This document shows positions 1-64,000 of a DNA stretch of 64,000 bases, in pieces. Source of the DNA: Rhodoferax sp. (lineage in GTDB: Bacteria > Pseudomonadota > Gammaproteobacteria > Burkholderiales > Burkholderiaceae_C). The notes beneath the pieces were generated by a model that saw only the letters and a list, made by a program, of their open reading frames with translations, had not been told where the DNA came from and did no database searches. The stretch covers positions 1 to 64,000 of the forward strand of contig NZ_JAAFIX010000012.1 of NCBI RefSeq assembly GCF_013297935.1. The letters run 5' to 3'. Every line of letters starts with the position of its first letter. Within the stretch, counting starts at the first letter, position 1. Position numbers and translations under genes: made by a program.

Positions 1-126
1 CAAACTGGTCAGGCCGTCGGGTGCGGTGATGGTGAAGGAACCGGTGGCAGTGGCGTTCTCGGCCACGGACAGATCGGAGCCACCCACACCGGCGCCATCG
101 TTGGGGATGGAGACGGTGGGGGCACC
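1..126 (-). repeat. Perfect 126-nt copy of adhesin repeat, left copy
   Basis: Bases 1-126 are identical to bases 772-897, an offset of 771 bp or 257 codons. It is the start of the second repeat unit of the adhesin (residues 426-467 against 169-210). Identity ends where the flanking residues differ (SEGAP here, SSGAP in the other copy). The copy continues past the window edge. Confidence 0.95.
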
Positions 127-1401
127 CTCGGACAGACCGGTGACGGTCATGGTGACGGTGGTGGTGGAGAAGGAGCCGTCGGAGTCCTTCAGGGTGTAGC
201 TGAAAACATCGTTTCTGGAGTCGCCCGCATTGAGCGCCTGAGCGGCGGCATTGGTGACATAGGTGTAGGAGCCATCCGAATTGATGGTCAGGGTGCCATA
301 GGTACCGGCCAGGCCGGTGGCCACGCCACCGCTGATCTGTGCGGCACCGGCATTGCCGACCTGTGCGCCGGTGACGGTGGCGGTATCGGCGCCTTGGGTA
401 TCGACACTGGCGTTGATGCCGGTGACCAGGTTGCCGCTGACGCCGGCAGGGCCTGCGGCCTCGTCTTCGGTGACGGTGCGGGTGTCGGCCACGGCCACGG
501 GGGCGGTGTCGGTGATGCGGATATCGAGGCTGGAGGCGGTATTGGTATCGCCCTGCGGATCGGTCACTTTGACACTGAAGCTATCGATCACATTGCCCAC
601 GGCGGGGTGGGCCGTGCTGGAGCCGGTGGGGTCATAGCTGTAGGAGACCACGCCGGTGGTGCTGTTGTAGCCGGTGATGGACAGTGTGCCATTGGCGCCT
701 ACTACCAAAACAGGAGCGCCCGGTGTAGCGCCTGTGAGGGCTGCAGCGGTAATAACGGTGGAGCCGACGGTCAAACTGGTCAGGCCGTCGGGTGCGGTGA
801 TGGTGAAGGAACCGGTGGCAGTGGCGTTCTCGGCCACGGACAGATCGGAGCCACCCACACCGGCGCCATCGTTGGGGATGGAGACGGTGGGGGCACCTGA
901 GGACAGCGCAACGGTGCTTGTGATGCCTAGTTCTTGCCTCGGTTGTTGGATTTCCCGATCAATACCTAACGGACTAAGCCCCTCACTAACTCGCAAAACG
1001 CGGACAAAACTGTGTGAGTCACTGGCATCGCCGCCGGAAAGACCAGCAGCTGTGGCGTCAAGTTCTGTGGATAGGTCTCCTCCAGTGGCGATCACGCGGG
1101 CTACCGCGGCCGCGCCACTGTTGAGGTCTGCGAGGGCAGCACTGGTGGCGTCTTCCGTAGCTATTCCTAGCAAATTGGCATCGATGAGTAGCTCTCGCCC
1201 TGATTCGAGCGCGATTCCCCGCCCATTAGGGAGTGCCAGCTCTAACCTCGTGCCGTCATCCGTCAGTACGACTTGACCTTCCTGAATTTCGTCGCCAAGC
1301 TTGATGGCGCGCTTGCTGCCGTCTGGGGCAACCACCCAAGCGTTGCCCTGCAAAATAACGACGACGCCACGTGCTTGGGCGGAAATTTGGGAAGTAGCCA
1401 T
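1..1401 (-). CDS. LapA-like giant repeat adhesin, N-terminal part (runs off the left edge)
   Basis: The first 467 residues of a large type I secreted surface adhesin; the C-terminus lies outside the window. There is no Sec signal peptide. Residues ~8-90 match the retention module of LapA-type adhesins (ILQGNAWVVAPDGSKRAIKLGD, split here only by eye), which holds the protein in the outer-membrane TolC-like pore. A TAAG motif at residues 117-120 matches the di-alanine site cut by the periplasmic protease LapG in Pseudomonas LapA. From residue 169 VCBS/cadherin-like repeats follow, with a unit of 257 residues that starts again at residue 426. The ATG at 1401 has TGGAG 8 nt upstream. The gene ends a minus-strand operon with its likely exporter. 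By family knowledge, surface retention would be set by c-di-GMP through LapD/LapG; neither gene is in this window. Confidence 0.9.
   Translation of the reverse strand, partial: MATSQISAQARGVVVILQGNAWVVAPDGSKRAIKLGDEIQEGQVVLTDDGTRLELALPNGRGIALESGRELLIDANLLGIATEDATSAALADLNSGAAAVARVIATGGDLSTELDATAAGLSGGDASDSHSFVRVLRVSEGLSPLGIDREIQQPRQELGITSTVALSSGAPTVSIPNDGAGVGGSDLSVAENATATGSFTITAPDGLTSLTVGSTVITAAALTGATPGAPVLVVGANGTLSITGYNSTTGVVSYSYDPTGSSTAHPAVGNVIDSFSVKVTDPQGDTNTASSLDIRITDTAPVAVADTRTVTEDEAAGPAGVSGNLVTGINASVDTQGADTATVTGAQVGNAGAAQISGGVATGLAGTYGTLTINSDGSYTYVTNAAAQALNAGDSRNDVFSYTLKDSDGSFSTTTVTMTVTGLSEGAPTVSIPNDGAGVGGSDLSVAENATATGSFTITAPDGLTSL
772..897 (-). repeat. Perfect 126-nt copy of adhesin repeat, right copy
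   Basis: Partner of the copy at 1-126. It encodes the start of the first 257-residue unit (GAPTVSIPNDG...). The lack of even synonymous differences suggests recent duplication or gene conversion between adhesin repeats. Confidence 0.95.
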
Positions 1402-1493
1402 ACAAAAACTCCAGAATCAGCAAATCTAGCTGACCAATGTAGAGTGATTGGCGGCCTTTGGCTATTGGCCTTCAGTACAGGTGGTGTGAAAAA

Positions 1494-2132
1494 TTACTGG
1501 ATTCCGTGGACTTTCAGCGCTAGCTGAAGCCGATCGGATGATCCTGTCTTTTCGAAGATCGCGCTCAGGTGCGCTTTAACGGTACGCTCGGTGATGCCAC
1601 AAGCTTCCGCGATGATTGCATTACTTGAGCCTCGGGCAACCAGTACAGCTACTTCCCGTTCTCGGGTAGTGAGCACATTTTCCCATTCGGTGGACGGAGG
1701 TGCTGCGTCGGTGGCTGCCCGGTGGGCGGTTTGGATCAGTTGCTGCATCAGATTGGAGCCAATCCAGACATGTCCCGCTGCAATAACCCGCTGCACCTGT
1801 AGGAGTGTGCCGGGGTCGGAGTAAGCGTGGCAATAGCCAGCGCAGCCTGCATCCAGGGCCGCAATTGCCTCTTCATTGCGCGGGTTTGAACTCGTAGCAA
1901 CAATCCGGATCTGCTTGTCTTTAATCAGGTTTGCCCAGTCCGAGGCGTTCCAAGAGGGCGTGTCGCTGATGGAGAGGTCTAGCCAAACGACTTCGTTTGA
2001 TCGCCTCACGGTCTCTCGGAGGGCGGAAAAGCTGCCTACCTCAATTGGGGTTTTTATTTTCAGCGCATCGCGCCAATGTTGCAGCAAGCCGGAGTCCCGG
2101 CTCACCAAAATAGGAGCAGAGTCGCGTCTCAT
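1494..2132 (-). CDS. LuxR/NarL-type response regulator with atypical receiver
   Basis: A 212-residue DNA-binding regulator. Residues ~1-120 look like a receiver fold with one aspartate at the phospho-acceptor position (VWLDLS, D52). The usual acidic pair near the N-terminus is missing, since the segment reads APILVSRDSG, so phosphorylation is doubtful. Residues ~148-212 are a clear LuxR helix-turn-helix (LTTREREVAVLVARG... ITERTVKAHLSAIFEKTG). The start overlaps the stop of the HlyD gene by 4 bp, so the two are translationally coupled, and the adhesin starts 92 bp downstream. Placement suggests control of the adhesin or its operon (inference). The sensor partner, if any, is not adjacent. Confidence 0.85.
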   Translation of the reverse strand: MRRDSAPILVSRDSGLLQHWRDALKIKTPIEVGSFSALRETVRRSNEVVWLDLSISDTPSWNASDWANLIKDKQIRIVATSSNPRNEEAIAALDAGCAGYCHAYSDPGTLLQVQRVIAAGHVWIGSNLMQQLIQTAHRAATDAAPPSTEWENVLTTREREVAVLVARGSSNAIIAEACGITERTVKAHLSAIFEKTGSSDRLQLALKVHGIQ

Positions 2133-3550
2133 CGTTCTGACATAGCCCTGGATTTCGCGCGCAGGATAGGTTTCATCAAGTAGGAGAGAACCGACTTTTT
2201 GCCGGTCAGGATATCAACTTCAGCCACCATGCCGGGAATGATGGGGAGTTTCTGCTGCCCTATCGTGGTCGAGAGGGTGCGAACCCGTACGACAAAGAAT
2301 GCGTTGCCTTTCTCATCCACAACGCTGTCTGCGCCGATTTGCTCCAGCGTGGCCTCCAAACCACCATACACCGCAAAGTCGTAGGCTGTGAATTTCACCA
2401 AAGCTTTTTGGCCGGGTCGCAAGAAGGCGATATCCCGTGGCAAGACGCGGGCTTCCAACAGCAGTGCATCGTCCGAGGGCACTAGCTCAATGACATCTTT
2501 TCCTGGCTGAACCACGCCACCGACAGTGTTGACCCGCAGCTGTTTGACAGTGCCATTCACAGGGGAGCGGATTTCTGTCTGTTTCACCCGATCTTCGAGG
2601 GCTGCACTACCCTCCGACAAGGCATTCAGCTTGGCATTGGTTTCACTCAACTCCGACCTAGCGATGTTCCGGAAGGTGAGCTCAACCTCTTGGATTTTGC
2701 GATTCGATTCCGCCACCGCTGACTCCAAGCGAGGGATATCGGAGTTCGCGCTATCCCGCTCCCCCCGGTAGCGAGCCACATCGCGCTCCAGCCGGAGTAG
2801 CTCCACATCGGACACCGCCCCGGTTTTTACCAAGGGGCGGGTGAGTTCTAGCTCTCTCGCAGTCAGTGTGTAGCTCTGGGCAGCTTGTTCTCTGCGCGCA
2901 CGCACGGAAATCAATTCTTGAGACCGTTGGGACGACTGTTGCCTGGCGACACCGACGGTGGCATCGAGCTCTGCGCGCCGAGATTCGTACAGCGCACGCT
3001 CCTGCTCAACGATATCAGGGGCCTGTTTCAAAACCTCTTCAGGCGGGACAAAGCGTGATCCTTCTGCCAGTGCCCTCAATCGGGCCCCTTTCGCCAGCAG
3101 CGAAAGATATTGAGATTGATTTTCCCGGAGCGATGACACCATTCGGGTGGGGTCTACTTTTAACAAAAGGTCCCCGGCCTTGACGACTTGACCTTCGCGC
3201 GCCAGTATTTCTGAGACGATGCCTCCATCCAGGCTTTGCAAAATTTGGATCTGTCGTGATGGAATGACTTTGCCCTCACCGCGGGTCACTTCATCCAGCT
3301 CAGCAAAGGCGGCCCACACTAGCAAGACAAAAATGGTGAGTGCGCTCAACCACACGACCAAGCGCGCACCGCGTGGCGTTTGTTCCGCAATTGCCCAGTC
3401 AGCGCTGGCATCAAAGTCGCTGTCGAGTTCCTTTTGTTTTCCGCCAACGGCAGAGAGCAATCGATCCAGGGCGGGGGAGCAGGCGGCGTACACCCGCTCC
3501 CAGAGTCGATCGAGTGCCGTTGTTTTTGTGGGCTGCTCCGGGGTCATCAT
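2129..3550 (-). CDS. HlyD/LapC-family type I secretion periplasmic adaptor
   Basis: A 473-residue membrane fusion protein that bridges the inner-membrane ABC exporter and an outer-membrane TolC-like channel. A cytoplasmic N-terminal tail (~1-60) is followed by one membrane helix (~63-83, LVVWLSALTIFVLLVWAAF), a biotinyl-lipoyl-like half (GIVSEILAREGQVVKAGDLLL), long coiled coils (~150-320), and the returning lipoyl half with the HlyD signature (IRSPVNGTVKQL). The start overlaps the ABC exporter stop by 4 bp, and the stop overlaps the LuxR start. It most likely exports the LapA-like adhesin. No outer-membrane channel gene is present in the window, so that part must be encoded elsewhere. Confidence 0.92.
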   Translation of the reverse strand: MMTPEQPTKTTALDRLWERVYAACSPALDRLLSAVGGKQKELDSDFDASADWAIAEQTPRGARLVVWLSALTIFVLLVWAAFAELDEVTRGEGKVIPSRQIQILQSLDGGIVSEILAREGQVVKAGDLLLKVDPTRMVSSLRENQSQYLSLLAKGARLRALAEGSRFVPPEEVLKQAPDIVEQERALYESRRAELDATVGVARQQSSQRSQELISVRARREQAAQSYTLTARELELTRPLVKTGAVSDVELLRLERDVARYRGERDSANSDIPRLESAVAESNRKIQEVELTFRNIARSELSETNAKLNALSEGSAALEDRVKQTEIRSPVNGTVKQLRVNTVGGVVQPGKDVIELVPSDDALLLEARVLPRDIAFLRPGQKALVKFTAYDFAVYGGLEATLEQIGADSVVDEKGNAFFVVRVRTLSTTIGQQKLPIIPGMVAEVDILTGKKSVLSYLMKPILRAKSRAMSER

Positions 3551-5736
3551 GAAGCCCTCCCGATACGACCGCTTTGAAGCGCTTCGACTACTTGGGCCTT
3601 GGGGCCATCGGCCACGACCTGGCCGCTGTCAATCACGATCAAGCGGTCTATCAGTTCCAGCAGTGAAGTCCGGTGGGTTACCAAAATCATGGTCTTGCCA
3701 GTGGCAAAGCGGCGTAGCCGGCTCTTCAGGGCGTCTTCGCTTTGGTGATCCATTGCACTGCTAGGTTCGTCCAGGAGCAGCATGGGGGAGTCGTTCAAAA
3801 CCGCGCGCGCAATACCCACAGCCTGGCGCTGCCCGCCGGAGAGTGACTCTCCGCGTTCGCCGATAGGCATGTCAAACCCCTTGGGGTGACGATTGGCGAA
3901 CTCGGTAACACCCGCAATTTCAGCTGCAGCCAGCACGTCCTGGTCATCTGCAAAGGGAGCGCCCAACGCAATATTTTCTTTGAGCGTGCCGTAAAAAAGA
4001 CTCACATCCTGAGACACGAAGCCGGCAGCGCGGCGGAGCTCTGCGGGGTCGATTTGTCGCAGGTCGATACCATCGATGAGGATGGCGCCTTCCGTGGGCT
4101 GATGCAGTCCCAGAATCAGGCGCTGGATAGTCGATTTTCCAGAACCCACCCGGCCGATGAATGCGACCTTTTCACCCGCGTGAATTTTGAAAGACACCTT
4201 GCTCAACACGGATTGCTGCTGGCCCGGGTAAGTGAAACTGACGTTTTTGAATTCAATCGTTCCCTGAAAGCCGGAGCGGTGCAGGTATGCACTGTCTTCC
4301 GTACGCTCGGGCTCTTGCTTCATGTGCTGGTCGACCGAGGCAAGACCGCTTTTGGCGCTGTGGTACTGCAACAGCAAGCCTGCCACCTGGCCGAATGGCG
4401 CCATGGCCCTTCCCGCCAACATGGAGGCCGCGATGATCGCGCCCATGCTGATTTGGTTACCGATCAGCAGGTACACGCCCACGATGACGCTGGTAACCGA
4501 CACGAGCTGCTGCATGGCTTGGGCGAAGTTCATGGTCCCGTTGGACAGCAACTTAAGGCGTGTGCTGGTTTGCGCCAGAAAAATAGTGCTTTGTTCCCAT
4601 TTGCGCTGAAAGCCACTCTCCGCCACCATGAATTTGATGGTTTCAATTCCCACGAGGCTCTCGACCAGCGTTGCATTGCGCTGCGACGTGGCGCGCTGCG
4701 ACACCTCGACAAGCTCCTGCATTTTGCGTTGGGTGATCAGTGAAGCGATCAGTAGCAGCACGATGCACACCAGAGGAGGGAGCGTCAGCCAAGGCGAAAT
4801 CCAGATCAAAGCGAGGAAAAAAACCAAGACAAAAGGCAAGTCCACCAAAGTGGTAATCGTGGCCGAAGCTACAAAGTCGCGCACCGACTCAAAAGCTCGT
4901 AAGTTGGCAGCAAAAGAGCCCACGGAGGCGGGGCGATCGGCCATCTTGAGGCCTAACACCCGCTCCATGATTCGCGCGGAGAGTGTGACGTCGATCCGCT
5001 TACCCGCGGTGTCCAGGATGTAGGCCCGCATTGTCCGCAAGACCGTATCAAACACCATCATCAAAAAAACACCCAGCGCGAGGACCCACAGCGTTTCCTC
5101 GGCCCGGTTCGGGACGACGCGGTCATACACCGTCATCGAGAACATCGGCATCGCTAGCGCAAAAATATTGATGAGCAGGGCGGCAATCAAACTGTCCCGG
5201 TACAAGCGCCAGTTTTGAAGCACCACGCTCCAGAACCAATGCTTGGACTTGAGCTCTCCTGTCGCAGGGGTTCGGGGGTCAAACTTGAAGACAGGGCGCA
5301 CAAAGAAGACCACGCCTGCAAACAGCGCTTCCAAGGCCTCCAAACTGATGAGGTCCCCGGACTCGCCACTCTCCGGGAAGCGGACACGGGCTTGGCCGTC
5401 CTCGGTCCATTCGAGCAGCAGACAAGCCTGTTTGTCTTGGAGCAGCAGAATCAGCGGCAGCAAGCCCGGGCGCAGATCGCTCAATTTGCGGCGGGCGAGC
5501 CGGGCAGTCAGGCCGGCGCGGGCTGCTGCGCGTGGCAAAAGCGCCGGCGTGATCAGGTTGTTTTCCAGCGGCAACCCCGCCGATACAGACTCTTGCGTGG
5601 TGGTAATGCCATACACCCTGGCCAACGAAACCAAGCAATCGAGCAAGGGGTCGACATGCGTGCTGTGCTCGCCGATTCGCCAACCGGGTGTCTTGTTGGA
5701 AGAAGGGGTCGAGGAAGGAGGTAGTTGCGCAGTCAT
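3547..5736 (-). CDS. Type I secretion ABC exporter with degenerate C39-like domain (LapB/LssB type)
   Basis: A 729-residue inner-membrane permease/ATPase. Residues ~25-150 are a C39-like domain. A DC pair is present (DPLLDCLVSLARVYG), but the position of the catalytic-histidine motif reads ACLLLEW, so it should bind substrate and not cut it. An ABC transmembrane domain (~170-450) follows, then the nucleotide-binding domain with Walker A GRVGSGKST, signature LSGGQRQ and Walker B MLLLDEPSSAMD. This matches exporters of giant adhesins, which lack a double-glycine leader. Its ATG directly abuts the TAA of the preceding small gene, and a 4-bp overlap leads into hlyD. Confidence 0.93.
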   Translation of the reverse strand: MTAQLPPSSTPSSNKTPGWRIGEHSTHVDPLLDCLVSLARVYGITTTQESVSAGLPLENNLITPALLPRAAARAGLTARLARRKLSDLRPGLLPLILLLQDKQACLLLEWTEDGQARVRFPESGESGDLISLEALEALFAGVVFFVRPVFKFDPRTPATGELKSKHWFWSVVLQNWRLYRDSLIAALLINIFALAMPMFSMTVYDRVVPNRAEETLWVLALGVFLMMVFDTVLRTMRAYILDTAGKRIDVTLSARIMERVLGLKMADRPASVGSFAANLRAFESVRDFVASATITTLVDLPFVLVFFLALIWISPWLTLPPLVCIVLLLIASLITQRKMQELVEVSQRATSQRNATLVESLVGIETIKFMVAESGFQRKWEQSTIFLAQTSTRLKLLSNGTMNFAQAMQQLVSVTSVIVGVYLLIGNQISMGAIIAASMLAGRAMAPFGQVAGLLLQYHSAKSGLASVDQHMKQEPERTEDSAYLHRSGFQGTIEFKNVSFTYPGQQQSVLSKVSFKIHAGEKVAFIGRVGSGKSTIQRLILGLHQPTEGAILIDGIDLRQIDPAELRRAAGFVSQDVSLFYGTLKENIALGAPFADDQDVLAAAEIAGVTEFANRHPKGFDMPIGERGESLSGGQRQAVGIARAVLNDSPMLLLDEPSSAMDHQSEDALKSRLRRFATGKTMILVTHRTSLLELIDRLIVIDSGQVVADGPKAQVVEALQSGRIGRAS

Positions 5737-6060
5737 TTAAATAATACGTTGATCGCCGCCCAACAGATTCAAGGCGCCCTGCATCCGGTTGCGCAGGCCT
5801 TTGCGGCGCGTGATCTTTTGTTGCGCTGCAGCTGGCAAATCCGTATGGCGGATGACGTTCTTGATGATCAGGGTGTCAATCAAGTCCTCGAGCACCCGGA
5901 CAAACTCTGCATCGGCGGTCGTGAAACTCGACGTGTCCGCCGGGCGTCCGAAAAAAGCCAAGACATCGGGGTGATCGTCCGCTAACAGTTCCCCGCCGGC
6001 GCGCTCGCTGCGCGAAAGCGATGCAATCGAGCCGTCTTCATTTCGCAGCGCATGGAACAT
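5737..6060 (-). CDS. Small conserved protein heading the adhesin secretion operon
   Basis: A soluble 107-residue protein with no signal peptide or membrane helix. The ATG at 6060 (MFHALRNEDG) was chosen over an upstream in-frame ATG at 6096, because the extra 12 residues are basic and unlike the rest. The protein has an N-terminal strand-rich part with ADHPDVLAFFG, then a helical part with FVRVLEDLIDTLI and LPAAAQQKI. From memory, similar proteins are often auto-labelled 'tryptophan synthase subunit beta-like'. At 107 residues with no PLP-lysine motif it cannot be TrpB. Its stop touches the exporter's start, which ties it to type I secretion. Function is unknown. Confidence 0.75.
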   Translation of the reverse strand: MFHALRNEDGSIASLSRSERAGGELLADDHPDVLAFFGRPADTSSFTTADAEFVRVLEDLIDTLIIKNVIRHTDLPAAAQQKITRRKGLRNRMQGALNLLGGDQRII

Positions 6061-6180
6061 AGTGCAACGACGCTTTCTTGGGAGTGGGCCGATCAAAGTG
6101 GGCCTGATGCTAGCACCGCAGACCCGATAACAGATGCCAAATATGCCATGTATTTCATGAATATTTGATGCAATCGGGTT

Positions 6181-7305
6181 TCAGGCCGCCATGAGTGCCG
6201 ATGCCTGCTCGATGATGCCGCCCCCAAGACAGACATCGCCCTGATAGAGCACCGCCGATTGCCCCGGGGTCACTGCCCACTGCGCCTGGGGAAAGTGCAG
6301 GGCGAAATGCGCGGGGCCCTTGGTGTCAAAAGTGCAAGGGGCATCGGCTTGCCGGTAGCGCGTTTTGGCGCCGGCGTCTTGCGGCGCCGGCGGGCTGCCT
6401 GCGACCCAACTTGCGTTCAGGGCAGAGAGCTCGCCAGACAGCAGCCACGGGTGGTCATGCCCTTGTACGACCCACAAGGTGTTGTTCTGCAGGTCTTTGC
6501 GTGCGACAAACCAAGGGTTGTGTTCCCCGCCGCCACGCTGCGCTCCTTTGGCCTTGATGCCACCAATCCCCAAACCCTGGCGTTGCCCCAAGGTGTAAAA
6601 AGAAAGGCCAACGTGTTCCCCAATGGTGTGCCCCTTAGGGTTTTTGATAGGACCGGGCTCTTTGGAAATGTAACGATTCAAAAACTCCCGGAACGGCCGC
6701 TCGCCGATAAAGCAAATGCCGGTGGAGTCTTTCTTCTTGGCGTTGGGGAGGCCGATGTCGTCGGCAATGCGGCGCACTTCCGTCTTGTGCAACTCGCCCA
6801 CGGGAAAGAGGGTTTTGGACAATTGCGCCTGATTCAAGCGGTGTAGGAAATAGCTCTGGTCTTTCGCCGGGTCTAGGCCTTTGAGCAACTCATGGTGTCC
6901 GGTGAGGTTATTTTCGCGCACGCGGGCGTAATGCCCCGTGGCAATTTTCTCTGCGCCGAGGCGCATTGCATGGTCCAGAAACGCTTTGAACTTGATCTCG
7001 GCGTTGCACAAAATGTCCGGATTGGGCGTACGCCCGGCTTGGTACTCTTGCAAAAACTCCGCGAAAACGCGGTCCCGGTACTCTGCTGCAAAGTTGACGT
7101 GCTCGATTTCTATGCCCAGCACATCGGCGACCGCCGCCGCGTCGACAAAATCGATGTTGGAGGAGCAATATTCGCTGTCGTCGTCATCTTCCCAGTTCTT
7201 CATGAAGATGCCGACCACTTCGTGGCCTTGTTGTTTCAACAGGTGGGCGGTAACCGCCGAGTCCACGCCACCACTCAATCCCACCACTATTCTTTGCTTG
7301 GTCAT
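6181..7305 (-). CDS. mnmA: tRNA-specific 2-thiouridylase MnmA
   Basis: A 374-residue cytoplasmic enzyme that puts the 2-thio group on the wobble uridine (U34) of tRNA for Lys, Glu and Gln, using ATP and sulfur relayed from IscS through Tus proteins. The N-terminal PP-loop GLSGGVDSA (residues 9-17) activates the uridine. The catalytic cysteine pair is C100 (LCNAEIKF) and C198 (TGICFIGE). Length fits the family. It lies downstream of nudJ on the same strand, separated by a palindromic element; this pairing is common in proteobacteria. Confidence 0.97.
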
Positions 7306-7350
7306 GGCTCGATTTTAGTCGCTGGTGGGTGCTCGGCGTTTTATGATAAA

Positions 7351-7402
7351 AAATGCCCGTAACCCTCGAATATATTGTACAAGCAGCTATTGTTTTTATA
7401 GC
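7351..7402 (-). repeat. Dispersed palindromic element, intergenic copy (nudJ-mnmA)
   Basis: Read on the minus strand it begins GCTATAAAAACAATAGC and continues with CTTGTACAATAT and GAGGGTTACGGGC. It matches the eight-copy family consensus: GCTAT-N7-ATAGC hairpin, GCTTGCGCAATAT, then GGGCTAGAGGCC. It starts 2 bp after the nudJ stop codon. Confidence 0.8.
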
Positions 7403-7403
7403 G

Positions 7404-7892
7404 TCATGTGGGGTCTGTCACACTGGGGGAGGTGTGCACCATGGCCAAGGGGAAGCGTTGCCCACGCAGGTAGTCTTCCATGCACTGGAGCACCAAGGGA
7501 CTGCGGAGTCGCTCTTTGCTGGCGCGAATTTCTTCCGGCGTGAGCCAAAGCGTTCTGACGATGCCCGCATCGAGCGCGCGTCCTTCCCCAGCAGAACCCA
7601 CAGCACCGCAATAAGCAAACCGGAGGTACGTAACGTCTTCTATGCCTGTGGCCGTGGGCCGGACAAATCGCGAAAGGTACACGCCCACCAGCGCTGTGGG
7701 TTGAAACGGGTGGGCAGTTTCCTCTAGGGTTTCGCGGATGCAACCTTGCTCGGGGGACTCTCCCGGATCGAGGTGACCGGCAGGATTGTTGAGCCGCAGC
7801 CCCTCGGGGGTGTGCTCTTCGACCAATAAGAAGCGACCGTCCTGTTCGATCACTGCAGCCACCGTCACACTGGGTTTCCATCGTTCGTTCAT
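7404..7892 (-). CDS. nudJ: Nudix hydrolase, NudJ-like phosphatase
   Basis: A 162-residue Nudix protein. The Nudix box GHLDPGESPEQGCIRETLEE followed by TA (residues ~38-60) follows GX5EX7REUXEEXGU, except that the late Gly is Ala. NudJ-type enzymes hydrolyse nucleoside di- and triphosphates and the thiamin intermediate HMP-PP. The position just upstream of mnmA on the same strand supports NudJ over other Nudix families, but substrate cannot be read from sequence. The start at 7892 is divergent from pntAA. Confidence 0.85.
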   Translation of the reverse strand: MNERWKPSVTVAAVIEQDGRFLLVEEHTPEGLRLNNPAGHLDPGESPEQGCIRETLEETAHPFQPTALVGVYLSRFVRPTATGIEDVTYLRFAYCGAVGSAGEGRALDAGIVRTLWLTPEEIRASKERLRSPLVLQCMEDYLRGQRFPLAMVHTSPSVTDPT

Positions 7893-8015
7893 GCTGGATT
7901 ATGTGCATCCAGCGCAAAGGTCTTTGGCAAATGCTGCGTCTTTAGCCCTATGGAACGGAGGGAAACTCATGTAAGCTAGCTGACAGCTTGATTCCAACCT
8001 TTATAGGAGAGCCGC

Positions 8016-9143
8016 ATGCAGATAGGTGTACCCGCTGAAACACTGGCGGGCGAGACCCGAGTAGCCGTGACCCCGGAGACAGTGAAAAAACTGAAATCCC
8101 AAGGGCATACGGTGCGTATCCAAAGCGGCGCCGGCGTGGCGGCTAGCGTCACTGATGAGGCTTACCTTGCTGCCGGTGCCGAAATCACCGATGCCGCAGG
8201 TGCTTTCGGGAGCGAATTGGTCCTCAAGGTCCGCACGCCCAGCGACGCAGAAGCAGCCCTGATGCGGCCGGGCGCAACCGTGGTGGGCATGCTCAACCCG
8301 TTTGATGCCGAGGGCCTGCAACGGCTTGCCGCGGCCCAGCTCAACGCCTACGCCTTAGAGGCCGCACCCCGGACCACCCGGGCGCAGAGCATGGACGTGC
8401 TCTCCAGCCAGGCCAATATTGCGGGCTACAAGGCGGTCATGATGGCGGCTGACAAGTACCAGCGCTTTTTCCCCATGCTCATGACGGCGGCCGGCACGGT
8501 CAAGGCGGCACGCGTGGTCATTCTCGGGGTCGGTGTCGCTGGCCTGCAGGCCATCGCCACCGCCAAGCGTCTGGGGGCTGTGATTGAAGCCTCGGACGTG
8601 CGCCCGAGCGTGAAAGAGCAAGTCGAATCTTTGGGGGGCAAATTCATCGATGTGCCCTATGAGACCGATGAAGAGAAAGAAGCCGCAGTGGGTGTGGGTG
8701 GATACGCCAAGCCCATGCCCCTGAGTTGGCTGGACCGCCAGAAAGCCGAAGTGGCCAAGCGCGTGGCCCAGGCCGATGTGGTGATCAGCACGGCGCTGAT
8801 CCCCGGTCGCGCAGCGCCCACCCTGATCACCGAAGACATGGTCAAGTCCATGAAGCCCGGCTCTGTGATTGTGGATATCGCAGCGGGTAAAGGCCCCGAC
8901 GGTGGCGGGAATTGCCCTCTGTCCGAAGCAGATAAAACCGTCGTCAAACATGGCGTCACCCTGATCGGTGAGACCAACCTGCCTGCACTGGTAGCGGCAG
9001 ATGCGTCTTCCCTCTATGCCCGCAACGTGCTGGACTTCCTGAAGTTGATCATCAACAAGGAAGGCGCGCTGCACACGGACTTGGAAGACGACATCGTGGC
9101 CGCCTGCCTGGTGACCCAGGGCGGTGCTGTGCGCCGCAAATAA
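8016..9143 (+). CDS. pntAA: NAD(P) transhydrogenase subunit alpha, part 1 (PntAA)
   Basis: A 375-residue soluble NAD(H)-binding domain I of proton-pumping transhydrogenase, which couples proton influx to hydride transfer from NADH to NADP+. It has the alanine-dehydrogenase-like N-terminal domain (IGVPAETLAGETRVAVTPE) and a Rossmann segment (VVILGVGVAGLQAIATAKRLGA). The alpha subunit is split into two genes, as in Rhodospirillum and many betaproteobacteria; in E. coli it is one. The ATG at 8016 has GGAG 6 nt upstream. First gene of pntAA-pntAB-pntB. Confidence 0.96.
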   Translation: MQIGVPAETLAGETRVAVTPETVKKLKSQGHTVRIQSGAGVAASVTDEAYLAAGAEITDAAGAFGSELVLKVRTPSDAEAALMRPGATVVGMLNPFDAEGLQRLAAAQLNAYALEAAPRTTRAQSMDVLSSQANIAGYKAVMMAADKYQRFFPMLMTAAGTVKAARVVILGVGVAGLQAIATAKRLGAVIEASDVRPSVKEQVESLGGKFIDVPYETDEEKEAAVGVGGYAKPMPLSWLDRQKAEVAKRVAQADVVISTALIPGRAAPTLITEDMVKSMKPGSVIVDIAAGKGPDGGGNCPLSEADKTVVKHGVTLIGETNLPALVAADASSLYARNVLDFLKLIINKEGALHTDLEDDIVAACLVTQGGAVRRK

Positions 9144-9203
9144 GTCGCAGGCGCAATACACGCTCTCCCAATCATTCACTCACTTTCTTCAAGGAGCGAC
9201 ACC

Positions 9204-9524
9204 ATGGAAATGGTTTCCCCCACTATCCTGAATCTCATCATCTTTGTGCTGGCCATTTACGTGGGCTACCACGTTGTCTGGACCGTGACACCCGCACTGC
9301 ACACGCCTTTGATGGCGGTGACCAACGCGATTTCGGCCATCGTCATCGTGGGTGCCATGTTGGCGGCCGCGCTGACGGAAACCACCTTGGGTAAATCCAT
9401 GGGGGTGCTGGCCGTGGCGCTAGCCGCGGTCAATGTGTTCGGCGGTTTCATGGTGACCCGCCGCATGCTGGAAATGTTCAAGAAAAAAGACAAGAAAGCG
9501 GTCAGCGCAGGAGCCAAAGAATGA
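9204..9524 (+). CDS. pntAB: NAD(P) transhydrogenase subunit alpha, part 2 (PntAB)
   Basis: A 106-residue membrane protein that forms the alpha part of the proton channel (domain II). Hydrophobic helices cover residues ~4-24, ~35-58 and ~64-82, and a lysine-rich cytoplasmic tail closes it (FKKKDKKAVSAG). AAGGAG lies 9 nt before the ATG. It follows pntAA by 60 bp and overlaps pntB by 4 bp (ATGA). Confidence 0.95.
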   Translation: MEMVSPTILNLIIFVLAIYVGYHVVWTVTPALHTPLMAVTNAISAIVIVGAMLAAALTETTLGKSMGVLAVALAAVNVFGGFMVTRRMLEMFKKKDKKAVSAGAKE

Positions 9525-10957
9525 GCCTCAACCTCGTCACTCTCCTGTATCTTTTTGCCAGCGTCTGCTTTATCCAGGCGCTCAAGGGCCTGTCGCACCC
9601 GACCACCTCCATCCGCGGCAACGTGTTCGGCATGATCGGCATGGCCGTTGCAGTGTTCACGACCGGCGCTTTGATCTTCAAGCTTGCAGGTCAGCTTGGC
9701 CAGAACGGCATGAGCGGCATGGCCTGGGTATTGGGCGCCTTACTCGTCGGTGGCACGGCAGGCACCTTGATGGCCAAGCGCGTCGAAATGACCAAAATGC
9801 CCGAGCTGGTGGCGTTTATGCACAGCATGATTGGCTTGGCGGCGGTGTTCATTGCCGTGGCGGCGGTGGCGGAGCCTTGGGCCTTCAGCATCGCGGCCAA
9901 GGGCGAGGCCATCCCCACGGGCAACCGCTTCGAGCTGTTCCTGGGGGCGGCCATCGGGGCCATCACTTTCAGTGGCTCAGTTATTGCGTTCGGCAAGCTC
10001 AGCGGCAAGTACAAGTTCCGCTTGTTCCAGGGGGCTCCGGTGCAGTTCGCCGGTCAGCACAAGCTCAATCTGGTGTTGGGCCTTGCCACACTGGGTCTGG
10101 GTTTGATGTTTGCCTTCACTGAAAACTGGACCGCATTTTTTGTGATGCTGGCGCTGAGCTTCGTGATGGGCGTGCTCATCATCATCCCCATCGGCGGTGC
10201 CGACATGCCGGTGGTGGTGTCCATGCTCAATAGCTACTCCGGTTGGGCGGCAGCGGGCATCGGTTTCAGCTTGAACAACAGCATGCTCATCATTGCCGGC
10301 TCGTTGGTGGGCTCCAGCGGCGCCATCCTGAGCTACATCATGTGCAAGGCGATGAACCGTTCGTTCTTCAACGTGATTCTGGGCGGCTTCGGGGGCGATG
10401 CCTCGGCAGGGCCCGCGGGTGCCGCGGTCCAGCGCAATGTAAAAAGCGGCAGTGCGGATGACGCCGCCTTTGTGTTGGGCAATGCTGAAACCGTGGTCAT
10501 CGTGCCCGGCTACGGTCTGGCGGTAGCCCGGGCGCAACATGCGGTGAAAGAACTCGCTGCCAAGCTCATCGAGAAGGGCATTACCGTCAAGTACGCCATT
10601 CACCCGGTGGCAGGCCGCATGCCCGGTCACATGAACGTGCTGTTGGCCGAAGCTGAAGTGCCTTATGACCAGGTGTTTGAGATGGAAGACATCAACGGCG
10701 AATTCGGCCAGGCGGATGTTGCCATCATTCTGGGTGCAAACGACGTGGTGAATCCTGCTGCCCACATCAAGGGCAGCCCGATTTACGGCATGCCGATTCT
10801 GGAGGCCTACAAGGCCAAGACCATCATCGTGAACAAACGTTCCATGGCGGCTGGGTATGCCGGTTTGGATAACGAGCTGTTCTACATGGACAAGACCATG
10901 ATGGTGTTCGGTGACGCCAAGAAGGTCGTTGAGGACATGGGCAAAGCCATCGAATAG
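9521..10957 (+). CDS. pntB: NAD(P) transhydrogenase subunit beta (PntB)
   Basis: A 478-residue protein. The N-terminal membrane half (~1-280, about eight or nine helices) completes the proton channel. The C-terminal NADP(H)-binding domain III carries VIVPGYGLAVARAQHAV, with HPVAGRMPGHMNVLLAEA and GANDVVNPAA further on, all standard for PntB. Translationally coupled to pntAB. With PntAA and PntAB it builds the inner-membrane enzyme that supplies NADPH, for example for glutathione reduction. Confidence 0.96.
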   Translation: MSLNLVTLLYLFASVCFIQALKGLSHPTTSIRGNVFGMIGMAVAVFTTGALIFKLAGQLGQNGMSGMAWVLGALLVGGTAGTLMAKRVEMTKMPELVAFMHSMIGLAAVFIAVAAVAEPWAFSIAAKGEAIPTGNRFELFLGAAIGAITFSGSVIAFGKLSGKYKFRLFQGAPVQFAGQHKLNLVLGLATLGLGLMFAFTENWTAFFVMLALSFVMGVLIIIPIGGADMPVVVSMLNSYSGWAAAGIGFSLNNSMLIIAGSLVGSSGAILSYIMCKAMNRSFFNVILGGFGGDASAGPAGAAVQRNVKSGSADDAAFVLGNAETVVIVPGYGLAVARAQHAVKELAAKLIEKGITVKYAIHPVAGRMPGHMNVLLAEAEVPYDQVFEMEDINGEFGQADVAIILGANDVVNPAAHIKGSPIYGMPILEAYKAKTIIVNKRSMAAGYAGLDNELFYMDKTMMVFGDAKKVVEDMGKAIE

Positions 10958-11058
10958 GGGCGCGCACCTAAGTACGGCCGCTTAAGGTAAACACCATCAG
11001 CGAGCCGTCACGACTGCGTGAAAATAGCAGGCTAACTAAAATTCCGGAGACTTAGGAC

Positions 11059-12732
11059 ATGACTGAACGCGTTTGGCTCGGCAGCTACCCACAAGGCGTG
11101 CCCGCTGACATTGACACCGCCAAGTACCCTTCATTAGTGGCCCTGCTCGAAGAAAGCTTTCACCAATATGAAAGCCGGGTGGCCTACAACTTCATGGGGA
11201 AAGATGTCACATTCGGCCAAACCGACAGCTTGAGTCTGGCACTAGCGGCCTACCTGCAAGGTTTGGGCCTGAGTAAGGGTGACCGGGTAGCCATCATGAT
11301 GCCCAACGTTCCCCAGTATCCGATTGCGGTGGCGGCTATTTTGCGCGCCGGCTTCGTGGTGGTGAATGTCAATCCGCTCTACACCGCGCGGGAGTTGGAG
11401 CACCAACTCAAAGATTCCGGCTCCAAGGCGATCGTCATCATCGAGAACTTTGCCCACACCCTGGAGAAGTGCATCGCAGCAACGCCCGTGAAGCACGTTG
11501 TCTTGTGCTCCATGGGGGATCGCTTGGGCTTGCTCAAGGGGACCATGGTGAATTACGTGGTCCGCAATGTCAAAAAGATGGTGCCCTCCTTCAGCTTGCC
11601 GGATGCGGTCCGCTTCAATGAAGCCATTGCCCGTGGTACCAAGGCACCATTCAAAAAGCCTGAGATCAAGGCGGACGATGTCGCTGTTCTCCAATACACA
11701 GGGGGGACGACGGGCGTGTCTAAGGGGGCGGTACTGTTGCACCGCAACGTGATCGCCAATGCCTTGCAGTCCGAGGCCTGGTACGCCCCGGCAATGGCCA
11801 AGGTGCCTGCGGGGCAGCAGCCCACCACCGTGTGTGCCTTGCCGCTTTACCATGTGTTTGCCTTTACGGTGGGCATGATGCTGTCGGTGCGCACAGGCGG
11901 GAAATTGATCCTGATCCCCAACCCGCGCGATATTCCGGGGGTTCTGAAAGAGCTCTCCAAGCACACCATTCACAGCCTGCCGGCCGTGAACACTTTGTTC
12001 AACGGCTTGGCCAACCATCCTGATTTCGACAAGGTCGACTGGAGCCACCTGAAAGTGGCTGTTGGCGGCGGCACGGCGGTGCAAAGCGGTGTGGCCAAGC
12101 TTTGGTTTGAGAAAACCGGCTGCCCTATCTGCGAAGGATATGGTCTGAGCGAAACGTCCCCGACGGTGAGCTGCAACCCCATTACATCGACCGAATACAC
12201 CGGCACGATTGGCGTGCCCTTGCCCAGCACTTACATGAAGTTGCTGGACGACGAAGGTGTCGAGGTCGCCGAAGGTCAGAGCGGCGAAATCGCCATCAAG
12301 GGGCCCCAAGTTATGGCGGGCTACTGGCAGCGCCCGGATGAGACCGCCAAGGTCATGACGCCCGATGGTTACTTCAAGACCGGCGATGTCGGGGTGGTGG
12401 ATGCACGTGGCTACTTCAAGATCGTGGATCGCAAAAAAGACATGATTCTGGTCAGCGGATTTAACGTCTTTCCCACAGAGTTGGAAGATGTGGTCACCCA
12501 GCTCCCCGGTGTGCTGGAGTGCGCCTGTGTCGGCGTTACGGATGCCAAGACGGGTGAAGCTGTAAAGCTGGTGATTGTTAAAAAAGATCCGAACCTGAGC
12601 GAAGAAGATGTGCGCGCGTTCTGCCGTGAAAACCTGACGGGCTACAAGCAGCCCAAGGTGGTGGAGTTCCGCGCTGACTTGCCAAAAACACCGGTCGGCA
12701 AAATTCTGCGTCGCGAGTTGCGGGAAAAGTAA
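11059..12732 (+). CDS. fadD: Long-chain fatty acid-CoA ligase
   Basis: A 557-residue acyl-CoA synthetase that activates fatty acids through an acyl-AMP step. The AMP-binding P-loop is YTGGTTGVSKGAVL (~residues 214-227). The family motifs YGLSETSP, the KTGDVG loop, DRKKDMILVSGFNVFP (fatty-acyl signature) and the C-terminal catalytic lysine region PKTPVGKILRRELR are all present. Length fits FadD (about 560). It is followed 6 bp later by mtnN, so the two are probably co-transcribed. Upstream 10958-11058 holds no recognisable site. Confidence 0.93.
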   Translation: MTERVWLGSYPQGVPADIDTAKYPSLVALLEESFHQYESRVAYNFMGKDVTFGQTDSLSLALAAYLQGLGLSKGDRVAIMMPNVPQYPIAVAAILRAGFVVVNVNPLYTARELEHQLKDSGSKAIVIIENFAHTLEKCIAATPVKHVVLCSMGDRLGLLKGTMVNYVVRNVKKMVPSFSLPDAVRFNEAIARGTKAPFKKPEIKADDVAVLQYTGGTTGVSKGAVLLHRNVIANALQSEAWYAPAMAKVPAGQQPTTVCALPLYHVFAFTVGMMLSVRTGGKLILIPNPRDIPGVLKELSKHTIHSLPAVNTLFNGLANHPDFDKVDWSHLKVAVGGGTAVQSGVAKLWFEKTGCPICEGYGLSETSPTVSCNPITSTEYTGTIGVPLPSTYMKLLDDEGVEVAEGQSGEIAIKGPQVMAGYWQRPDETAKVMTPDGYFKTGDVGVVDARGYFKIVDRKKDMILVSGFNVFPTELEDVVTQLPGVLECACVGVTDAKTGEAVKLVIVKKDPNLSEEDVRAFCRENLTGYKQPKVVEFRADLPKTPVGKILRRELREK

Positions 12733-12737
12733 GCGCC

Positions 12738-13475
12738 TTGATCGCGATACTGAGCGCGCTGCCCGAGGAGCAAGACGGTCTGCTGTCGTGCATGACCGGC
12801 GTGGTGCGCGTGGAGCACGGCGGGCGCACTTTTTGGCGAGGTAGCCTGAAAGAGCAGGAGGTCGTGCTGGCACTCTCCCGCATCGGCAAAGTGGCCGCTG
12901 CGACCACCGCCACTGCCCTGGTTGCCCATTTCGGAGTGCAGCGGATGCTCTTTACAGGAGTCGCCGGTGGTACCGGGCCGGGAGTGGCCGTAGGCGACGT
13001 GGTGGTAGGTAGCCACTACATGCAGCACGACATGGATGCGTCTCCTTTGTTTCCGCGCTATGAGATTCCGCTCACCGGGTGCTCGGTGCTGCCTGCCGAC
13101 CCCGCCTTGCAAGACGCTGCCTGCGCCGCGGTGCGCAAGGTGCAGCAAGCGGTCCGCAGCGAACCCTACCAAGCAAACCTGCATTGCGGCTTGATTGCCA
13201 GCGGCGACCGATTCGTGAGCTCAGGCCAAGAGGTGCACAAGCTTATGGCGGACGCTGCAGCCTCCGGCTTCTCTCCGCTGGCGGTCGAAATGGAAGGGGC
13301 GGCAGTGGCCCAAGTGTGTGCCGACTACGGCATTCCCTTTGTCGCCATCCGCACTATCTCGGACCGTGCCGACGATGTGGCCCATGTCGACTTCCCGCGG
13401 TTTGTGCGAGAAACAGCCAGCGTCTATGCACTGGCTATCGTCCGGGAGTTTTTGCGTTTGCTATCAAATAAATAG
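12738..13475 (+). CDS. mtnN: 5'-methylthioadenosine/S-adenosylhomocysteine nucleosidase
   Basis: A 245-residue nucleosidase that splits adenine from methylthioadenosine and S-adenosylhomocysteine, in the methionine salvage and activated-methyl cycle. The TTG start is chosen because IAILSALPEEQDG is the conserved N-terminus and no ATG lies nearby. Catalytic motifs are MEGAAVAQVC (substrate Glu) and ISDRADD (catalytic Asp). It lies 6 bp after fadD. Its last codons and TAG stop (LLSNK*) fall inside a dispersed palindromic element, so the C-terminus was probably reshaped by that insertion. Confidence 0.92.
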   Translation: MIAILSALPEEQDGLLSCMTGVVRVEHGGRTFWRGSLKEQEVVLALSRIGKVAAATTATALVAHFGVQRMLFTGVAGGTGPGVAVGDVVVGSHYMQHDMDASPLFPRYEIPLTGCSVLPADPALQDAACAAVRKVQQAVRSEPYQANLHCGLIASGDRFVSSGQEVHKLMADAAASGFSPLAVEMEGAAVAQVCADYGIPFVAIRTISDRADDVAHVDFPRFVRETASVYALAIVREFLRLLSNK

Positions 13476-13513
13476 CTGGGTGCATAATCGGGTAGAGGGC
13501 TGGAGCCTGAAAT
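13460..13513 (+). repeat. Dispersed palindromic element, copy at the mtnN 3' end
   Basis: It begins GCTATCAAATAAATAGC, then GGGTGCATAATCGG, GAGGGCTGGAGCC and TGAAAT, matching the family consensus with a slightly shorter middle. It overlaps the final 16 bp of mtnN, supplies its TAG stop, and ends 5 bp from the convergent corA stop. Confidence 0.85.
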
Positions 13514-13518
13514 GACAC

Positions 13519-14505
13519 CTATCGGAGCCAGCCTCGCCGGTGAAAATACCACATGGGAACGACTGCGCTGGCAATCATCAGGGCCAGAGCATAAGGGTAG
13601 CCCCAAGATTGTTTGAGCTCGGGCATGAACTCGAAATTCATGCCATACACACTGGCGATCAACGTGGGTGGCAGCAGGGCTACGCTGGCCACAGAGAAAA
13701 TTTTGATGGTTTTGTTCTGGTTGATGTTGATGAAACCCACCGTCGCATCCATCAAGAAGTTGATTTTGTCGAACAAAAACGCCGTGTGGGAGTCCAGGGA
13801 ATCAATATCCCGCAGGATTTGGCGGGCCTGCTCAAACTGCTCGGCGTTGAGCATCTTGCTGCGCATCATGAAGCTCACCGCACGTCGGGTGTCCATCACG
13901 TTGCGACGGATGCGGCCGCTCAAATCCTCATGACGCGCAATAGCGCCCAGTGCCTCGCCGGCAATCGCATCGCTCACATTGCCCGAAAGCACCTTTTTGC
14001 TGACTTTTTCGAGCTCGTCGTAAATGCCTTCCAGCGTGTCGGCGGAATACTCGGCATCCGCATCAAACAGTTTGAGGAGCACTTCTTTGGCGTCTTCGAT
14101 CAAGCCGGGTGCACGGCGGGCGCGCATGCGCAGCAGGCGGAAGACAGGCACGTCCTCATCGTGGATTGAGAACAAAACGCCTTTGCTTTTGAGGTCATCG
14201 TTGACCAAATTCAAGATAAACGCGGCCCGCACGGTGCGCGGTTCATCATCGTCCGCGATCAAAAAGTCGCTGCGGATATGCAGGTCACCGTTGTCTTCTG
14301 CGTAAAAGCGGGCGGACTCTTCGATGTCCTCGTCCATCGCATCGTCCGGGATAGACAAGCCGTAGTACTGCTTGACCCAGCGCTTTTCTTCCAGCGTGGG
14401 GGACTCCAAATCAACCCAGATGGGCTGGAATTTGGATAGCTCCTCCAGGGACTCGATTTCTTCTTGAAATAGCCGCCCGTTGGCGAGCGTAAAGATGTTG
14501 AGCAT
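13519..14505 (-). CDS. corA: Magnesium/cobalt transporter CorA
   Basis: A 328-residue inner-membrane Mg2+ channel of the CorA/MIT family. The long cytoplasmic N-terminal funnel (~1-265) is rich in acidic and helical segments. Two C-terminal membrane helices are joined by a loop, with the invariant YGMNFEFMPE signature at the pore mouth. It ends in a basic tail (FHRRGWLR). Convergent with mtnN and divergent from the MFS gene; the 195-bp region 14506-14700 upstream shows no clear leader element. Confidence 0.95.
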   Translation of the reverse strand: MLNIFTLANGRLFQEEIESLEELSKFQPIWVDLESPTLEEKRWVKQYYGLSIPDDAMDEDIEESARFYAEDNGDLHIRSDFLIADDDEPRTVRAAFILNLVNDDLKSKGVLFSIHDEDVPVFRLLRMRARRAPGLIEDAKEVLLKLFDADAEYSADTLEGIYDELEKVSKKVLSGNVSDAIAGEALGAIARHEDLSGRIRRNVMDTRRAVSFMMRSKMLNAEQFEQARQILRDIDSLDSHTAFLFDKINFLMDATVGFININQNKTIKIFSVASVALLPPTLIASVYGMNFEFMPELKQSWGYPYALALMIASAVVPMWYFHRRGWLR

Positions 14506-14700
14506 GGCTCACTCCCAAGTGTTGTTGGCTGCAATCGGGTGTTGGGTGCTTTCAACCCCGTTGCAGTGGTGGGAGTTGAAAGCTACCGACTAGGGTAGGT
14601 TTCCAAGGAGCGCTCTCCGGTAATTCAGAAGCTGAAATTATCGCACTGCATAGACTGCTAGAGTGGGTCCCCTACCTATTCTGCGAAGACTCATTTCAAG

Positions 14701-15921
14701 ATGCCTACTCCCATGACTCCCCGGCGCGAGCGCTGGTTGCTGATTACCTTGGCGGGCATCCAGTTCACCAACATCCTGGACTTCATGATCATGATGCCGC
14801 TGGGGCCGGCCTTGACCAGCCTTTTCCGCATCAGCGACGCGCAATTCGGCCTTTTGGTGTCGGCCTACACCCTTGCGGGCGGGGCATCCGGCTTGGTTGC
14901 TTCGACCTACATCGACAAGTTCGACCGCAAGCGTCTTTTGCTGGTTCTATACACCCTATTTGCACTTTCCACATTGGCTTGCGGAATTGCGCCTAGCTAC
15001 GAAGCGCTGTTGGTCGCGCGCATTTTTGCCGGTGTCTTCGGTGGAGTGTTGTCGGCATTGAGCCAAACCATTGTGGGCGACGTTATTCCCTTCGAGCGTC
15101 GTGGCCACGCCATGGGGATCGTGATGACCTCCTTCTCGGTGTCCACCGTTGCGGGGGTGCCGCTGGGCCTCTTTCTGGCGGCCCATTTCGGATGGCACAT
15201 GCCATTTCTTTTGATTGCGGCAATCTGTTGCTTGTTCGCGGTGTTTGCGTGGCTGACCTTGCCGGCATTGAACTCCCACTTGCAGGCTCAAGCCCACAAC
15301 TCTGCATGGGGGCGCATATCGGAGGTGCTTCGGGATCGAAACCACCTGAAAGCATTTTGTTTTTCGGCGCTGCTGATGTTTTCCGGTTTCACGGTTATTC
15401 CCTACATCACGATCTTTATGCAGGCCAATGTAGGGCTTCAAGCGCAGCAGATTCCCTATGTGTATTTGTGCGGTGGTGTCGCGACCTTGATCACAGCGCG
15501 TTGGTTCGGCGGACTTGCCGATAGTTGGGGCAAGTTCAACACTTTTCGGGCCATTGCATGGGCTTTTGTCTTTCCCTTGGTGGGCTTGACGCTCCTGGGG
15601 CCGGTCGGGTTGTCGGGCGCCTTGCTGGTGTCGACCGTGTTTTTCGTGTGCGGCAGCGGCCGCATGATTCCCGGAATGGCGATGGTGACCTCCGCTGCCA
15701 ATCCGGCCTTGCGCGGCACTTTCATGACCCTGAATGCCTCTGTGCAATCCGCCGCCATGGGTTTGGCTGCTCTGGTGGGTGGCTACATCATCAGCCGAGA
15801 TGCCGCCGGATCGGTGCAAAACTACTGGATTTCGGCCTTGTTGGGAGCAGTAGCGAGCCTTCTGGCAGTGCTGATTGCAGCGAAGCTGAACCTGCACCAG
15901 GGGCCCGCAAAGCCGCGCTGA
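14701..15921 (+). CDS. MFS transporter, arabinose efflux/drug exporter-like
   Basis: A 406-residue major facilitator with about 12 membrane helices. A motif-A-like loop (DKFDRKRLLL) follows helix 2, and the DHA1-type motif is seen in the helix-5 region (MTSFSVSTVAGVPLGLFL). It begins ITLAGIQFTNILDFMIMMPL, typical of the AraJ-like group. The substrate is not predictable. The ATG at 14701 was used; an in-frame ATG at 14713 is an alternative, as neither has a strong ribosome site. It stands alone between corA and hpf, where I would expect rpoN. Confidence 0.85.
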   Translation: MPTPMTPRRERWLLITLAGIQFTNILDFMIMMPLGPALTSLFRISDAQFGLLVSAYTLAGGASGLVASTYIDKFDRKRLLLVLYTLFALSTLACGIAPSYEALLVARIFAGVFGGVLSALSQTIVGDVIPFERRGHAMGIVMTSFSVSTVAGVPLGLFLAAHFGWHMPFLLIAAICCLFAVFAWLTLPALNSHLQAQAHNSAWGRISEVLRDRNHLKAFCFSALLMFSGFTVIPYITIFMQANVGLQAQQIPYVYLCGGVATLITARWFGGLADSWGKFNTFRAIAWAFVFPLVGLTLLGPVGLSGALLVSTVFFVCGSGRMIPGMAMVTSAANPALRGTFMTLNASVQSAAMGLAALVGGYIISRDAAGSVQNYWISALLGAVASLLAVLIAAKLNLHQGPAKPR

Positions 15922-16086
15922 CCAAGTCCATTTTTTGTTGCGGTGCATTACAAAAAGACTTTGCATTTGACCGAAAACGGGCGCATAGTGGATTCATAGA
16001 GACCGCAATTTGGTAAACAAGTTTGAGTGCTGAATGCCCGAGTGGCACAAGGCTTTTTCAACCCTGAGAGCAACTGGAGGTTATTT

Positions 16087-16416
16087 ATGAATTTGACGAT
16101 CAGCGGTCATCACCTTGAAGTTACCCCGGCCCTGCGTAGTTACGTTACGACCAAGCTAGATCGCATCATGCGCCACTTCGATCAAGTGGTGGATGTCAAG
16201 GTTCTACTCACCGTTGAAAACCAAAAGGAAAAGGAACGACGGCAACGCGCCGAATGCAATATCCATGTCAAAGGCAGCGACATGTTTGCCGAAAGCGCAC
16301 ATGCAGATCTCTATGCCGCTGTGGATGAGCTGGTCGACAAGCTCGACCGCCAGGTGGTTCGCCACAAAGACCGGCTGCAAAACCACCACCACGAGGCTCC
16401 CAAGCGCCTGATGTAG
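16087..16416 (+). CDS. hpf: Ribosome hibernation-promoting factor (HPF)
   Basis: A 109-residue short HPF/YfiA-family protein that binds the 30S subunit and helps form inactive 100S ribosomes in stationary phase. It begins [20 protein letters not shown], with the typical [17 protein letters not shown] strand-helix core and a His-rich tail ([11 protein letters not shown]). The ATG at 16087 has GGAGG 8 nt upstream; an in-frame upstream start at 16027 has no such site. It is followed by a strong terminator and then ptsN. Confidence 0.93.
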
Positions 16417-16443
16417 TGTTGCAATAGAGACGACAACACTAAA

Positions 16444-16469
16444 ACCGCCCTGACACGGGCGGTTTTTTT
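16444..16469 (+). terminator. Rho-independent terminator after hpf
   Basis: Stem CCGCCC/GGGCGG with loop TGACAC, directly followed by a run of seven T. It lies 28 bp after the hpf stop and 24 bp before the ptsN start, so it should cut hpf transcription or attenuate read-through into ptsN. Confidence 0.9.
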
Positions 16470-16492
16470 ATGTGCATAATCCGCTCCTTACC

Positions 16493-16960
16493 ATGAACCG
16501 CCTCGCGTCCATACTCCCTCCTTCGCAAGTTCTTGCGCAAGTCGATGTCACCAGCAAAAAGCGCGCATTTGAAGAGGCGGGCCTGCTGTTTGAAAATCTG
16601 CACGGGCTCAGCCGGGCGCTTGTCACAGACAGCCTGTTCTCCCGCGAGCGCCTGGGTTCCACTGGCTTGGGGCATGGGGTTGCGATTCCTCATGGTCGTA
16701 TCAAAGGGCTCAAGTCCCCGATGGCAGCTGTATTTCAGTTGGCGCACCCGATCGGTTTCGATTCGCCTGACGATGTGCCGGTCAGCCTGCTGATATTTCT
16801 GCTGGTGCCTGAAGCGGCGACCCAGAAACACCTGGAAATCCTGTCCGAAATTGCGGAGTTACTCAGTGACTCCGCGCTGCGCGAGCAGATCACCAGCTGT
16901 TTTGACGCCACCGAGCTCCACGGTTTGATTGCCGGTTGGCAGTCGGCCAGAGCGGCGTAA
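16493..16960 (+). CDS. ptsN: Nitrogen-PTS enzyme IIA (PtsN)
   Basis: A 155-residue EIIA-Ntr phosphocarrier. The phosphorylated histidine is H67 in GHGVAIPHGR. In this phosphorelay PtsP/EI-Ntr passes phosphate to NPr and then PtsN, which acts as a signal on potassium and nitrogen physiology and not in sugar uptake. The ATG at 16493 (MNRLASILPP) fits the family start better than an upstream ATG at 16472 that lies next to the terminator. It leads to hprK 27 bp later. No NPr or EI gene is in the window. Confidence 0.93.
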   Translation: MNRLASILPPSQVLAQVDVTSKKRAFEEAGLLFENLHGLSRALVTDSLFSRERLGSTGLGHGVAIPHGRIKGLKSPMAAVFQLAHPIGFDSPDDVPVSLLIFLLVPEAATQKHLEILSEIAELLSDSALREQITSCFDATELHGLIAGWQSARAA

Positions 16961-16987
16961 ACCCCCTCTCCTGATTACGGTGCTGCT

Positions 16988-17938
16988 TTGAAGCCTACCG
17001 CTGTCAGCGCTGACGCCCTCTTTGAAGAATTCCGCGGGCATTTGCGCTGGGAGTGGGTCGCAGGTTTGGGGGCCTCGGAGCGGCGTTTTGATGAAGTGGC
17101 CATCAAGGCTGCGCGCTCTGGCGCGGACTTGGTGGGCTACCTGAACTACATCCATCCCTACCGCGTGCAGATTCTGGGCGAGCGGGAAATCACTTACATC
17201 ACGAACGCGACCCCCGAGGACTGCGCTCGTCGTATCTCACGCATTGTGACCCTGGAGCCGCCTGTCTTGGTGCTGGCCGACGGGCAGGTCGCACCGCAAG
17301 CGCTGCTCGCTATGTGTGAGCGGGCACAGATCCCCATGTTCGCGACCAAAGAGTCGTCCGCATTTGTGATCGATGTACTGCGGGCCTATCTGTCAAAGCA
17401 CTTTGCCGACCGCATGTCCATGCACGGGGTGTTCATGGATATTCTGGGCTTGGGCGTGTTGATTACCGGTGAATCCGGCCTGGGCAAGAGCGAGCTAGGG
17501 CTGGAGTTGATCTCGCGGGGCAACGGCTTGGTCGCTGACGACGCCGTGGATTTGTTCCGGATCAACCAGACGACCATCGAAGGGCGGTGCCCCGAGCTCT
17601 TGCAAAATCTGCTGGAGGTGCGGGGCATCGGTTTGCTCGATATCCGTGGCATCTTCGGGGAGACGGCAGTCCGCCGCAAGATGCGGCTCAAGCTCATTGT
17701 GCACCTGGTGCGTCGCGAAACGTTGGAGCGCGATTACGAACGGATTCCCTACGAGCCACTCACCCAGGATGTGCTGGGGATTCCGGTGCGCAAGGTGGTC
17801 ATTCAAGTGGTGGCGGGGCGCAACATCGCGGTGCTGGTGGAGGCGGCGGTGCGCAACACTATCTTGCAGTTGCGGGGCATCGACACCTATCAGGAGTTTG
17901 TGGAGCGCCACCGCAAAGCCATGGCGCAGGGCTACTAG
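16988..17938 (+). CDS. hprK: HPr kinase/phosphorylase
   Basis: A 316-residue bifunctional enzyme that phosphorylates HPr-like proteins on a serine and reverses this with phosphate. The C-terminal catalytic domain has Walker A GESGLGKS (~161-168), VADDAVDLF and the HprK signature [12 protein letters not shown]. The N-terminal domain is the MurF-like half. The start is TTG ([14 protein letters not shown]). In betaproteobacteria hprK clusters with ptsN and usually rpoN. It overlaps the convergent fur gene by 4 bp at the stop. Confidence 0.94.
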
Positions 17939-18369
17939 TTCTCGGAATTCCGGTGCGGGCAGTCGCCCTTGGTGCAGTGGGCGTACAGGCTCAGTGCGTG
18001 ATCTGCAATTGCAAAACCCTTGGATTTAGCGACTGCTTGCTGGCGCTTTTCAATCTCCGCGTCGTAAAACTCCTCTACGCGTCCGCAATCCAGGCACACC
18101 AAATGGTCGTGGTGCTGGCCCTCGTTGAGTTCGTAGACCGCTTTGCCGCTTTCAAAATGGCTGCGGCTCAGAATGCTGGCTTGTTCAAACTGCGTCAACA
18201 CACGATAGACCGTAGCCAAGCCCACATCCGAGCGCTCTTGCAACAAGACCCGGAACACGTCTTCGGCAGTCATGTGGCGCTGGGTGCCGCGCTGGAAGAC
18301 TTCCAGAATTTTCAGGCGCGGAACGGTGGCTTTCAGCCCGGTGTTTTTTAGTTCGTCAATATTGTTCAT
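17935..18369 (-). CDS. fur: Ferric uptake regulator Fur
   Basis: A 144-residue iron-responsive repressor. Winged-helix DNA-binding domain at ~1-82 ([30 protein letters not shown]), then the dimerisation and metal domain with HHDH (87-90), CxxC (92-95) and the C-terminal pair C132/C137 for structural zinc. The ATG at 18369 ([13 protein letters not shown]) has AGGA about 9 nt upstream and gives family length. An ATG at 18414 would add 15 unusual residues. Divergent from bamE, as is common in Burkholderiales. Confidence 0.95.
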
Positions 18370-18452
18370 CAGCACATTCCTGGCATGGTCATCGGACGGG
18401 CCAACAGGGGTCAACCGCTACAATGCCGCGATCATATCGTTCTTCAAATTTC

Positions 18453-19007
18453 ATGCCCTTCATTTCCTCCCGTAGTCTCCGGATTGCTGTCGTTGCGGTG
18501 TCTTTGGCCATGTTGGGCGCATGCGGCTCGGTCCGCTCCACCGGTGACAAAGCGGTGGGCGTGTTGACGCCATACAAAATAGATATCGTTCAAGGCAATG
18601 TGGTGACCCGTGAGCAACTGGCGGTGTTGCGCGTGGGCATGCCCCGCGCTATCGCCCAAGACGTGTTGGGCACTCCCTTGCTGACCAGTGTGTTTCATGC
18701 TGACCGTTGGGACTATGTATTTACCCTCAAGCGCCAGGGCAGCGAACCGCAAGCCCGCAAGGTGACCGTGTTTTTTGCAGGCGACACCATCAGCCGTATT
18801 GAAGCGGACGAGTTGCCCAGCGAGACGGAGTTCGTCTCTACCTTGCGCGGCAAAGTTGCAACGGGCCCTATCCCTCCTTTGACTGCTTCTGAAGAGTCAC
18901 TGAAAAAATTCCCGGCTCCAAAGCGGGACAGCGGCGCTGCCGCAACCAGTCCTTCCACCGGAGCCACTGGAACCGCCTATCCACCGTTGGAACCCAGCGG
19001 ACTTTGA
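18453..19007 (+). CDS. bamE: Outer membrane protein assembly factor BamE
   Basis: A 184-residue lipoprotein of the BAM complex, which folds beta-barrels into the outer membrane. The signal peptide ends in lipobox LGAC (MLGACGS). The SmpA/OmlA core holds QGNVVTREQLAVLRVGMPRA, LGTPLLTSVFHADRWDYVF and DTISRIEADELP. A Pro/Ser/Thr-rich tail of ~50 residues extends beyond the usual domain. The ATG at 18453 is preferred; an ATG at 18423 adds ten residues. Divergent from fur, upstream of dapB. Confidence 0.92.
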   Translation: MPFISSRSLRIAVVAVSLAMLGACGSVRSTGDKAVGVLTPYKIDIVQGNVVTREQLAVLRVGMPRAIAQDVLGTPLLTSVFHADRWDYVFTLKRQGSEPQARKVTVFFAGDTISRIEADELPSETEFVSTLRGKVATGPIPPLTASEESLKKFPAPKRDSGAAATSPSTGATGTAYPPLEPSGL

Positions 19008-19034
19008 TCCCCCTTTCTGAGAAGTAGTCACACT

Positions 19035-19838
19035 ATGACGCACACCATCGCCATTGCCGGCGCCTCCGGCCGCATGGGCCAAATGTTGATAGAAGCAGTC
19101 CGCGCGGCGGACGACTGCACGCTTGCGGGTGCTCTGGATATCGCCGGCAGCCCGGCGCTGGGTCTGGATGCCGGTGCGTTCTCGGGCAAAGCCGCGGGCG
19201 TGTTGATTACGTCGGATCTGCATGAAGGCTTGAAGCACAGCAAGGCGCTGATTGACTTCACCCGGCCTGAAGGCACACTGGCACACCTGCAGGTGTGCCG
19301 CGAATTGGGTGTTGCAGCAGTCATCGGGACCACCGGGTTTACCGACGAGCAAAAGGCCGAAATCGCCGAGATCGCCAAGTCCATTCCCATCATGATGGCG
19401 CCCAATATGAGCGTCGGGGTCAATGTGACGTTGAAGCTGTTGGAGATGGCGGCCAAGGCACTCTCTACAGGCTACGACATTGAAATTGTGGAAGCCCACC
19501 ACCGCCACAAGGTGGATGCTCCCTCCGGCACCGCGCTCAAGATGGGCGAAGTCATCGCCGACGCCCTCGGTCGTGATTTGAAGGGGTGCGCTGTGTACGA
19601 GCGCTATGGCGTGACCGGGGAGCGCGATCCGTCCAGCATCGGGTTTGCCACCATCCGCGGTGGCGACATCGTGGGTGACCACACGGTCTTGTTTGCCGGC
19701 ACCGGCGAGCGGATTGAAATCACCCACAAATCGTCCAGCCGCGCCACCTATGCGCAAGGCAGTTTGCGTGCGGTGCGCTACCTCGCAGGGCGCGCCCCCG
19801 GCCTGTACGACATGTTTGATGTGCTCAATTTGAAATGA
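19035..19838 (+). CDS. dapB: 4-hydroxy-tetrahydrodipicolinate reductase
   Basis: A 267-residue NAD(P)H-dependent enzyme of the diaminopimelate/lysine pathway. The Rossmann motif [14 protein letters not shown] is at the N-terminus, and the substrate motif [20 protein letters not shown] at ~155 holds the catalytic His/Lys. Length is typical. Its stop overlaps the exbB start (ATGA), so it is coupled to the proton-channel pair downstream. Confidence 0.96.
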
Positions 19839-20485
19839 ACCCCTGGCAAACCATCTTCCAGGGTGATGCCGTGCACACCAGCGTAGCGCTGGTGCTTCTG
19901 GGCATGTCCGTGGCAGCATGGTTTGTGATTTTTTGGAAGGGCTGGCTGTTGCGCAGAGCCCTGTCGGATGTGGCTCGCGGCACAGCCGCCTTTTGGCAGT
20001 CGCCGGATATGCCTGCCGCTGTAGCTGCGTTGCCGGCGTTTGACCGCGAAGGTCTGGTGTTGCCGTTGGTGCAGGCCGCGAATCTGCAACAGCCGGGTAC
20101 CTTGGCAGGTGCCGGCGACCGCGGTCAGCAACTCACCCGGGTGCTGCGCAATGCACTGCATGCTGTGCTGCTGCGCTTGCAGGCTGGGCAAGTGCTGCTG
20201 GCAACAGTAGGTTCCACCTCCCCTTTTGTCGGCTTGTTGGGCACTGTGTGGGGCATTTATCACGCGCTCGTGGGTATTACCGGTGGCGGGCAAGTCAGTA
20301 TTGATGCGATTGCAGGCCCGGTGGGCGAAGCGCTGATCATGACAGCGGCCGGCTTGGCGGTAGCGATTCCTGCCGTGTTGGCCTACAACATTTTCGGCCG
20401 CTTGATCGGTCGCATCGAAGCCGACCTGGAAGGCTTTGCGCTCGATCTGCGGGAGCTGGTTCTCGCGCGCGACGCCGAGGGTTGA
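19835..20485 (+). CDS. exbB: ExbB/TolQ/MotA-family proton channel protein
   Basis: A 216-residue inner-membrane protein with one N-terminal helix (~15-37) and two C-terminal helices in the conserved MotA/TolQ/ExbB block ([39 protein letters not shown]). With its ExbD partner it uses proton flow to energise TonB-dependent outer-membrane uptake. TolQ is an alternative, but no tol-pal genes are here. Overlaps dapB by 4 bp. No tonB is in the window. Confidence 0.88.
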
Positions 20486-20487
20486 CC

Positions 20488-20916
20488 ATGGCGTTCGGCC
20501 GCCTTGAGCGCTCCAGCAGTCCGCAACCCATGAGCGAGATCAACATGACGCCGCTGATCGATGTCATGTTGGTGCTCCTGGTGATCTTCATCATCACAGC
20601 CCCCTTGATGGTCAACGCGGTCAAAGTGGCGCTGCCGCAAGCCGAAGGTGCACAGGCGCTCAATGCGCCCCAATCGTTGGCAGTCACCCTGGATGCCGAC
20701 GGCAAGGTGTACCTGAACGACCAGCTCTTGGAAAAACCTGCCGTGGCGAACGCATTTCAAGAAGCCGCCAAACGCAACCCTGATACGGAAGTCCAGTTGC
20801 GCGCAGACGCCACCGTGCCCTACGGCAAGGTGGTCGAACTGATGGGCTGGGCCCAGAAAGCCGGCCTGAGCAAGATCGGATTCGTGGCAGAACCCGGGGC
20901 GCCGACTCAGCCCTGA
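20488..20916 (+). CDS. exbD: ExbD/TolR-family biopolymer transport protein
   Basis: A 142-residue partner of ExbB. A short cytoplasmic N-terminus with SEINMTPLIDVMLVLLVIF holds the channel aspartate at the start of the single helix. The periplasmic domain (~45-142) has VTLDADGKVYLND and LRADATVPYGKVVELMGWAQ. The ATG at 20488 was chosen; the in-frame TTG two codons earlier overlaps the exbB stop. leuS starts 74 bp later. Confidence 0.9.
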   Translation: MAFGRLERSSSPQPMSEINMTPLIDVMLVLLVIFIITAPLMVNAVKVALPQAEGAQALNAPQSLAVTLDADGKVYLNDQLLEKPAVANAFQEAAKRNPDTEVQLRADATVPYGKVVELMGWAQKAGLSKIGFVAEPGAPTQP

Positions 20917-20990
20917 AATGCGCGCGCAGTGCAGCGCCTAAAATCGCACCAAGCCTTTCTATCCGGTAGCGCTATTGCTATCCACTCCCC

Positions 20991-23759
20991 ATGCAAGACA
21001 AATACCAGCACCTCGACGTAGAAAAATCCGCGCAAGCCCATTGGGCGCAGCCTTTGTGGAACGGTGACACCGCCTACCGGGTCACCGAAAACACCGTGGG
21101 CGTGGACGGCAAGCCTAAGAAAAAGTTTTACGCCTGCTCGATGTTGCCCTACCCCAGCGGCAAGCTGCACATGGGCCACGTGCGCAACTACACCATCAAC
21201 GACATGCTGGCGCGCTACCTGCGCATGAACGGCCACAACGTGCTCATGCCCATGGGTTGGGACGCGTTTGGTCTGCCCGCCGAGAACGCCGCGCTCAAAA
21301 ACAAGGTGCCACCCGCCCAGTGGACCTTTGACAACATCGCCTACATGAAGGGCCAGATGCAGGCCATGGGCCTGGCCATCGACTGGAGCCGCGAAGTCGC
21401 CACTTGTGACCCACAGTACTACAAGTGGAATCAATGGCTGTTCCTGAAGATGCTCGAAAAAGGCATCGCCTACCGCAAGACCCAGGTGGTGAACTGGGAC
21501 CCGGTGGACCAGACTGTGTTGGCCAACGAGCAGGTGATTGACGGCAAAGGCTGGCGCACCGGTGCGGTGGTCGAGAAGCGCGAGATCCCCGGCTATTACC
21601 TCAAGATCACGGACTACGCGCAAGAGCTGCTGGACCATGTGCAGATGGGTAACGACAAGGCCACGCTGACCGGCTGGCCCGACCGCGTGCGCCTGATGCA
21701 GGAAAACTGGATCGGTAAAAGCGAGGGCGTACGCTTTGCGTTCACCCACGACATCAAGGATTCGACCGGCGCATTGATTGGCGACGGCCGCATGTACGTG
21801 TTCACCACCCGTGCCGACACGGTGATGGGTGTGACCTTCTGCGCCGTGGCGCCCGAACACCCCTTGGCGCTGCACGCTGCGGCGGGCAATGCCAGCCTGG
21901 CCGCGTTTCTGGAGGAGTGCAAGTCAGGCGGCACCACCGAAGCCGAACTGGCCACACAGGAGAAAAAAGGCCAGCCTACCGGCCTGTTTGTGACGCACCC
22001 GCTGACGGGCGCCCAAGTCGCCGTCTGGGCTGGCAACTATGTGCTCATGGGCTATGGCGATGGCGCCGTGATGGGCGTGCCCGCGCACGACGAACGCGAC
22101 TTCGCGTTTGCCAAGAAGTACGGCATCGAGATCAAACAAGTGGTGGTCGTAGACGGAGAAACTTTCTCGCTCGAAGCCTGGGCGGATTGGTACGGCGACA
22201 AGCAGCGCGCTGTAGCCGTGAACTCCGGCCAATACGACGGCTTGGCCTACAAGGCCGCCGTGGATGCGGTGGCTGCAGACCTGGTCGCCAAAGGCCTGGG
22301 CGAGAAGAAAACCACGTGGCGCCTGCGCGACTGGGGTGTGAGCCGCCAGCGCTACTGGGGCACACCCATCCCGATCATCCATTGCGAAGAACACGGCGCG
22401 GTGCCCGTGCCTGAAAAAGACCTGCCAGTGGTGTTGCCGATGGATTGCATTCCCGACGGCTCGGGCAACCCGCTGCACAAGCATGAAGGTTTTCACGCCG
22501 GTGTGGTCTGCCCCGTGTGCGGCAAGGCCGCGCGCCGCGAGACCGACACCATGGATACCTTTGTGGACTCGTCCTGGTATTTCATGCGCTATTGCGACCC
22601 TAAGAACGCGGAGGCGATGGTGGCTGGCGGCACGGACTACTGGATGCGCGATCAAGTGGCCGCCACCGGTGGCAGCGGCATGGACCAGTACATCGGCGGT
22701 ATCGAACACGCCATCCTGCACCTGCTTTACGCCCGCTTCTGGACCAAGGTGATGCGTGATCTGGGCCTGGTGAAGGTGGACGAGCCCTTCACCAAGCTGC
22801 TCACGCAGGGTATGGTGCTCAACCACATTTACTCCCGCAAAACCGCCAAGGGCGGCAAAGAGTATTTTTGGCCGCACGATGTGGAGCATGTGCAGGACGA
22901 GGCGGGCAAGGTGGTGGGTGCCAAGCTCATCAACCCGGTCGACAGCGCCGACGGCATGCTGCCCGTAGGCACGGCCATCGACTACGAGGGCGTGGGCACC
23001 ATGTCCAAGTCCAAGAACAACGGCGTGGACCCGCAGGAGCTCATCGCGAAATACGGCGCAGACACGGCCCGTATCTACACCATGTTCACCTCGCCCCCCG
23101 AGGCCACGCTGGAGTGGAACGACTCGGCGGTGGAAGGCAGCTACCGCTTTTTGCGCCGCGTCTGGAACTTTGGCTACAAGCTGTCTGCTATGGATTCTGT
23201 AGCTGCTCGCGCAAGCGTGGCGGGGGCTAAGAGCCTTAATGACGTGGAATTCGGCAAAGAAGCCAAGGCGCTGCGCTTGGAGATGCACACCGTGCTGAAA
23301 CAGGTGGACTTTGACTACCAGCGCATGCAATACAACACCGTGGTGTCCGGCACCATGAAGATGATCAACGCGCTGGAAGGCTTCAAGGCGCTGGACAGTG
23401 CCGGTGCTCAGGTGGCGCTGATCGAAGGCTTCGGCATCCTGCTGCGCTGCCTGTACCCGGCCACGCCGCACTTGTCGCACGCACTGTGGTCTGAGCTGGG
23501 CTATGCCTCCGCGCTGGGCGACCTGTTGGATGCGCCCTGGCCGCAAGTGGACGCAGCCGCTTTGGTGCAGGACGAGATCGAGCTGGTGCTGCAAATCAAC
23601 GGCAAGCTGCGCGGCGCGGTGCGCGTGCCGGCCGGTGCGAGCAAAGAGGCCATCGAGGCGGCCGCGCTGGCCAGCGAGGTGTTCTTGAGCCACGCGGCAG
23701 GTGCGGCGGCCAAGAAGGTCATCGTGGTGCCCGGTCGCTTGGTCAACATCGTCGTCTGA
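20991..23759 (+). CDS. leuS: Leucyl-tRNA synthetase, with an in-frame palindromic element
   Basis: A 922-residue class Ia synthetase that charges tRNA-Leu. HIGH motif variant HMGH ([13 protein letters not shown]), CP1 editing domain (GVPAHDERD), zinc-type cysteines in [17 protein letters not shown] variant MSKS ([13 protein letters not shown]), then the anticodon-binding domain. Residues ~733-750, in the variable linker before the anticodon helices, are encoded by a copy of the dispersed palindromic element. The linker looks about eight residues longer than in E. coli LeuRS, from memory. lptE follows after 5 bp. Confidence 0.97.
23187..23240 (+). repeat. Dispersed palindromic element inside leuS
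   Basis: It begins GCTATGGATTCTGTAGC, then TGCTCGCGCAAGCG and GGGGGCTAAGAGCC, TTAAT. The first base of the element is the first base of a codon. It is translated as A-M-D-S-V-A-A-R-A and onward to L-N, and the frame stays open on both sides. Confidence 0.82.
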
Positions 23760-23764
23760 GCGCC

Positions 23765-24265
23765 ATGCTGAGCCGCCGATCACTATGCGCACTGCCCTTG
23801 GCTGCTCTGCTGGGAGCCTGCGGCTTTAAGCTGCGTGGCAAGCAAACCTACGCCTTTGAAACGATTGCCGTCACCCCTGAAAAGGGGGCGGCAGTGGCAG
23901 CGGAGCTCAGTCGCTACTTGGGCGACATGGTGCGGCCGGTGGCGCCGCCTGCGGGTGGAGTGCCCCCTGAGGTGATCGTCGATATCTTGGGCGAGACGCG
24001 TGAAAAGGTCATCGTGGCCCTGAACGCGTCCGGCCAGGTGCGTGAATACCAGCTGCGCATCAAAGTGCGCTTTCGCATGCGCAGCGCCCAGGGTCGCGAC
24101 CTGATCGAGCCGACAGACATCCTGCAAGAGCGCGACATCAGCTTCAACGAATCTGCGGTGCTGGCCAAAGAGGCCGAAGAGGTGCTGCTCTACCGCGACA
24201 TGCAGTCCGACATCGTGCAGCAACTGCTGCGCCGGATTGCGGCTGTGAAAACCCTGGAGCCCTGA
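23765..24265 (+). CDS. lptE: LPS-assembly lipoprotein LptE
   Basis: A 166-residue outer-membrane lipoprotein that plugs LptD and helps insert lipopolysaccharide. The twin-arginine-like but Sec-type signal MLSRRSLCALPLAALLGAC ends in lipobox LGAC. The next residues GFKLRGKQTYAFETIAV are the LptE hallmark. The rest is a two-layer alpha/beta fold with LQERDISFNESAVLAKEAEE near the C-terminus. It follows leuS by 5 bp. Its usual neighbour holA is displaced by three genes here. Confidence 0.94.
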   Translation: MLSRRSLCALPLAALLGACGFKLRGKQTYAFETIAVTPEKGAAVAAELSRYLGDMVRPVAPPAGGVPPEVIVDILGETREKVIVALNASGQVREYQLRIKVRFRMRSAQGRDLIEPTDILQERDISFNESAVLAKEAEEVLLYRDMQSDIVQQLLRRIAAVKTLEP

Positions 24266-24267
24266 GC

Positions 24268-24747
24268 ATGGCGCTGGACCGGGTGGACCAGACCTTGCTG
24301 GAGTTGCTCCAGAAAGACGGGCGCATGAGTGCGCAAGCCCTGTCTGAGGTGGTCAACCTGTCTGCGCGCGCCACGCTCAACCGCATTCACAAGCTCGAGG
24401 ACGAGGGGCATATCGAAGGCTACCGTGCCTTGCTGGCCCGCCAGTCCATCGGTGAGCATGTGTCGGTGTTTGCCGAAATCGCCCTCAAAGACCAGCGCCA
24501 GGCCACGGTGCAGCGTTTTGAGCAGGCCATGGTCGCCTGCCCGGAGGTGATTGCCTGCTACCTGGTCAGCGGCCGCTACGACTACCTGGTCCGCCTGGCC
24601 TGCCGCGATCTGAACCACTACCGCGAACTCACCAACACCTGGATTGACGATGTCGGCCTCGGCGTAGACAAAGTCGTCACCAGCACCGAGCTGCAAACGG
24701 TGAAAGAGTTCGCCGGTTTCCCGCTGATGGTGCGGACAACCCGGTAA
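24268..24747 (+). CDS. Lrp/AsnC-family transcriptional regulator
   Basis: A 159-residue feast/famine regulator. Winged HTH at ~1-60 (LDRVDQTLLELLQKDGRMSA; LSARATLNRIHKLEDEGHI), then an RAM ligand-binding domain (VIACYLVSGRYDYLVRLACRD). It begins 2 bp after lptE on the same strand and precedes ornithine cyclodeaminase and arginase. The ligand is therefore probably arginine, ornithine or proline (inference). It may be expressed from the leuS-lptE transcript and act on the leader at 24748-24942. Confidence 0.9.
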   Translation: MALDRVDQTLLELLQKDGRMSAQALSEVVNLSARATLNRIHKLEDEGHIEGYRALLARQSIGEHVSVFAEIALKDQRQATVQRFEQAMVACPEVIACYLVSGRYDYLVRLACRDLNHYRELTNTWIDDVGLGVDKVVTSTELQTVKEFAGFPLMVRTTR

Positions 24748-24886
24748 CTATCGATTTACTCCAGTTCCGATTCGGAAGTGAATTTGTGGGCTTGCAGCGT
24801 TTTACGCGCTTTGCTGCGCTGACTTCGTCGCTTTACAGCACGATAGGCCTCCTAAACTAGGTGTAATAGCCGGAGAGGCCTTGAAT

Positions 24887-24908
24887 GCGGAATCCGCACT
24901 GGATTCGC
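24887..24908 (+). promoter_or_regulatory. Inverted repeat in the leader of the arginine catabolism genes
   Basis: GCGGAATCC, a 5-nt spacer, then GGATTCGC: an imperfect 8-9 bp inverted repeat 34 bp before the ornithine cyclodeaminase start. It could be an operator for the adjacent Lrp-type regulator or an mRNA hairpin. No promoter boxes were clear nearby. Confidence 0.35.
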
Positions 24909-24942
24909 AATTCCTCCCGGCACATTGCCCGAGGAGCAGCCC

Positions 24943-25995
24943 ATGACCCGCTATATCGACGTTCACGACATGCAAGCCCTGGTGCGCCAGCACGGCCTGG
25001 CCCCCATGATGTCGGAGATGGCCCAGACCATCCGCGAAGACTTCTCGCGCTGGGAAGACTTTGACAAATCCCCCCGCACCGCCAACCACAGCACCAACGG
25101 TGTGATCGAGCTCATGCCGGTGTCTGACAACGCGCTGTACGCGTTCAAGTATGTGAACGGCCACCCCAAAAACCCGTTGCAAGGCCTGTCCACCGTGATG
25201 GCGTTCGGCGTGCTGGCCGATGTGGCCACCGGTTACCCCGAGCTGCTCAGCGAGCTCACCATCACCACCGCCCTGCGCACGGCCGCCACTTCGGCCATGG
25301 CCGCCAAAGTGCTGGCCCGCCCTGAGAGCAGCACCATGGCCTTGATCGGCAACGGCTCGCAAAGCGAGTTCCAGGCGATTGCTTTCATGACCCAGCTCGG
25401 CATCCGCACGCTGCGCGTGTTTGATGTGGACACCCGGGCGACCGACAAGCTGGTGGCCAACCTGCGCAGCTACACCGAGTCCGGTGCCCTAACCATCGTG
25501 CGCTGTGCGTCTACCCGCGAGGCGGTGCGCGGCGCCGATATCGTGACCACGGTCACGGCCGACAAGACCAACGCGACCATCCTGAGCGCCGACATGATCG
25601 AGCCCGGCATGCACCTCAATGCGGTGGGCGGGGACTGCCCCGGCAAGACCGAGTTGGAAGCGTCCATCTTGAACCACGCCAAGGTGTTCGTGGAGTTTGA
25701 GCCGCAAACCCGGGTGGAGGGCGAGTTGCAGCAAATGCCGGCAGACTTTGTCACGCATCCGCTGTGGCAAGTGCTGGCGGGCACCGCAGCTGGCCGCGAC
25801 AGCGCGGAGCAAGTCACGCTGTTTGACTCGGTGGGCTTTGCCCTGGAGGACTTGTCGGCCCTGCGCTATGTGCACGCCCTTTCTAAGAAGCTAGGGGTGG
25901 GCAGTACCGTGCAACTGGTGCCCGACCTGGCGGACCCTAAAGACCTGTTCGCCTGCGCGACAGCAGCCCGCGCACCATTGCGCAAAGCAGCATGA
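24943..25995 (+). CDS. Ornithine cyclodeaminase
   Basis: A 350-residue NAD+-dependent enzyme of the mu-crystallin family that converts ornithine to proline and ammonia. The Rossmann segment MALIGNGSQSEFQAIAF and the family motifs ELMPVSDNALYAFKYVNGHP, TALRTAATSAMAAKVLARPES, and DIVTTVTAD, HLNAVGGDCPGKTEL are present. The ATG at 24943 follows GAGGAG by 6 nt. Arginase overlaps its stop by 4 bp, which supports ornithine as substrate over alanine or lysine. Confidence 0.92.
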   Translation: MTRYIDVHDMQALVRQHGLAPMMSEMAQTIREDFSRWEDFDKSPRTANHSTNGVIELMPVSDNALYAFKYVNGHPKNPLQGLSTVMAFGVLADVATGYPELLSELTITTALRTAATSAMAAKVLARPESSTMALIGNGSQSEFQAIAFMTQLGIRTLRVFDVDTRATDKLVANLRSYTESGALTIVRCASTREAVRGADIVTTVTADKTNATILSADMIEPGMHLNAVGGDCPGKTELEASILNHAKVFVEFEPQTRVEGELQQMPADFVTHPLWQVLAGTAAGRDSAEQVTLFDSVGFALEDLSALRYVHALSKKLGVGSTVQLVPDLADPKDLFACATAARAPLRKAA

Positions 25996-26900
25996 GCCAG
26001 CCGGTGCTACACATCGTCGGCGCAGCGGTGGGCGAGGGTGCCAGCGATGGCGGATGCAAATGGGGCGCGTCCGCCTTGAAAGACCATGGCTTGCAGCGCG
26101 CCTTGGCGGCGAGCGGTCGCACGGTCACTTGGGGCGAGACGGTGAGCGCCCAGCCCATGCTGGCCACCAGCCGCTTGGGCGCGATTGAAGCGTTTTCGGC
26201 GCAACTGGCCGGCACCGTGGCGCAGGTTCTGCAGCAGGGCCAACAGCCTTTGGTGGTAGGTGGCGATCACTCCTGTGCCGTGGGCACCTGGAGTGCCGTG
26301 GCGGAGCATTTGCGCCCCCGGGGTTCGTTGGGCTTGATTTGGATTGATGCCCACCTCGACGCCCACACCCCCGACACGTCGGACAGCCAAGCCCCCCACG
26401 GAATGCCGGTGGCCGCGTTGCTCGGGCATGGCTCTGCCGGCATGACCGATGTGTTTGGCTGGCGCCACAAGCTGCAGCCCGCGCAGCTGGTCATCATCGG
26501 TGCCCGCAGTTATGAGCCGGCCGAGCAGACGCTGCTGGCCCGCCTAGGGGTGCGCGTGATGTACATGCCCGAGGTGCTGGAGCGGGGCTTTGCCGCCTGC
26601 TTTGCAGAGGCCCGGGAGCGGGTGCAAGCCGGCACAGCGGGCTGGGGCATCAGCTTCGACCTCGATGGCCTGGACCCGCGCGACGCGCCCGGCACCGGCA
26701 CGCCGGTGGAGCAGGGCATACGCCTGGCCGATGTGCTGGAGGCTTTGGCGGGCTGCAGCCAAGACCCCCGCTTTGTGGCCATGGAGCTCACGGAATACAA
26801 CCCATTGCGCGACTTCGGAGGGCAGACCGCGCAGGCGGCAACCGCTCTGCTATGCGCTGCACTCGCGCCCGTAGACGAGGCGCTGGAACTGGCCGCCTAG
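25992..26900 (+). CDS. rocF: Arginase
   Basis: A 302-residue manganese ureohydrolase that cuts arginine to ornithine and urea. Metal motifs are GGDHSCAVGTW, DAHLDAHTPDT and SFDLDGLDP. The N-terminus (VGAAVGEGASDGGCKWGASAL) fits the arginase branch more than agmatinase. It overlaps the cyclodeaminase gene (ATGA), and together they would yield proline from arginine. The C-terminus is rich in alanine, as in its neighbours. Confidence 0.92.
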   Translation: MSQPVLHIVGAAVGEGASDGGCKWGASALKDHGLQRALAASGRTVTWGETVSAQPMLATSRLGAIEAFSAQLAGTVAQVLQQGQQPLVVGGDHSCAVGTWSAVAEHLRPRGSLGLIWIDAHLDAHTPDTSDSQAPHGMPVAALLGHGSAGMTDVFGWRHKLQPAQLVIIGARSYEPAEQTLLARLGVRVMYMPEVLERGFAACFAEARERVQAGTAGWGISFDLDGLDPRDAPGTGTPVEQGIRLADVLEALAGCSQDPRFVAMELTEYNPLRDFGGQTAQAATALLCAALAPVDEALELAA

Positions 26901-26952
26901 CGCTGAACCGGCGTCGCTGCGCGGCACTGGGGCCAAGTAAACTCGGCAGCCT

Positions 26953-28047
26953 ATGCAAGTCGCGGCCCACCAACTCCAGAACCACCTGCAACGCGGGCTC
27001 AAAAGCCTGTACACCTTGCACGGTGACGAGCCACTGCTGCAGCAAGAGGCGCTGGATGCCATCCGCGCCGTGGCCCGCACCCAGGGCTACACCGAGCGCA
27101 CCTCCCACACGGTGGCAGGGGCCCATTTCGACTGGAGTGAGGTGCTGGCTGCCGGCGGCTCGCTCAGCTTATTTGCCGACAAGCAAATTGTGGAGATCCG
27201 CATTCCCAGCGGCAAACCTGGAAAAGACGGTAGCGTGGCCCTGCAACAGTTGGCCGAGGCCGCCCAGGGCAACGACTCTACGCTCACCATCGTCATGCTG
27301 CCGCGCCTGGACAAGATGACCAAGTCCGGCGCCTGGTTTTCAGCCCTAGAGAGCTACGGCATTTCGCTGCAGGTGGACCCGGTCGAGCGCAGTGCTTTGC
27401 CGCAGTGGATCGCACAGCGGCTGGCTGCACAGGGTCAGCGGGTGCAGGGGGGGGAAGAGGGGCAACGCACCCTGCAGTTCTTTGCGGACCGCGTGGAAGG
27501 CAACCTGCTGGCCGCGCACCAGGAAATTCAAAAACTCGGCCTCCTCTACCCCGCCGATGCCGGAGACGGGGTGCTGACGCAGGCTCAGGTCGAGAGCGCG
27601 GTACTCAATGTCGCTCGCTACGACGTATTCAAGCTCTCTGAGGCGGTGCTCGCCGGGCAAGCCGCGCGGGTGCAGCGCATGCTGGACGGCCTGCAGGCCG
27701 AGGGTGAAGCCGAGGTGCTGGTGCACTACACCTTGGCCGAAGACATCCGCGCCCTCAAGCGCGTCAAAGACGCCATGGGCCAGGGCCGCCCTCTGCCGAT
27801 GGCCTTGCGCGAGAACCGCATCTGGGGTGCCAAAGAGCGCCTGTTTGAGCGGGTGCTGCCCAAATTGTCGGAGCGCACCTTGGCGGAGTTGCTGCAGTCC
27901 GCCCACGTGGTGGACGGCATTGTCAAAGGCCTGAAGCAGCCCGACTGGCCGGCCAGTGGCTGGCAGGCTTTGCGCCGGCTGGCCTTGCAGGTGTGCGCAC
28001 TGTGTGCAGGTGGGCAAAGACCGGGCGGCGTAGTTGCCCGGCGCTAG
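26953..28047 (+). CDS. holA: DNA polymerase III subunit delta
   Basis: A 364-residue clamp-loader subunit that opens the beta clamp. N-terminal LYTLHGDEPLLQQEALDAIR, the delta-type AAA+ fold without a working Walker A, VDPVERSALPQWIAQRLAAQG, FFADRVEGNLLAAHQEIQKL and a helical C-terminal collar. In other Burkholderiales, from memory, it directly follows lptE and precedes proA. Here three catabolic genes stand in front and two unrelated genes behind. The far C-terminus (CAGGQRPGGVVARR) is unusual and may be a private extension. Confidence 0.93.
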   Translation: MQVAAHQLQNHLQRGLKSLYTLHGDEPLLQQEALDAIRAVARTQGYTERTSHTVAGAHFDWSEVLAAGGSLSLFADKQIVEIRIPSGKPGKDGSVALQQLAEAAQGNDSTLTIVMLPRLDKMTKSGAWFSALESYGISLQVDPVERSALPQWIAQRLAAQGQRVQGGEEGQRTLQFFADRVEGNLLAAHQEIQKLGLLYPADAGDGVLTQAQVESAVLNVARYDVFKLSEAVLAGQAARVQRMLDGLQAEGEAEVLVHYTLAEDIRALKRVKDAMGQGRPLPMALRENRIWGAKERLFERVLPKLSERTLAELLQSAHVVDGIVKGLKQPDWPASGWQALRRLALQVCALCAGGQRPGGVVARR

Positions 28048-28065
28048 AGGTTGGAGCAACCGAAC

Positions 28066-28506
28066 TTATTGCAGCTTTTCGAAAGCTGATGCCCCAATTT
28101 TTTTGGCGAGGGATTCGATGCCTTGCCAAGCATTCCGGTAATAGTCCTCAATTGAAAATTGCTTACTTCCTGCGACCACGGTTGCCTTGATTTCATCTTT
28201 CCCGGCAAAAGCACCTGCAAAGAAGCGCGCCCCGTCGCTCCGTTCGGCGTAATCTTTGATGGTTAAAACTGCCTCGGAGGCGTTAGAGACTCTGGCGCCC
28301 GCGCTAGCGGCTGCCGTGTTGTAGCCCTCTTGGATCAGTGATGGAACAGTTGGGCGAACCTGGCAAGCACCACAATCCAGAACAATCTTGAGGCTCGGTA
28401 CTGTTGTGGCGGCGGCTGTGTTGGAGGAGGCCGGTTTGGGGCTGCTGGCGCAACCTCCCAAAGCAGCGAGGGAAATGCCTACAACAAGTGCTGAAAAACG
28501 CGCCAT
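28066..28506 (-). CDS. Hypothetical lipoprotein
   Basis: A 146-residue protein. The signal peptide MARFSALVVGISLAALGGC ends in lipobox LGGC, so it should be a lipid-anchored envelope protein. The mature part starts with a Ser/Ala/Thr linker and carries a CGAC pair (DCGACQV), then an alpha/beta region with AVLTIKDYAERSDGARFF. I do not recognise the family; it resembles small stress-related envelope lipoproteins only in general form. Convergent with holA and divergent from the next gene. Confidence 0.75.
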   Translation of the reverse strand: MARFSALVVGISLAALGGCASSPKPASSNTAAATTVPSLKIVLDCGACQVRPTVPSLIQEGYNTAAASAGARVSNASEAVLTIKDYAERSDGARFFAGAFAGKDEIKATVVAGSKQFSIEDYYRNAWQGIESLAKKIGASAFEKLQ

Positions 28507-28565
28507 GCTGTCGAGTCCATTGAGTTAAAGAGGCGCAATCTTAGGGGCTTCACTACACATCCACC

Positions 28566-28583
28566 ATCCCCCAAACGGGGGAT
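28566..28583. promoter_or_regulatory. Strong short inverted repeat between divergent genes
   Basis: ATCCCCC, loop AAAC, GGGGGAT: a perfect 7-bp inverted repeat in the 103-bp gap between the lipoprotein gene and the hypothetical gene at 28610. There is no T-run after it, so an operator or mRNA hairpin is more likely than a terminator. Confidence 0.4.
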
Positions 28584-28609
28584 TCGAGTTGATCTGCAAA
28601 AATAGGATC

Positions 28610-29182
28610 ATGACTGCGTTTGAACAGACCAAGCACTTGGGTGAGCGCGACGGATTACGTCACAACCAAATCCCTATCCGCTTGCACCTGGCGCTGGGTG
28701 ACGCTTGGTTGTTGCTGGAGGCGCAGCAATGGAACGATCGCGGGTTTTGTTTTTTTCACGCGCAAGAATTACTGGACGGCCCCATTGCATTGAAGCGCAG
28801 CTTGCAACACTTTTCCGGCGAAATCGTGTGGTCCAGAGCATGCCAAGACAAAGCTCAAGTGATGGACATGCTGCTGAACGAGGCCATCCACCAGCAGGCT
28901 GAAAAAATCAACACCCAAGCCGAGACCCGCAAGCGCTTGCTGGGCTTGATGCGTGTGCCAGGAATGGTCGAAGCCAAGCGGCGGGTATTGGGTGCTTTGG
29001 GGAATGTACGGACTTCAGGGCAATGGGAGTCGCTGCTGCTGCAGCGGATGCAAGAACCACTTTTTCAGTCGGGTGTGCGAGTTGAATCTGCAGCCTGGAA
29101 CTCTGTGGTGACAGAGGCGTTGAAATTGGGCGTCGTCGTGCAAGATTTGGAACGCTGGTCAGGCGTATTGGGTGGCCGTTGA
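28610..29182 (+). CDS. Hypothetical protein, possibly PilZ-like at the N-terminus
   Basis: A 190-residue soluble protein. The ATG at 28610 ([15 protein letters not shown]) is preferred over a start seven codons upstream. Residues ~15-75 have a pattern like a PilZ beta-barrel ([11 protein letters not shown]..., [17 protein letters not shown]), but the RxxxR and D/NxSxxG c-di-GMP motifs are not clearly conserved. The rest is alpha-helical. No confident family. It sits between holA and proA, where relatives lack a gene (from memory). Confidence 0.65.
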
Positions 29183-29237
29183 GAGGCTCAGAACCCGCCT
29201 CGGCGGGGCTATTTTCCGGTTCTGCGAAAATCAGCGC

Positions 29238-30560
29238 ATGAACGCGTCCAACACCACCGAATACACCCTGGCCCTCGGTTCTCAAGCAAAAGTGGCATCA
29301 GCCCAGATGGCGCGTGCGCCGGCAGCTATTAAAAACAGAGCGCTCCGGGCGCTGGCCCGCCTGCTGCGCGAAAACACCCAGGCCCTGCAGATCGACAACG
29401 CCAAGGACATCGAGCGCGCGGTGGCCAACGGACTCTCCGGCCCCATGGTGGACCGCCTCCAGCTCACCCCCAAGGTGCTCGAAACTTGCGCCGAAGGCTG
29501 CGAGCAGCTGGCGGCCATGGCCGATGTGATCGGCGAAATCATCGGCATGAAGCAGCAGCCCAGCGGCATCCGTGTGGGGCAGATGCGGGTGCCCATTGGC
29601 GTGTTCGGCATGATTTTCGAGAGCCGGCCCAATGTGACGATTGAGGCAGCCAGCCTGTCCATCAAAAGCGGCAACGCCTGCATTTTGCGCGGCGGTTCCG
29701 AGGCCATTGACTCCAACAAGGCACTGGCCAAGCTGGTGCAGCAGGCGCTCACCGAGGCCGGCCTGCCCGCCGACGCGGTGCAGCTGGTGCAAACCACCGA
29801 CCGCGACGTGGTGGGCCAGCTGATCGCCATGCCCCAGTTTGTGGACGTGATCATTCCGCGAGGTGGCAAAGGGCTGATCGAGCGCATCAGCCGCGACGCC
29901 AAAGTACCCGTCATCAAGCACCTGGACGGCAATTGCCATACCTATGTGGACGACCCGTGCGACATCGCCATGGCGGTCAAGGTGGCGGACAACGCCAAAA
30001 CCAACAAATACAGCCCCTGCAACGCCACCGAAGGCCTGCTGGTAGCGCGCGGAGTGGCCGCGCAGTTTCTGCCACTGATCGGCGCGGTGTATGCGGCTAA
30101 GGGCGTGGAGATGCGCTGCGACCCCGAAGCGCTGGCTATTTTGGAGTCAAATAGGCCTCTAGCCCTCGCAAATACTGCGCAGGCAGCTCCTGAAATAATA
30201 GCTAAGCTGGTGCCCGCCACTGAACAGGATTGGTACGAGGAGTACCTGGCCCCGATCGTCAGCGTGAAGCTGGTGGACGGGGTGGACGAGGCGATTGCCC
30301 ATATCAACCAGTATTCATCACACCACACCGACGCCATCCTGACCACCAACCACGTGCACGCCCAGAAGTTCCTGCGCGAGGTCGATTCGGCCAGTGTCAT
30401 GGTCAACGCCAGCACCCGCTTTGCCGATGGCTTTGAATACGGCCTCGGCGCCGAAATCGGCATCAGCACCGACAAGTTCCACGCCCGGGGCCCCGTGGGC
30501 ATTGAGGGGCTGACCTCGCTGAAATATGTGGTGCTGGGGGAGGGCGAAGTGCGCAGTTGA
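29238..30560 (+). CDS. proA: Gamma-glutamyl phosphate reductase, with an in-frame palindromic element
   Basis: A 440-residue NADPH-dependent enzyme that reduces gamma-glutamyl phosphate to glutamate semialdehyde in proline synthesis. Motifs: [31 protein letters not shown], the catalytic cysteine region ([19 protein letters not shown]), and [22 protein letters not shown]. Residues ~300-322 ([20 protein letters not shown] and onward) are encoded by a copy of the dispersed palindromic element, in the loop before [17 protein letters not shown]. The enzyme is ~20 residues longer than usual, which fits. The ATG at 29238 was chosen for the family N-terminus. Confidence 0.95.
30135..30203 (-). repeat. 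Dispersed palindromic element inside proA (reverse orientation)
   Basis: Read on the minus strand it begins GCTATTATTTCAGGAGC, then TGCCTGCGCAGTATTTG, CGAGGGCTAGAGGCC, TATTT, and closes with AAAATAGC. It is the copy nearest to the full family consensus and extends ~15 bp further than the others, to a terminal GCTAT/ATAGC pair. It lies antisense to proA but keeps the proA frame open. Confidence 0.85.
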
Positions 30561-30716
30561 GTGCAGTACTGGACCCTTCACGGGATCTACTGACATACCC
30601 TAAACGTGGATTAATTCCTTGTTTTGATACTTTTCCCGGTGTAACTTAGGCGACGAGCAAGACGCTTAGACAAACTTGTGCCTGACGAGCGCAGTTGGAA
30701 CCGGAAAGTTAAGAAC

Positions 30717-31754
30717 ATGAGCATCTCGCTTCTCTCCAAATTGGAGAAAATTACGGCTACCCGTGACTTCGCCGCCATTGAGCAGAGTTTGTTGCGGGCC
30801 ATTGGCTCTACCGTCCATGTTGAAGACTTGTCCTTGTGGACGCTGGATGCGAACCAAGAGGTCACCAAAGCGCTTCATTACTACCGCCAAATCGAAGTGC
30901 TTGCCGGGAGCATGGGGCGAGATACCGAGCAGGTGGATACGGTCTACGCGAACATCGAAGTCCCCGCGGATGTTCGCAGTCTTGCGCAAACAGTGGTCTT
31001 GAGCCTCAAACCTGCCTCCCGCAGAACCGAATCCGGCGGCCTACAGATGTTTCCGCTGATGGGCTCCCAGGGACTGAGTGGCTTGATCAGCATGCGCTTG
31101 CGCCAGCCCATGGGTGAGCACGACCAGGGGCTCATCAACGGGATACTGCGGGTCTACTCCAATTACCACGCGCTGCTCGACGAAAGTCAACGCGATCGGC
31201 TCACGGGGCTGTACAACCGGCATGCCATGGATTTGAACATTGACCGTATGTGGTCGGTGCTCGGGCGGGAGTCTGCGCAATCGGACGCCCGACGTAGCAG
31301 CGTGGTGCAGATGTACGGCTTGGCAGTGATCGATATCGATCACTTTAAAAAGGTCAATGACCATCACGGCCACATCCTGGGGGATGAAATACTGCTCCTG
31401 GTCTCTCGCCTGATTTCAAGTTGCTTCCGGAAAAGCGATCCGGTCTACCGGTATGGCGGTGAAGAATTTCTGGTGGTGGCCGGAGCGGAGTCACCCCAAG
31501 CTATGCACACCCTGTTTGAGCGGGTACGCAGCAAGGTGGAGGGCCACCACTTTCCACAAGTTGAAAGCGTGACGGTGAGCGTAGGTTACGCCATCATTGA
31601 TCCGGCCCTCTCGCCATCAGAAAACATCGGACGTGCCGACAGAGCCCTCTATTGCGCCAAAGAAAGGGGGCGCAACCAAGTGCAGTCTTTCGGTGATTTG
31701 CTCAAACAGGGCTTGATCAGAGATATGCGGTATGGTTCCACCGAGCTCTTCTAG
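30717..31754 (+). CDS. Diguanylate cyclase with N-terminal GAF-like domain
   Basis: A 345-residue soluble protein that makes c-di-GMP. The N-terminal ~150 residues look like a GAF sensor (LLRAIGSTVHVEDLSLWTLD). The GGDEF domain has DRLTGLYNRHAMD, IDIDHFKKVNDHHGH and the active-site variant GGEEF at 247-251. The product-inhibition I-site RKSD sits five residues ahead (238-241). The ATG at 30717 was preferred over a GTG at 30678. The 156-bp gap upstream shows no clear promoter. Confidence 0.92.
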   Translation: MSISLLSKLEKITATRDFAAIEQSLLRAIGSTVHVEDLSLWTLDANQEVTKALHYYRQIEVLAGSMGRDTEQVDTVYANIEVPADVRSLAQTVVLSLKPASRRTESGGLQMFPLMGSQGLSGLISMRLRQPMGEHDQGLINGILRVYSNYHALLDESQRDRLTGLYNRHAMDLNIDRMWSVLGRESAQSDARRSSVVQMYGLAVIDIDHFKKVNDHHGHILGDEILLLVSRLISSCFRKSDPVYRYGGEEFLVVAGAESPQAMHTLFERVRSKVEGHHFPQVESVTVSVGYAIIDPALSPSENIGRADRALYCAKERGRNQVQSFGDLLKQGLIRDMRYGSTELF

Positions 31755-31844
31755 CCGGGGCGCTTGTAAAAACCTTTGTCATACCCATGTGTCGTGGCAC
31801 TTCTAAAATAAAGCCCGACACCCCCCAAAGAAAGCCCCTAGAGC

Positions 31845-33131
31845 ATGGTCCCGCATCTCATCACCGCCCTGACCGGCCCCATCAATGAACTCGAGCAGCG
31901 GATCCTGGATTCCATGCCCGCGATTGAGCGTTGGTTCCGCTTGGAGTGGATGGAGCACACACCGCCGTTCTATACCGCCGTGGATGTGCGCAATGCCGGC
32001 TTCAAGCTCGCACCGGTAGACACCGACTTTTTCCCCGGGGGCTGGAACAACCTGACCCCCGCCATGCTGCCCTTGGCGGTGCAAGCAGCTCAGGCGGCGA
32101 TTGAGAAAATCTGCCCCGAAGCGCGCAACCTGTTGATCATTCCCGACAACAACCTGCGCAGCACCTATTACCTGATGAACCTGGCCCAATTGGGGCGCAT
32201 TTTCAACATGGCCGGCTTGAATGTGCGCATCGGCTCCATCAGCGCGGACATCAAGAAAAGTACCAAAATCGATTTGCCCGATGGTGATTCCATCACGCTC
32301 GACCCCGTGGTACGCACCAAAGGGCGGCTCGGCGTCAAAGACTTTGATCCGTGCACCATTCTGCTGAACAACGACTTGCGTGCCGGCGTGCCAGGAATTC
32401 TGGAAGACCTGCACGAGCAGTACCTGTTGCCGCCGCTGCACGCCAGCTGGTCGACCCGCCGCAAGAGCACCCACTTCCGTTGCTACGAAGAGGTGGCCAA
32501 GCGCTTCGGCAAACTCATCGGGGTGGACCATTGGCTGATGACACCCATGTTCGAGCCCTATGGCGTGGCGGACCTGCACAGCGCAGAGGGCATTGCGGCT
32601 CTGGTGAGCCGCATCGAGGGCATGCTGACCAAGGTCAAGAAGAAATACAAGGAATACGGCATCAAGGAAAAGCCCTTTCTGGTCATCAAGGCCGACAACC
32701 GGACCAGCGGAAACACCATCTTCTCGGTGCGCGATACCAAAGATTTAGAGGCCAAACTCCGCAAAATGGGCGCCGGTCTGGAGGCCGGACCCGACCCTCT
32801 GGAGCTCATTCTGCAAGAAGGTGTGCTCACCAATGAGCGCGTCAACGATGCTGTGGCCGAGCCCGTGGTCTACATGATGGACCGCTATGTAGTGGGCGGC
32901 TTCTACCGGATGCACGCCGAGCGCGGGGTGGATGAAAACCTCAGCGCGCCCGGCACCAGCTACGTGCCACTCGCTTTCGCCGAGAGTACGCACTTACCTC
33001 AGCCGGGTGTGCGCCCCGGTGCCAGTGCACCCAACCGCTTCTATATGTACGGAGTGATCGGTCGCCTGGCTATGCTGGCAGCGAGCTACGAGCTGGAAGC
33101 CACCGACCCCGACGCAGAGCGCTACGACTGA
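31845..33131 (+). CDS. gshA: Glutamate-cysteine ligase (T. ferrooxidans-type GshA)
   Basis: A 428-residue ATP-dependent enzyme that joins glutamate and cysteine, the first step of glutathione synthesis. It belongs to the proteobacterial short type, recognised by the N-terminus ITALTGPINELEQRI, VDTDFFPGGWNNL, HLFIPDNN-like LLIIPDNNLRSTYY and VIKADNRTSGNTIFSV. It is not related in sequence to E. coli GshA. The partner gshB lies ~3.4 kb downstream on the same strand, beyond kup and a benE-like gene. Confidence 0.93.
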   Translation: MVPHLITALTGPINELEQRILDSMPAIERWFRLEWMEHTPPFYTAVDVRNAGFKLAPVDTDFFPGGWNNLTPAMLPLAVQAAQAAIEKICPEARNLLIIPDNNLRSTYYLMNLAQLGRIFNMAGLNVRIGSISADIKKSTKIDLPDGDSITLDPVVRTKGRLGVKDFDPCTILLNNDLRAGVPGILEDLHEQYLLPPLHASWSTRRKSTHFRCYEEVAKRFGKLIGVDHWLMTPMFEPYGVADLHSAEGIAALVSRIEGMLTKVKKKYKEYGIKEKPFLVIKADNRTSGNTIFSVRDTKDLEAKLRKMGAGLEAGPDPLELILQEGVLTNERVNDAVAEPVVYMMDRYVVGGFYRMHAERGVDENLSAPGTSYVPLAFAESTHLPQPGVRPGASAPNRFYMYGVIGRLAMLAASYELEATDPDAERYD

Positions 33132-33193
33132 GCTCCGTCAAGTCTCTCGGGGTGCTGGAGACTCCAAGTTGCTGCAGTGCAACACGGCGCGAA

Positions 33194-33267
33194 AAAGCCC
33201 TGGAAACGTGGCTTTGGCACTTGCCGGCCCGTTTACAAAGCGCAAAATAGCGTTCCCTTAAGGAACG
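33194..33267 (+). promoter_or_regulatory. Two stem-loops in the kup leader
   Basis: AAAGCC (33194-33199) pairs with GGCTTT (33210-33215), and CGTTCC (33251-33256) pairs with GGAACG (33262-33267) around loop CTTAA. The second lies 33 bp before the kup GTG start. Neither is followed by a T-run. A translational control element is possible but unproven. Confidence 0.3.
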
Positions 33268-33300
33268 GAACCCGGCGTCCATCGTAGGCTGGGGGTTTTT

Positions 33301-35169
33301 GTGTCAGCATCCAAATCGTCTCTCGCGGCACTCACGCTCGGTGCCATCGGCGTTGTATACGGCGACATCGGCACCAGTGTGCTGTACGCACTGAAAGAGG
33401 TCTTCGGCTCCGGCCATGTCCCTTTCACTGAGGACAATGTCTACGGCATCCTCTCCATCTTTTTCTGGACCCTGACGGTCATCGTCTCCATCAAATATGT
33501 GGTGTTGGTCCTGCGGGCCGACAACCACGGTGAAGGCGGACTGGTCGCCATGTTGGCACTGGCCTCGCAGTCGGTCAAAGACAAGCCGAAGCTGCGCCGG
33601 GTGCTGTTGATACTCGGCATCTTCGGAACCTGTTTGTTTTACGGCGATGGTGTGATCACCCCGGCCATCTCGGTCTTGTCGGCTGTGGAAGGTCTGGAGG
33701 TGATTTCCCCCGGCTTTAAGCGCTTCGTGATTCCGCTCACGCTGGTGATTCTGTTTTGCCTGTTTGCGGTGCAAAAGCGCGGCACGGCGGGTATCGGTAA
33801 GTTCTTCGGTCCGATCACGGTAGTCTGGTTTATCACCATTGCCGTGCTGGGGGTGAGTCACATCATCGACCAACCGCGCATTTTGTGGGCCATCAGCCCG
33901 CATTACGCGCTCAGCTTCATGTGGAATAACCCGGGCACGACCTTCATCATCCTGGGTGCGGTGGTGCTGTGCGTGACCGGCGGCGAAGCGCTTTACGCAG
34001 ACATGGGCCACTTCGGCAAACAGCCTATCCGTTTGGCATGGTTCTCCATCGTCATGCCTGCGCTGACGCTCAATTACTTCGGGCAAGGGGCCTTGTTGCT
34101 GGACCACCCGGAGGCCGTCAAAAACCCCTTCTACCTGATGGCGCCTGACTGGGCCTTGTTGCCCTTGGTGGGCCTAGCCACCATGGCGACCGTGATCGCC
34201 TCGCAAGCCTTGATTTCGGGTGCGTTCTCGGTCACCAAGCAGGTCATTCAGTTGGGCTACCTGCCCCGCCTGCAGGTCACGCACACCAGCGTGAAGGACA
34301 CCGGCCAGATCTACCTGCCCTTCGTAAATTGGGGCTTGTTTGTGGCAATCGTCCTGGCGGTGGTGATGTTCAAGTCGTCCAGCAATCTGGCGGCCGCGTA
34401 TGGCATTGCAGTGTGTACCGACATGCTGATCACCACCATCCTGACGTTTTATGTGGTGCGCTACAACTGGAAATACCCGTTGTGGCTGTGCGTGGGTGCA
34501 ACCGGGTTTTTCTTTGTGGTGGACTTCGCGTTCTGGGCGTCCAACCTGTTGAAATTCTTTGAAGGTGGCTGGTTCCCGCTGGCCATCGGGGGCGCCATTT
34601 TTACGCTCATGATCACCTGGAAAGACGGGCGACGCCTGCTCAACGAGAAACTGCGGGCGGACTCGCTGGACCTGTCGAGCTTTTTGGAAGCGGTGTTTGT
34701 CAGCCCGCCCGCGCGGGTCGAGGGCACGGCCGTGTTTTTGACTGCCGACAAAGGCAGTGTGCCCAACGCGCTCTTGCACAACCTAAAGCACAACAAGGTG
34801 CTGCACGCGAACAATCTGTTTGTGACGGTCAAGAGCCATGAGGTGCCCTGGATCGGGCTGGACAAGCGCCTGCAGATCGAGGCGCTGGGCCACGACTGCT
34901 GGCAAGTCACCATTAACTACGGCTTTAAAAACGACCCGGATGTGCCTAAGGCTCTGGAGCAAATGCGGGGGCGGGGTTGCGCGCTCGACGCCATGACCAC
35001 CAGCTACTTCTTGTCCCGCGACACCGTGGTGCCCACCTTGGGCGAGGGCATGGCCCCGTGGCGTGAGAAGCTGTTTGCCCAAATGCACCACAACGCCAGT
35101 GCAGCCGCGGATTTTCTGAATCTGCCCAACAACTCGGTGGTGGAGCTGGGCTCCAAAATTGAGATTTAG
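33301..35169 (+). CDS. kup: KUP-family potassium transporter
   Basis: A 622-residue inner-membrane K+/H+ symporter. It starts at GTG 33301 with the family N-terminus [24 protein letters not shown]. About 12 helices cover residues ~15-430, with [20 protein letters not shown] and [15 protein letters not shown] cytoplasmic C-terminal domain follows (~480-622). Upstream of the GTG is a G-rich ribosome site (CTGGGGG). PtsN, which by family knowledge can modulate K+ transporters, is encoded 17 kb away. Confidence 0.94.
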
Positions 35170-35178
35170 ATGTTTGTG

Positions 35179-35256
35179 CCCCCACGCTCCGCCGCGGTGC
35201 GGGTCGCTGCCCCCCGAGGGGGCTAACCCGCTTTGGGGCGGCCCGGCAGCGGGTTG
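35179..35256. repeat. GC-rich intergenic palindrome
   Basis: Two nested hairpins: GCCCCC-CGA-GGGGGC (35209-35223) and AACCCGCT (35225-35232) pairing with AGCGGGTT (35248-35255). From memory this type of sequence (GCCCCCCGAGGGGGC near GGGGCGGCCCGG) is widespread between genes in Comamonadaceae. It is the only copy seen here. It fills the kup-benE gap and could end kup transcription. Confidence 0.6.
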
Positions 35257-35312
35257 ATGTCTCACGCCGCGCCGACGCGCGGAGTGAGGCTCGCATCGCT
35301 GACAATGCAGCC

Positions 35313-36530
35313 ATGCATTTTTTCAAAGACCTGAGCCTCTCAGCCTTCACGGCCGGTTTTGTAGCGGTGTTGGTGGGCTTTACCAGTTCGGTGGCCATCG
35401 TCTTTCAAGCGGCACTAGCACTGGGGGCCACGCCGGACATGGTGGCCTCCTGGATGTGGGCGCTGGGTATCGGCATGGGACTGTGTACCCTGCTGCCCTC
35501 CCTGTGGCTCAAAAAGCCGGTGATGGTGGCTTGGAGCACACCGGGCGCCGCGGTACTGGCCACCGCGGCTACGGCAGGGGGCTTCACCATGGCCGATGGG
35601 GTGGGCGCATTCATGTTGTGCGCGCTCCTGATCACGGTGGCGGGCGCCACAGGCTGGTTCGAGCGGGTGATGAACAAAATCCCTTTGTCCCTGGCATCGG
35701 CGCTCTTAGCGGGGGTTCTGGCCCGCTTCGGCTTGCAGGGCTTTGCCGCAGCGCAAACTGCGGTGCCTCTCGTGGGCTTGATGTTGGTGACCTACCTCTT
35801 GGGCAAGCGCATGGCGCCGCGCTATGCGGTTCCTTTGACCTTGCTGGTTGCTATTGTTTTTGTAGCTATCCGCGCAGAGTTCGCGCCGGCCAACATCCAT
35901 TTTGGCTTCACGACGCCGGTGCTGGTCGCGCCCGCCTTTTCGCTGGCGGCTTTCATCAGCATGTCCTTGCCGCTCTTTGTGGTGACCATGGCCTCCCAGA
36001 ATCTGCCGGGGGTGGCGGCCATTCAGGCGGCCGGTTTTGCCGACCGCCGCGCGCAGGGGGGAGATGCGGGCATCCCTGTCTCCAAAGTCATTACCCTCAC
36101 AGGGCTGATGACGCTGGTGTTGGCCCCTTTCGGTGCCTTCGCGCTCAATCTCAGCGCGATCACCGCCGCCATTTGCATGGGGCCGGAGGCGCATGCGCAG
36201 CCTGAACGGCGCTATACCGCAGCTGCGTCGTGCGGCGCCATTTATCTGGTGATCGGCCTCTTCGGGGCTGCCATTACCGGGGTGCTGACCGCCTTCCCCA
36301 AAGAGCTGGTGGCAGCCATTGCCGGCCTGGCCCTCCTCGGAACTATCGGTGGCGCCATGCACACGGCCGTGCAAGACGAGCGCAACCGCGAAGCGGCGTT
36401 GATTACTTTTCTGGTCACGCTCAGCGGCGTCGTAATAGCCGGTGTGGGCTCGGCCTTTTGGGGGGTGGTGGCGGGGGTGTTGGCACTTTTGGTGCAACAT
36501 ACTGGTCGAGTGCCTCCAAGCAAGGCTTGA
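35313..36530 (+). CDS. benE: BenE-family benzoate/aromatic acid:H+ symporter
   Basis: A 405-residue membrane protein with about 12 helices, of the benzoate transporter BenE/YdcO family. It begins [21 protein letters not shown] and carries [32 protein letters not shown], read in two parts, and [17 protein letters not shown]. No benzoate-degradation genes are near, so the true substrate is uncertain. Codons for ~A180-A188 (AIVFVAIRA) look like a decayed palindromic element within a helix. gshB follows 50 bp later. Confidence 0.85.
35850..35876 (+). repeat. Probable decayed palindromic element inside benE-like gene
   Basis: GCTATTGTTTTTGTAGC followed by TATCCGCGCA. It shares the hairpin and CGCGCA core of the family and is about two-thirds identical to the leuS copy over 42 bp, but lacks a recognisable GGGCTAGAGGCC end. 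It is read in the same codon phase as the leuS and kinase copies. Chance similarity is not excluded. Confidence 0.45.
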
Positions 36531-36580
36531 CGGGCCCCGGTGCCGCACCGCAGCATCCCTACTTTTTGCAAAGAGACAGC

Positions 36581-37993
36581 ATGCACATTCTTTTCGTGGC
36601 CGACCCGCTGGAGTCCTTCAAAATCTACAAGGACACCACCTTCTCCATGATGCGCGAGGCCCAGAAGCGCGGACACCGCATCAGCGCCTGTGAGCCCAAA
36701 GACATCATGTGGCAGCGCGGCGGGCAGGTCACGGCGTATGTGCGCGACATCACGCTCACCAGCGACCCCGATGTCTGGTTCACAGCAGCGCAGCGCAAGC
36801 CCGACGAGCGGCCTCAGGCCATCAAGGACTTTGATTGCGTGATCATGCGTAAAGATCCGCCGTTTGACTCCGAGTTTTTCTACGCGACCCATTTGCTAGA
36901 GCAGGCGGAGCGCGAGGGCGCCAAGGTGTTCAACAAGCCCCGTGCCCTGCGCGACCACCCCGAGAAATTGGCGATTCTGGAGTTCCCGCAGTTCATCGGC
37001 CCGACCCTGGTCACGCGGGATGCCGACGATGTGCGTCGCTTTCACGCCGAGCACCGCGACATTATTTTGAAGCCCCTGGATGGCATGGGCGGCATGGGTA
37101 TTTTCCGGGTGAAGGACGATGGCCTGAACCTGGGAGGCATCATTGAAACCCTCAACAAAGACGGCGCCCAGACCCTGATGGTGCAAAAGTTCCTGCCGGC
37201 GATCAGCGAGGGGGACAAGCGGGTGCTGGTGATTGGCGGCAAACCGGTGCCGTATTGCCTGGCACGGATTCCCCAAGGTGGCGAGGTGCGCGGCAACCTG
37301 GCAGCCGGTGGCAAAGGGGTCGCCCAGCCCCTGACCGACAGTGACCGCGCGACTGCCGAGGCGCTGGGGCCGACTCTGGCCGCGCGTGGCTTGTTGCTGG
37401 TCGGCCTGGACATCATTGGTGACAGCCTCACGGAAATCAACGTAACCAGCCCGACCTGTTTCCAAGAAATTTTCGACCAGACCGGTTTCGATGTGCCGGC
37501 TATGTTTATCGACGCGCTGGAGGCTGCGGTGGCAGCCCGCTCCGCGGTGATGCCGGTACCGGCCAGCAACCCGACCCCGCTGTCGCCCTTCCATCTGGCG
37601 TTCCCGGTGCACGACCTAGCAGCGGCGCGCCAGTTCTATGGCGTGACCTTGGGCTGCCCGGAAGGACGCAGCTCACCCGAGTGGATTGACTTTAATTTCT
37701 ACGGTCACCAGATCGTGGCTCACCTGGCACCCGGCGAATGCGGTACGGCCGCCCGCAGTGCGGTGGATGGCCATGGTGTGCCCGTGCGGCATTTCGGGAT
37801 CGTGCTGCCGATGGCTGCCTGGGAGGCCATGGCCGCCCGCCTTCAGGCGCAGGGCACGGAGTTCGTGATTGAGCCCTACATCCGCTTTAAGGGGGAGCCC
37901 GGTGAGCAGGCCACCATGTTCTTCCTGGACCCCTCGGGCAACGCTATCGAGGTCAAAGCGTTCTCGGACATCGGTCGCTTGTTTGCCAAGTAA
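36581..37993 (+). CDS. gshB: Glutathione synthetase fused to a C-terminal VOC (glyoxalase-fold) domain
   Basis: A 470-residue protein. Residues 1-~316 are a normal GshB ATP-grasp enzyme ([81 protein letters not shown]), which adds glycine to gamma-glutamylcysteine. A Pro/Ala linker (~322-335) leads without a stop into a VOC-superfamily domain (~336-465) with candidate metal ligands H338 (FHLAF), H404 (RHFGIV) and E457 (AIEVKAF). E. coli GshB is ~316 residues, so the domain is an addition. The ATG at 36581 was chosen because GshB starts there; the open frame before it is a shadow of benE. Confidence 0.9.
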
Positions 37994-38153
37994 GTCACCC
38001 CCTCGGGCCGACTTAGTTCACACATTGCAGCCTTTGTAGTGCTGGTTGCGGTGGCGGTGCTGGCGCAGACGGCTATCGGGGCACACAATGCGCTCGTGGC
38101 CTGCTGCCCATCGGGGTGTAGCGGCCCGAATCATTCCAAGGAGACCACCCGCC

Positions 38154-38732
38154 ATGACTTCACGTACTCTTGCCTCTGCTTTGCTCGCCGCCGGCCTGCT
38201 GTTGACCGGTGCCGCCCAAGCCCAAGTGCTGGGTGCAATCACCGCATCGTCTACCGCCGTCAAGGTGGGCGAGCCTGTCACTATTACGGCCAATATCGAC
38301 GTCATCAACGCCAACTACTGTGGCTTCGTGGTGGGCTTCGGGGATGGCACTTTCAAAGATGCCGTGAGCGACGTCAGCACCCCCGTGCCCTTGGTGATCA
38401 CCCGCACTTATGACAAGCCGGGCTCCTACCACGTGACGCTGGGTGGCAAGAATGTTCAAAATCACCCGAACTGTGGTGGCCCAGAGCGGGCTGTAGACAT
38501 TACCGTGACCGGTGCTGCCAAAGCTGCGGCCCCGGCCGCTCCGGCGGCCATGAAAGCTGTAGAGGTGTGTGAAAAGCCGTGGAAGTTGTCCGGCAAGCTC
38601 AATGCGAAAACCGGCGCATTTACGTGCGCAGCGAAGCCAGGAACCGCCTTGCCCGCGACCAAACCCGTGTGCAGCGGTGATTTGAGCTATTTCGAAAATA
38701 TGAAGAAGGGCCAGTTCGGCTGCAAGCCCTGA
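38154..38732 (+). CDS. Secreted protein with PKD-like domain and a C-terminal cysteine repeat
   Basis: A 192-residue exported protein. The signal peptide MTSRTLASALLAAGLLLTGAAQA likely cleaves after AQA. Residues ~30-125 resemble a PKD/Ig-like fold (VGEPVTITANIDV, GFVVGFGDGTF, YDKPGSYHVTLGG). An Ala/Pro linker follows, then two similar C-terminal units with one Cys pair each (VCEKPWKLSGK..GAFTCAAKP and VCSGDLSYFEN..GQFGCKP). AAGGAG precedes the ATG by 10 nt. Family unknown. The 160 bp upstream hold no gene. Confidence 0.8.
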   Translation: MTSRTLASALLAAGLLLTGAAQAQVLGAITASSTAVKVGEPVTITANIDVINANYCGFVVGFGDGTFKDAVSDVSTPVPLVITRTYDKPGSYHVTLGGKNVQNHPNCGGPERAVDITVTGAAKAAAPAAPAAMKAVEVCEKPWKLSGKLNAKTGAFTCAAKPGTALPATKPVCSGDLSYFENMKKGQFGCKP

Positions 38733-38779
38733 GTGCCCGGCGGGCGCGGCCGGTGTGCCGCAGGCCCGCTAAGCGGTTG

Positions 38780-39670
38780 TCAAAACGCAGCAGAGGCTGC
38801 CAGGGCTGCGGCTTTGGCAGCCTCTTCCGCTTCCCGCTGTGCAGCCGCCGCTGCCGCAACCGGCGTCAGGGTGGTTTTGCACAGAGCGCGGGTCAGCGGG
38901 CGACCTTCTGCAAACGCCTGCAACTCGCCGGACTCCATGGCGACCCAGGCTTCGTTGGTCGTCAGGGGCTCGGTCACCACAATCACTTGCCGGTCTTCCG
39001 GGCCGTTCAGGTCGGAGAGGTCTACTGTCACGTCTTCATCTTTGAGCTGCACCTCGGGGAACGGGTGCTGGCGCAACACATAGCAGAGCTTGGTGCTGGC
39101 GTGGGCCCAGAGCGCCTGACCATTGCTGAGTAAAAAGTTGAAAGTCCCGTGCCGGGAAATCCGGGGCACCAGTTCGGACAAGGTCTTGGTCAGCTCTTCG
39201 ACCGAGGGCACGGTGACATGCGACTTATTGAGCTCCTGCAGCAACCAGCAGAATGCCAGCTCGCTGTCCGTGCTGCCCACGGGCTTGAAACTGCCGTGCA
39301 GCGGGGGATTGAATTCCTTGAGGTCGCCGTTGTGGGCGAACACCCAGTAGCGCCCCCAAAGTTCGCGGGTGAAGGGGTGGCAGTTTTCGAGCGTGACCGC
39401 ACCCACCGTGGCCTTGCGCACATGGGCTACGACGTTGTGGCTCTTGATCGGGTAGGACTTGAGCATCTTCGCAATCGGCGAAGTGGCGGCGCTTTCTTTG
39501 TCCACAAAGTGCCGTGCAGCTTTGCCGGGCTTGTCGCCTTCACTTTCGAAGAAGGCAATGCCCCAGCCATCGGAGTGGTGGTCCGTGCAGCCGCCGCGCT
39601 GCGAAAAACCGGTAAAACTCAGCGTCAGGCTGGCCGGTAGACGGCTGTTCATTCCTAGCAGTTGGCACAT
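38780..39670 (-). CDS. Class II glutamine amidotransferase (YafJ-like)
   Basis: A 296-residue Ntn-type amidotransferase. The nucleophile is Cys2 (MCQLLGMNS), with HHSDGWGIAFFE, the oxyanion region VVAHVRKATVG, FAHNGDL and DSELAFCWLL. No synthase domain is fused, so it either hydrolyses glutamine for an unknown partner or acts as a gamma-glutamyl hydrolase, as YafJ/EgtC-like members do. The C-terminal tail is Ala/Glu-rich. It is convergent with the PKD-like gene and close to the divergent glycosyltransferase. Confidence 0.88.
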   Translation of the reverse strand: MCQLLGMNSRLPASLTLSFTGFSQRGGCTDHHSDGWGIAFFESEGDKPGKAARHFVDKESAATSPIAKMLKSYPIKSHNVVAHVRKATVGAVTLENCHPFTRELWGRYWVFAHNGDLKEFNPPLHGSFKPVGSTDSELAFCWLLQELNKSHVTVPSVEELTKTLSELVPRISRHGTFNFLLSNGQALWAHASTKLCYVLRQHPFPEVQLKDEDVTVDLSDLNGPEDRQVIVVTEPLTTNEAWVAMESGELQAFAEGRPLTRALCKTTLTPVAAAAAAQREAEEAAKAAALAASAAF

Positions 39671-39698
39671 GGAAACAGTTTACTCTCCAGCTCGGGGA

Positions 39699-39890
39699 TC
39701 AGGTCCGGGGTTCCGACCACAATTTGCCGCCCGTGGACCAGTTTTCGCGCTTGACCTCGGTGATGATGATGTCCACCGCCTCGGGCGAGCAGCCCAGCGT
39801 CTCGGCCGTTACCCGGGTGACTTCTTCCACCAGTTTCTTCTTTTGCTCGGGGGAGCGGCCTTCAAACATTTCAACGTGGTAGGTGGGCAT
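39699..39890 (-). CDS. 4-oxalocrotonate tautomerase family protein
   Basis: A 63-residue small tautomerase. Pro2, which becomes the catalytic N-terminal Pro1 after Met removal, is present (MPTYHVEMFEGRSPEQKKKL). The rest fits the family: VTRVTAETLGCSPEAVDIII, then ENWSTGGKLW. It probably isomerises an enol/keto acid. No aromatic catabolic cluster is adjacent, so the substrate is open. It lies just upstream of the amidotransferase gene on the same strand, 28 bp away. Confidence 0.9.
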   Translation of the reverse strand: MPTYHVEMFEGRSPEQKKKLVEEVTRVTAETLGCSPEAVDIIITEVKRENWSTGGKLWSEPRT

Positions 39891-39962
39891 GGTGGTCTTT
39901 CAAAGGGGATATGGGCGCGCAGATTAGACTGCGAGTCTTCGTATTTTCCTCCGACTCGTCCC

Positions 39963-41471
39963 TTGCAATTTTTGTTCCCTCCCTCCAAGCACACAAGCGC
40001 CCACCGGCTGCTGTGGCTGGTTTTTCTGTTGCATGCCGTGTGGGGCGCTGTGTTGGGCCTGTCGGTCGACGAGGCCCATTACCTGCTGTATGCGGCCCAT
40101 CCGGCACTGAGTTACTTTGACCACCCTCCGCTGGTGGGGTGGGTGCAGATTCCGCTGGTCGCGTTGGATGCGCCGGTGGCGGTGTTGCGCCTGGTGCCGG
40201 GTCTGTGCTGGCTGCTCACGGTGTGGGGTGTTCACCGCTTGACCTTGCGGCTGTGGGCGGGCCATGGGTCGGCGGATCGCGCGGCCCTGGCCGCCGTGCT
40301 GGCCTTGGCGCTCGCGCCCCTCGTGCATGTGCTGGGCATCGGCCTGTTGCCGGACACGCTCCTGATGTTGCTGACGGTGGCCCTGATGCACCAGACCTGG
40401 ACCCTGATGCAAGCCGGCGCCATGGGCCGCAGCGCGCCTTGGTGGGTGATGGGCGTGTTGCTGGGCTTGGCGGGGCTGGCCAAGTACACCGCGGTGTTTA
40501 CCGCGTTCGCTATCGGGTTCTGTGTAGTGCGCGCCCAGGGCTTGCGGGTGTTGCGCCTGCCCGCTTTGTGGGGCGGCATGGCGATCGCGGCGGTGTTGAT
40601 CAGTCCGGTGCTGGTGTGGAATGCTCAGAACGACTGGAGCTCGTTTGCCTACCAACTGGCGCATGGCAAAGGCAGCGTCTGGCAGGCCGAGCATGTGTTG
40701 CGCTTTGTGCTGACGCAGCTCGTGGTGTTCGGCCCGTTGTTCGGGTGGGCGGTGGCCGGGTGGCGCACGGCCTCCCGCGACCTGCGGAGCCTGGCTGCGT
40801 TGTTCGCAGTGCCCTTTGCCATCTTCACCTACATGGCCGGTGGTGGAACTGCTTTGCCGCATTGGACCGCACCTGCATGGGTCGCTCTGGCGCCTTTTGC
40901 CGGAATGGGGCTGGCGCTCGCTTGGCGGCACGGGGCGCGTCGCACAGTCGCAGGGCTGGCGGTGTTGCAGGGCGTGGTGTGCTTGGCGTTGCTGGGCCTG
41001 ATGGGCACGGCCGGTTGGCCGCTGGTGCCCCGTAGCGATGCGGCGGTGGCCCCGCAGCCCAACCCGTTTGCGGACCTGCATGGATGGGATACGGCAGGTG
41101 ACCGCGCCCGAGCGCTGGCGGCACAGCAAGGGCTCCCCCGGGTCGCGGTGCAGAACTGGACACTGGGCAGCCGCTTGGGCTGGTACGCCCGGCCTCTGCC
41201 CCTGTTTGTGCTGGCAGAAGGGGAGTCCCAGTTCCCCTTGTGGAGTGGTTCTTTGCCCCCCGGCGAAGGTGTGTTACTGGTGGACTGGTCGCACATGGCT
41301 TATGAGCCGCCGGTCGGGGCGCACGGCTTTGCCAGCTGTGCGCTGCTCGACGACCTGCCGGTGGCGCACCTCGGCATGCCACTGGCCCGCTTCCGTTTCT
41401 ACGATTGCCGGGGTTGGGCCGGTGCGACACCGCAACCCCGCCTTACACTCGCGCCCACTGTTTCCGACTGA
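39963..41471 (+). CDS. ArnT-like membrane glycosyltransferase (GT39/PMT fold)
   Basis: A ~502-residue polytopic protein with about ten helices. The early periplasmic loop carries the catalytic DE motif (LSVDEAHYLLYAAHPALSYF) followed by DHPPLVGW, typical of dolichyl/undecaprenyl-phosphate-sugar transferases such as ArnT. LAGLAKYTAVF and LISPVLVWNAQNDWSSFAYQ are also family-like. The start is uncertain: TTG at 39963 or 39972 gives the shortest sensible N-terminus, since no ATG lies nearby and longer forms run through the divergent tautomerase gene. A PAP2 phosphatase follows 5 bp later; it may recycle the lipid carrier or trim lipid A (inference). Confidence 0.82.
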   Translation: MQFLFPPSKHTSAHRLLWLVFLLHAVWGAVLGLSVDEAHYLLYAAHPALSYFDHPPLVGWVQIPLVALDAPVAVLRLVPGLCWLLTVWGVHRLTLRLWAGHGSADRAALAAVLALALAPLVHVLGIGLLPDTLLMLLTVALMHQTWTLMQAGAMGRSAPWWVMGVLLGLAGLAKYTAVFTAFAIGFCVVRAQGLRVLRLPALWGGMAIAAVLISPVLVWNAQNDWSSFAYQLAHGKGSVWQAEHVLRFVLTQLVVFGPLFGWAVAGWRTASRDLRSLAALFAVPFAIFTYMAGGGTALPHWTAPAWVALAPFAGMGLALAWRHGARRTVAGLAVLQGVVCLALLGLMGTAGWPLVPRSDAAVAPQPNPFADLHGWDTAGDRARALAAQQGLPRVAVQNWTLGSRLGWYARPLPLFVLAEGESQFPLWSGSLPPGEGVLLVDWSHMAYEPPVGAHGFASCALLDDLPVAHLGMPLARFRFYDCRGWAGATPQPRLTLAPTVSD

Positions 41472-41476
41472 ACGCC

Positions 41477-42295
41477 ATGCTGCCTGCCCCCACCACTCCC
41501 CACGCCCTGGCCAGCCCGGTCGCCTCCCGCAGCTGGTGGTGGCCGGTGGTGATTTTTGTGCTCGGTGCGCCCTTGTGGCTGCAGATCTGGGAGCCGGCCT
41601 TTTTCATGGCAGTCAACCGCTGGTGTGCTCCGGTAGTGGCGGAGTTCTGGACCGGGCTTTCCTTGCTGGGCAATGGTTGGGGCTTGCTGGCGGTGACCGC
41701 ACCCTTGCTGGTGCTGGCCCCCCGCCTGATGGTGGCCTGGTTGTGCGCAGCCCCTTTTGCGGTGCTGTTTGCCCGCACCGGAAAGTTTTTCATCGAGAGC
41801 CCGCGCCCGGCGGCCGTGCTGGACCCTGCGCAAATGCGGGTGGTGGGCGAGCTCTTGCACAACGTCTCCATGCCCTCCGGTCACACCTTGACTGCTTTTG
41901 CGGTGGCTTCCGGTATTTATTACGCGCTCACACCGGTCCAGCGCAGGCGCTTCGGTTGGTTGCTGTGGGTGCTGGCAGCCGGTGCAGGTTTGTCGCGGAT
42001 TGCGGTAGCAGCCCATTGGCCCGGGGACGTGGCAGTCGGTGCGAGTCTGGGAATTTTGTCCGGCTTGTTGGGTCACCAGCTGTGGAGTCGCCTGAGCGAG
42101 CGGCAGTTTGCAACCGGTGCCTGGGGCTTGCGGCTCGCCGCGGTCTTGGTGGCACTGTCGGTCTACCACCTCGTCACCGAAGAGCTCGATTTTCCGGAAA
42201 ATCATGTGTACCAGCAGGTGCTGGCGGTCGTGGCCGTGCTCAGTCTTCTTGCCTATGCACGTGCGGCATGGCGTTCGATGTTTAAAGAGAAATAG
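41477..42295 (+). CDS. PAP2-family membrane phosphatase
   Basis: A 272-residue protein with about six to eight membrane segments. All three PAP2 catalytic motifs are present: KFFIESPRP (KX6RP), MPSGHT and SRIAVAAHWPGD (SRX5HX3D). It removes phosphate from lipid phosphates such as undecaprenyl diphosphate or lipid A. The ATG at 41477 is 5 bp after the glycosyltransferase stop; a longer frame from 41405 overlaps it. The stop codon lies at the edge of a palindromic element. Confidence 0.88.
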   Translation: MLPAPTTPHALASPVASRSWWWPVVIFVLGAPLWLQIWEPAFFMAVNRWCAPVVAEFWTGLSLLGNGWGLLAVTAPLLVLAPRLMVAWLCAAPFAVLFARTGKFFIESPRPAAVLDPAQMRVVGELLHNVSMPSGHTLTAFAVASGIYYALTPVQRRRFGWLLWVLAAGAGLSRIAVAAHWPGDVAVGASLGILSGLLGHQLWSRLSERQFATGAWGLRLAAVLVALSVYHLVTEELDFPENHVYQQVLAVVAVLSLLAYARAAWRSMFKEK

Positions 42296-42343
42296 GGCAC
42301 TAGCCCTGGTGTTTATTGCGCAATTAGCTATCAATTAAATAGC
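42291..42343 (-). repeat. Dispersed palindromic element at the PAP2 gene 3' end
   Basis: Read on the minus strand: GCTATTTAATTGATAGC, TAATTGCGCAATAAAC, then CAGGGCTAGTGCCC, TATT. It matches the family consensus closely. The last codon and TAG stop of the PAP2 gene (GAGAAATAG) fall at its distal end. Confidence 0.85.
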
Positions 42344-42407
42344 ACATTTTGCCTTGAATGCCCTGATGCAATTCAGGGACTTGTACTCCTCTGCCATGAT
42401 CCGGCCA

Positions 42408-42542
42408 CCTATAGGGGAGTAGCAATCCCGGTGCGCAGGTGCCGGGTTTGCATGTTTCGTCAGTACGTCGCAGGCGGTCTTTACCGTCCCGGCCGGAGCA
42501 TGCAGAGGCGCCAACAGTGCGCTCTCCCGCAAGACCTACAGG
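42408..42542 (+). ncRNA. yybP-ykoY manganese riboswitch
   Basis: The leader of the terC gene. The conserved L1 sequence GGGGAGTAGC is at 42414-42423, the 3' conserved GCAAGACC at 42529-42536, and TCAGTACG lies between. The closing helix P1 pairs CCTATAG (42408-42414) with CTACAGG (42536-42542), with one mismatch. By family knowledge this RNA senses Mn2+ and controls Mn exporters and TerC/Alx proteins, matching the gene 30 bp downstream. An internal GC-rich hairpin region (42427-42500) fits the variable arm. Confidence 0.88.
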
Positions 42543-42572
42543 GAATGTTTCAACCATTTCGAGGTCTTGCTT

Positions 42573-43532
42573 ATGCAAACAATTGCTCCCCTGTGGCTAT
42601 GGGCCACCTTCGTCGGCATCGTTCTGGTGTCGCTCTTCGTTGACTTTGTCGTCCTCAAAAAGCAGGGCGCTCACGACATCGGCGTCAAAGAGGCGCTCAA
42701 CTGGTCCCTCGTCTGGATTGCCTTGAGCTTTTTGTTCAATGGTCTGTTTTGGTGGGCGGTCAAAGACAGCACCGGTTCGACCGAAATCGCCAACACCAAG
42801 TCCCTGGAGTTCTTGACCGGCTACCTCATCGAGAAGTCGCTGGCGGTGGACAACATCTTTGTGTTCCTCCTGATCTTTACCTACTTCGCGGTGCCCACGC
42901 ACTACCAGAAGCGGGTGCTGATGATCGGCATCATCGGTGCTATTGTGTTGCGCACCATCATGATTCTGGTGGGCGGCTGGTTGCTGGCTGAGTTCCACTG
43001 GATCTTGTATGTGTTCGGCGCGTTCCTGATCCTCACCGGTGTGAAGATGTGGTGGGCTGCTGGCCAAGAGCCCAGTCTGGATGACAACCCAGCCTTGAAG
43101 CTGCTGCGCAAGATCCTGCCCGTGAGCAAGCACTACGACGGCGAAAAATTCTGGACCGTGGAAAACGGCAAGAAGATCGCAACCCCCTTGTTCATGGTGA
43201 TCTGCTTGGTGGCCCTGACCGACGTGATCTTTGCGGTGGACTCGATTCCTGCGATCTTCGCGATCACCAGTGACCCCTTCATCGTGCTGACCAGCAACGT
43301 GTTTGCGATTCTGGGTCTGCGTGCGATGTATTTCCTGCTGGCTGCTGTCGCTAACAAGTTCCACTTGCTCAACTACGGTCTGGCGGTGATCCTGGTGTTC
43401 ATCGGTACCAAGATGTGCTTGATCGACATCTACAAGATTCCTGTGGGCGTGTCCCTGGGTGTGGTGATCGGCATTTTGGCGGCCACCATGTGGCTCAGCG
43501 TGCGCACCAGCAAAACCGAAGAGCACGCATGA
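42573..43532 (+). CDS. alx: TerC/Alx-family membrane protein, probable manganese exporter
   Basis: A 319-residue inner-membrane protein with about nine helices. Family motifs: EFLTGYLIEKSLAVDNIFVFL, read in two parts, LTDVIFAVDSIPAIFAIT and GLRAMYFLL, with the acidic intramembrane residues that bind metal. The ATG at 42573 follows GAGG by 8 nt; the in-frame TTG two codons earlier is less likely. The upstream yybP-ykoY riboswitch supports Mn2+ export over tellurite resistance. Overlaps the ExoD-like gene by 4 bp. Confidence 0.93.
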   Translation: MQTIAPLWLWATFVGIVLVSLFVDFVVLKKQGAHDIGVKEALNWSLVWIALSFLFNGLFWWAVKDSTGSTEIANTKSLEFLTGYLIEKSLAVDNIFVFLLIFTYFAVPTHYQKRVLMIGIIGAIVLRTIMILVGGWLLAEFHWILYVFGAFLILTGVKMWWAAGQEPSLDDNPALKLLRKILPVSKHYDGEKFWTVENGKKIATPLFMVICLVALTDVIFAVDSIPAIFAITSDPFIVLTSNVFAILGLRAMYFLLAAVANKFHLLNYGLAVILVFIGTKMCLIDIYKIPVGVSLGVVIGILAATMWLSVRTSKTEEHA

Positions 43533-44146
43533 CCATCCCGCTCAGTCAGGCTCAGCGCCTGCGAGCGGCGGCGGCCGGGCTCCAGGAGAGCCCGCTCAGC
43601 CTCCAGCAGTTGTTCCGTCTGCACGGTCGTGCAGGCCCCGGGGCTTTGTTGGTGGTGTTGGCGGTGCCCTGTCTCTTGCCGGTGCCCGGAGCCGGCATGC
43701 TGCTGTCTACCGGCATGGCGATGGTGGCCTGGATGATCTGGCGCTACTACCCCCGCTTGGTCATGCCCCGCTCCGTGGGGCGTTTTCAGTTGTCCCCTGC
43801 CATGGCCCGACGTGCCTTACACACCCTCGCGTGGCTGTATGAGCGCGCCTCCCGCGTGATGCGGGCTCGCATGGGGTGGTGGCTGCAGCCATCGCACCGT
43901 GTCTGGCTGGCACCGCTGGTGGCGTTGATGGCGATGGTGATCTTTTTGCCGATTCCCTTTGGCAATGTCGTACCCGCAGCCGCCCTGTTGCTCATTGGCT
44001 TGGGGCTGGTGTTTGAAGACGGCTTGGCAATACTGACAGGCGTTGCCCTGGCCGTGGTGCTCTTAGTAGTGCTGGCAGCTGTGGTGGGCGGTGCAGCGCA
44101 CTGGGCCCCTGAGCTCTGGGCCGCCCTGCCGTGGCACTCCCCATGA
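43529..44146 (+). CDS. ExoD-family exopolysaccharide synthesis protein
   Basis: A 205-residue membrane protein. N-terminal segment SLQQLFRLHGRAGPGALLVVLAVPCLLPVPG is the ExoD signature (read as a pattern, not exact), with about four or five helices and FLPIPFGNVVPAAALLLIGLG near the C-terminus. The role in exopolysaccharide is genetic, from rhizobial exoD; the mechanism is unknown. Its ATG overlaps the terC stop, so it may share the Mn riboswitch control. Confidence 0.82.
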   Translation: MTIPLSQAQRLRAAAAGLQESPLSLQQLFRLHGRAGPGALLVVLAVPCLLPVPGAGMLLSTGMAMVAWMIWRYYPRLVMPRSVGRFQLSPAMARRALHTLAWLYERASRVMRARMGWWLQPSHRVWLAPLVALMAMVIFLPIPFGNVVPAAALLLIGLGLVFEDGLAILTGVALAVVLLVVLAAVVGGAAHWAPELWAALPWHSP

Positions 44147-44161
44147 CGGGGAACGCCGCGC

Positions 44162-45007
44162 TCAGTGCCCTGCCAAGCGCAGAGCGAGCGCGCTGAGGGC
44201 GCGATATGCCTCGCCGCTGGGCGCATCCCAGCGGTCCACCACCGCCGCTTGCCGGCTGATGGCAGCCACATCCCCGCGGGCCGCCGGGCCGGTGAGTGCC
44301 CCGGCAGGCCCGAGGCGGGTGATGTTGTCCACCGCATTGCGCAACAGCGTGGCGCGCAGGCCGGGCAGCAGGTGGGCAGGCACACCGCTGCGGGTCCAGG
44401 CCGCTTCTGCAACTGACTGAATCACCGGCAGAAAGTTGGTCGCAAACACAGCGGCTGCGTGGTAGAGCACTTTGTCGTCGCTGGCCACCCCGAAACATTG
44501 CGCACCGAGGGTGCTGAAGGCCCGCTCCAAGGTGTCGCAGGCCGAAGCGTCGCCTTCCAGCGCACAGGCGGTGCCCGCAAACTGTTGCACCGCCACGGCA
44601 ACATCCGCAAAACTCAAAATACAGTGAGCGCTGGCCGTGCGCCAGCCTAGGTCGGCAAGGGGCTGCAGGCTGCCGGCATGTTGGGTGCCGCTGCAATGAA
44701 AGACGATGGGGTATGCGCCCTTTGCGCCTTTTTCACCCTGTGCACCCTTCGCATTGTGGCTGTCTGCCAGCGCGGTCGCCACCTCGGCAATGCGGGCGTC
44801 TTGCACCGCCACCATCCACACCTCGGCGGGGCGCATGGCGTGCAACGACGTAGCGGGCGTGCCCGCCCCGATAGCGGCGCAGGCAGCCTGTGCACTCCCC
44901 GCACTGCTGGTCAGCACATCTTGAATCTCGAACACGCCATGCCGTGCCCACAGGGTGGCCAATGTGCGGCCTACCCGGCCGGCACCTATCAGGTTCAGGG
45001 TTGTCAC
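44162..45007 (-). CDS. Rossmann-like protein with DUF2520 domain
   Basis: A 281-residue soluble dehydrogenase-like protein. N-terminal nucleotide-binding motif LNLIGAGRVGRTLATLW, VWMVAVQDARIAEVA and FHCSGTQHAGSL, then the helical DUF2520 half (KVLYHAAAVFATNFLPVI; GLRATLLRNAVDNI). It resembles ketopantoate reductase/NADP-oxidoreductase families in fold. A Lys/Gly/Ala insert (AKGAQGEKGAKGAY) lies near residue 88. Function unknown. Divergent from the epimerase gene. Confidence 0.88.
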   Translation of the reverse strand: MTTLNLIGAGRVGRTLATLWARHGVFEIQDVLTSSAGSAQAACAAIGAGTPATSLHAMRPAEVWMVAVQDARIAEVATALADSHNAKGAQGEKGAKGAYPIVFHCSGTQHAGSLQPLADLGWRTASAHCILSFADVAVAVQQFAGTACALEGDASACDTLERAFSTLGAQCFGVASDDKVLYHAAAVFATNFLPVIQSVAEAAWTRSGVPAHLLPGLRATLLRNAVDNITRLGPAGALTGPAARGDVAAISRQAAVVDRWDAPSGEAYRALSALALRLAGH

Positions 45008-45051
45008 GCGCGATTCACTCCGGGAACGGTGGGCGCCGCTACGATGGCGCC

Positions 45052-45906
45052 ATGAAAAAAATTCTGGTTACAGGCGGCACGGGTGCCGTCGGCAAATACA
45101 TTGTGGACGATCTGGTGCAGCACGGGTACACCGTAGGGGTGCTGGACTTGGCGGCCCCCGTCCGCAGCGATGTGACCCACCACGCCGTAGACGTGTTGCA
45201 GCTCGATGCGGTGCTACAGGCCATGGCCGGTTATGACGCGGTGGTGCATGTGGCGGGCATTCCGCACCCGCTGAGCGACCCGGCCAAGCGGGTGTTTGAT
45301 GTGAATGTGAACGGCACCTTCAACGTGCTCGAAGCCGCCGCCCGGCATGGCATTGGCAAAGTGGTGTTTACCTCCAGCGAGTCGACCATGGGCTTTGCCT
45401 TTGCGGCGCACCGGCTGGCGCCCTTGTACATCCCGGTGGACGAGGCACACCCCGCCCGCCCGCAAGACCCCTATGGCCTGAGCAAAGTGGTGAGTGAGCA
45501 AGTCTGCAAGACCTATTCGGACCGGTACGGCATGCGAACCGTGTGTTTGCGTATGCCCTGGGTCTGGCTGCCCGACGATGCGCAGCGCCCCTTCTACCGC
45601 TCGCTCGTGGCGGAGTACCCCAATTGGTACAAAAACATCTGGACCTTTGTAGACGCCCGCGATGTTGCCACCGCGCACCGCTTGGCCTTGGAAGTCGATC
45701 TGGAAGACTCACACGAAGCCTTTTTCATCACCGGCCCGCACAACTGGACGAGCCGTGACGGCCGTGCGCTGATGGCCGAGTTCTGGCCGGAAGTCACCGA
45801 GTTTGCCGCTGGCTTTGGCGGTACCGATCCCTTGATTTCCCACGCCAAAGCTGCACGACTCCTGGGCTATGCGCCGCGCTTTGGCGTGAGCGAGGTGCTG
45901 GGCTAG
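45052..45906 (+). CDS. NAD(P)-dependent epimerase/dehydratase (extended SDR)
   Basis: A 284-residue extended short-chain dehydrogenase. Cofactor motif ILVTGGTGAVGKYIV at the N-terminus, VVHVAGIPHP, the SSES segment and catalytic YxxxK form YGLSKVV (~residues 139-145). It acts on a nucleotide sugar or small keto/hydroxy substrate that cannot be named. The ATG at 45052 was chosen, since longer frames overlap the divergent gene. It overlaps the convergent PAP2-like gene by 4 bp. Confidence 0.85.
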   Translation: MKKILVTGGTGAVGKYIVDDLVQHGYTVGVLDLAAPVRSDVTHHAVDVLQLDAVLQAMAGYDAVVHVAGIPHPLSDPAKRVFDVNVNGTFNVLEAAARHGIGKVVFTSSESTMGFAFAAHRLAPLYIPVDEAHPARPQDPYGLSKVVSEQVCKTYSDRYGMRTVCLRMPWVWLPDDAQRPFYRSLVAEYPNWYKNIWTFVDARDVATAHRLALEVDLEDSHEAFFITGPHNWTSRDGRALMAEFWPEVTEFAAGFGGTDPLISHAKAARLLGYAPRFGVSEVLG

Positions 45907-46559
45907 CGGGTCGCTCCAGGCACCGGCGCTGCTTGGTGCAGCTGGTGCCGCCGAAACGGCTGAACCTTGCCGGAGAGCCACAGCGCAATCCGGACCTCCA
46001 GGGCGTGCGTTGGCAGATAGGTCGCGGTGCTGGTGTTCAAGGCCAGCACGAGCAAGCAAGGCGCCCATCGCGAAGCCGGATGCCGCAAGGGTGTTTTCTC
46101 CAAGCGCCGCACTACCGGCAGACTGACTGCCAGCCCGAGCAGCCAAGCGGCGACCACCTCACTCACACTGTGCGCGCCCACCACCACCCGCGAGACTCCC
46201 ACCAAGAGCGCAAGCACCGCACCTAGCGGGGCACCGACATCGTGCCCCCAGCGGCCGGGCAAGCCCCGTAGCAGCAGGGGCAGAATGGCTGCGGCCAGCA
46301 GGCCGTGGCCGCTCACACCGGTGAAGTCGATGGCGGCGATGCCGATGCCCCAGCCGTAAAACAAGCACTTGCTCGTGACCGTGAGCGCCACCGCGCCCGC
46401 CATGGCCAGCACATAGTGCCGCACGGCGGCATGGGCACCACTGCGCCACAGCCCGAATGCGACCAACACAAATGCGGGAAGAAGCAGGCTCGACGAGCCG
46501 AAGTGGGTCACCGTCCACCACAGCGGCGCAATCGGCGGGTTGCTCGCGGTCTCGCTCAT
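45903..46559 (-). CDS. PAP2-like membrane protein with altered motifs
   Basis: A 218-residue protein with about five or six helices. Motif 2 is GVSGHG and motif 3 SRVVVGAHSVSE, with Glu in place of the catalytic Asp. Motif 1 (KX6RP) is incomplete: K is in KCLFYGWG but RP is absent. Activity is therefore uncertain. The ATG at 46559 overlaps the srkA-like stop by 4 bp, so the two are coupled. A longer frame from 46646 runs into the kinase gene. Confidence 0.78.
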   Translation of the reverse strand: MSETASNPPIAPLWWTVTHFGSSSLLLPAFVLVAFGLWRSGAHAAVRHYVLAMAGAVALTVTSKCLFYGWGIGIAAIDFTGVSGHGLLAAAILPLLLRGLPGRWGHDVGAPLGAVLALLVGVSRVVVGAHSVSEVVAAWLLGLAVSLPVVRRLEKTPLRHPASRWAPCLLVLALNTSTATYLPTHALEVRIALWLSGKVQPFRRHQLHQAAPVPGATR

Positions 46560-47608
46560 ACGATCAGGGGGGCGTCGTTCATGGCCTCGATCTGGTCTTC
46601 CAGCATCTGGATCTGGCCTTTCCAGTAGTCGCTCGTGCCGAACCACGGGAAGTTGACCGGGAAAATCGGATCGCTCCAGCGCCGGGCCAGCCAGGCGCTG
46701 TAGTGAATCAGGCGCAAGGTGCGCAGGGGCTCAATCAGGGCGAGCTCCATGCGGTCGAACTCGCGGAATTGCTCGTAGCCGTCCACCAGCATGCCCAGCT
46801 GCCGGGTTTGCTGCTGGCGGTCACCGCTGAGCAGCATCCAGAGGTCTTGCACCGCGGGGCCGGTGCGGGCGTCGTCCAGGTCCACAAAGTGCGGGCCGGG
46901 GCCTGCACTGGCCGCCACATCGGTGGGCGTCCAGAGAATGTTGCCGGGGTGGCAGTCCCCGTGCAGACGGAGGTGGCGTATGCCGCTCGAATTGGTCTTG
47001 TTTTGGCCTCTAGCCCGCTCCATGTCTGCGCGACCAGCTATCAAATCGATAGCTTCCTGGCAGCGCTTGCTCCACAGGGTTTGCACATCCAGCGGCACCA
47101 TGTCGTGGGACAGCAGCCACTCCATGGGCTCGGCGGCGAAGGTTTGCACATCCAGCGCCGGGCGGTGCACAAAGGGGGCCCGCGCCCCGACGGTGTGGAT
47201 GCGCGCCAGAAAGCGGCCAATCCATTCCAGCACCTCGCCGTCGTCCAGCTCCGGTGGCCGCCCGCCGCGGCGCGGGCTCACGCTGAAGCTAAAGCCCTCG
47301 AATTCGTGGAGGCTGTGCCCCTGGAACACCAGGGGGCCGACGGCGGGTATGTCGTCCGCCATCAGCTCGGCGGCAAAGTCGTGCTCTTCCTGAATTTGGG
47401 CCTTGCTCCAGCGCTCGGGCCGGTAGAACTTGGCCACCACCGGCGCGCCGTCTTCGAGCTGCACCTGGTAGACGCGGTTTTCGTACGACGACAGCGCGGT
47501 AAGCCGGCCATCGCCGCGCAGGCCCACGCTGTCCAGCGCGTCGAGCACCACGTCCGGCGTCAGGGTTTCAAAGGGGTGGGCAGCGCCGTGCGCAGTGGGG
47601 TGGGTCAT
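46556..47608 (-). CDS. srkA: SrkA/RdoA-like serine/threonine protein kinase, with an in-frame palindromic element
   Basis: A 350-residue kinase of the YihE/SrkA (APH-like) family, which in E. coli protects against stress-induced death. It begins with FETLTPDVVLDALDSVGLRG, followed by VAKFYRPERW, the catalytic loop HGDCHPGNILW and the metal motif FVDLDDA. Residues ~186-204 (A-I-D-L-I-A-G-R-A... to N-K) come from a palindromic element and sit ~8 residues before the catalytic HGD. The gene is part of a minus-strand row with a metallophosphatase and a Ser/Thr kinase-Usp fusion upstream. Confidence 0.9.
   Translation of the reverse strand: MTHPTAHGAAHPFETLTPDVVLDALDSVGLRGDGRLTALSSYENRVYQVQLEDGAPVVAKFYRPERWSKAQIQEEHDFAAELMADDIPAVGPLVFQGHSLHEFEGFSFSVSPRRGGRPPELDDGEVLEWIGRFLARIHTVGARAPFVHRPALDVQTFAAEPMEWLLSHDMVPLDVQTLWSKRCQEAIDLIAGRADMERARGQNKTNSSGIRHLRLHGDCHPGNILWTPTDVAASAGPGPHFVDLDDARTGPAVQDLWMLLSGDRQQQTRQLGMLVDGYEQFREFDRMELALIEPLRTLRLIHYSAWLARRWSDPIFPVNFPWFGTSDYWKGQIQMLEDQIEAMNDAPLIV
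46998..47053 (-). repeat. Dispersed palindromic element inside the srkA-like gene
   Basis: In gene sense it begins GCTATCGATTTGATAGC, then TGGTCGCGCAGACATG, GAGCGGGCTAGAGGCC and AAAAC. The first base is the first of a codon, as in leuS. The translated stretch A-I-D-x-I-A-x-R-A resembles the leuS stretch A-M-D-x-V-A-x-R-A. Confidence 0.85.
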
Positions 47609-47662
47609 GCGGGCATTGTCCCCCGCATTGGCACGGTGTTGCAGGTGCCGGGTGCAGTCCGT

Positions 47663-49180
47663 TCAGCCTAAGGGGCCGAGGTCGTCGCCGTAGCCGGAGA
47701 GTCGCCCGGACTCGGCGTCGGAGTCCGAGTAGCCTCCGGCGCTCGCAGCGGGGCTGTCGTCGCCCAGGTGTTCGAAGGGCAGCGCTTGCTTGACCAGAAT
47801 GATGGTGCACGGTGCGTCCATCGCTACCTTGATCGGCACGGTGGCCACAAAGCGCTGTGTTTTGAGGCCATGGGTGGCGGCCCCCATGACGATCACGCTC
47901 ACGTTGTTGCCCCGTGCGTAGTCCAGCAGGGCTTGCGCGACATCGCCGCTCTCCAGCACATGACAGGACATCTGGTGCCCTGGGTGGTCGAGCGGTTGCG
48001 CCCATTGGCGCATAGCGGTCAGGTAGCGGCGGTGAACGCTGGTTTCGCTGCGGTCTTCGTCAGAGGCACTGGTCTGGCTGCCGGAGATCACGGTCACGCA
48101 GGCCAGGCGCGCCCCCGGTCGGGTGCCCAAGGAGCGCGCAACGGCCTGCCGCAGGCTGTAGAGGGTGGCGTCGCTGGCATCTTTGTACGGCACGGCCACC
48201 ATGACGATGGGCACTTCTTCGAGTTGCTGCGAGGGCAAGGGGCTGGGCTGGTAGTGCATGCCCGCGGCCTTGATCCAGCGTTTGAAGTGGGTGCGGAAAG
48301 GGGTGCTCTCAATATGGGTGCCGCGATGGGTCACGTGTACTTGGGTCGGGTGGGCCAGGTCAAACGCCAGGTGCGCCGCAGAGGGGTAACGCTTGGCTGC
48401 TTCGGGCTCCAGGCATCGCAAGACCACTTCCTGCAGCCAGGCGGGCACGTCGGAGCGGCGCTTGCGCGGGGGGACCGGGTCCATCCACAAGCGCTGGCGC
48501 AGTCCGGCGTTGGTCTGGGGCTCCCCGAAGGGCAGCTCTTCGGTGCACAGCTGGTAGAGCATGACCCCGATGGCAAACACATCGCTGCGGGGGTCACCGC
48601 GAACGCCCACCACCTGCTCGGGTGCGATCCAGGCCGGTGAGCCCACGGCCTTGCGCAGCTGCTCGGCCAGCAGGTCCGGAAAATGGGCGTGGCAGGAGAG
48701 GCCGAAGTCCAGGAGCACGGCGCTGCCGTCATCGCGCAGGAGCACGTTCGCGGGCTTGAGGTCCAGGTGCACGGTGTTTTGCTGGTGCAAGGCATGCGCG
48801 GCCCGCGCGACTGCAGCACCCAGGCGGGTGATGTCGGCAATGTCGAGGGGTTGCGGCGCGTCCAGCCAGTGTTGCAGCGTGCGCCCCTGCACATATTCCA
48901 TGACCAGGTAGGGCACATGAAGCAGGTCGCCCGCCGCCACAAAGCGCGGTGTGTGCGGGCCGCTCAGGGCCTGCATGATCTGGCATTCCACCTCGAAACT
49001 GACAATGTTCTCGGCCCCGTCCCCGGAGGTCATGCGGGGTACCTTCATGGCCATCTCGAAACCCGGGCCGGGCCGCCCGTCGGCGTACATCACGCGGTAA
49101 ATGTGGGCCATGCCACCGGAGTGAATGCAGGCTTCGACCAGAAAGCCGTCGAGCACCTCTCCGGGTTCGAGCAGTTTCAT
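47663..49180 (-). CDS. Ser/Thr protein kinase fused to a universal stress protein domain
   Basis: A 505-residue protein. Residues ~1-285 are a Hanks-type kinase: Gly-rich loop (IHSGGMAHIYRV), AMKVP lysine, HLDLKPANVLL catalytic loop (HRD is HLD), LLDFGLS and IAPEQ. Residues ~335-480 are a UspA-like domain (VPIVMVAVPYKDASDATLYS; NVSVIVMGAATHGLK; CTIILVKQ), with the usual GS of the ATP loop replaced by AT. There is no membrane helix, so it should act in the cytoplasm. The start overlaps the metallophosphatase stop by 4 bp, which suggests a kinase-phosphatase pair. Confidence 0.92.
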   Translation of the reverse strand: MKLLEPGEVLDGFLVEACIHSGGMAHIYRVMYADGRPGPGFEMAMKVPRMTSGDGAENIVSFEVECQIMQALSGPHTPRFVAAGDLLHVPYLVMEYVQGRTLQHWLDAPQPLDIADITRLGAAVARAAHALHQQNTVHLDLKPANVLLRDDGSAVLLDFGLSCHAHFPDLLAEQLRKAVGSPAWIAPEQVVGVRGDPRSDVFAIGVMLYQLCTEELPFGEPQTNAGLRQRLWMDPVPPRKRRSDVPAWLQEVVLRCLEPEAAKRYPSAAHLAFDLAHPTQVHVTHRGTHIESTPFRTHFKRWIKAAGMHYQPSPLPSQQLEEVPIVMVAVPYKDASDATLYSLRQAVARSLGTRPGARLACVTVISGSQTSASDEDRSETSVHRRYLTAMRQWAQPLDHPGHQMSCHVLESGDVAQALLDYARGNNVSVIVMGAATHGLKTQRFVATVPIKVAMDAPCTIILVKQALPFEHLGDDSPAASAGGYSDSDAESGRLSGYGDDLGPLG

Positions 49181-49926
49181 CGGCCTTCCTCCAGGCGCTG
49201 TGCAAAGAACTCCGGCAAGCCGGCTTTGCGGATTGCGGTAGCTGCTGCAAAGTGGTCGTAAGGCACCCGGTGGAAGGTGAGCTGTTGGCGTTCGGTGTCG
49301 AGCAAAGCGTACATGGCCTGCGGCTTGCCGTCCCGGGGCTGCCCCACGGAGCCGATGGTGCTGAGCCACTGCCGGTGCCGCGGCACCGGTACCGGCACCC
49401 CGGGCTGGGGGGTGAATTTCATGAGTCCGTCGGTCCCGCGGTAGTACAGGCTTTGCAGGTGCACATGGCCGCCGAACACGTAGCGCACCTCCGGTAGGGC
49501 GCTGGCGGCATTCAGGCTCTGGGTGGCACTGCGCTGGTCGTAGACGTAGCGCCAGAGTTCGGGCGCATCGACACTGGCATGGACCAGCAACACACTGTCC
49601 TGATGGTAGGTCAGGGGCAGGGCATCGAGCCAGTCGCGCTGGCTCTCGCTCAGCTGCCGGTGGGTCCACTCGGCGGTGCTGTCGCCGATAGTTTTGGGCA
49701 CGGGGGGCGGGCTGACCGCCATTTCGTCATGGTTGCCTTTGAGCACAACAGCGCCCTCCTCGGTGAGCAGCATGATGCGGTCCAGCACCTCCGAGGGTTG
49801 GGCGCCGTAGCCCACCATGTCGCCCAGAAATGCAAAGCGCTGCGCCTGCTGGGCGCGCGCATGCGCAAGGCAGGCGTCCAGCGCCTGCAGGTTGCCGTGA
49901 ATGTCGGACAACAATGCCAGTCTCAT
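49177..49926 (-). CDS. Calcineurin-like metallophosphoesterase
   Basis: A 249-residue phosphatase. Metal motifs DIHGNLQAL, GDMVGYG, GNHDE and GGHVH are complete, in the order of the PPP/YfcE group. The ATG at 49926 (MRLALLSDIHGN) was chosen because the family starts there; the long frame to 50466 is antisense to the K+ channel. The overlap with the kinase-Usp gene suggests it reverses that kinase's phosphorylation (inference). A diadenosine-tetraphosphatase or cyclic nucleotide role is the alternative. Confidence 0.9.
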   Translation of the reverse strand: MRLALLSDIHGNLQALDACLAHARAQQAQRFAFLGDMVGYGAQPSEVLDRIMLLTEEGAVVLKGNHDEMAVSPPPVPKTIGDSTAEWTHRQLSESQRDWLDALPLTYHQDSVLLVHASVDAPELWRYVYDQRSATQSLNAASALPEVRYVFGGHVHLQSLYYRGTDGLMKFTPQPGVPVPVPRHRQWLSTIGSVGQPRDGKPQAMYALLDTERQQLTFHRVPYDHFAAATAIRKAGLPEFFAQRLEEGR

Positions 49927-50061
49927 CAAGTCTCCGTCGCTATTCTTTGTGTTCCGGCGCATCATGCCTTGGTCGGCTGACGGCAAGTTTGCAAGGCGTC
50001 GCCCCAGCGTCAATTGATGCAGGTCAAAGCCGGGCCTGTATCGCCACCGTAAAGTGAAATC

Positions 50062-50559
50062 ATGCGCAAAGTCAAACTGCACAAACTCGTGATCGGTCGC
50101 CGGGGGCTGTTGTATTCGCTGGGCCTGTGCATGCTGATTCTTGGCATGGGGGGCCTGGGCTTCTGGGCCTTGGAGCCGCAGGCAGAGACCCTGTCCGACG
50201 GGCTGTGGCTCGCCTTCACTACCGCGGCTACGGTGGGCTATGGGGATATCGTGCCCAGCACCCATGCATCGCGCACGTTTTCGGTGGTGGTGGTCCTCAT
50301 GGGGCTGGCGGTGTTGTCGCTGGTAACCGCCTCGGTGGCGGCCATGTTGGTCGAGGTGGAGGAGCGCGAAGTGGAGGGGGAGTTGATGCGCGAGATCCAC
50401 GCGCTGCGGCTGGAGGTGCGACATCTGCGCGGCGAGGTACGCGCGCAGCCAGCGGCGACCGGACAAGAAAAAGCCGACACCCCGCGAGGGGCGCCGGCTG
50501 GACCACTGAGCGCGTCCGGCAACGTGGTGCCGGATGATCAGGGGATCAGACCACGGTAA
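50062..50559 (+). CDS. Two-helix potassium channel
   Basis: A 165-residue channel subunit. Helix 1 is ~14-36, the pore loop holds the K+ filter TVGYGD ([15 protein letters not shown]), and helix 2 is ~72-96. A charged, coiled-coil-like C-terminal tail follows ([21 protein letters not shown]). No RCK/TrkA-N domain is fused, so gating is unknown. Divergent from the phosphatase gene across 135 bp; its 3' end overlaps convergent ohr by 14 bp. Confidence 0.88.
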
Positions 50560-50974
50560 TGGTCACGTCGATGTTGCCGCGGGTCGCGTTGGAGTAGGGG
50601 CAAACTTCGTGGGCCTTGGCCACCAGAGATTCTGCGGCGGCTTTGTCCATGCCGGGGATACTGACTTGCAAAGCCACTTCAATACCGAAGCCTTGGGGAA
50701 TCTGGCCGATACCGACCGATGCGTTGATGCTGGTGTCAGCAGGCAACGCGATTTTCTGGGCGCCCGCCACAAACTTCATGGCGCCGATAAAGCACGCGCT
50801 GTAGCCGGAGGCAAACAGCTGCTCAGGGTTCACGCCAGCGCCGGGGCCGCCCATTTCTTTGGGTACTGCTAGCTTCAGGTCCAACAGCCCGTCGGAGGTG
50901 CGGGTTGTGCCGTCACGGCCGCCGGTAGAGGTGGCGTGGGCGGTGTAAATGACTTTCTCGATCTTGTTGCTCAT
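50546..50974 (-). CDS. ohr: Organic hydroperoxide resistance protein Ohr
   Basis: A 142-residue thiol peroxidase that reduces organic hydroperoxides through lipoylated partners. Redox cysteines are C61 ([12 protein letters not shown]) and C125 ([14 protein letters not shown]). N-terminal [13 protein letters not shown] is the Ohr form and not OsmC. It lies downstream of its MarR-type repressor ohrR on the same strand, 60 bp away. By family knowledge it is induced when OhrR is oxidised. Confidence 0.95.
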
Positions 50975-51034
50975 GGCGCTTCTTTCATAAAGTGCTGCGG
51001 TGTGCTGCAGCGGGGTGGGTAATGGGGTTGTGGG

Positions 51035-51493
51035 TTACGCGGTCGTCAGGCGCTCGCGCAGGGCCTGCACCTGTTGTGTCAGGCCTATGAGCTCGTCCAG
51101 CGGGCAGTCGGCGGCGGCCAGCACACAGGCGGGGATGCGTGTGGCTTGCACTTTCAGGGTGCGGCCTTTGGGGCTCAGAAAAACTTCGACGCGGCGCTCA
51201 TCGGCAGTGCTGCGTTGGCGGCTGAGCAAGCCGGCTTGCTCCATGCGCTTGAGCAGGGGGGTGAGGGTGCCGGAGTCGAGGTAGAGGCGCTCGCCCAGGG
51301 CGGAGACGCTCATGCCGTCCTGCTCCCACAGCACCATCATCACCAGGTATTGCGGGTAGGTGAGTTGCAGCTCTTCCAGCATAGGCTTGTACAGCTTGGT
51401 CATGGCCAGCGAGGTGGAGTAGAGCGCAAAGCACAGCTGGTTATCCAGCCGGAGGGCGGCGTCGTTAGCAGAAAGGGTGCGGGACGTTGGCAT
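51035..51493 (-). CDS. ohrR: MarR-family organic peroxide sensor OhrR
   Basis: A 152-residue repressor. The peroxide-sensing cysteine is C21 (LDNQLCFALYSTSLAM). The winged HTH holds LTYPQYLVMMVLWEQDGMSV, LYLDSGTLTPLLKRMEQAGL and RSTADERRVEVFL. The ATG at 51493 (MPTSRTLS) was chosen; longer frames run through the operator region. Two CAATTTAATT palindromes lie just upstream, between it and the divergent GMC oxidoreductase. Confidence 0.94.
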   Translation of the reverse strand: MPTSRTLSANDAALRLDNQLCFALYSTSLAMTKLYKPMLEELQLTYPQYLVMMVLWEQDGMSVSALGERLYLDSGTLTPLLKRMEQAGLLSRQRSTADERRVEVFLSPKGRTLKVQATRIPACVLAAADCPLDELIGLTQQVQALRERLTTA

Positions 51494-51511
51494 GGGTTGA
51501 ATTATAGCCAG

Positions 51512-51537
51512 CAATTTAATTGTGTGCAATTTAATTT
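51512..51537. promoter_or_regulatory. OhrR operator pair
   Basis: CAATTTAATTG at 51512-51522 is a palindrome of CAATT-N-AATTG. A second, one-mismatch copy CAATTTAATTT is at 51527-51537. They form a direct repeat of GCAATTTAATT with a 15-bp period, 19 bp before the ohrR start. OhrR boxes in other bacteria are AT-rich palindromes of this kind. The site also lies ~100 bp ahead of the divergent GMC gene. Confidence 0.75.
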
Positions 51538-51637
51538 GAAGAAATGGGGTTTTGCCGGCAGCAAGGGTAAATATCAGCTTGGCATGGCCGGGGCTCATGG
51601 GGTAACGTTTACGTCACCCTGAATGAGGAGACTGCAC

Positions 51638-53239
51638 GTGTTCGACTACATCATCATTGGCGCAGGCTCGGCGGGCTGTGTGTTGGCGGCTCGCTTAAGC
51701 GAGAACCCTGAGGTGACCGTGGCCCTGCTGGAGGCGGGCCCCGCGGACACCAGTGTGTTGGTCCACTGCCCTGCCGGCTTGGCCGTACTGGCCAAAAATG
51801 GAGCTGCCAACTGGCAGTTTGAGACCACTCCGCAGCCGGGGCTGAACGGCCGCCGCGGCTACCAGCCGCGTGGCAAGGTGCTGGGCGGGTCGAGCTCGGT
51901 GAATGCCATGATCTACATCCGCGGGCAGCGCGAGGACTACGATGGCTGGGCCGCAGAGGGCAACCCCGGGTGGGCTTACGACGATGTGTTGCCCTACTTC
52001 ATCAAGGCCGAAGACAACGCCCGTGGGGCAGACGCTTTTCATGGAGCGGGTGGCCCGCTGCATGTTCAAGACCTGACCACTCCCAACCCCTTGGGGCCTG
52101 TCTTTGTGCAGGCCGGGCAAGAGGCAGGTTACACACACAACCCTGACTTCAATGGCGCCAGCCAGGAGGGTGTGGGGGTGTTTCAGGTCACGCACAAACA
52201 TGGCGAACGCTTTAGTGCCGCCAAGGCCTACCTTACGCCCCACCTGCAGCGCCCCAATTTGCAGGTGTTTACCGGGGCGCACACCACGCGCATTCTGCTG
52301 GAGCACAAGCGCGCCGTGGGGGTGCAGTTTCTGCAAGACGGGGTGATGAAAGAGCTGCGCTGCAGCCGAGAGGTGCTGCTGTCTGCGGGGGCCTTGCAGT
52401 CACCACAAATTCTCATGCTCTCGGGCATTGGCCCGCACCAACACTTGGTCGAAAACGGTATTGCTACCCTGCACGACCTGCCCGGGGTGGGGCAGCACTT
52501 GCACGACCACGTGGACGTGGTGCAGGTGATGAATGCACCCGATTTGAAAGAGAGCTTCGGCATCTCGCTCCAAGGGCTGGCTGCCGGCATCAAGGGAGTG
52601 TTGGAGTGGCGCAAGCAGCGCACCGGTGTGTTGACCACCAACTTTGGCGAAGCCGGTGGATTTGTGAAGAGCCAAGCTGGTGAGCTGACGCCGGATCTGC
52701 AGTTTCACTTTGTGATTGCCAAGCTGGTGAACCACGGGCGCAGCACAGTGCTGGGCCATGGTTATTCGTGCCACGTGTGCCTGTTGCGACCGGAGAGCCG
52801 CGGCAGCGTCCAGCTGGCCAGCAAAGACCCGTTTGCTGCGCCCCTGATCGACCCCAACTTTCTGGCCGACCGCGCAGACGTAGAGCGCCTGGTGCGGGGC
52901 TTCAAGCGCATGCGCGCTCTGCTGCAACAGCCCGCGCTAGCGCGACTGGGGGGGCGCGAAACACCCAAGTCCGCCCACGCTACGAGCGACATGGCCATTG
53001 AACAGTTCATCCGCGACAACGCCGACACCATTTACCACCCGGTGGGCAGCTGTCGCATGGGCAACGGCCCGCTGGATGTGGTGGACCACGCGCTGCGCGT
53101 GCGCGGTATCCAAGGCCTGCGCGTAGTGGATGCGTCCATCATGCCCCGCATCGTCAGCGGAAACACCAATGCACCCACCATCATGATTGCGGAGAAGGCG
53201 GCCGACATGATCAAGGCCGCGCAGCATAAAAGCATTTAA
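51638..53239 (+). CDS. GMC-family flavin oxidoreductase (choline/alcohol dehydrogenase-like)
   Basis: A 533-residue FAD enzyme. FAD motif YIIIGAGSAGCVLAARLSE, the GMC signatures GKVLGGSSSVNAMIYIRGQ and SAGALQSPQILMLSGIG, and the C-terminal catalytic region YHPVGSCRMG and NTNAPTIMIAEKAAD are present. GTG 51638 (MFDYIIIGAG) has GAGGAG 7 nt upstream; an ATG at 51623 would place that site inside the gene. It may oxidise a primary alcohol; betaine genes are absent. Divergent from ohrR, so it may respond to peroxide. Confidence 0.9.
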   Translation: MFDYIIIGAGSAGCVLAARLSENPEVTVALLEAGPADTSVLVHCPAGLAVLAKNGAANWQFETTPQPGLNGRRGYQPRGKVLGGSSSVNAMIYIRGQREDYDGWAAEGNPGWAYDDVLPYFIKAEDNARGADAFHGAGGPLHVQDLTTPNPLGPVFVQAGQEAGYTHNPDFNGASQEGVGVFQVTHKHGERFSAAKAYLTPHLQRPNLQVFTGAHTTRILLEHKRAVGVQFLQDGVMKELRCSREVLLSAGALQSPQILMLSGIGPHQHLVENGIATLHDLPGVGQHLHDHVDVVQVMNAPDLKESFGISLQGLAAGIKGVLEWRKQRTGVLTTNFGEAGGFVKSQAGELTPDLQFHFVIAKLVNHGRSTVLGHGYSCHVCLLRPESRGSVQLASKDPFAAPLIDPNFLADRADVERLVRGFKRMRALLQQPALARLGGRETPKSAHATSDMAIEQFIRDNADTIYHPVGSCRMGNGPLDVVDHALRVRGIQGLRVVDASIMPRIVSGNTNAPTIMIAEKAADMIKAAQHKSI

Positions 53240-53260
53240 CGGGTGCTGACGACTACCGGA

Positions 53261-54013
53261 TCAAGGGCTACTTGAACGCAGGTAGTCTTGGGCGATCTTG
53301 CGCACATTCACTCGCTTGAGCCCACTATTCAGCACAGCCCGCATGGCGTCTGCTCGAGCGGTGCGGTTAAAGCACACAAAAAGCGGGAGTCTTGGCATGG
53401 TGTAGCGGGGTGCCATTTGCAACCCGTTCAGTTGATGCTTACGCGTCAGGTATTCAAACACCTGCTGATCAATGGACACGTAGTCCACCCGGTTCGCCTC
53501 CAATTTCTTCAGGCTGAACAGGTCACTGGGCGCTTGATCTGGAATGAGAAGACCGTGCTCTAGAAGGCGAGTGATGTCGGGGCCATTGTCATACCCTTCA
53601 ACAATGCCGATCCGCCTCCCGTGAAGGTCTGTCCAATCACGCCAAGGCGGTAGACCGCCGGTGCGCTGTGCCAAACCGAATTGAAAGCTACCGATAGCAT
53701 CGGATAAGACACCTTGGGCCTCGGCGCACTCTAGCTGGGATGCTGAGTAGAACCCCAAGGGGCCTGCGACACTCCCCTCCATAGCCATTTTGATGGCGCG
53801 CCGCCACGGTAACACCTTGATGTCAACGGCGTGGCCCTGAGTGGCATAGGCTTGCCGGAGTACAACGGACAAAAAACCTTGCTGCGGAATAGCACCAGAG
53901 TAAGGCGGCCAATCCAAAGTCACCAAAGGAACGTCGCTAGGTCTTGCAAGTCCCGAAGCGAGAGCCGCAAAACCTAGAAGCACGGCAGAGAACGAACGGC
54001 GCAACCGGATCAT
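53261..54013 (-). CDS. Periplasmic substrate-binding protein, amino-acid ABC type
   Basis: A 250-residue exported protein. The signal peptide MIRLRRSFSAVLLGFAALASGLA is followed by a bilobed binding-protein pattern (VTLDWPPYSGAIPQQGFLS; VLPWRRAIKMAMEGSVAGPL; LHGRRIGIVEGYDNGP; LFSLKKLEANRVDYVSIDQQ). It belongs to the SBP_bac_3-like group. No importer permease is next to it, so it may be an orphan or a sensor-type protein. It starts 2 bp after the ABC-2 permease stop on the same strand. Confidence 0.82.
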   Translation of the reverse strand: MIRLRRSFSAVLLGFAALASGLARPSDVPLVTLDWPPYSGAIPQQGFLSVVLRQAYATQGHAVDIKVLPWRRAIKMAMEGSVAGPLGFYSASQLECAEAQGVLSDAIGSFQFGLAQRTGGLPPWRDWTDLHGRRIGIVEGYDNGPDITRLLEHGLLIPDQAPSDLFSLKKLEANRVDYVSIDQQVFEYLTRKHQLNGLQMAPRYTMPRLPLFVCFNRTARADAMRAVLNSGLKRVNVRKIAQDYLRSSSP

Positions 54014-54015
54014 GG

Positions 54016-54837
54016 CTATTTCGCAAACCGCTTCCGCGTCAGTGCCAGCGCTATCCAAAACGACCCCACCGCATAAGCCGCCAGCACGGCGAGGTGCCGC
54101 AGTGCATCGGTGGGCCACTGATCCATGAACAGGGGGCGCACCAGCGCCACGGCATTGGACAGCGGCAGCCAGTCGGCCACCAAGCGCACCGCCACGGGCA
54201 GTTGCTCCAGCGGGAAAAACACGCCGCTCAGAAACATCATGGGCGTGAGAAACAGCGTGAAGTAATACGTGAAAAAGTCGTAGCCCTTGGCCAGCGCATT
54301 GAAGATAAGCGCAATACAGCTGAAGGTAATGCCCACACCCAGCAAAATAGGCCATGCCACCAGCAGCTTGGGGCTGTGGCTGATGCTTAAGCCCAACATC
54401 ACGCCCATGATGGCCGTTACCGTGAACAGCGACTTGAAGGCCGCCCACAGCATCTCGGCCAAGACCACGTTGTCCAGACTCACGGGGGCGTTCATGATGC
54501 CGTCCCAGGTCTTTTGCACATGCATCCGGCTGAACGCGGAGTAGAGCGCCTCGAAAGACGCCGACTGCATAGCACTCATGCAAATAGAGCCGCTGGCCAA
54601 AAACAAAATGTAGGGCACCTGCTGCCCATTCACCGTAATCTGCCCGACCAGCGCACCCATGCCGTAGCCAAAGGCCACCAGCCACATCAACGGTTCGGCA
54701 ATATTGCCCACCAGGCTCGGAATAGCCAGCTTGCGCCAGACCAGCAGGTTGCGCGAAAAAACGGGCCAAAAACGCATGGAAAGCTCCGGCGCGCGCCAGA
54801 TGCTCTGCGGGCGGAAGGGAGAAGGGGCGGTGCTCAT
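54016..54837 (-). CDS. ABC-2 type exporter permease (NodJ-like)
   Basis: A 273-residue inner-membrane permease with six helices. VWRKLAIPSLVGNIAEPLMWLVAFGYG near the N-terminus and PMMFLSGVFFPLEQLP near the C-terminus are typical of the NodJ/ABC-2 group, which moves lipooligosaccharide-like or other amphipathic molecules outward. It follows the ATPase gene by 1 bp. No nodulation genes are near and NodIJ-like pairs are widespread in Burkholderiales, so the cargo is unknown. Confidence 0.9.
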   Translation of the reverse strand: MSTAPSPFRPQSIWRAPELSMRFWPVFSRNLLVWRKLAIPSLVGNIAEPLMWLVAFGYGMGALVGQITVNGQQVPYILFLASGSICMSAMQSASFEALYSAFSRMHVQKTWDGIMNAPVSLDNVVLAEMLWAAFKSLFTVTAIMGVMLGLSISHSPKLLVAWPILLGVGITFSCIALIFNALAKGYDFFTYYFTLFLTPMMFLSGVFFPLEQLPVAVRLVADWLPLSNAVALVRPLFMDQWPTDALRHLAVLAAYAVGSFWIALALTRKRFAK

Positions 54838-54838
54838 A

Positions 54839-55762
54839 TCAGGCGTCCTCGCGGATCTGGCGTCCGGTCAGTTTCAAAAACAAATCTTCCAGGTTGGCGG
54901 GGCGGTGCAAGGTGCGCAGTTGCGGATAAGCCGCGAGTGCCTGCAGGAGCGGGGTGGAGTCCTGCGTGTAGAAAAACACGGTCTCGCCGCTCACCTCAAC
55001 GCGCGCGGCCATGGCGCGCAAGGGGCTCTCCAGCAGCACGTGTGCCCCGACGCCAAAGACCTCCACGACATCGGGCTCCAAGTGGGCTGCAATCAGATCG
55101 CGCGGTGTGCCCTCGGCAATTTTTTTGCCATGGTCCAGCACCAGCAGGCGGTTGCACAGGCGCTCGGCCTCGTCCATGAAGTGGGTGGTCAGCAAAATGG
55201 ATTTGCCTTGTTGCAGCAACACCTGCAAGCGCTCCCACATCAAATGGCGGGCCTGCGGGTCCAAGCCGGTGGTGGGCTCGTCCAGCAGCAGGAGCTTGGG
55301 GTCGTTGACCAGCGCGCGTGCCAGGCTCAGGCGCCGGCGCATACCGCCGGAGAGCTCGCCGGGCTTGGCGTTGGCCTTGTGGGTCAGCGCCGCAAACTCC
55401 AGCAGCTGCGGAATACGCGCCTTGATGGCGGCATCTTTCATGCCGAAGTAGCGGCCGTAGACCAGCAGGTTTTCGGCGCAGGTGAAGTCGGGGTCCAGGG
55501 TGTCGAATTGAGTCACCACACCGAGCTGAGCCTTGATGGCCATGGCCTCATGCGGCATGGGCAAACCCATGGCGGTGATGCTGCCGCCATCCGGCATGGT
55601 GTGCCCGAGGCACATGCGGATGGTGGTGGTCTTGCCCGCACCATTGGGGCCGATAACCCCTAAGCACTCGCCGGGGGCAATATCGAAGCTCAGGTTGTTG
55701 ACCACAACGGCATCGCCGTAGCGCTTGAACAGGTTCTCGACCTTGAAGAAATGGTGGGACAT
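54839..55762 (-). CDS. ABC exporter ATP-binding protein (NodI-like)
   Basis: A 307-residue ATPase. Walker [11 protein letters not shown]-loop VTQFD, signature LSGGMRRR and Walker [13 protein letters not shown] are complete, with the H-loop TTHFMDEAE. The motif YGRYFGM fits the NodI/DrrA group. The C-terminal ~70 residues are the extra domain of this group. It forms the exporter with the permease gene directly downstream. amn ends upstream... its own start is 6 bp after the amn stop on the same strand. Confidence 0.92.
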
Positions 55763-55768
55763 GGTGGC

Positions 55769-57262
55769 TTACTGGAACGCAACTTCTGCAAAGCTGCGCA
55801 GCTTGCGGCTGTGCAGCTGGTCCACACCTTGGTTGCGCAGCAATTCGAGTGCGCGCATGCCAATGCGCAAATGCTGGTCGACCCGCTCACGATAGAAGTG
55901 GTTGGCCATGCCGGGCAGTTTGATTTCACCGTGCAGGGGCTTGTCGCTCACGCACAGCAGCGTGCCGTAGGGCACCCGGAAGCGAAAGCCGTTGGCGGCG
56001 ATGGTGGCACTCTCCATGTCGAGCGCCACAGCGCGGCTCTGGCTGAAGCGGCGCTGGGGCTGGTTGTCGGGCAGCAGCTCCCAATTGCGGTTGTCGGTGC
56101 TGGCCACGGTGCCGGTGCGCATGATGCTCTTGAGCGCGGCGCCACTCACTTGGGTGACATCAGCCACGGCTTGCTCCAAGGCGACCTGAATTTCTGCCAA
56201 AGCGGGGATCGGCACCCACAGTGGCAACTCTTCGTCCAGCACATGGTCTTCACGCACATAGCCGTGGGCCAGCACATAGTCGCCCAGTTGCTGGCTGTTG
56301 CGCAGGCCGGCGCAGTGGCCCAGCATGATCCAGGCGTGCGGGCGCAGCACGGCAATGTGGTCGGTGATGTTTTTGGCATTGGCCGGGCCGACGCCGATGT
56401 TCACCATGGTGATGCCGGCGTTGTCGGCGCGCACCAGGTGGTAGCCGGGCATCTGGGGCAGGCGAGGCGGCTCTTTGCCCAAGGCGTCTGCGGCTTCGGC
56501 GGACAGGCCGACCCGGCGGGTGACCATGTTGCCGGGCTCCACAAAGGCGATGTATTCGCTCTGAGGGTCTTGCATAGCCTTGCGGCCCAAGGCAATGAAC
56601 TCGTCGATATAGAACTGGTAGTTGGTAAACAGCACAAAGTTCTGAAAGTGCTCCGGCCCGGTGCCGGTGTAGTGGCGCAGGCGGTGCAAGGAGTAGTCCA
56701 CACGCGGCGCGGTAAATAGCGAAAGCGGCAGCGCCTCCCCCGGTCGGGGCTGGTAGGTGCCGTTGGCAATGCCGTCGTCCATAGCGGCCAGGTCGGGCAG
56801 GTCGAACACATCGCGCATCAGGGTGCGGCGCTCGGCGCTCATCTGACCTTCCACATGATCGTGCTCGGCAAACGAAAAGTGCACCGGAATTGGCTGGTTG
56901 CTGGTGGCCACTTCAATCTCGCCGCCGTGGTTTTGCAGCAGCAGGCGGAACTGCTCCAGGTAATAGCGGTGGTACAGGTCGGGCCGCGTGAGCGTGGTCT
57001 CGAAGCGGCCGGGGCCGGCCACAAAGCCGAAGCTCAGGCAGGCAATGTCGGCGGCAGCCTTGCGCGACACGGTATCGGTGTGGATGCGCACCAGCGGGTA
57101 GCAAGCGCGCACATGGCCGCCCAACTCTTCACCGGCCACAAAGCGCTGCATGGTTTGGCGCAAGTGCGCGATGCCTTGGTCATAAATGGCGTGCACCTGT
57201 GCCAGCGCGGCTGCGGCGTCGGTAAAACGGGCGGGAGCAATGAAGTTTGGATGACTGGTCAT
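55769..57262 (-). CDS. amn: AMP nucleosidase
   Basis: A 497-residue enzyme that hydrolyses AMP to adenine and ribose 5-phosphate, balancing adenylate pools. N-terminal Amn-specific domain (YPLVRIHTDTVSRKAAADIA; ATSNQPIPVHF) and C-terminal nucleoside-phosphorylase-like domain (ITMVNIGVGPANAKNITDHI; MLGHCAGLRNSQQLGDYVLA; ALDMESATIAANGFRF). The ATG at 57262 gives family length; a longer frame to 57664 is antisense to the next gene. Followed by the NodIJ-like exporter. Confidence 0.95.
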   Translation of the reverse strand: MTSHPNFIAPARFTDAAAALAQVHAIYDQGIAHLRQTMQRFVAGEELGGHVRACYPLVRIHTDTVSRKAAADIACLSFGFVAGPGRFETTLTRPDLYHRYYLEQFRLLLQNHGGEIEVATSNQPIPVHFSFAEHDHVEGQMSAERRTLMRDVFDLPDLAAMDDGIANGTYQPRPGEALPLSLFTAPRVDYSLHRLRHYTGTGPEHFQNFVLFTNYQFYIDEFIALGRKAMQDPQSEYIAFVEPGNMVTRRVGLSAEAADALGKEPPRLPQMPGYHLVRADNAGITMVNIGVGPANAKNITDHIAVLRPHAWIMLGHCAGLRNSQQLGDYVLAHGYVREDHVLDEELPLWVPIPALAEIQVALEQAVADVTQVSGAALKSIMRTGTVASTDNRNWELLPDNQPQRRFSQSRAVALDMESATIAANGFRFRVPYGTLLCVSDKPLHGEIKLPGMANHFYRERVDQHLRIGMRALELLRNQGVDQLHSRKLRSFAEVAFQ

Positions 57263-57349
57263 GTGCCCATTGTGCCGCCTGTAAAGGGGCGTGCCATCTG
57301 AAAGGGTATGGAGTAAAGTGTCGGAAAAATGACATGAACAAGCTCCCCG

Positions 57350-57676
57350 GTGAACGACCCAAAAGACTCCCGCTTTTCTGAAACCGGATTCCCCTCTTTG
57401 CAGTGGGAGGATGAGGACTTGGACACGCGCCCGCTCCCCTTCAATGAGCGCCCCCTGCAAGCCCGCATTGACCATGAAATGGCCATCGTGGCGGAGCACC
57501 ATATCCGGATTGCCCTGGCTATTGAGAAGTTCTGGGGCCACCGGGACTGCGTGGAATACATCCGCACCCTGATCTTGAACGGCGGGTATTCCGATGGCAA
57601 CACCAACCGCGTGGGGTTCAAGCCGGATGTCGTCTCCGCGTTGATCAACCTCGCCGCGCTGCACCGGGTCGAGTAG
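57350..57676 (+). CDS. Conserved hypothetical protein
   Basis: A 108-residue soluble, acidic N-terminal protein. It starts at GTG 57350 (MNDPKDSRFSETGFP), with no strong ribosome site, so the start is uncertain. The second half is helical (IDHEMAIVAEHHIRIALAIEKFWG) and ends with YIRTLILNGGYSDGNT..RVGFKP, which looks like a compact fold. I do not recognise the family. Divergent from amn, and 20 bp upstream of a diguanylate cyclase, with which it may be co-transcribed. Confidence 0.7.
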   Translation: MNDPKDSRFSETGFPSLQWEDEDLDTRPLPFNERPLQARIDHEMAIVAEHHIRIALAIEKFWGHRDCVEYIRTLILNGGYSDGNTNRVGFKPDVVSALINLAALHRVE

Positions 57677-57696
57677 GTGCCACGGGAGAGCTGGCG

Positions 57697-58917
57697 ATGA
57701 ACCTGCCTCACCTGGTCGGAATTCAGCTGTTTCTCTATGCCGTGTTGTGGGCTCTGTGTGCCCGCATTCTGGTCACCGAGCGCCGTGCGGTGCTGCACTA
57801 TCTGGCTTATGCGGCCATCTCCGGGGTGTCGATCATGCTCATCAGTTGGCGGCCGCTAGGGCCTGTCTGGTGGACGCACACCGCCGCCAGTGCCGCCGGG
57901 TTGCTGGGCTTGGTGGCGGCAAGGCGCGGGGTCGAGCTCTTTTTGCAGGTGCGCCCGCGCGAGCTGGAGCATGGTCTGCTGGCGGTGGTGGGCACGGCCT
58001 GCCTGGTGTGGATTGGCCCTGATGACGCATCTTCCCGTGTCGGCCTGGTCTCCGCCCTTTCGGGGGCGCTGATGGTGGGCGCCGTGCTGAGCTGCTGGCG
58101 CGCATTGCGGCGGGAATTCGGCCTGCGCTTCAGTGTGATGGCGGCGGTGCCTATCGTTGCTATGTTCGTCATCAATGTAGTGCTCGGCTTGCGTGCCTGG
58201 AGTGGCCAGACGCTGGTGGCCGAAGGTAGCGGCATGCCCCAGGCGGTGACCTGGACGGTGACCCTGGTGTCCGCAGCAGCATTCAACTTTCTGTTTTTGT
58301 TTTTGCTCGGTTTGCGCATGCACCAGAGCCTGCACCGCTTAGCGACGCAGGACCCCCTCACCGGCCTGCTGAACCGGCGTGGCATGCAAACGCTTTTGCA
58401 GTCGGAGTGGATGCGGGGCAAGCGCTACAGCGCGCCGTTTTCGGTAATCAGCCTCGATGTGGACCACTTCAAACGGGTGAACGATGAGCATGGGCACGAT
58501 GGTGGCGACCGCGTGCTGGTCGCCGTTGCCGCCATGCTGCGTCAACATGTCCGGGAAACTGATCGCGTGGCACGCATGGGCGGCGAAGAGTTTCTGGTGC
58601 TGATGCCCGGCACCCGCGCCGAAGTTGAAGGCGTTGCGCTGGCAACCCGCTTGCGGGAAGCCCTGAGTCGCACCCCCATTGCAGCCGACACCGGAGCGCG
58701 TATTCCGGTGACCGCGAGTTGGGGCGTCTCGGGCATCCTGCCGCAGGATCAAGGTGCGGATGATGTGCTGCGCCGTGCTGACGAGGCGCTCTACCAAGGC
58801 AAGCGCAGCGGGCGCGACAAGGTGGTGTTATTCGGCTTGCAAGACATCACGCCCGGCCACGGCGCAGTCCGCACAGAGGCAGGCCAAGCCCCGGGCACCG
58901 GCGGGGATCCGGCTTAG
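57697..58917 (+). CDS. Membrane-bound diguanylate cyclase
   Basis: A 406-residue protein. About six membrane helices cover residues ~5-205, with no known sensor motif. A GGDEF domain follows: QDPLTGLLNRRGMQ, SLDVDHFKRVNDEHGHDGGD, active-site GGEEF at 295-299, I-site RETD five residues before it, and YQGKRSGRDKV. It should make c-di-GMP with product inhibition. The 3' end, including a Gly/Pro-rich tail, overlaps a convergent Cys-rich gene by 90 bp. Confidence 0.93.
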   Translation: MNLPHLVGIQLFLYAVLWALCARILVTERRAVLHYLAYAAISGVSIMLISWRPLGPVWWTHTAASAAGLLGLVAARRGVELFLQVRPRELEHGLLAVVGTACLVWIGPDDASSRVGLVSALSGALMVGAVLSCWRALRREFGLRFSVMAAVPIVAMFVINVVLGLRAWSGQTLVAEGSGMPQAVTWTVTLVSAAAFNFLFLFLLGLRMHQSLHRLATQDPLTGLLNRRGMQTLLQSEWMRGKRYSAPFSVISLDVDHFKRVNDEHGHDGGDRVLVAVAAMLRQHVRETDRVARMGGEEFLVLMPGTRAEVEGVALATRLREALSRTPIAADTGARIPVTASWGVSGILPQDQGADDVLRRADEALYQGKRSGRDKVVLFGLQDITPGHGAVRTEAGQAPGTGGDPA

Positions 58918-59058
58918 CGCCTCGGCGCTGAAATTTACCTGTGTGCACCAGCACGGGCCTTGGGGCTCGCCGGTGGTTTTGGCCAGCTCCATGGCACACA
59001 GGTTGGCCTTGCCGCACACAGGGCACACTTCAGGGTTCAGCGTCGGCAGGGCTTTCAT
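58828..59058 (-). CDS. Cysteine-rich CWC family protein
   Basis: A 76-residue protein with eight or so cysteines. [15 protein letters not shown] and CLCADC match the Cys_rich_CWC family, presumably zinc-binding. The ATG at 59058 (MKALPTLNPE) was chosen over upstream codons that overlap the divergent CYTH gene. Its last 90 bp are antisense to the end of the diguanylate cyclase, an unusually long convergent overlap. Confidence 0.85.
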   Translation of the reverse strand: MKALPTLNPEVCPVCGKANLCAMELAKTTGEPQGPCWCTQVNFSAEALSRIPAGARGLACLCADCAVAGRDVLQAE

Positions 59059-59110
59059 GGTGTGGGCAGTGTAGCCCCAGGCCGGCCACGCCGCACACCA
59101 GGAGTACACG

Positions 59111-59575
59111 ATGGGCATAGAGATCGAACGCAAGTTTTTAGTGCAGGGCATGGCGTGGCGCAACGGGAGCGGAGTGCTCTACCGGCAGGGTTACCTCAAC
59201 CGCGACAAGGCGCGCACCGTGCGGGTGCGTATTGCGGGGGATGCCGCTTTTCTCACCATCAAGGGCCAAAGCACCGGCGCCACCCGCGCCGAGTTTGAAT
59301 ACCCGGTGCCCCTGCAGGATGCACAGGCGCTGCTGCCCCTGTGCGACGGCCCGCTGATTGATAAAACCCGCTACATCGTGCTGCATGCCGGCCACCGCTG
59401 GGAGGTAGACGAATTTGCCGGTGACAACGCAGGCTTGGTGGTGGCCGAGTTGGAGTTGACCTCAGAAGACGAGGCCTTTGAAGCGCCCCCATGGCTGGGC
59501 GAAGAAGTGACGCACGATGCGCGCTATTTCAACTCCAATTTGGCCGCGCACCCATTTTGCAAGTGGCACCGATAA
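59111..59575 (+). CDS. CYTH domain protein (triphosphate-binding)
   Basis: A 154-residue single-domain CYTH protein. The N-terminal ExExK motif is EIERK (residues 4-8), with RVRIAGDAAFLTIKG, RAEFEYPVP, DKTRYIVLHAGHRWEVDEF and VVAELELTSEDE forming the tunnel of acidic and basic residues. Members act as inorganic triphosphatases, and some class IV adenylate cyclases share the fold. Without a CHAD domain, triphosphatase is most likely. It follows the divergent CWC gene and is convergent with the cytochrome gene. Confidence 0.9.
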   Translation: MGIEIERKFLVQGMAWRNGSGVLYRQGYLNRDKARTVRVRIAGDAAFLTIKGQSTGATRAEFEYPVPLQDAQALLPLCDGPLIDKTRYIVLHAGHRWEVDEFAGDNAGLVVAELELTSEDEAFEAPPWLGEEVTHDARYFNSNLAAHPFCKWHR

Positions 59576-59581
59576 ATAGCA

Positions 59582-60055
59582 CTAGGGCGTTGCTGGCAGC
59601 GACATGACCCACTGCGCCATCTGCTGCGCCTGGGCCTCGCTGAGCTGCGGGTGGCGGGGCATCAAGGCCCGGCCCCACTCGCCAGCGCCCCCGTTGCGAA
59701 TTTTGCCGGCCAGGTAGTTCACCGCATCGGGGCGACTCTGGTAGCGGGCCGAGATTTGTTGAAATGCCGGGCCCACATAACGCCGGTCCACCCCATGGCA
59801 GCGCATGCAGTCTGACGCGTTGACTGCCGCAAGGCCGGCGGCCAGTGCCGCAGCGGGCGGCGTCGGGGCGGCTAAGTCGCCAGGGCTACTTGCCGACACG
59901 GTGGTGCTCTGAACCGTTGGGTTCGGCGCTTTATCGGCCTGCAGGGTGCGCCAGCCCACAATCAACATGCCCGCCACGACCACCAACACCGCAAGGATGA
60001 GTGCAGCGGCAAGCCAACGCGGGCGGTGGGGTGGGGTGTCGTCTTCCGGGTGCAT
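59582..60055 (-). CDS. Membrane-anchored c-type cytochrome
   Basis: A 157-residue protein. A short cytoplasmic tail (MHPEDDTPPHRPRW) and one helix (~15-38) anchor a Pro/Ala/Ser linker and a cytochrome c domain with heme motif CMRCH (~residue 84) and a distal Met in RALMPRHPQLSE. GAGG lies 8 nt before the ATG at 60055; an ATG at 60076 lacks a site. Similar single-heme proteins serve as electron carriers or oxidase partners. Confidence 0.88.
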   Translation of the reverse strand: MHPEDDTPPHRPRWLAAALILAVLVVVAGMLIVGWRTLQADKAPNPTVQSTTVSASSPGDLAAPTPPAAALAAGLAAVNASDCMRCHGVDRRYVGPAFQQISARYQSRPDAVNYLAGKIRNGGAGEWGRALMPRHPQLSEAQAQQMAQWVMSLPATP

Positions 60056-60130
60056 GTTCAACGCCTCATCAATCAAAGCCGAGAGTGTCGCGCGAAAGCT
60101 ATTGCTGGGTGAGGCGCGGGTTTTTAAGTG

Positions 60131-60185
60131 CCTAATCGGCCTCTAGCCCTCGTAGATATTGCGCAAGCAGCTACTAAAAACGTAG
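60131..60185 (-). repeat. Dispersed palindromic element, intergenic copy (glcB-cytochrome)
   Basis: Read on the minus strand: GCTACGTTTTTAGTAGC, TGCTTGCGCAATATCTA, CGAGGGCTAGAGGCC, GATTAGG. With the proA copy it best defines the consensus. It lies 24 bp after the glcB stop and 75 bp before the cytochrome start. Confidence 0.88.
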
Positions 60186-60208
60186 CGCCTGCGCATTGAT
60201 GAACCGGC

Positions 60209-62425
60209 TTACGCCGCCTTCACTTTCAGTCGCCAAGCGTGCAACAGCGGCTCGGTGTAACCACTCGGCTGCTCTTTGCCCTTGAACACAAGATCACACG
60301 CCGCCTGATAAGCCGCGCCCTTGAAGTTACCCACCATCGGGGTGTAGAGCTTGTCGCCAGCGTTTTGCTTGTCCACTTTGGCGGCCATGCGCTCGAAGGT
60401 TTCGGTGATTTGCTCTTTGGTGACCACACCATGGTGCAACCAGTTGGCCATGTGCTGGCTGCTGATGCGCAGCGTCGCACGGTCTTCCATAAGGCCGATA
60501 TCGTTGATGTCGGGCACCTTGGAGCAACCCACACCCTGGTCCACCCATCGCACCACGTAGCCCAAGATGCCTTGGGCGTTGTTGTCCAGCTCTGCTTGCT
60601 TTTCAGCCGCAGTCCAATTCGGGGTAGCAGTCACCGGGATTTGCAGCAGGCTGTCCAGAATGCCGTCGCGGGCCTTTTCGTAGTTGGTCTTTTCCAGCTC
60701 CTTCTGCACATCGGCAACCAGCAGCTGGTGGTAGTGCAGGGCGTGCAGGGTGGCGCCGGTGGGGCTGGGCACCCAGGCGGTGTTGGCGCCGGCCTTGGGG
60801 TGGGCAATCTTTTGCTCCATCATGGCCTTCATCAGGTCGGGCATGGCCCACATACCCTTGCCGATTTGCGCCTTGCCGCGCAGACCACTGCTCAGGCCCA
60901 CCAGCACGTTGTTCTTCTCATACGCCGCAATCCAGGCGCTGCTCTTCATGTCCGCCTTGCGGATCATGGGGCCGGCTTGCATGGCGGTGTGCATCTCGTC
61001 GCCGGTGCGGTCCAGGAAGCCGGTGTTGATAAACGCCACGCGGCTTTGGGCCGCGGCAATGCAAGCCTTCAGGTTGACGCTGGTGCGGCGCTCTTCGTCC
61101 ATGATGCCCAGCTTGACCGTGCTGTCGGGCAGGCCCAGCATCTGCTCCACGCGGGTGAACAGCTCGGCGGCAAAGGCCACTTCTGCGGGGCCGTGCATCT
61201 TGGGTTTGACGATGTAGACCGAGCCCTTGCGCGAGTTGCGGATGGCGTCCTTCTTGGTCTTCTTGAGGTCATGCAAGGCGATGGTGGTGGTGACCACGGC
61301 GTCCAGGATGCCTTCGGGGATTTCTTGTGTGGAGCCATCGGCTGCGGTGTAGGTGATGGCCGGGTTGGTCATCAGGTGGCCTACGTTGCGCACAAACATG
61401 AGGCTGCGGCCGTGCAGCTTGACTTCCTTTTTGCCGTCGGGGGCGGTGTACACGCGGTCGCCGTTCAGGCCACGGGTCAGCGTCTTGCCGCCTTTGTCAA
61501 ACTGCTCGACCAAGGTGCCCTGCAGAATGCCCAGCCAGTTGCCGTAGGCCAGCACCTTGTCTTCGGCGTCCACCACGGCCACGGAGTCTTCCAGGTCCAG
61601 GATGGTGGAGAGGGCTGCTTCCAGCACCAGGTCGCTCATGCCGGCAGCATCGGTCTTGCCGATGGGCGTGGCGCGGTTGATGATGATGTCGAGGTGCAAG
61701 CCATTGTGTTGCAGCAGCACCGACGATGGGGCCTTGGCGGTGCCCTGAAATCCGATGAACTGGTCCTTGTCGGCCAGTTTGCTGGTGGTGCCGTCTTTCA
61801 GCGTGACGACCAAGTCGCCACCCTTGACGGCGTAGCCGGTGGAGCCCACATGCGAGCCTTTTTTGAGCGGGGCGGTGCGGTCCAGCACGTTGCGTGCGTA
61901 TTCAATCACCTTCTTGCCGCGCTTGGGGTTGTAACCCTTGGGGCCTACTTTTTCGCAACCTTTTTCTTCCGAGATCACGTCAGTGCCATACAGCGCGTCA
62001 TACAGGCTGCCCCAGCGGGCGTTGGCGGCGTTGAGCGCATAGCGGGCGTTGAGCACGGGCACCACCAGCTGCGGGCCGGCTTGGGTGGCCAGCTCGGCAT
62101 CCACGTTTTTGGTGGTGATCTTCACCTTCTTCGGGCTTTCGACCAGGTAACCGATCCTCTGCAAAAAGGCCTTGTAGGCTGGCATATCGCTGATGGGGCC
62201 GGGGTGTGCGCCGTGCCAGGCGTCCAGCTCGGTTTGCAGGCGGTCGCGCTCGGCCAGCAGGGCAATGTTCTTGGGGGCCAGGTCGGCCACGATGGCGTCG
62301 AAGCCTTTCCAGAAGGCCTCGGGCGCAATGCCGGTGCCGGGCAGCACCTTAGATTCAATAAATTGGTGCAGGCTGGTAGCCACTTGCAGGCGGTGGGCTG
62401 CGGTGCGGGGCGTCGATGTCGTCAT
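60209..62425 (-). CDS. glcB: Malate synthase G
   Basis: A 738-residue enzyme that condenses glyoxylate and acetyl-CoA to malate. It has the G-type insert and TIM-barrel motifs [62 protein letters not shown] and [18 protein letters not shown]. The ATG at 62425 ([14 protein letters not shown]) follows GAAAGG by 7 nt and gives the usual length; an ATG at 62458 adds 11 residues. Glycolate oxidase and aceA are not near. Confidence 0.96.
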
Positions 62426-62579
62426 GGTGGGCCTTTCGAGAGAAGGTGCGTTCAACACGGTAAAAAACAGGGGTCGCCCAAGGCAAAGCCTTCAGGCTAT
62501 GGAGCTACTGTATTCCATCCTTTGCAGATTACTATATGGAAGAACATCAATCGATTTGTGACAAATAAGGATGTAGTCC

Positions 62580-62921
62580 ATGCCTCTACGCCATCTGGTG
62601 CTGCTCAAGTTCAAAGCCGATACGGCGCCCGCACAGCTGCAGGCCCTTGAAGCCGCCTTTGCCGCATTGGCAAGCAAGATCAGCGCCGTGCAAAGCCTGG
62701 AGTGGGGCACCAATAACAGCCCCGAGGGGCTGGCCAAGGGCTTCACCCACTGCTTCAACCTCACCTTTGCCGACGAGGTCGCCCTCGCAACCTACCTGCC
62801 GCACCCCGATCACTTGGCCTTTGTGGAGCAGCTCAAGCCTGCGTTGGAGGATGTGCTGGTGCTTGATTACCCAGTATCGTCCGCAAGTGAAAGTGAAAGT
62901 GAACGCGAAGCATCGGTGTGA
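62580..62921 (+). CDS. Dabb (stress-responsive A/B barrel) domain protein
   Basis: A 113-residue ferredoxin-like dimeric barrel protein. MPLRHLVLLKFKADTAPAQL, LEWGTNNSPEGLAKGFTHCF and YLPHPDHLAFVEQLKPAL are the Dabb pattern. Its biochemical role is unknown; members bind or act on small hydrophobic or aldehyde compounds. The C-terminus ends in a Ser/Glu repeat (SESESERE) encoded by three AAGTGA hexamers. Divergent from glcB. Confidence 0.88.
   Translation: MPLRHLVLLKFKADTAPAQLQALEAAFAALASKISAVQSLEWGTNNSPEGLAKGFTHCFNLTFADEVALATYLPHPDHLAFVEQLKPALEDVLVLDYPVSSASESESEREASV
62885..62902 (+). repeat. AAGTGA hexamer x3 microsatellite
   Basis: Three perfect tandem AAGTGA units inside the 3' end of the Dabb gene, encoding alternating Ser and Glu. 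Slippage would change the tail by two residues and keep the frame. Confidence 0.85.
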
Positions 62922-63113
62922 TTCCGCATGGGTCGGGTGGGTTGTGTCCGCACAATCTAGTTGTATGCCATAGCAAACTTGCGGTGCCTCGTTTTGGCCG
63001 CCGTTCCGCTCTCTATTTACTAGACGCAAGCCTTGAATAAGGTTGCTACAACTCAAGTTAAGGTGCGGTGCATGGGGTGTGTGGATGTCCGCAGCCTCAA
63101 CAGAAAGTAAATC

Positions 63114-63596
63114 ATGGAAATTGCGGTGCTTTGGGTGCTCAGTGTGGCCTTGATCATGCTTGGACTGGCGGGAACGGTGCTGCCCGTACTGCCAGGCACA
63201 CTGCTTGTGTGGGCGGGCATTGGCTTGGGCGCGTGGATTGACGATTTCTCTCGTGTCAGTGTTGCCACTGTCGTGGCGATCAGCGTGCTCGCACTGCTGG
63301 CCTGGGGCTTGGACTATGCGGCGGGGATGTTGGGAGCCCACAAGGTGGGAGCCAGTCAATGGGCGTTGCTGGGCGCCGCCATAGGTACGGTTCTGGGGCT
63401 TTTCATGGGCGTGGTCGGCGTGCTCTTCATGCCATTGGTGGGGGCTGCAGCCGGTGAATACTTGGCTCGCAAAGATCAAAGCCGCGCCCTCAGGGTTGGG
63501 CTGGCCACGTGGGTCGGGATCATGCTGGGGCTTTTGGTCAAGGTGGTGCTGGCTTGCATGATGGTGGGTGTGTTTGTCACCGCGTTGATGGTATGA
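63114..63596 (+). CDS. DUF456 family membrane protein
   Basis: A 160-residue protein with about four or five helices. The family signature LGLAGTVLPVLPGTLLVWAG is at residues ~17-36, with GLDYAAGMLGAHKVGASQWA, LGLFMGVVGVLFMPLVGAAA and AGEYLAR. Function unknown. The 192 bp upstream show no clear regulatory site. Its stop overlaps the next start by 4 bp (ATGA), so it is coupled to the MscS-like channel. Confidence 0.88.
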   Translation: MEIAVLWVLSVALIMLGLAGTVLPVLPGTLLVWAGIGLGAWIDDFSRVSVATVVAISVLALLAWGLDYAAGMLGAHKVGASQWALLGAAIGTVLGLFMGVVGVLFMPLVGAAAGEYLARKDQSRALRVGLATWVGIMLGLLVKVVLACMMVGVFVTALMV

Positions 63597-64000
63597 ACCC
63601 CACCATGAACACCATCGACGACCTGATCCGTTGGATTCCCGGACAATGGGAAAAAGTCATTCTCACGGTGCTGTCGGTCGGCTTGGCGCTGCTGGCGTCC
63701 CACCTATGGGGGCTTTACCTGTCTCGCGGCGAAATGTCTGCGGAAAAGCGGCGGCTCTACTTGGTGTGGGCTCGCAACACCATTTGGTTTGTGGCGTTGC
63801 TGATCATTGTGTCGGTGTGGGCTTCGACGATTGCGGGCTTTGCACTGTCGGTGGCGGCAGTGGCAGGTGCCATCCTGATCGTTAGCAAAGAGTTGGTGAT
63901 GTGCGTGCACGGCTACCTCTATTTGACGGTGGTCCAGCCTTACAAAATTGGGGATGTGATCGAGTTCAACGCGCTGCATGGCAGGGTGGTCGATATCGAT
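63593..64000 (+). CDS. MscS-like mechanosensitive channel, partial (runs off the right edge)
   Basis: The first 136 residues of a small-conductance mechanosensitive channel protein. Three helices are visible (~18-38, ~54-75, ~78-100), with TM3-like GFALSVAAVAGAILIVSKEL. They are followed by the start of the beta domain (VQPYKIGDVIEFNALHGRVVDID), which fits MscS. The ATG at 63593 overlaps the DUF456 stop. An in-frame ATG four codons later is an alternative. Confidence 0.85.
   Translation, partial: MNPTMNTIDDLIRWIPGQWEKVILTVLSVGLALLASHLWGLYLSRGEMSAEKRRLYLVWARNTIWFVALLIIVSVWASTIAGFALSVAAVAGAILIVSKELVMCVHGYLYLTVVQPYKIGDVIEFNALHGRVVDID

Follow-up and report, generated by a model that had tools for sequence, protein, structure and literature searches.

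The eight dispersed repeat copies in the window (the whole 64-kb stretch of DNA analysed here) fit a new REP-like family of non-autonomous elements, which was probably copied in the past by a REP-associated tyrosine transposase (RAYT) and is now likely static in this genome. A sequence-only reading of the same DNA had described about eight palindromic elements of ~54 bp. All eight copies are real and are matched by R1, a profile model built from 30 copies of the repeat, with E-values from 1e−19 to 5e−5 in 64 kb, the copies at 30140 and 60124 (two of the eight) being part of its training set. The unit, however, is ~66 bp and not 54 bp long, because a weakly conserved tail comes after GGCC, and the alignment of the 30 copies displays conserved sequence rather than a strong palindrome: the exact GCTAT-N7-ATAGC hairpin is present in four of the eight window copies, and its fourth pair is formed in 14 of 30. 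The layout is GCTAY-N7-RKAG-CTNCTNGCGCA-N10-GGGCTAGAGGCC plus the weak tail. Its head contains the opposed tetranucleotides CTAY and RKAG, one of which precedes an imperfect hairpin with conserved mismatches. At positions 17–20 of 69 copies, the head reads ATAG in 38, GTAG in 14, GGAG in 13 and otherwise in four. A second helix is paired in 63–66% of cells, again with conserved mismatches, and no covariation was seen with RNAalifold and pair counts in 30 and then 69 copies. Terminal inverted repeats, a classical MITE trait, were not seen by eye in the alignment of copies, and no Rfam family matched the window at gathering score.

The suggestion of hundreds of copies per genome is borne out by scanning with R1, which detects 69 copies, far beyond the initial eight, in 464 kb of this genome (six of them training copies), extrapolating to ~540 per genome. 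The core pattern with up to three mismatches has 49 matches genome-wide versus none for the reversed pattern, and a weight matrix gives 63 sites with scores of 20 or above, versus none in reversed sequence. The 150 candidates scored, among 1931, all have E-values ≤4.3e−9. The repeat is present in 54 of 200 family genomes and in 20 of 41 genus genomes, those with zero or one match being classed as element-poor. The genera listed with the repeat belong to the Comamonadaceae, and the scan supports the occurrence in this family that the sequence-only reading had mentioned.

The proposed mobiliser, a RAYT, has a chromosomal gene in this genome, and the case for it is mixed: the gene is linked to the repeat by position, at its 3′ flank, but the encoded protein has Phe in place of the catalytic Tyr and scores 32.8 against an NCBIfam cut-off of 80. 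Judged by its sequence, it looks inactive. The RAYT of G214 retains the tyrosine, and that of G125 passes NF047646 (REP_Tyr_transpos; 88 vs 80). Among family genomes, a local matrix score of at least 20 (a cut chosen after the scores were known) was found on the RAYT 3′ flank in 21 of 47 carriers vs 2 of 26 non-carriers (Fisher p 0.0013), compared with 2/47 and 1/26 upstream of RAYT and 0/47 and 0/26 farther downstream. With the cut at 15, the counts are 42/47 and 10/26 on the 3′ flank, and 8/47 and 4/26 upstream. The only input to the matrix was a set of 30 dispersed copies from this genome. Within the genus, 16 element-rich genomes have flank scores of 17.5–51.8, all above the 11.5–16.9 of 19 element-poor genomes (Mann–Whitney p 2.6e−7); the margin is narrow, the lowest element-rich flank being 17.5 vs a background of up to 16.5 upstream of RAYT. 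Several RAYT-side matches agree in orientation and register, and start at model position 10. In 5 of 60 loci, the RAYT stop is followed immediately by an R1 element; in a set of 20 loci that includes this genome's, R1 has no match.

Loci of the family sample were hand-picked from the listed matches and represent 47 of 54 carriers and 26 of 146 other genomes; outside it are G038, G095 and G196, three genomes with no RAYT match (G040, G131, G163) and three in which the frame was not found (G009, G076, G149). The genus count comprises 35 genomes, with G125 added from the family sample; outside it are G222, G226, G231, G236 and a second G214 locus (frame not found), G202 and G230 (element-rich, partial RAYT matches only) and G210 (no match). 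RAYT presence as such is useless as a predictor of the element, because RAYT is found in 189 of the 200 family genomes (a Pfam Y1_Tnp search found 131). Element carriers with no RAYT match are G040, G163 and G131, which are 74%, 70% and 87% complete, respectively. On the RAYT tree the label changes just five times, once on well supported branches, which leaves few independent events to account for the split, and a test on independent pairs had too few pairs for significance. RAYT genes have further inverted repeats at their flanks; these carry a GGGGTCAGA-type motif and bear no relation to the element. As a dispersed family these terminal repeats were rejected: three patterns taken from relatives, from which the RAYT flank of this genome differs somewhat, had no matches with up to one mismatch in 464 kb.

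Genes are under-represented among copy sites relative to chance. Using genes from a home-made codon-usage caller, unchecked against annotation, 22 of 69 copies lie within called genes, as compared with 85% of random 63-bp windows; the remaining 47 are intergenic or at gene edges, and 14 of 15 such edges are 3′ ends. Of the gaps between genes, a copy occupies 11 of the 22 convergent ones, 27 of the 156 tandem ones and 1 of the 59 divergent ones. Four window copies lie between genes or at gene ends. The copy at 7341..7404 (− strand, 34.4 bits) lies behind a NUDIX gene (7404–7892, −), and the sole relative aligned, G200, has an element at the equivalent place. The copy at 13457..13521 (+, 21.7 bits), between convergent genes, extends to the stop of a gene called at 12738–13475 and is also held by G200, G206 and G233. 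The copy at 42281..42345 (−, 48.6 bits), at and behind the end of a gene called at 41477–42295, is shared with these three and G219. The last, at 60124..60187 (−, 65.6 bits), follows the malate synthase G gene, and its site is empty in G206 and G233.

Such a distribution could also be expected if selection maintained the repeat as a 3′-end signal, either a terminator or an RNA stabiliser, with mobility minor or long past. We consider this unlikely, although several observations agree with it. The 45 non-genic copies assigned to gaps divide into 15 convergent, 29 tandem and one divergent, those in tandem gaps lying a median of 10 nt behind the upstream stop; in place of the malate synthase copy, G206 and G233 show a terminator-like hairpin; and at locus L135:7695 the long second stem of the copy is maintained in relatives through paired changes. 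Furthermore, in 45 pairs at 15 sites (interval within 10 bp of copy length), motif positions are more alike than the remainder at all nine non-genic orthologous sites and show no extra conservation at two of six genic sites. Since the alignment used the best matrix offset, it leans slightly towards motif positions; we infer weak constraint on the motif after its spread. Against a 3′-end signal, the mean RNA fold z-scores of 41 copies on the two strands (−1.1 and −1.4) are no better than that of 103 element-free 3′ gaps (−1.3), and TTTT follows 10 of 41 copies on either strand, for which reasons an intrinsic terminator was rejected. Moreover, in-frame genic copies do not fit such a signal, and according to the REP passages of PMC3733652, a preference for 3′ ends is shared by REPs in general and may result from purging elsewhere.

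One antisense frame is used by 13 of the 22 genic copies, and among the 15 genic copies of at least 20 bits, ten are in antisense frame 0, three in sense frame 2 and two in sense frame 0. The favoured antisense frame, encoding an Ala/Pro-rich peptide, is open in 33 of 54 copies. Openness alone cannot account for the preference, because the most often open sense frame (39/54) is little used (3/15). In proA (29238..30560, +, start as called; Pfam Aldedh, best PDB match gamma-glutamyl phosphate reductase), the copy at 30140..30203 (−, 66.0 bits) lies in frame and antisense to the gene. The interval measures 104 bp here vs 62 bp in 10 of 18 relatives, in which the site is empty, so that the gene has a net gain of 14 codons, visible as an insert relative to Burkholderia ProA (4ghk). 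Copies of this kind account for part of the in-frame length variation among orthologous proteins of these bacteria, proA being one case. In leuS (20991..23759, +; Pfam tRNA-synt_1_2, matching LeuRS chains), the in-frame copy at 23185..23249 (+, 33.5 bits) coincides with equal length in G200, G206 and G233 and with a product a few residues longer than Neisseria LeuRS. The YihE/SrkA-like kinase gene (46556..47608, −; Pfam APH, 1zyl E-value 5.6e−93) contains an in-frame copy at 46996..47053 (−, 28.7 bits), at which six of seven relatives have the same length and E. coli YihE (1zyl) is shorter by ~12 residues. A weak partial match of 28 nt in proA (29315..29342, −, 12.6 bits; E 0.005 in 64 kb, 0.036 in 464 kb), where coding length is constant across the 11 relatives aligned, may be due to chance.

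These in-frame copies recall the Rickettsia palindromic elements (RPEs), which are ~150 bp long and occur in frame in unrelated genes, as described in the relevant part of PMC10969869. The repeat could accordingly be an RPE-like selfish sequence specialised for coding genes and moved by a mobiliser other than RAYT. The share of genic copies (22/69), the single frame used by ten of the 15 stronger ones and the codons gained in proA agree with this reading, to which we nonetheless give little probability: genes are avoided, the element is tied to the RAYT flank, and some RPEs are themselves classed among REPs in the sections of PMC3733652 considered here. Compared by description, the two systems share in-frame copies within protein genes (proA here) but differ in length, and only about one-third of the copies here are genic.

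Empty sites in relatives, proA being one, support insertion, as opposed to shared gene ancestry, at four sites, in agreement with the sequence-only reading; the copy in benE is an exception. The element-like stretch in benE (35313..36530, +; Pfam BenE E-value 1.6e−124) at 35848..35903 (+, 19.1 bits) causes no length change. By weight matrix it scores 23.6 in this genome, up to 39 in relatives and −17 in G208. BenE had no PDB match and the matches listed in its protein search include near relatives only, so distant genomes were used for comparison, and no insert was seen relative to 16 distant sequences. From these comparisons we conclude that the benE copy is not an insertion. Most copies tested are old, at least one relative also holding the element at 20 of 23 sites. 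At L134:5303, for instance, G214 and G125 also hold it (R1 matches in L265 and L266), and the site is not empty. The net length change amounts to +42 in proA, to +21 after the malate synthase G gene, to +47 at L125:10551 and to 0 in benE, none equal to the unit length, and no target duplication, another classical MITE trait, was seen by eye at empty sites, where junctions are blurred by later indels, since the relatives are 10–25% divergent in sequence. Although these small changes would suit copies that overwrite rather than insert, by strand exchange or template switching with little or no change in length, we regard this as very improbable because L134:8951 differs from empty G228 by +86, exceeding the unit, the same divergence obscures the junctions, and the benE copy is weak, synonymous shuffles giving ~1.2 sites of at least 20 per 411 kb of coding DNA. 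There is a slightly better, still small, chance that RAYT-linked single-strand copying overwrites target bases, sometimes at constant length. If true, conserved protein genes could have their interior rewritten by a selfish sequence, a possibility suggested by the copy in benE.

The most probable scenario remains past copying by RAYT. The chromosomal RAYT gene, which lies in front of gltB with an element piece in its 3′ flank, would be the past mobiliser and may have copied the element around the genome via single-stranded DNA. Insertion would have left the target unduplicated and often have cost it some of its bases. Copies would then have survived at low-harm places, namely, just behind stop codons or in frame in tolerant protein parts, in the latter case mostly antisense, in the frame encoding the Ala/Pro-rich peptide, and the motif may later have stayed under weak constraint. 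Because RAYT has degenerated in this genome, the population is probably no longer moving. An abundant Comamonadaceae repeat is now named, measured and tied by position to a RAYT locus. One genus offers a natural contrast between many and no elements and between intact and degenerate RAYT, which makes REP spread, persistence and stalling directly testable.

The earlier statement that no formal description exists was nearly right. The literature comparison, which included term matches within parts of PMC2817692, PMC12306157, PMC6006769, PMC2755013 and PMC5374385, yielded no description of the full element among the matches listed. In 2017, however, its Polaromonas form was very likely printed as an unnamed pair of motifs, ATAGCT(N)22CAAAAG, with 125 copies in Polaromonas naphthalenivorans, 34 of them between convergent genes and 18 in genes, Rhodoferax ferrireducens T118 being named as the genome with most pairs (PMC5217627). 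In the passages concerned, that paper gives two hexamers; it describes neither a complete unit nor a family, and includes no transposase and no analysis of in-frame copies. The pair has no matches in this genome and five others of the eight genomes searched, and one in G200 (control, one). In Polaromonas sp. A23, through which the two were compared, seven of eight pair matches end in AAGGGCAAAAG, the counterpart of GAGGGCTAGAG in this genome, and four of eight have GCGC at the expected place; the sequences make it very likely that the pair is the same element in register.

Among known systems, the closest comparison is with the GTAG class of REPs and their RAYTs, for which we used the traits (including REPtrons) given in the corresponding sections of PMC3733652. 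Common to both are scattered copies in the hundreds, above the 100 per genome expected of REPs, a bias for 3′ ends and convergent gaps, occasional stop codons within the repeat and a number of copies inside genes; an ATAG/GTAG/GGAG head next to an imperfect hairpin and an element piece at the RAYT gene are less clear likenesses. The present family differs in its length (~66 bp vs 20–40 for REPs), in its weak, non-covarying palindrome, in a head that is mostly ATAG, and in that the element is found 3′ of RAYT, whose flanks otherwise carry GGGGTCAGA-type inverted repeats. The latter recall TIRYT genes, which carry GGGGWSAS terminal repeats according to the same sections (PMC3733652): the flanks of many RAYT loci here fit this consensus. 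Unlike in TIRYTs, the dispersed element here is a second element, unrelated to the terminal repeats.

The dispersed element is a real, abundant, REP-like family, ordinary in kind; it makes a good natural test system and includes one odd copy. Alignment of 30 genome copies picked by pattern gave the consensus AATTGCTATNAAATTAATAGCTGCTTGCGCAATATCTACGAGGGCTAGAGGCCNATTTGNC; with the weak tail that comes after it, the unit measures about 66 bp. A sequence-only profile model built from these copies (R1) detected at least 150 copies in the genome (weakest E-value among the best 150, 4.3e-9). Within the window and a further 400 kb of stretches it found 69 copies at E <= 0.05; at this density of one per 6.7 kb, the 3.61 Mb genome would carry about 540. 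In these 464 kb, 63 sites reached a score of at least 20 with a weight matrix derived from the same 30 copies; the reversed sequence gave no such site. The eight places in the window assigned to one family by the sequence-only reading indeed match one another, both in sequence comparison and with R1.

In the alignment of 30 copies, the strongest conservation is found, in order, in GCTAY, RKAG, CTNCTNGCGCA and GGGCTAGAGGCC. The RKAG head reads ATAG in 38 of 69 copies, GTAG in 14, GGAG in 13 and otherwise in four. GCTAY is the inverse of the head plus a C, so that two heads are opposed across seven bases. The stretch 3′ of RKAG can form an imperfect helix with GGGCTAGAGG, three pairs of which are mostly mismatched, and pair counts revealed no covariation in either 30 or 69 copies. 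The term palindromic, used for the element before, therefore fits only in part. A long, near-perfect second stem, in which species differ by paired changes, sets L135:7695-7757 and its orthologs apart from most copies.

A simple gene caller, trained on 82 frames, called 424 genes (88.5% of the sequence coding). By its calls, 32 of the 69 copies fall between genes, 15 on a gene edge and 22 within a gene; random windows fall into these classes at 8%, 7% and 85%. Among copies of at least 35 bits, 8 of 34 are genic, and 14 of the 15 edge copies lie at the 3′ end. Among gaps of at least 50 bp, a copy is present in half of the convergent ones (11 of 22), in 27 of 156 tandem gaps and in a single divergent gap out of 59; two copies had no assignable gap. 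In tandem gaps, the median distance from the upstream stop to the copy is 10 nt. Comparable placement habits are known for REPs generally (PMC3733652). In this genome and two relatives, the copy at L133:10039-10100 lies directly behind a terminator-like hairpin, whose T run doubles as the loop of the first hairpin in the element. Also noted were a 135-bp direct repeat (window positions 1-135 and 772-906, 98% identity) within a long open frame and a 1.5-kb stretch (L124:15526-17062), parts of which match relatives on both strands, perhaps a further repeat or array.

Genic copies of at least 20 bits (n=15) use antisense frame 0 in ten cases, sense frame 2 in three and sense frame 0 in two. Of the 54 copies of at least 55 bp, 33 have the first of these frames open, 39 the second and 5 the third; openness thus accounts for part of the choice, not for the antisense preference. 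In proA (copy at 30140) the antisense frame translates to a 21-residue peptide. The site interval is 104 bp in this genome and, among 18 relatives, 104 to 128 bp in seven, exactly 62 bp in ten and 59 bp in one; Burkholderia ProA likewise lacks the element segment, and the net gain from the copy is therefore 14 codons. The kinase at 46996 is longer at the copy than E. coli YihE, and LeuRS (copy at 23185) is slightly longer there than Neisseria LeuRS. The benE stretch at 35848 has constant length in all 16 aligned relatives, motif-free ones included. No insert was seen against 16 distant BenE sequences: over this part ten match the length exactly, three lack one residue and three are longer. By the weight matrix, the site scores as high as 39 in relatives. 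On the other side, the copy in this genome is weak (23.6), and synonymous-codon shuffling produced about 1.2 sites scoring at least 20 per 411 kb of coding DNA. The benE copy is the odd one of the family.

Orthologous comparison covered 23 sites with at least one aligned relative. Clear empty states were found at four: 30140 (relatives G200, G206, G219 and G229), 60124 (G206 and G233), L125:10551 (G206) and L134:8951 (G228). The net length differences from the empty state (+42, +21, +47 and +86) never equal the unit length. In 20 of the 23 cases one or more relatives exceed a score of 15, and most copies are therefore older than the divergence of these species. This leaves 60124, L125:10551 and L137:7191, the last compared with a single relative, which lacks the element and has poorly aligned flanks. 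Low scores occur in single relatives at 35848 (G208) and L133:4251 (G200), and in six of seven at 29315. Behind the malate synthase G gene (60124-60187; L283 and L284), G206 and G233 have, instead of the element, a GC-rich hairpin between A and T runs, resembling an intrinsic terminator. At nine non-genic orthologous sites, identity is 76% (371/486) for well conserved positions and 56% (181/324) for poorly conserved ones, in the same direction at all nine; genic sites give 82% (595/729) and 67% (328/486), with four of six in that direction, the offset being that of the best matrix score, which leans slightly to motif positions. These comparisons suggest that the element is under weak constraint, or is repeatedly rewritten, after insertion. 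The proA alleles do not fit the RAYT tree simply: this genome is filled, its nearest RAYT relatives (G200, G219, G229) are empty. Gene exchange or loss is the likely history of this site.

R1 matched 54 of 200 family genomes and 42 of 141 genera at E <= 1e-5; in the genus, 20 of 41 genomes match, two of them once only. A scan of named genomes, which is no survey, returned at least 116 matching stretches. Rhodoferax predominates among the 80 listed, which also include Polaromonas, Variovorax, Giesbergeria, Simplicispira, Curvibacter, Hylemonella and less resolved genera.

The family is probably of RAYT origin. RAYT occurs in 189 of 200 family genomes, so its mere presence is uninformative, unlike its 3′ flank; in many of these genomes it precedes a gltB-like gene. 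An R1 copy begins at the RAYT stop, in a single orientation, at 5 of 60 loci (L104, L106, L109, L114, L200), four starting at model position 10 or 11; R1 found no match at 20 further RAYT loci, this genome's included. The RAYT 3′ flank reaches a local matrix score of at least 20 in 21 of 47 carriers compared with 2 of 26 non-carriers. In the genus, scores run from 17.5, near background, to 51.8 in the 16 element-rich genomes examined, and from 11.5 to 16.9 in the 19 others. The piece common to flank and element is often just GCTATNAATTTTGATRTGTCCC, the left half of which is the counterpart of the element's first hairpin. The RAYT tree shows five changes of the element label, one on well supported branches, and phylogeny therefore weakens the association. 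Inverted GGGGTCAGA-type repeats frame RAYT genes at L102-L121 and other loci; patterns derived from them had no matches in 464 kb of this genome. One family genome (G015, L090) has 18 Y1_Tnp matches, several equal in score and some partial; most others have one or few.

The RAYT of this genome (G000:C23:302447-303124) is 48% identical to that of relative G125 and, with a score of 32.8, falls below the NCBIfam cut-off of 80, which the RAYT of G125 passes with 88. At the position aligned with the catalytic tyrosine of E. coli TnpA-REP (Tyr115), this genome, G206, G233 and G228 have phenylalanine and G200, G219 and G229 still tyrosine; all seven form one long-branched clade. The tyrosine is also missing in three element-poor genomes (0 or 1 match: G205, G213, G217). 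From these sequences we infer that the element has probably lost its mobility in this genome.

Among the papers listed by literature searches, none showed a description of the whole element. PMC5217627 describes ATAGCT(N)22CAAAAG, counted 125 times in Polaromonas naphthalenivorans, and gives Rhodoferax ferrireducens T118 as richest in motif pairs. In Polaromonas sp. A23 this pattern has eight matches, seven ending in AAGGGCAAAAG, versus GAGGGCTAGAG in this genome. Judged by sequence, the Polaromonas motif pair is very likely the same element, and thus the family has probably been seen in print before, without being recognised.
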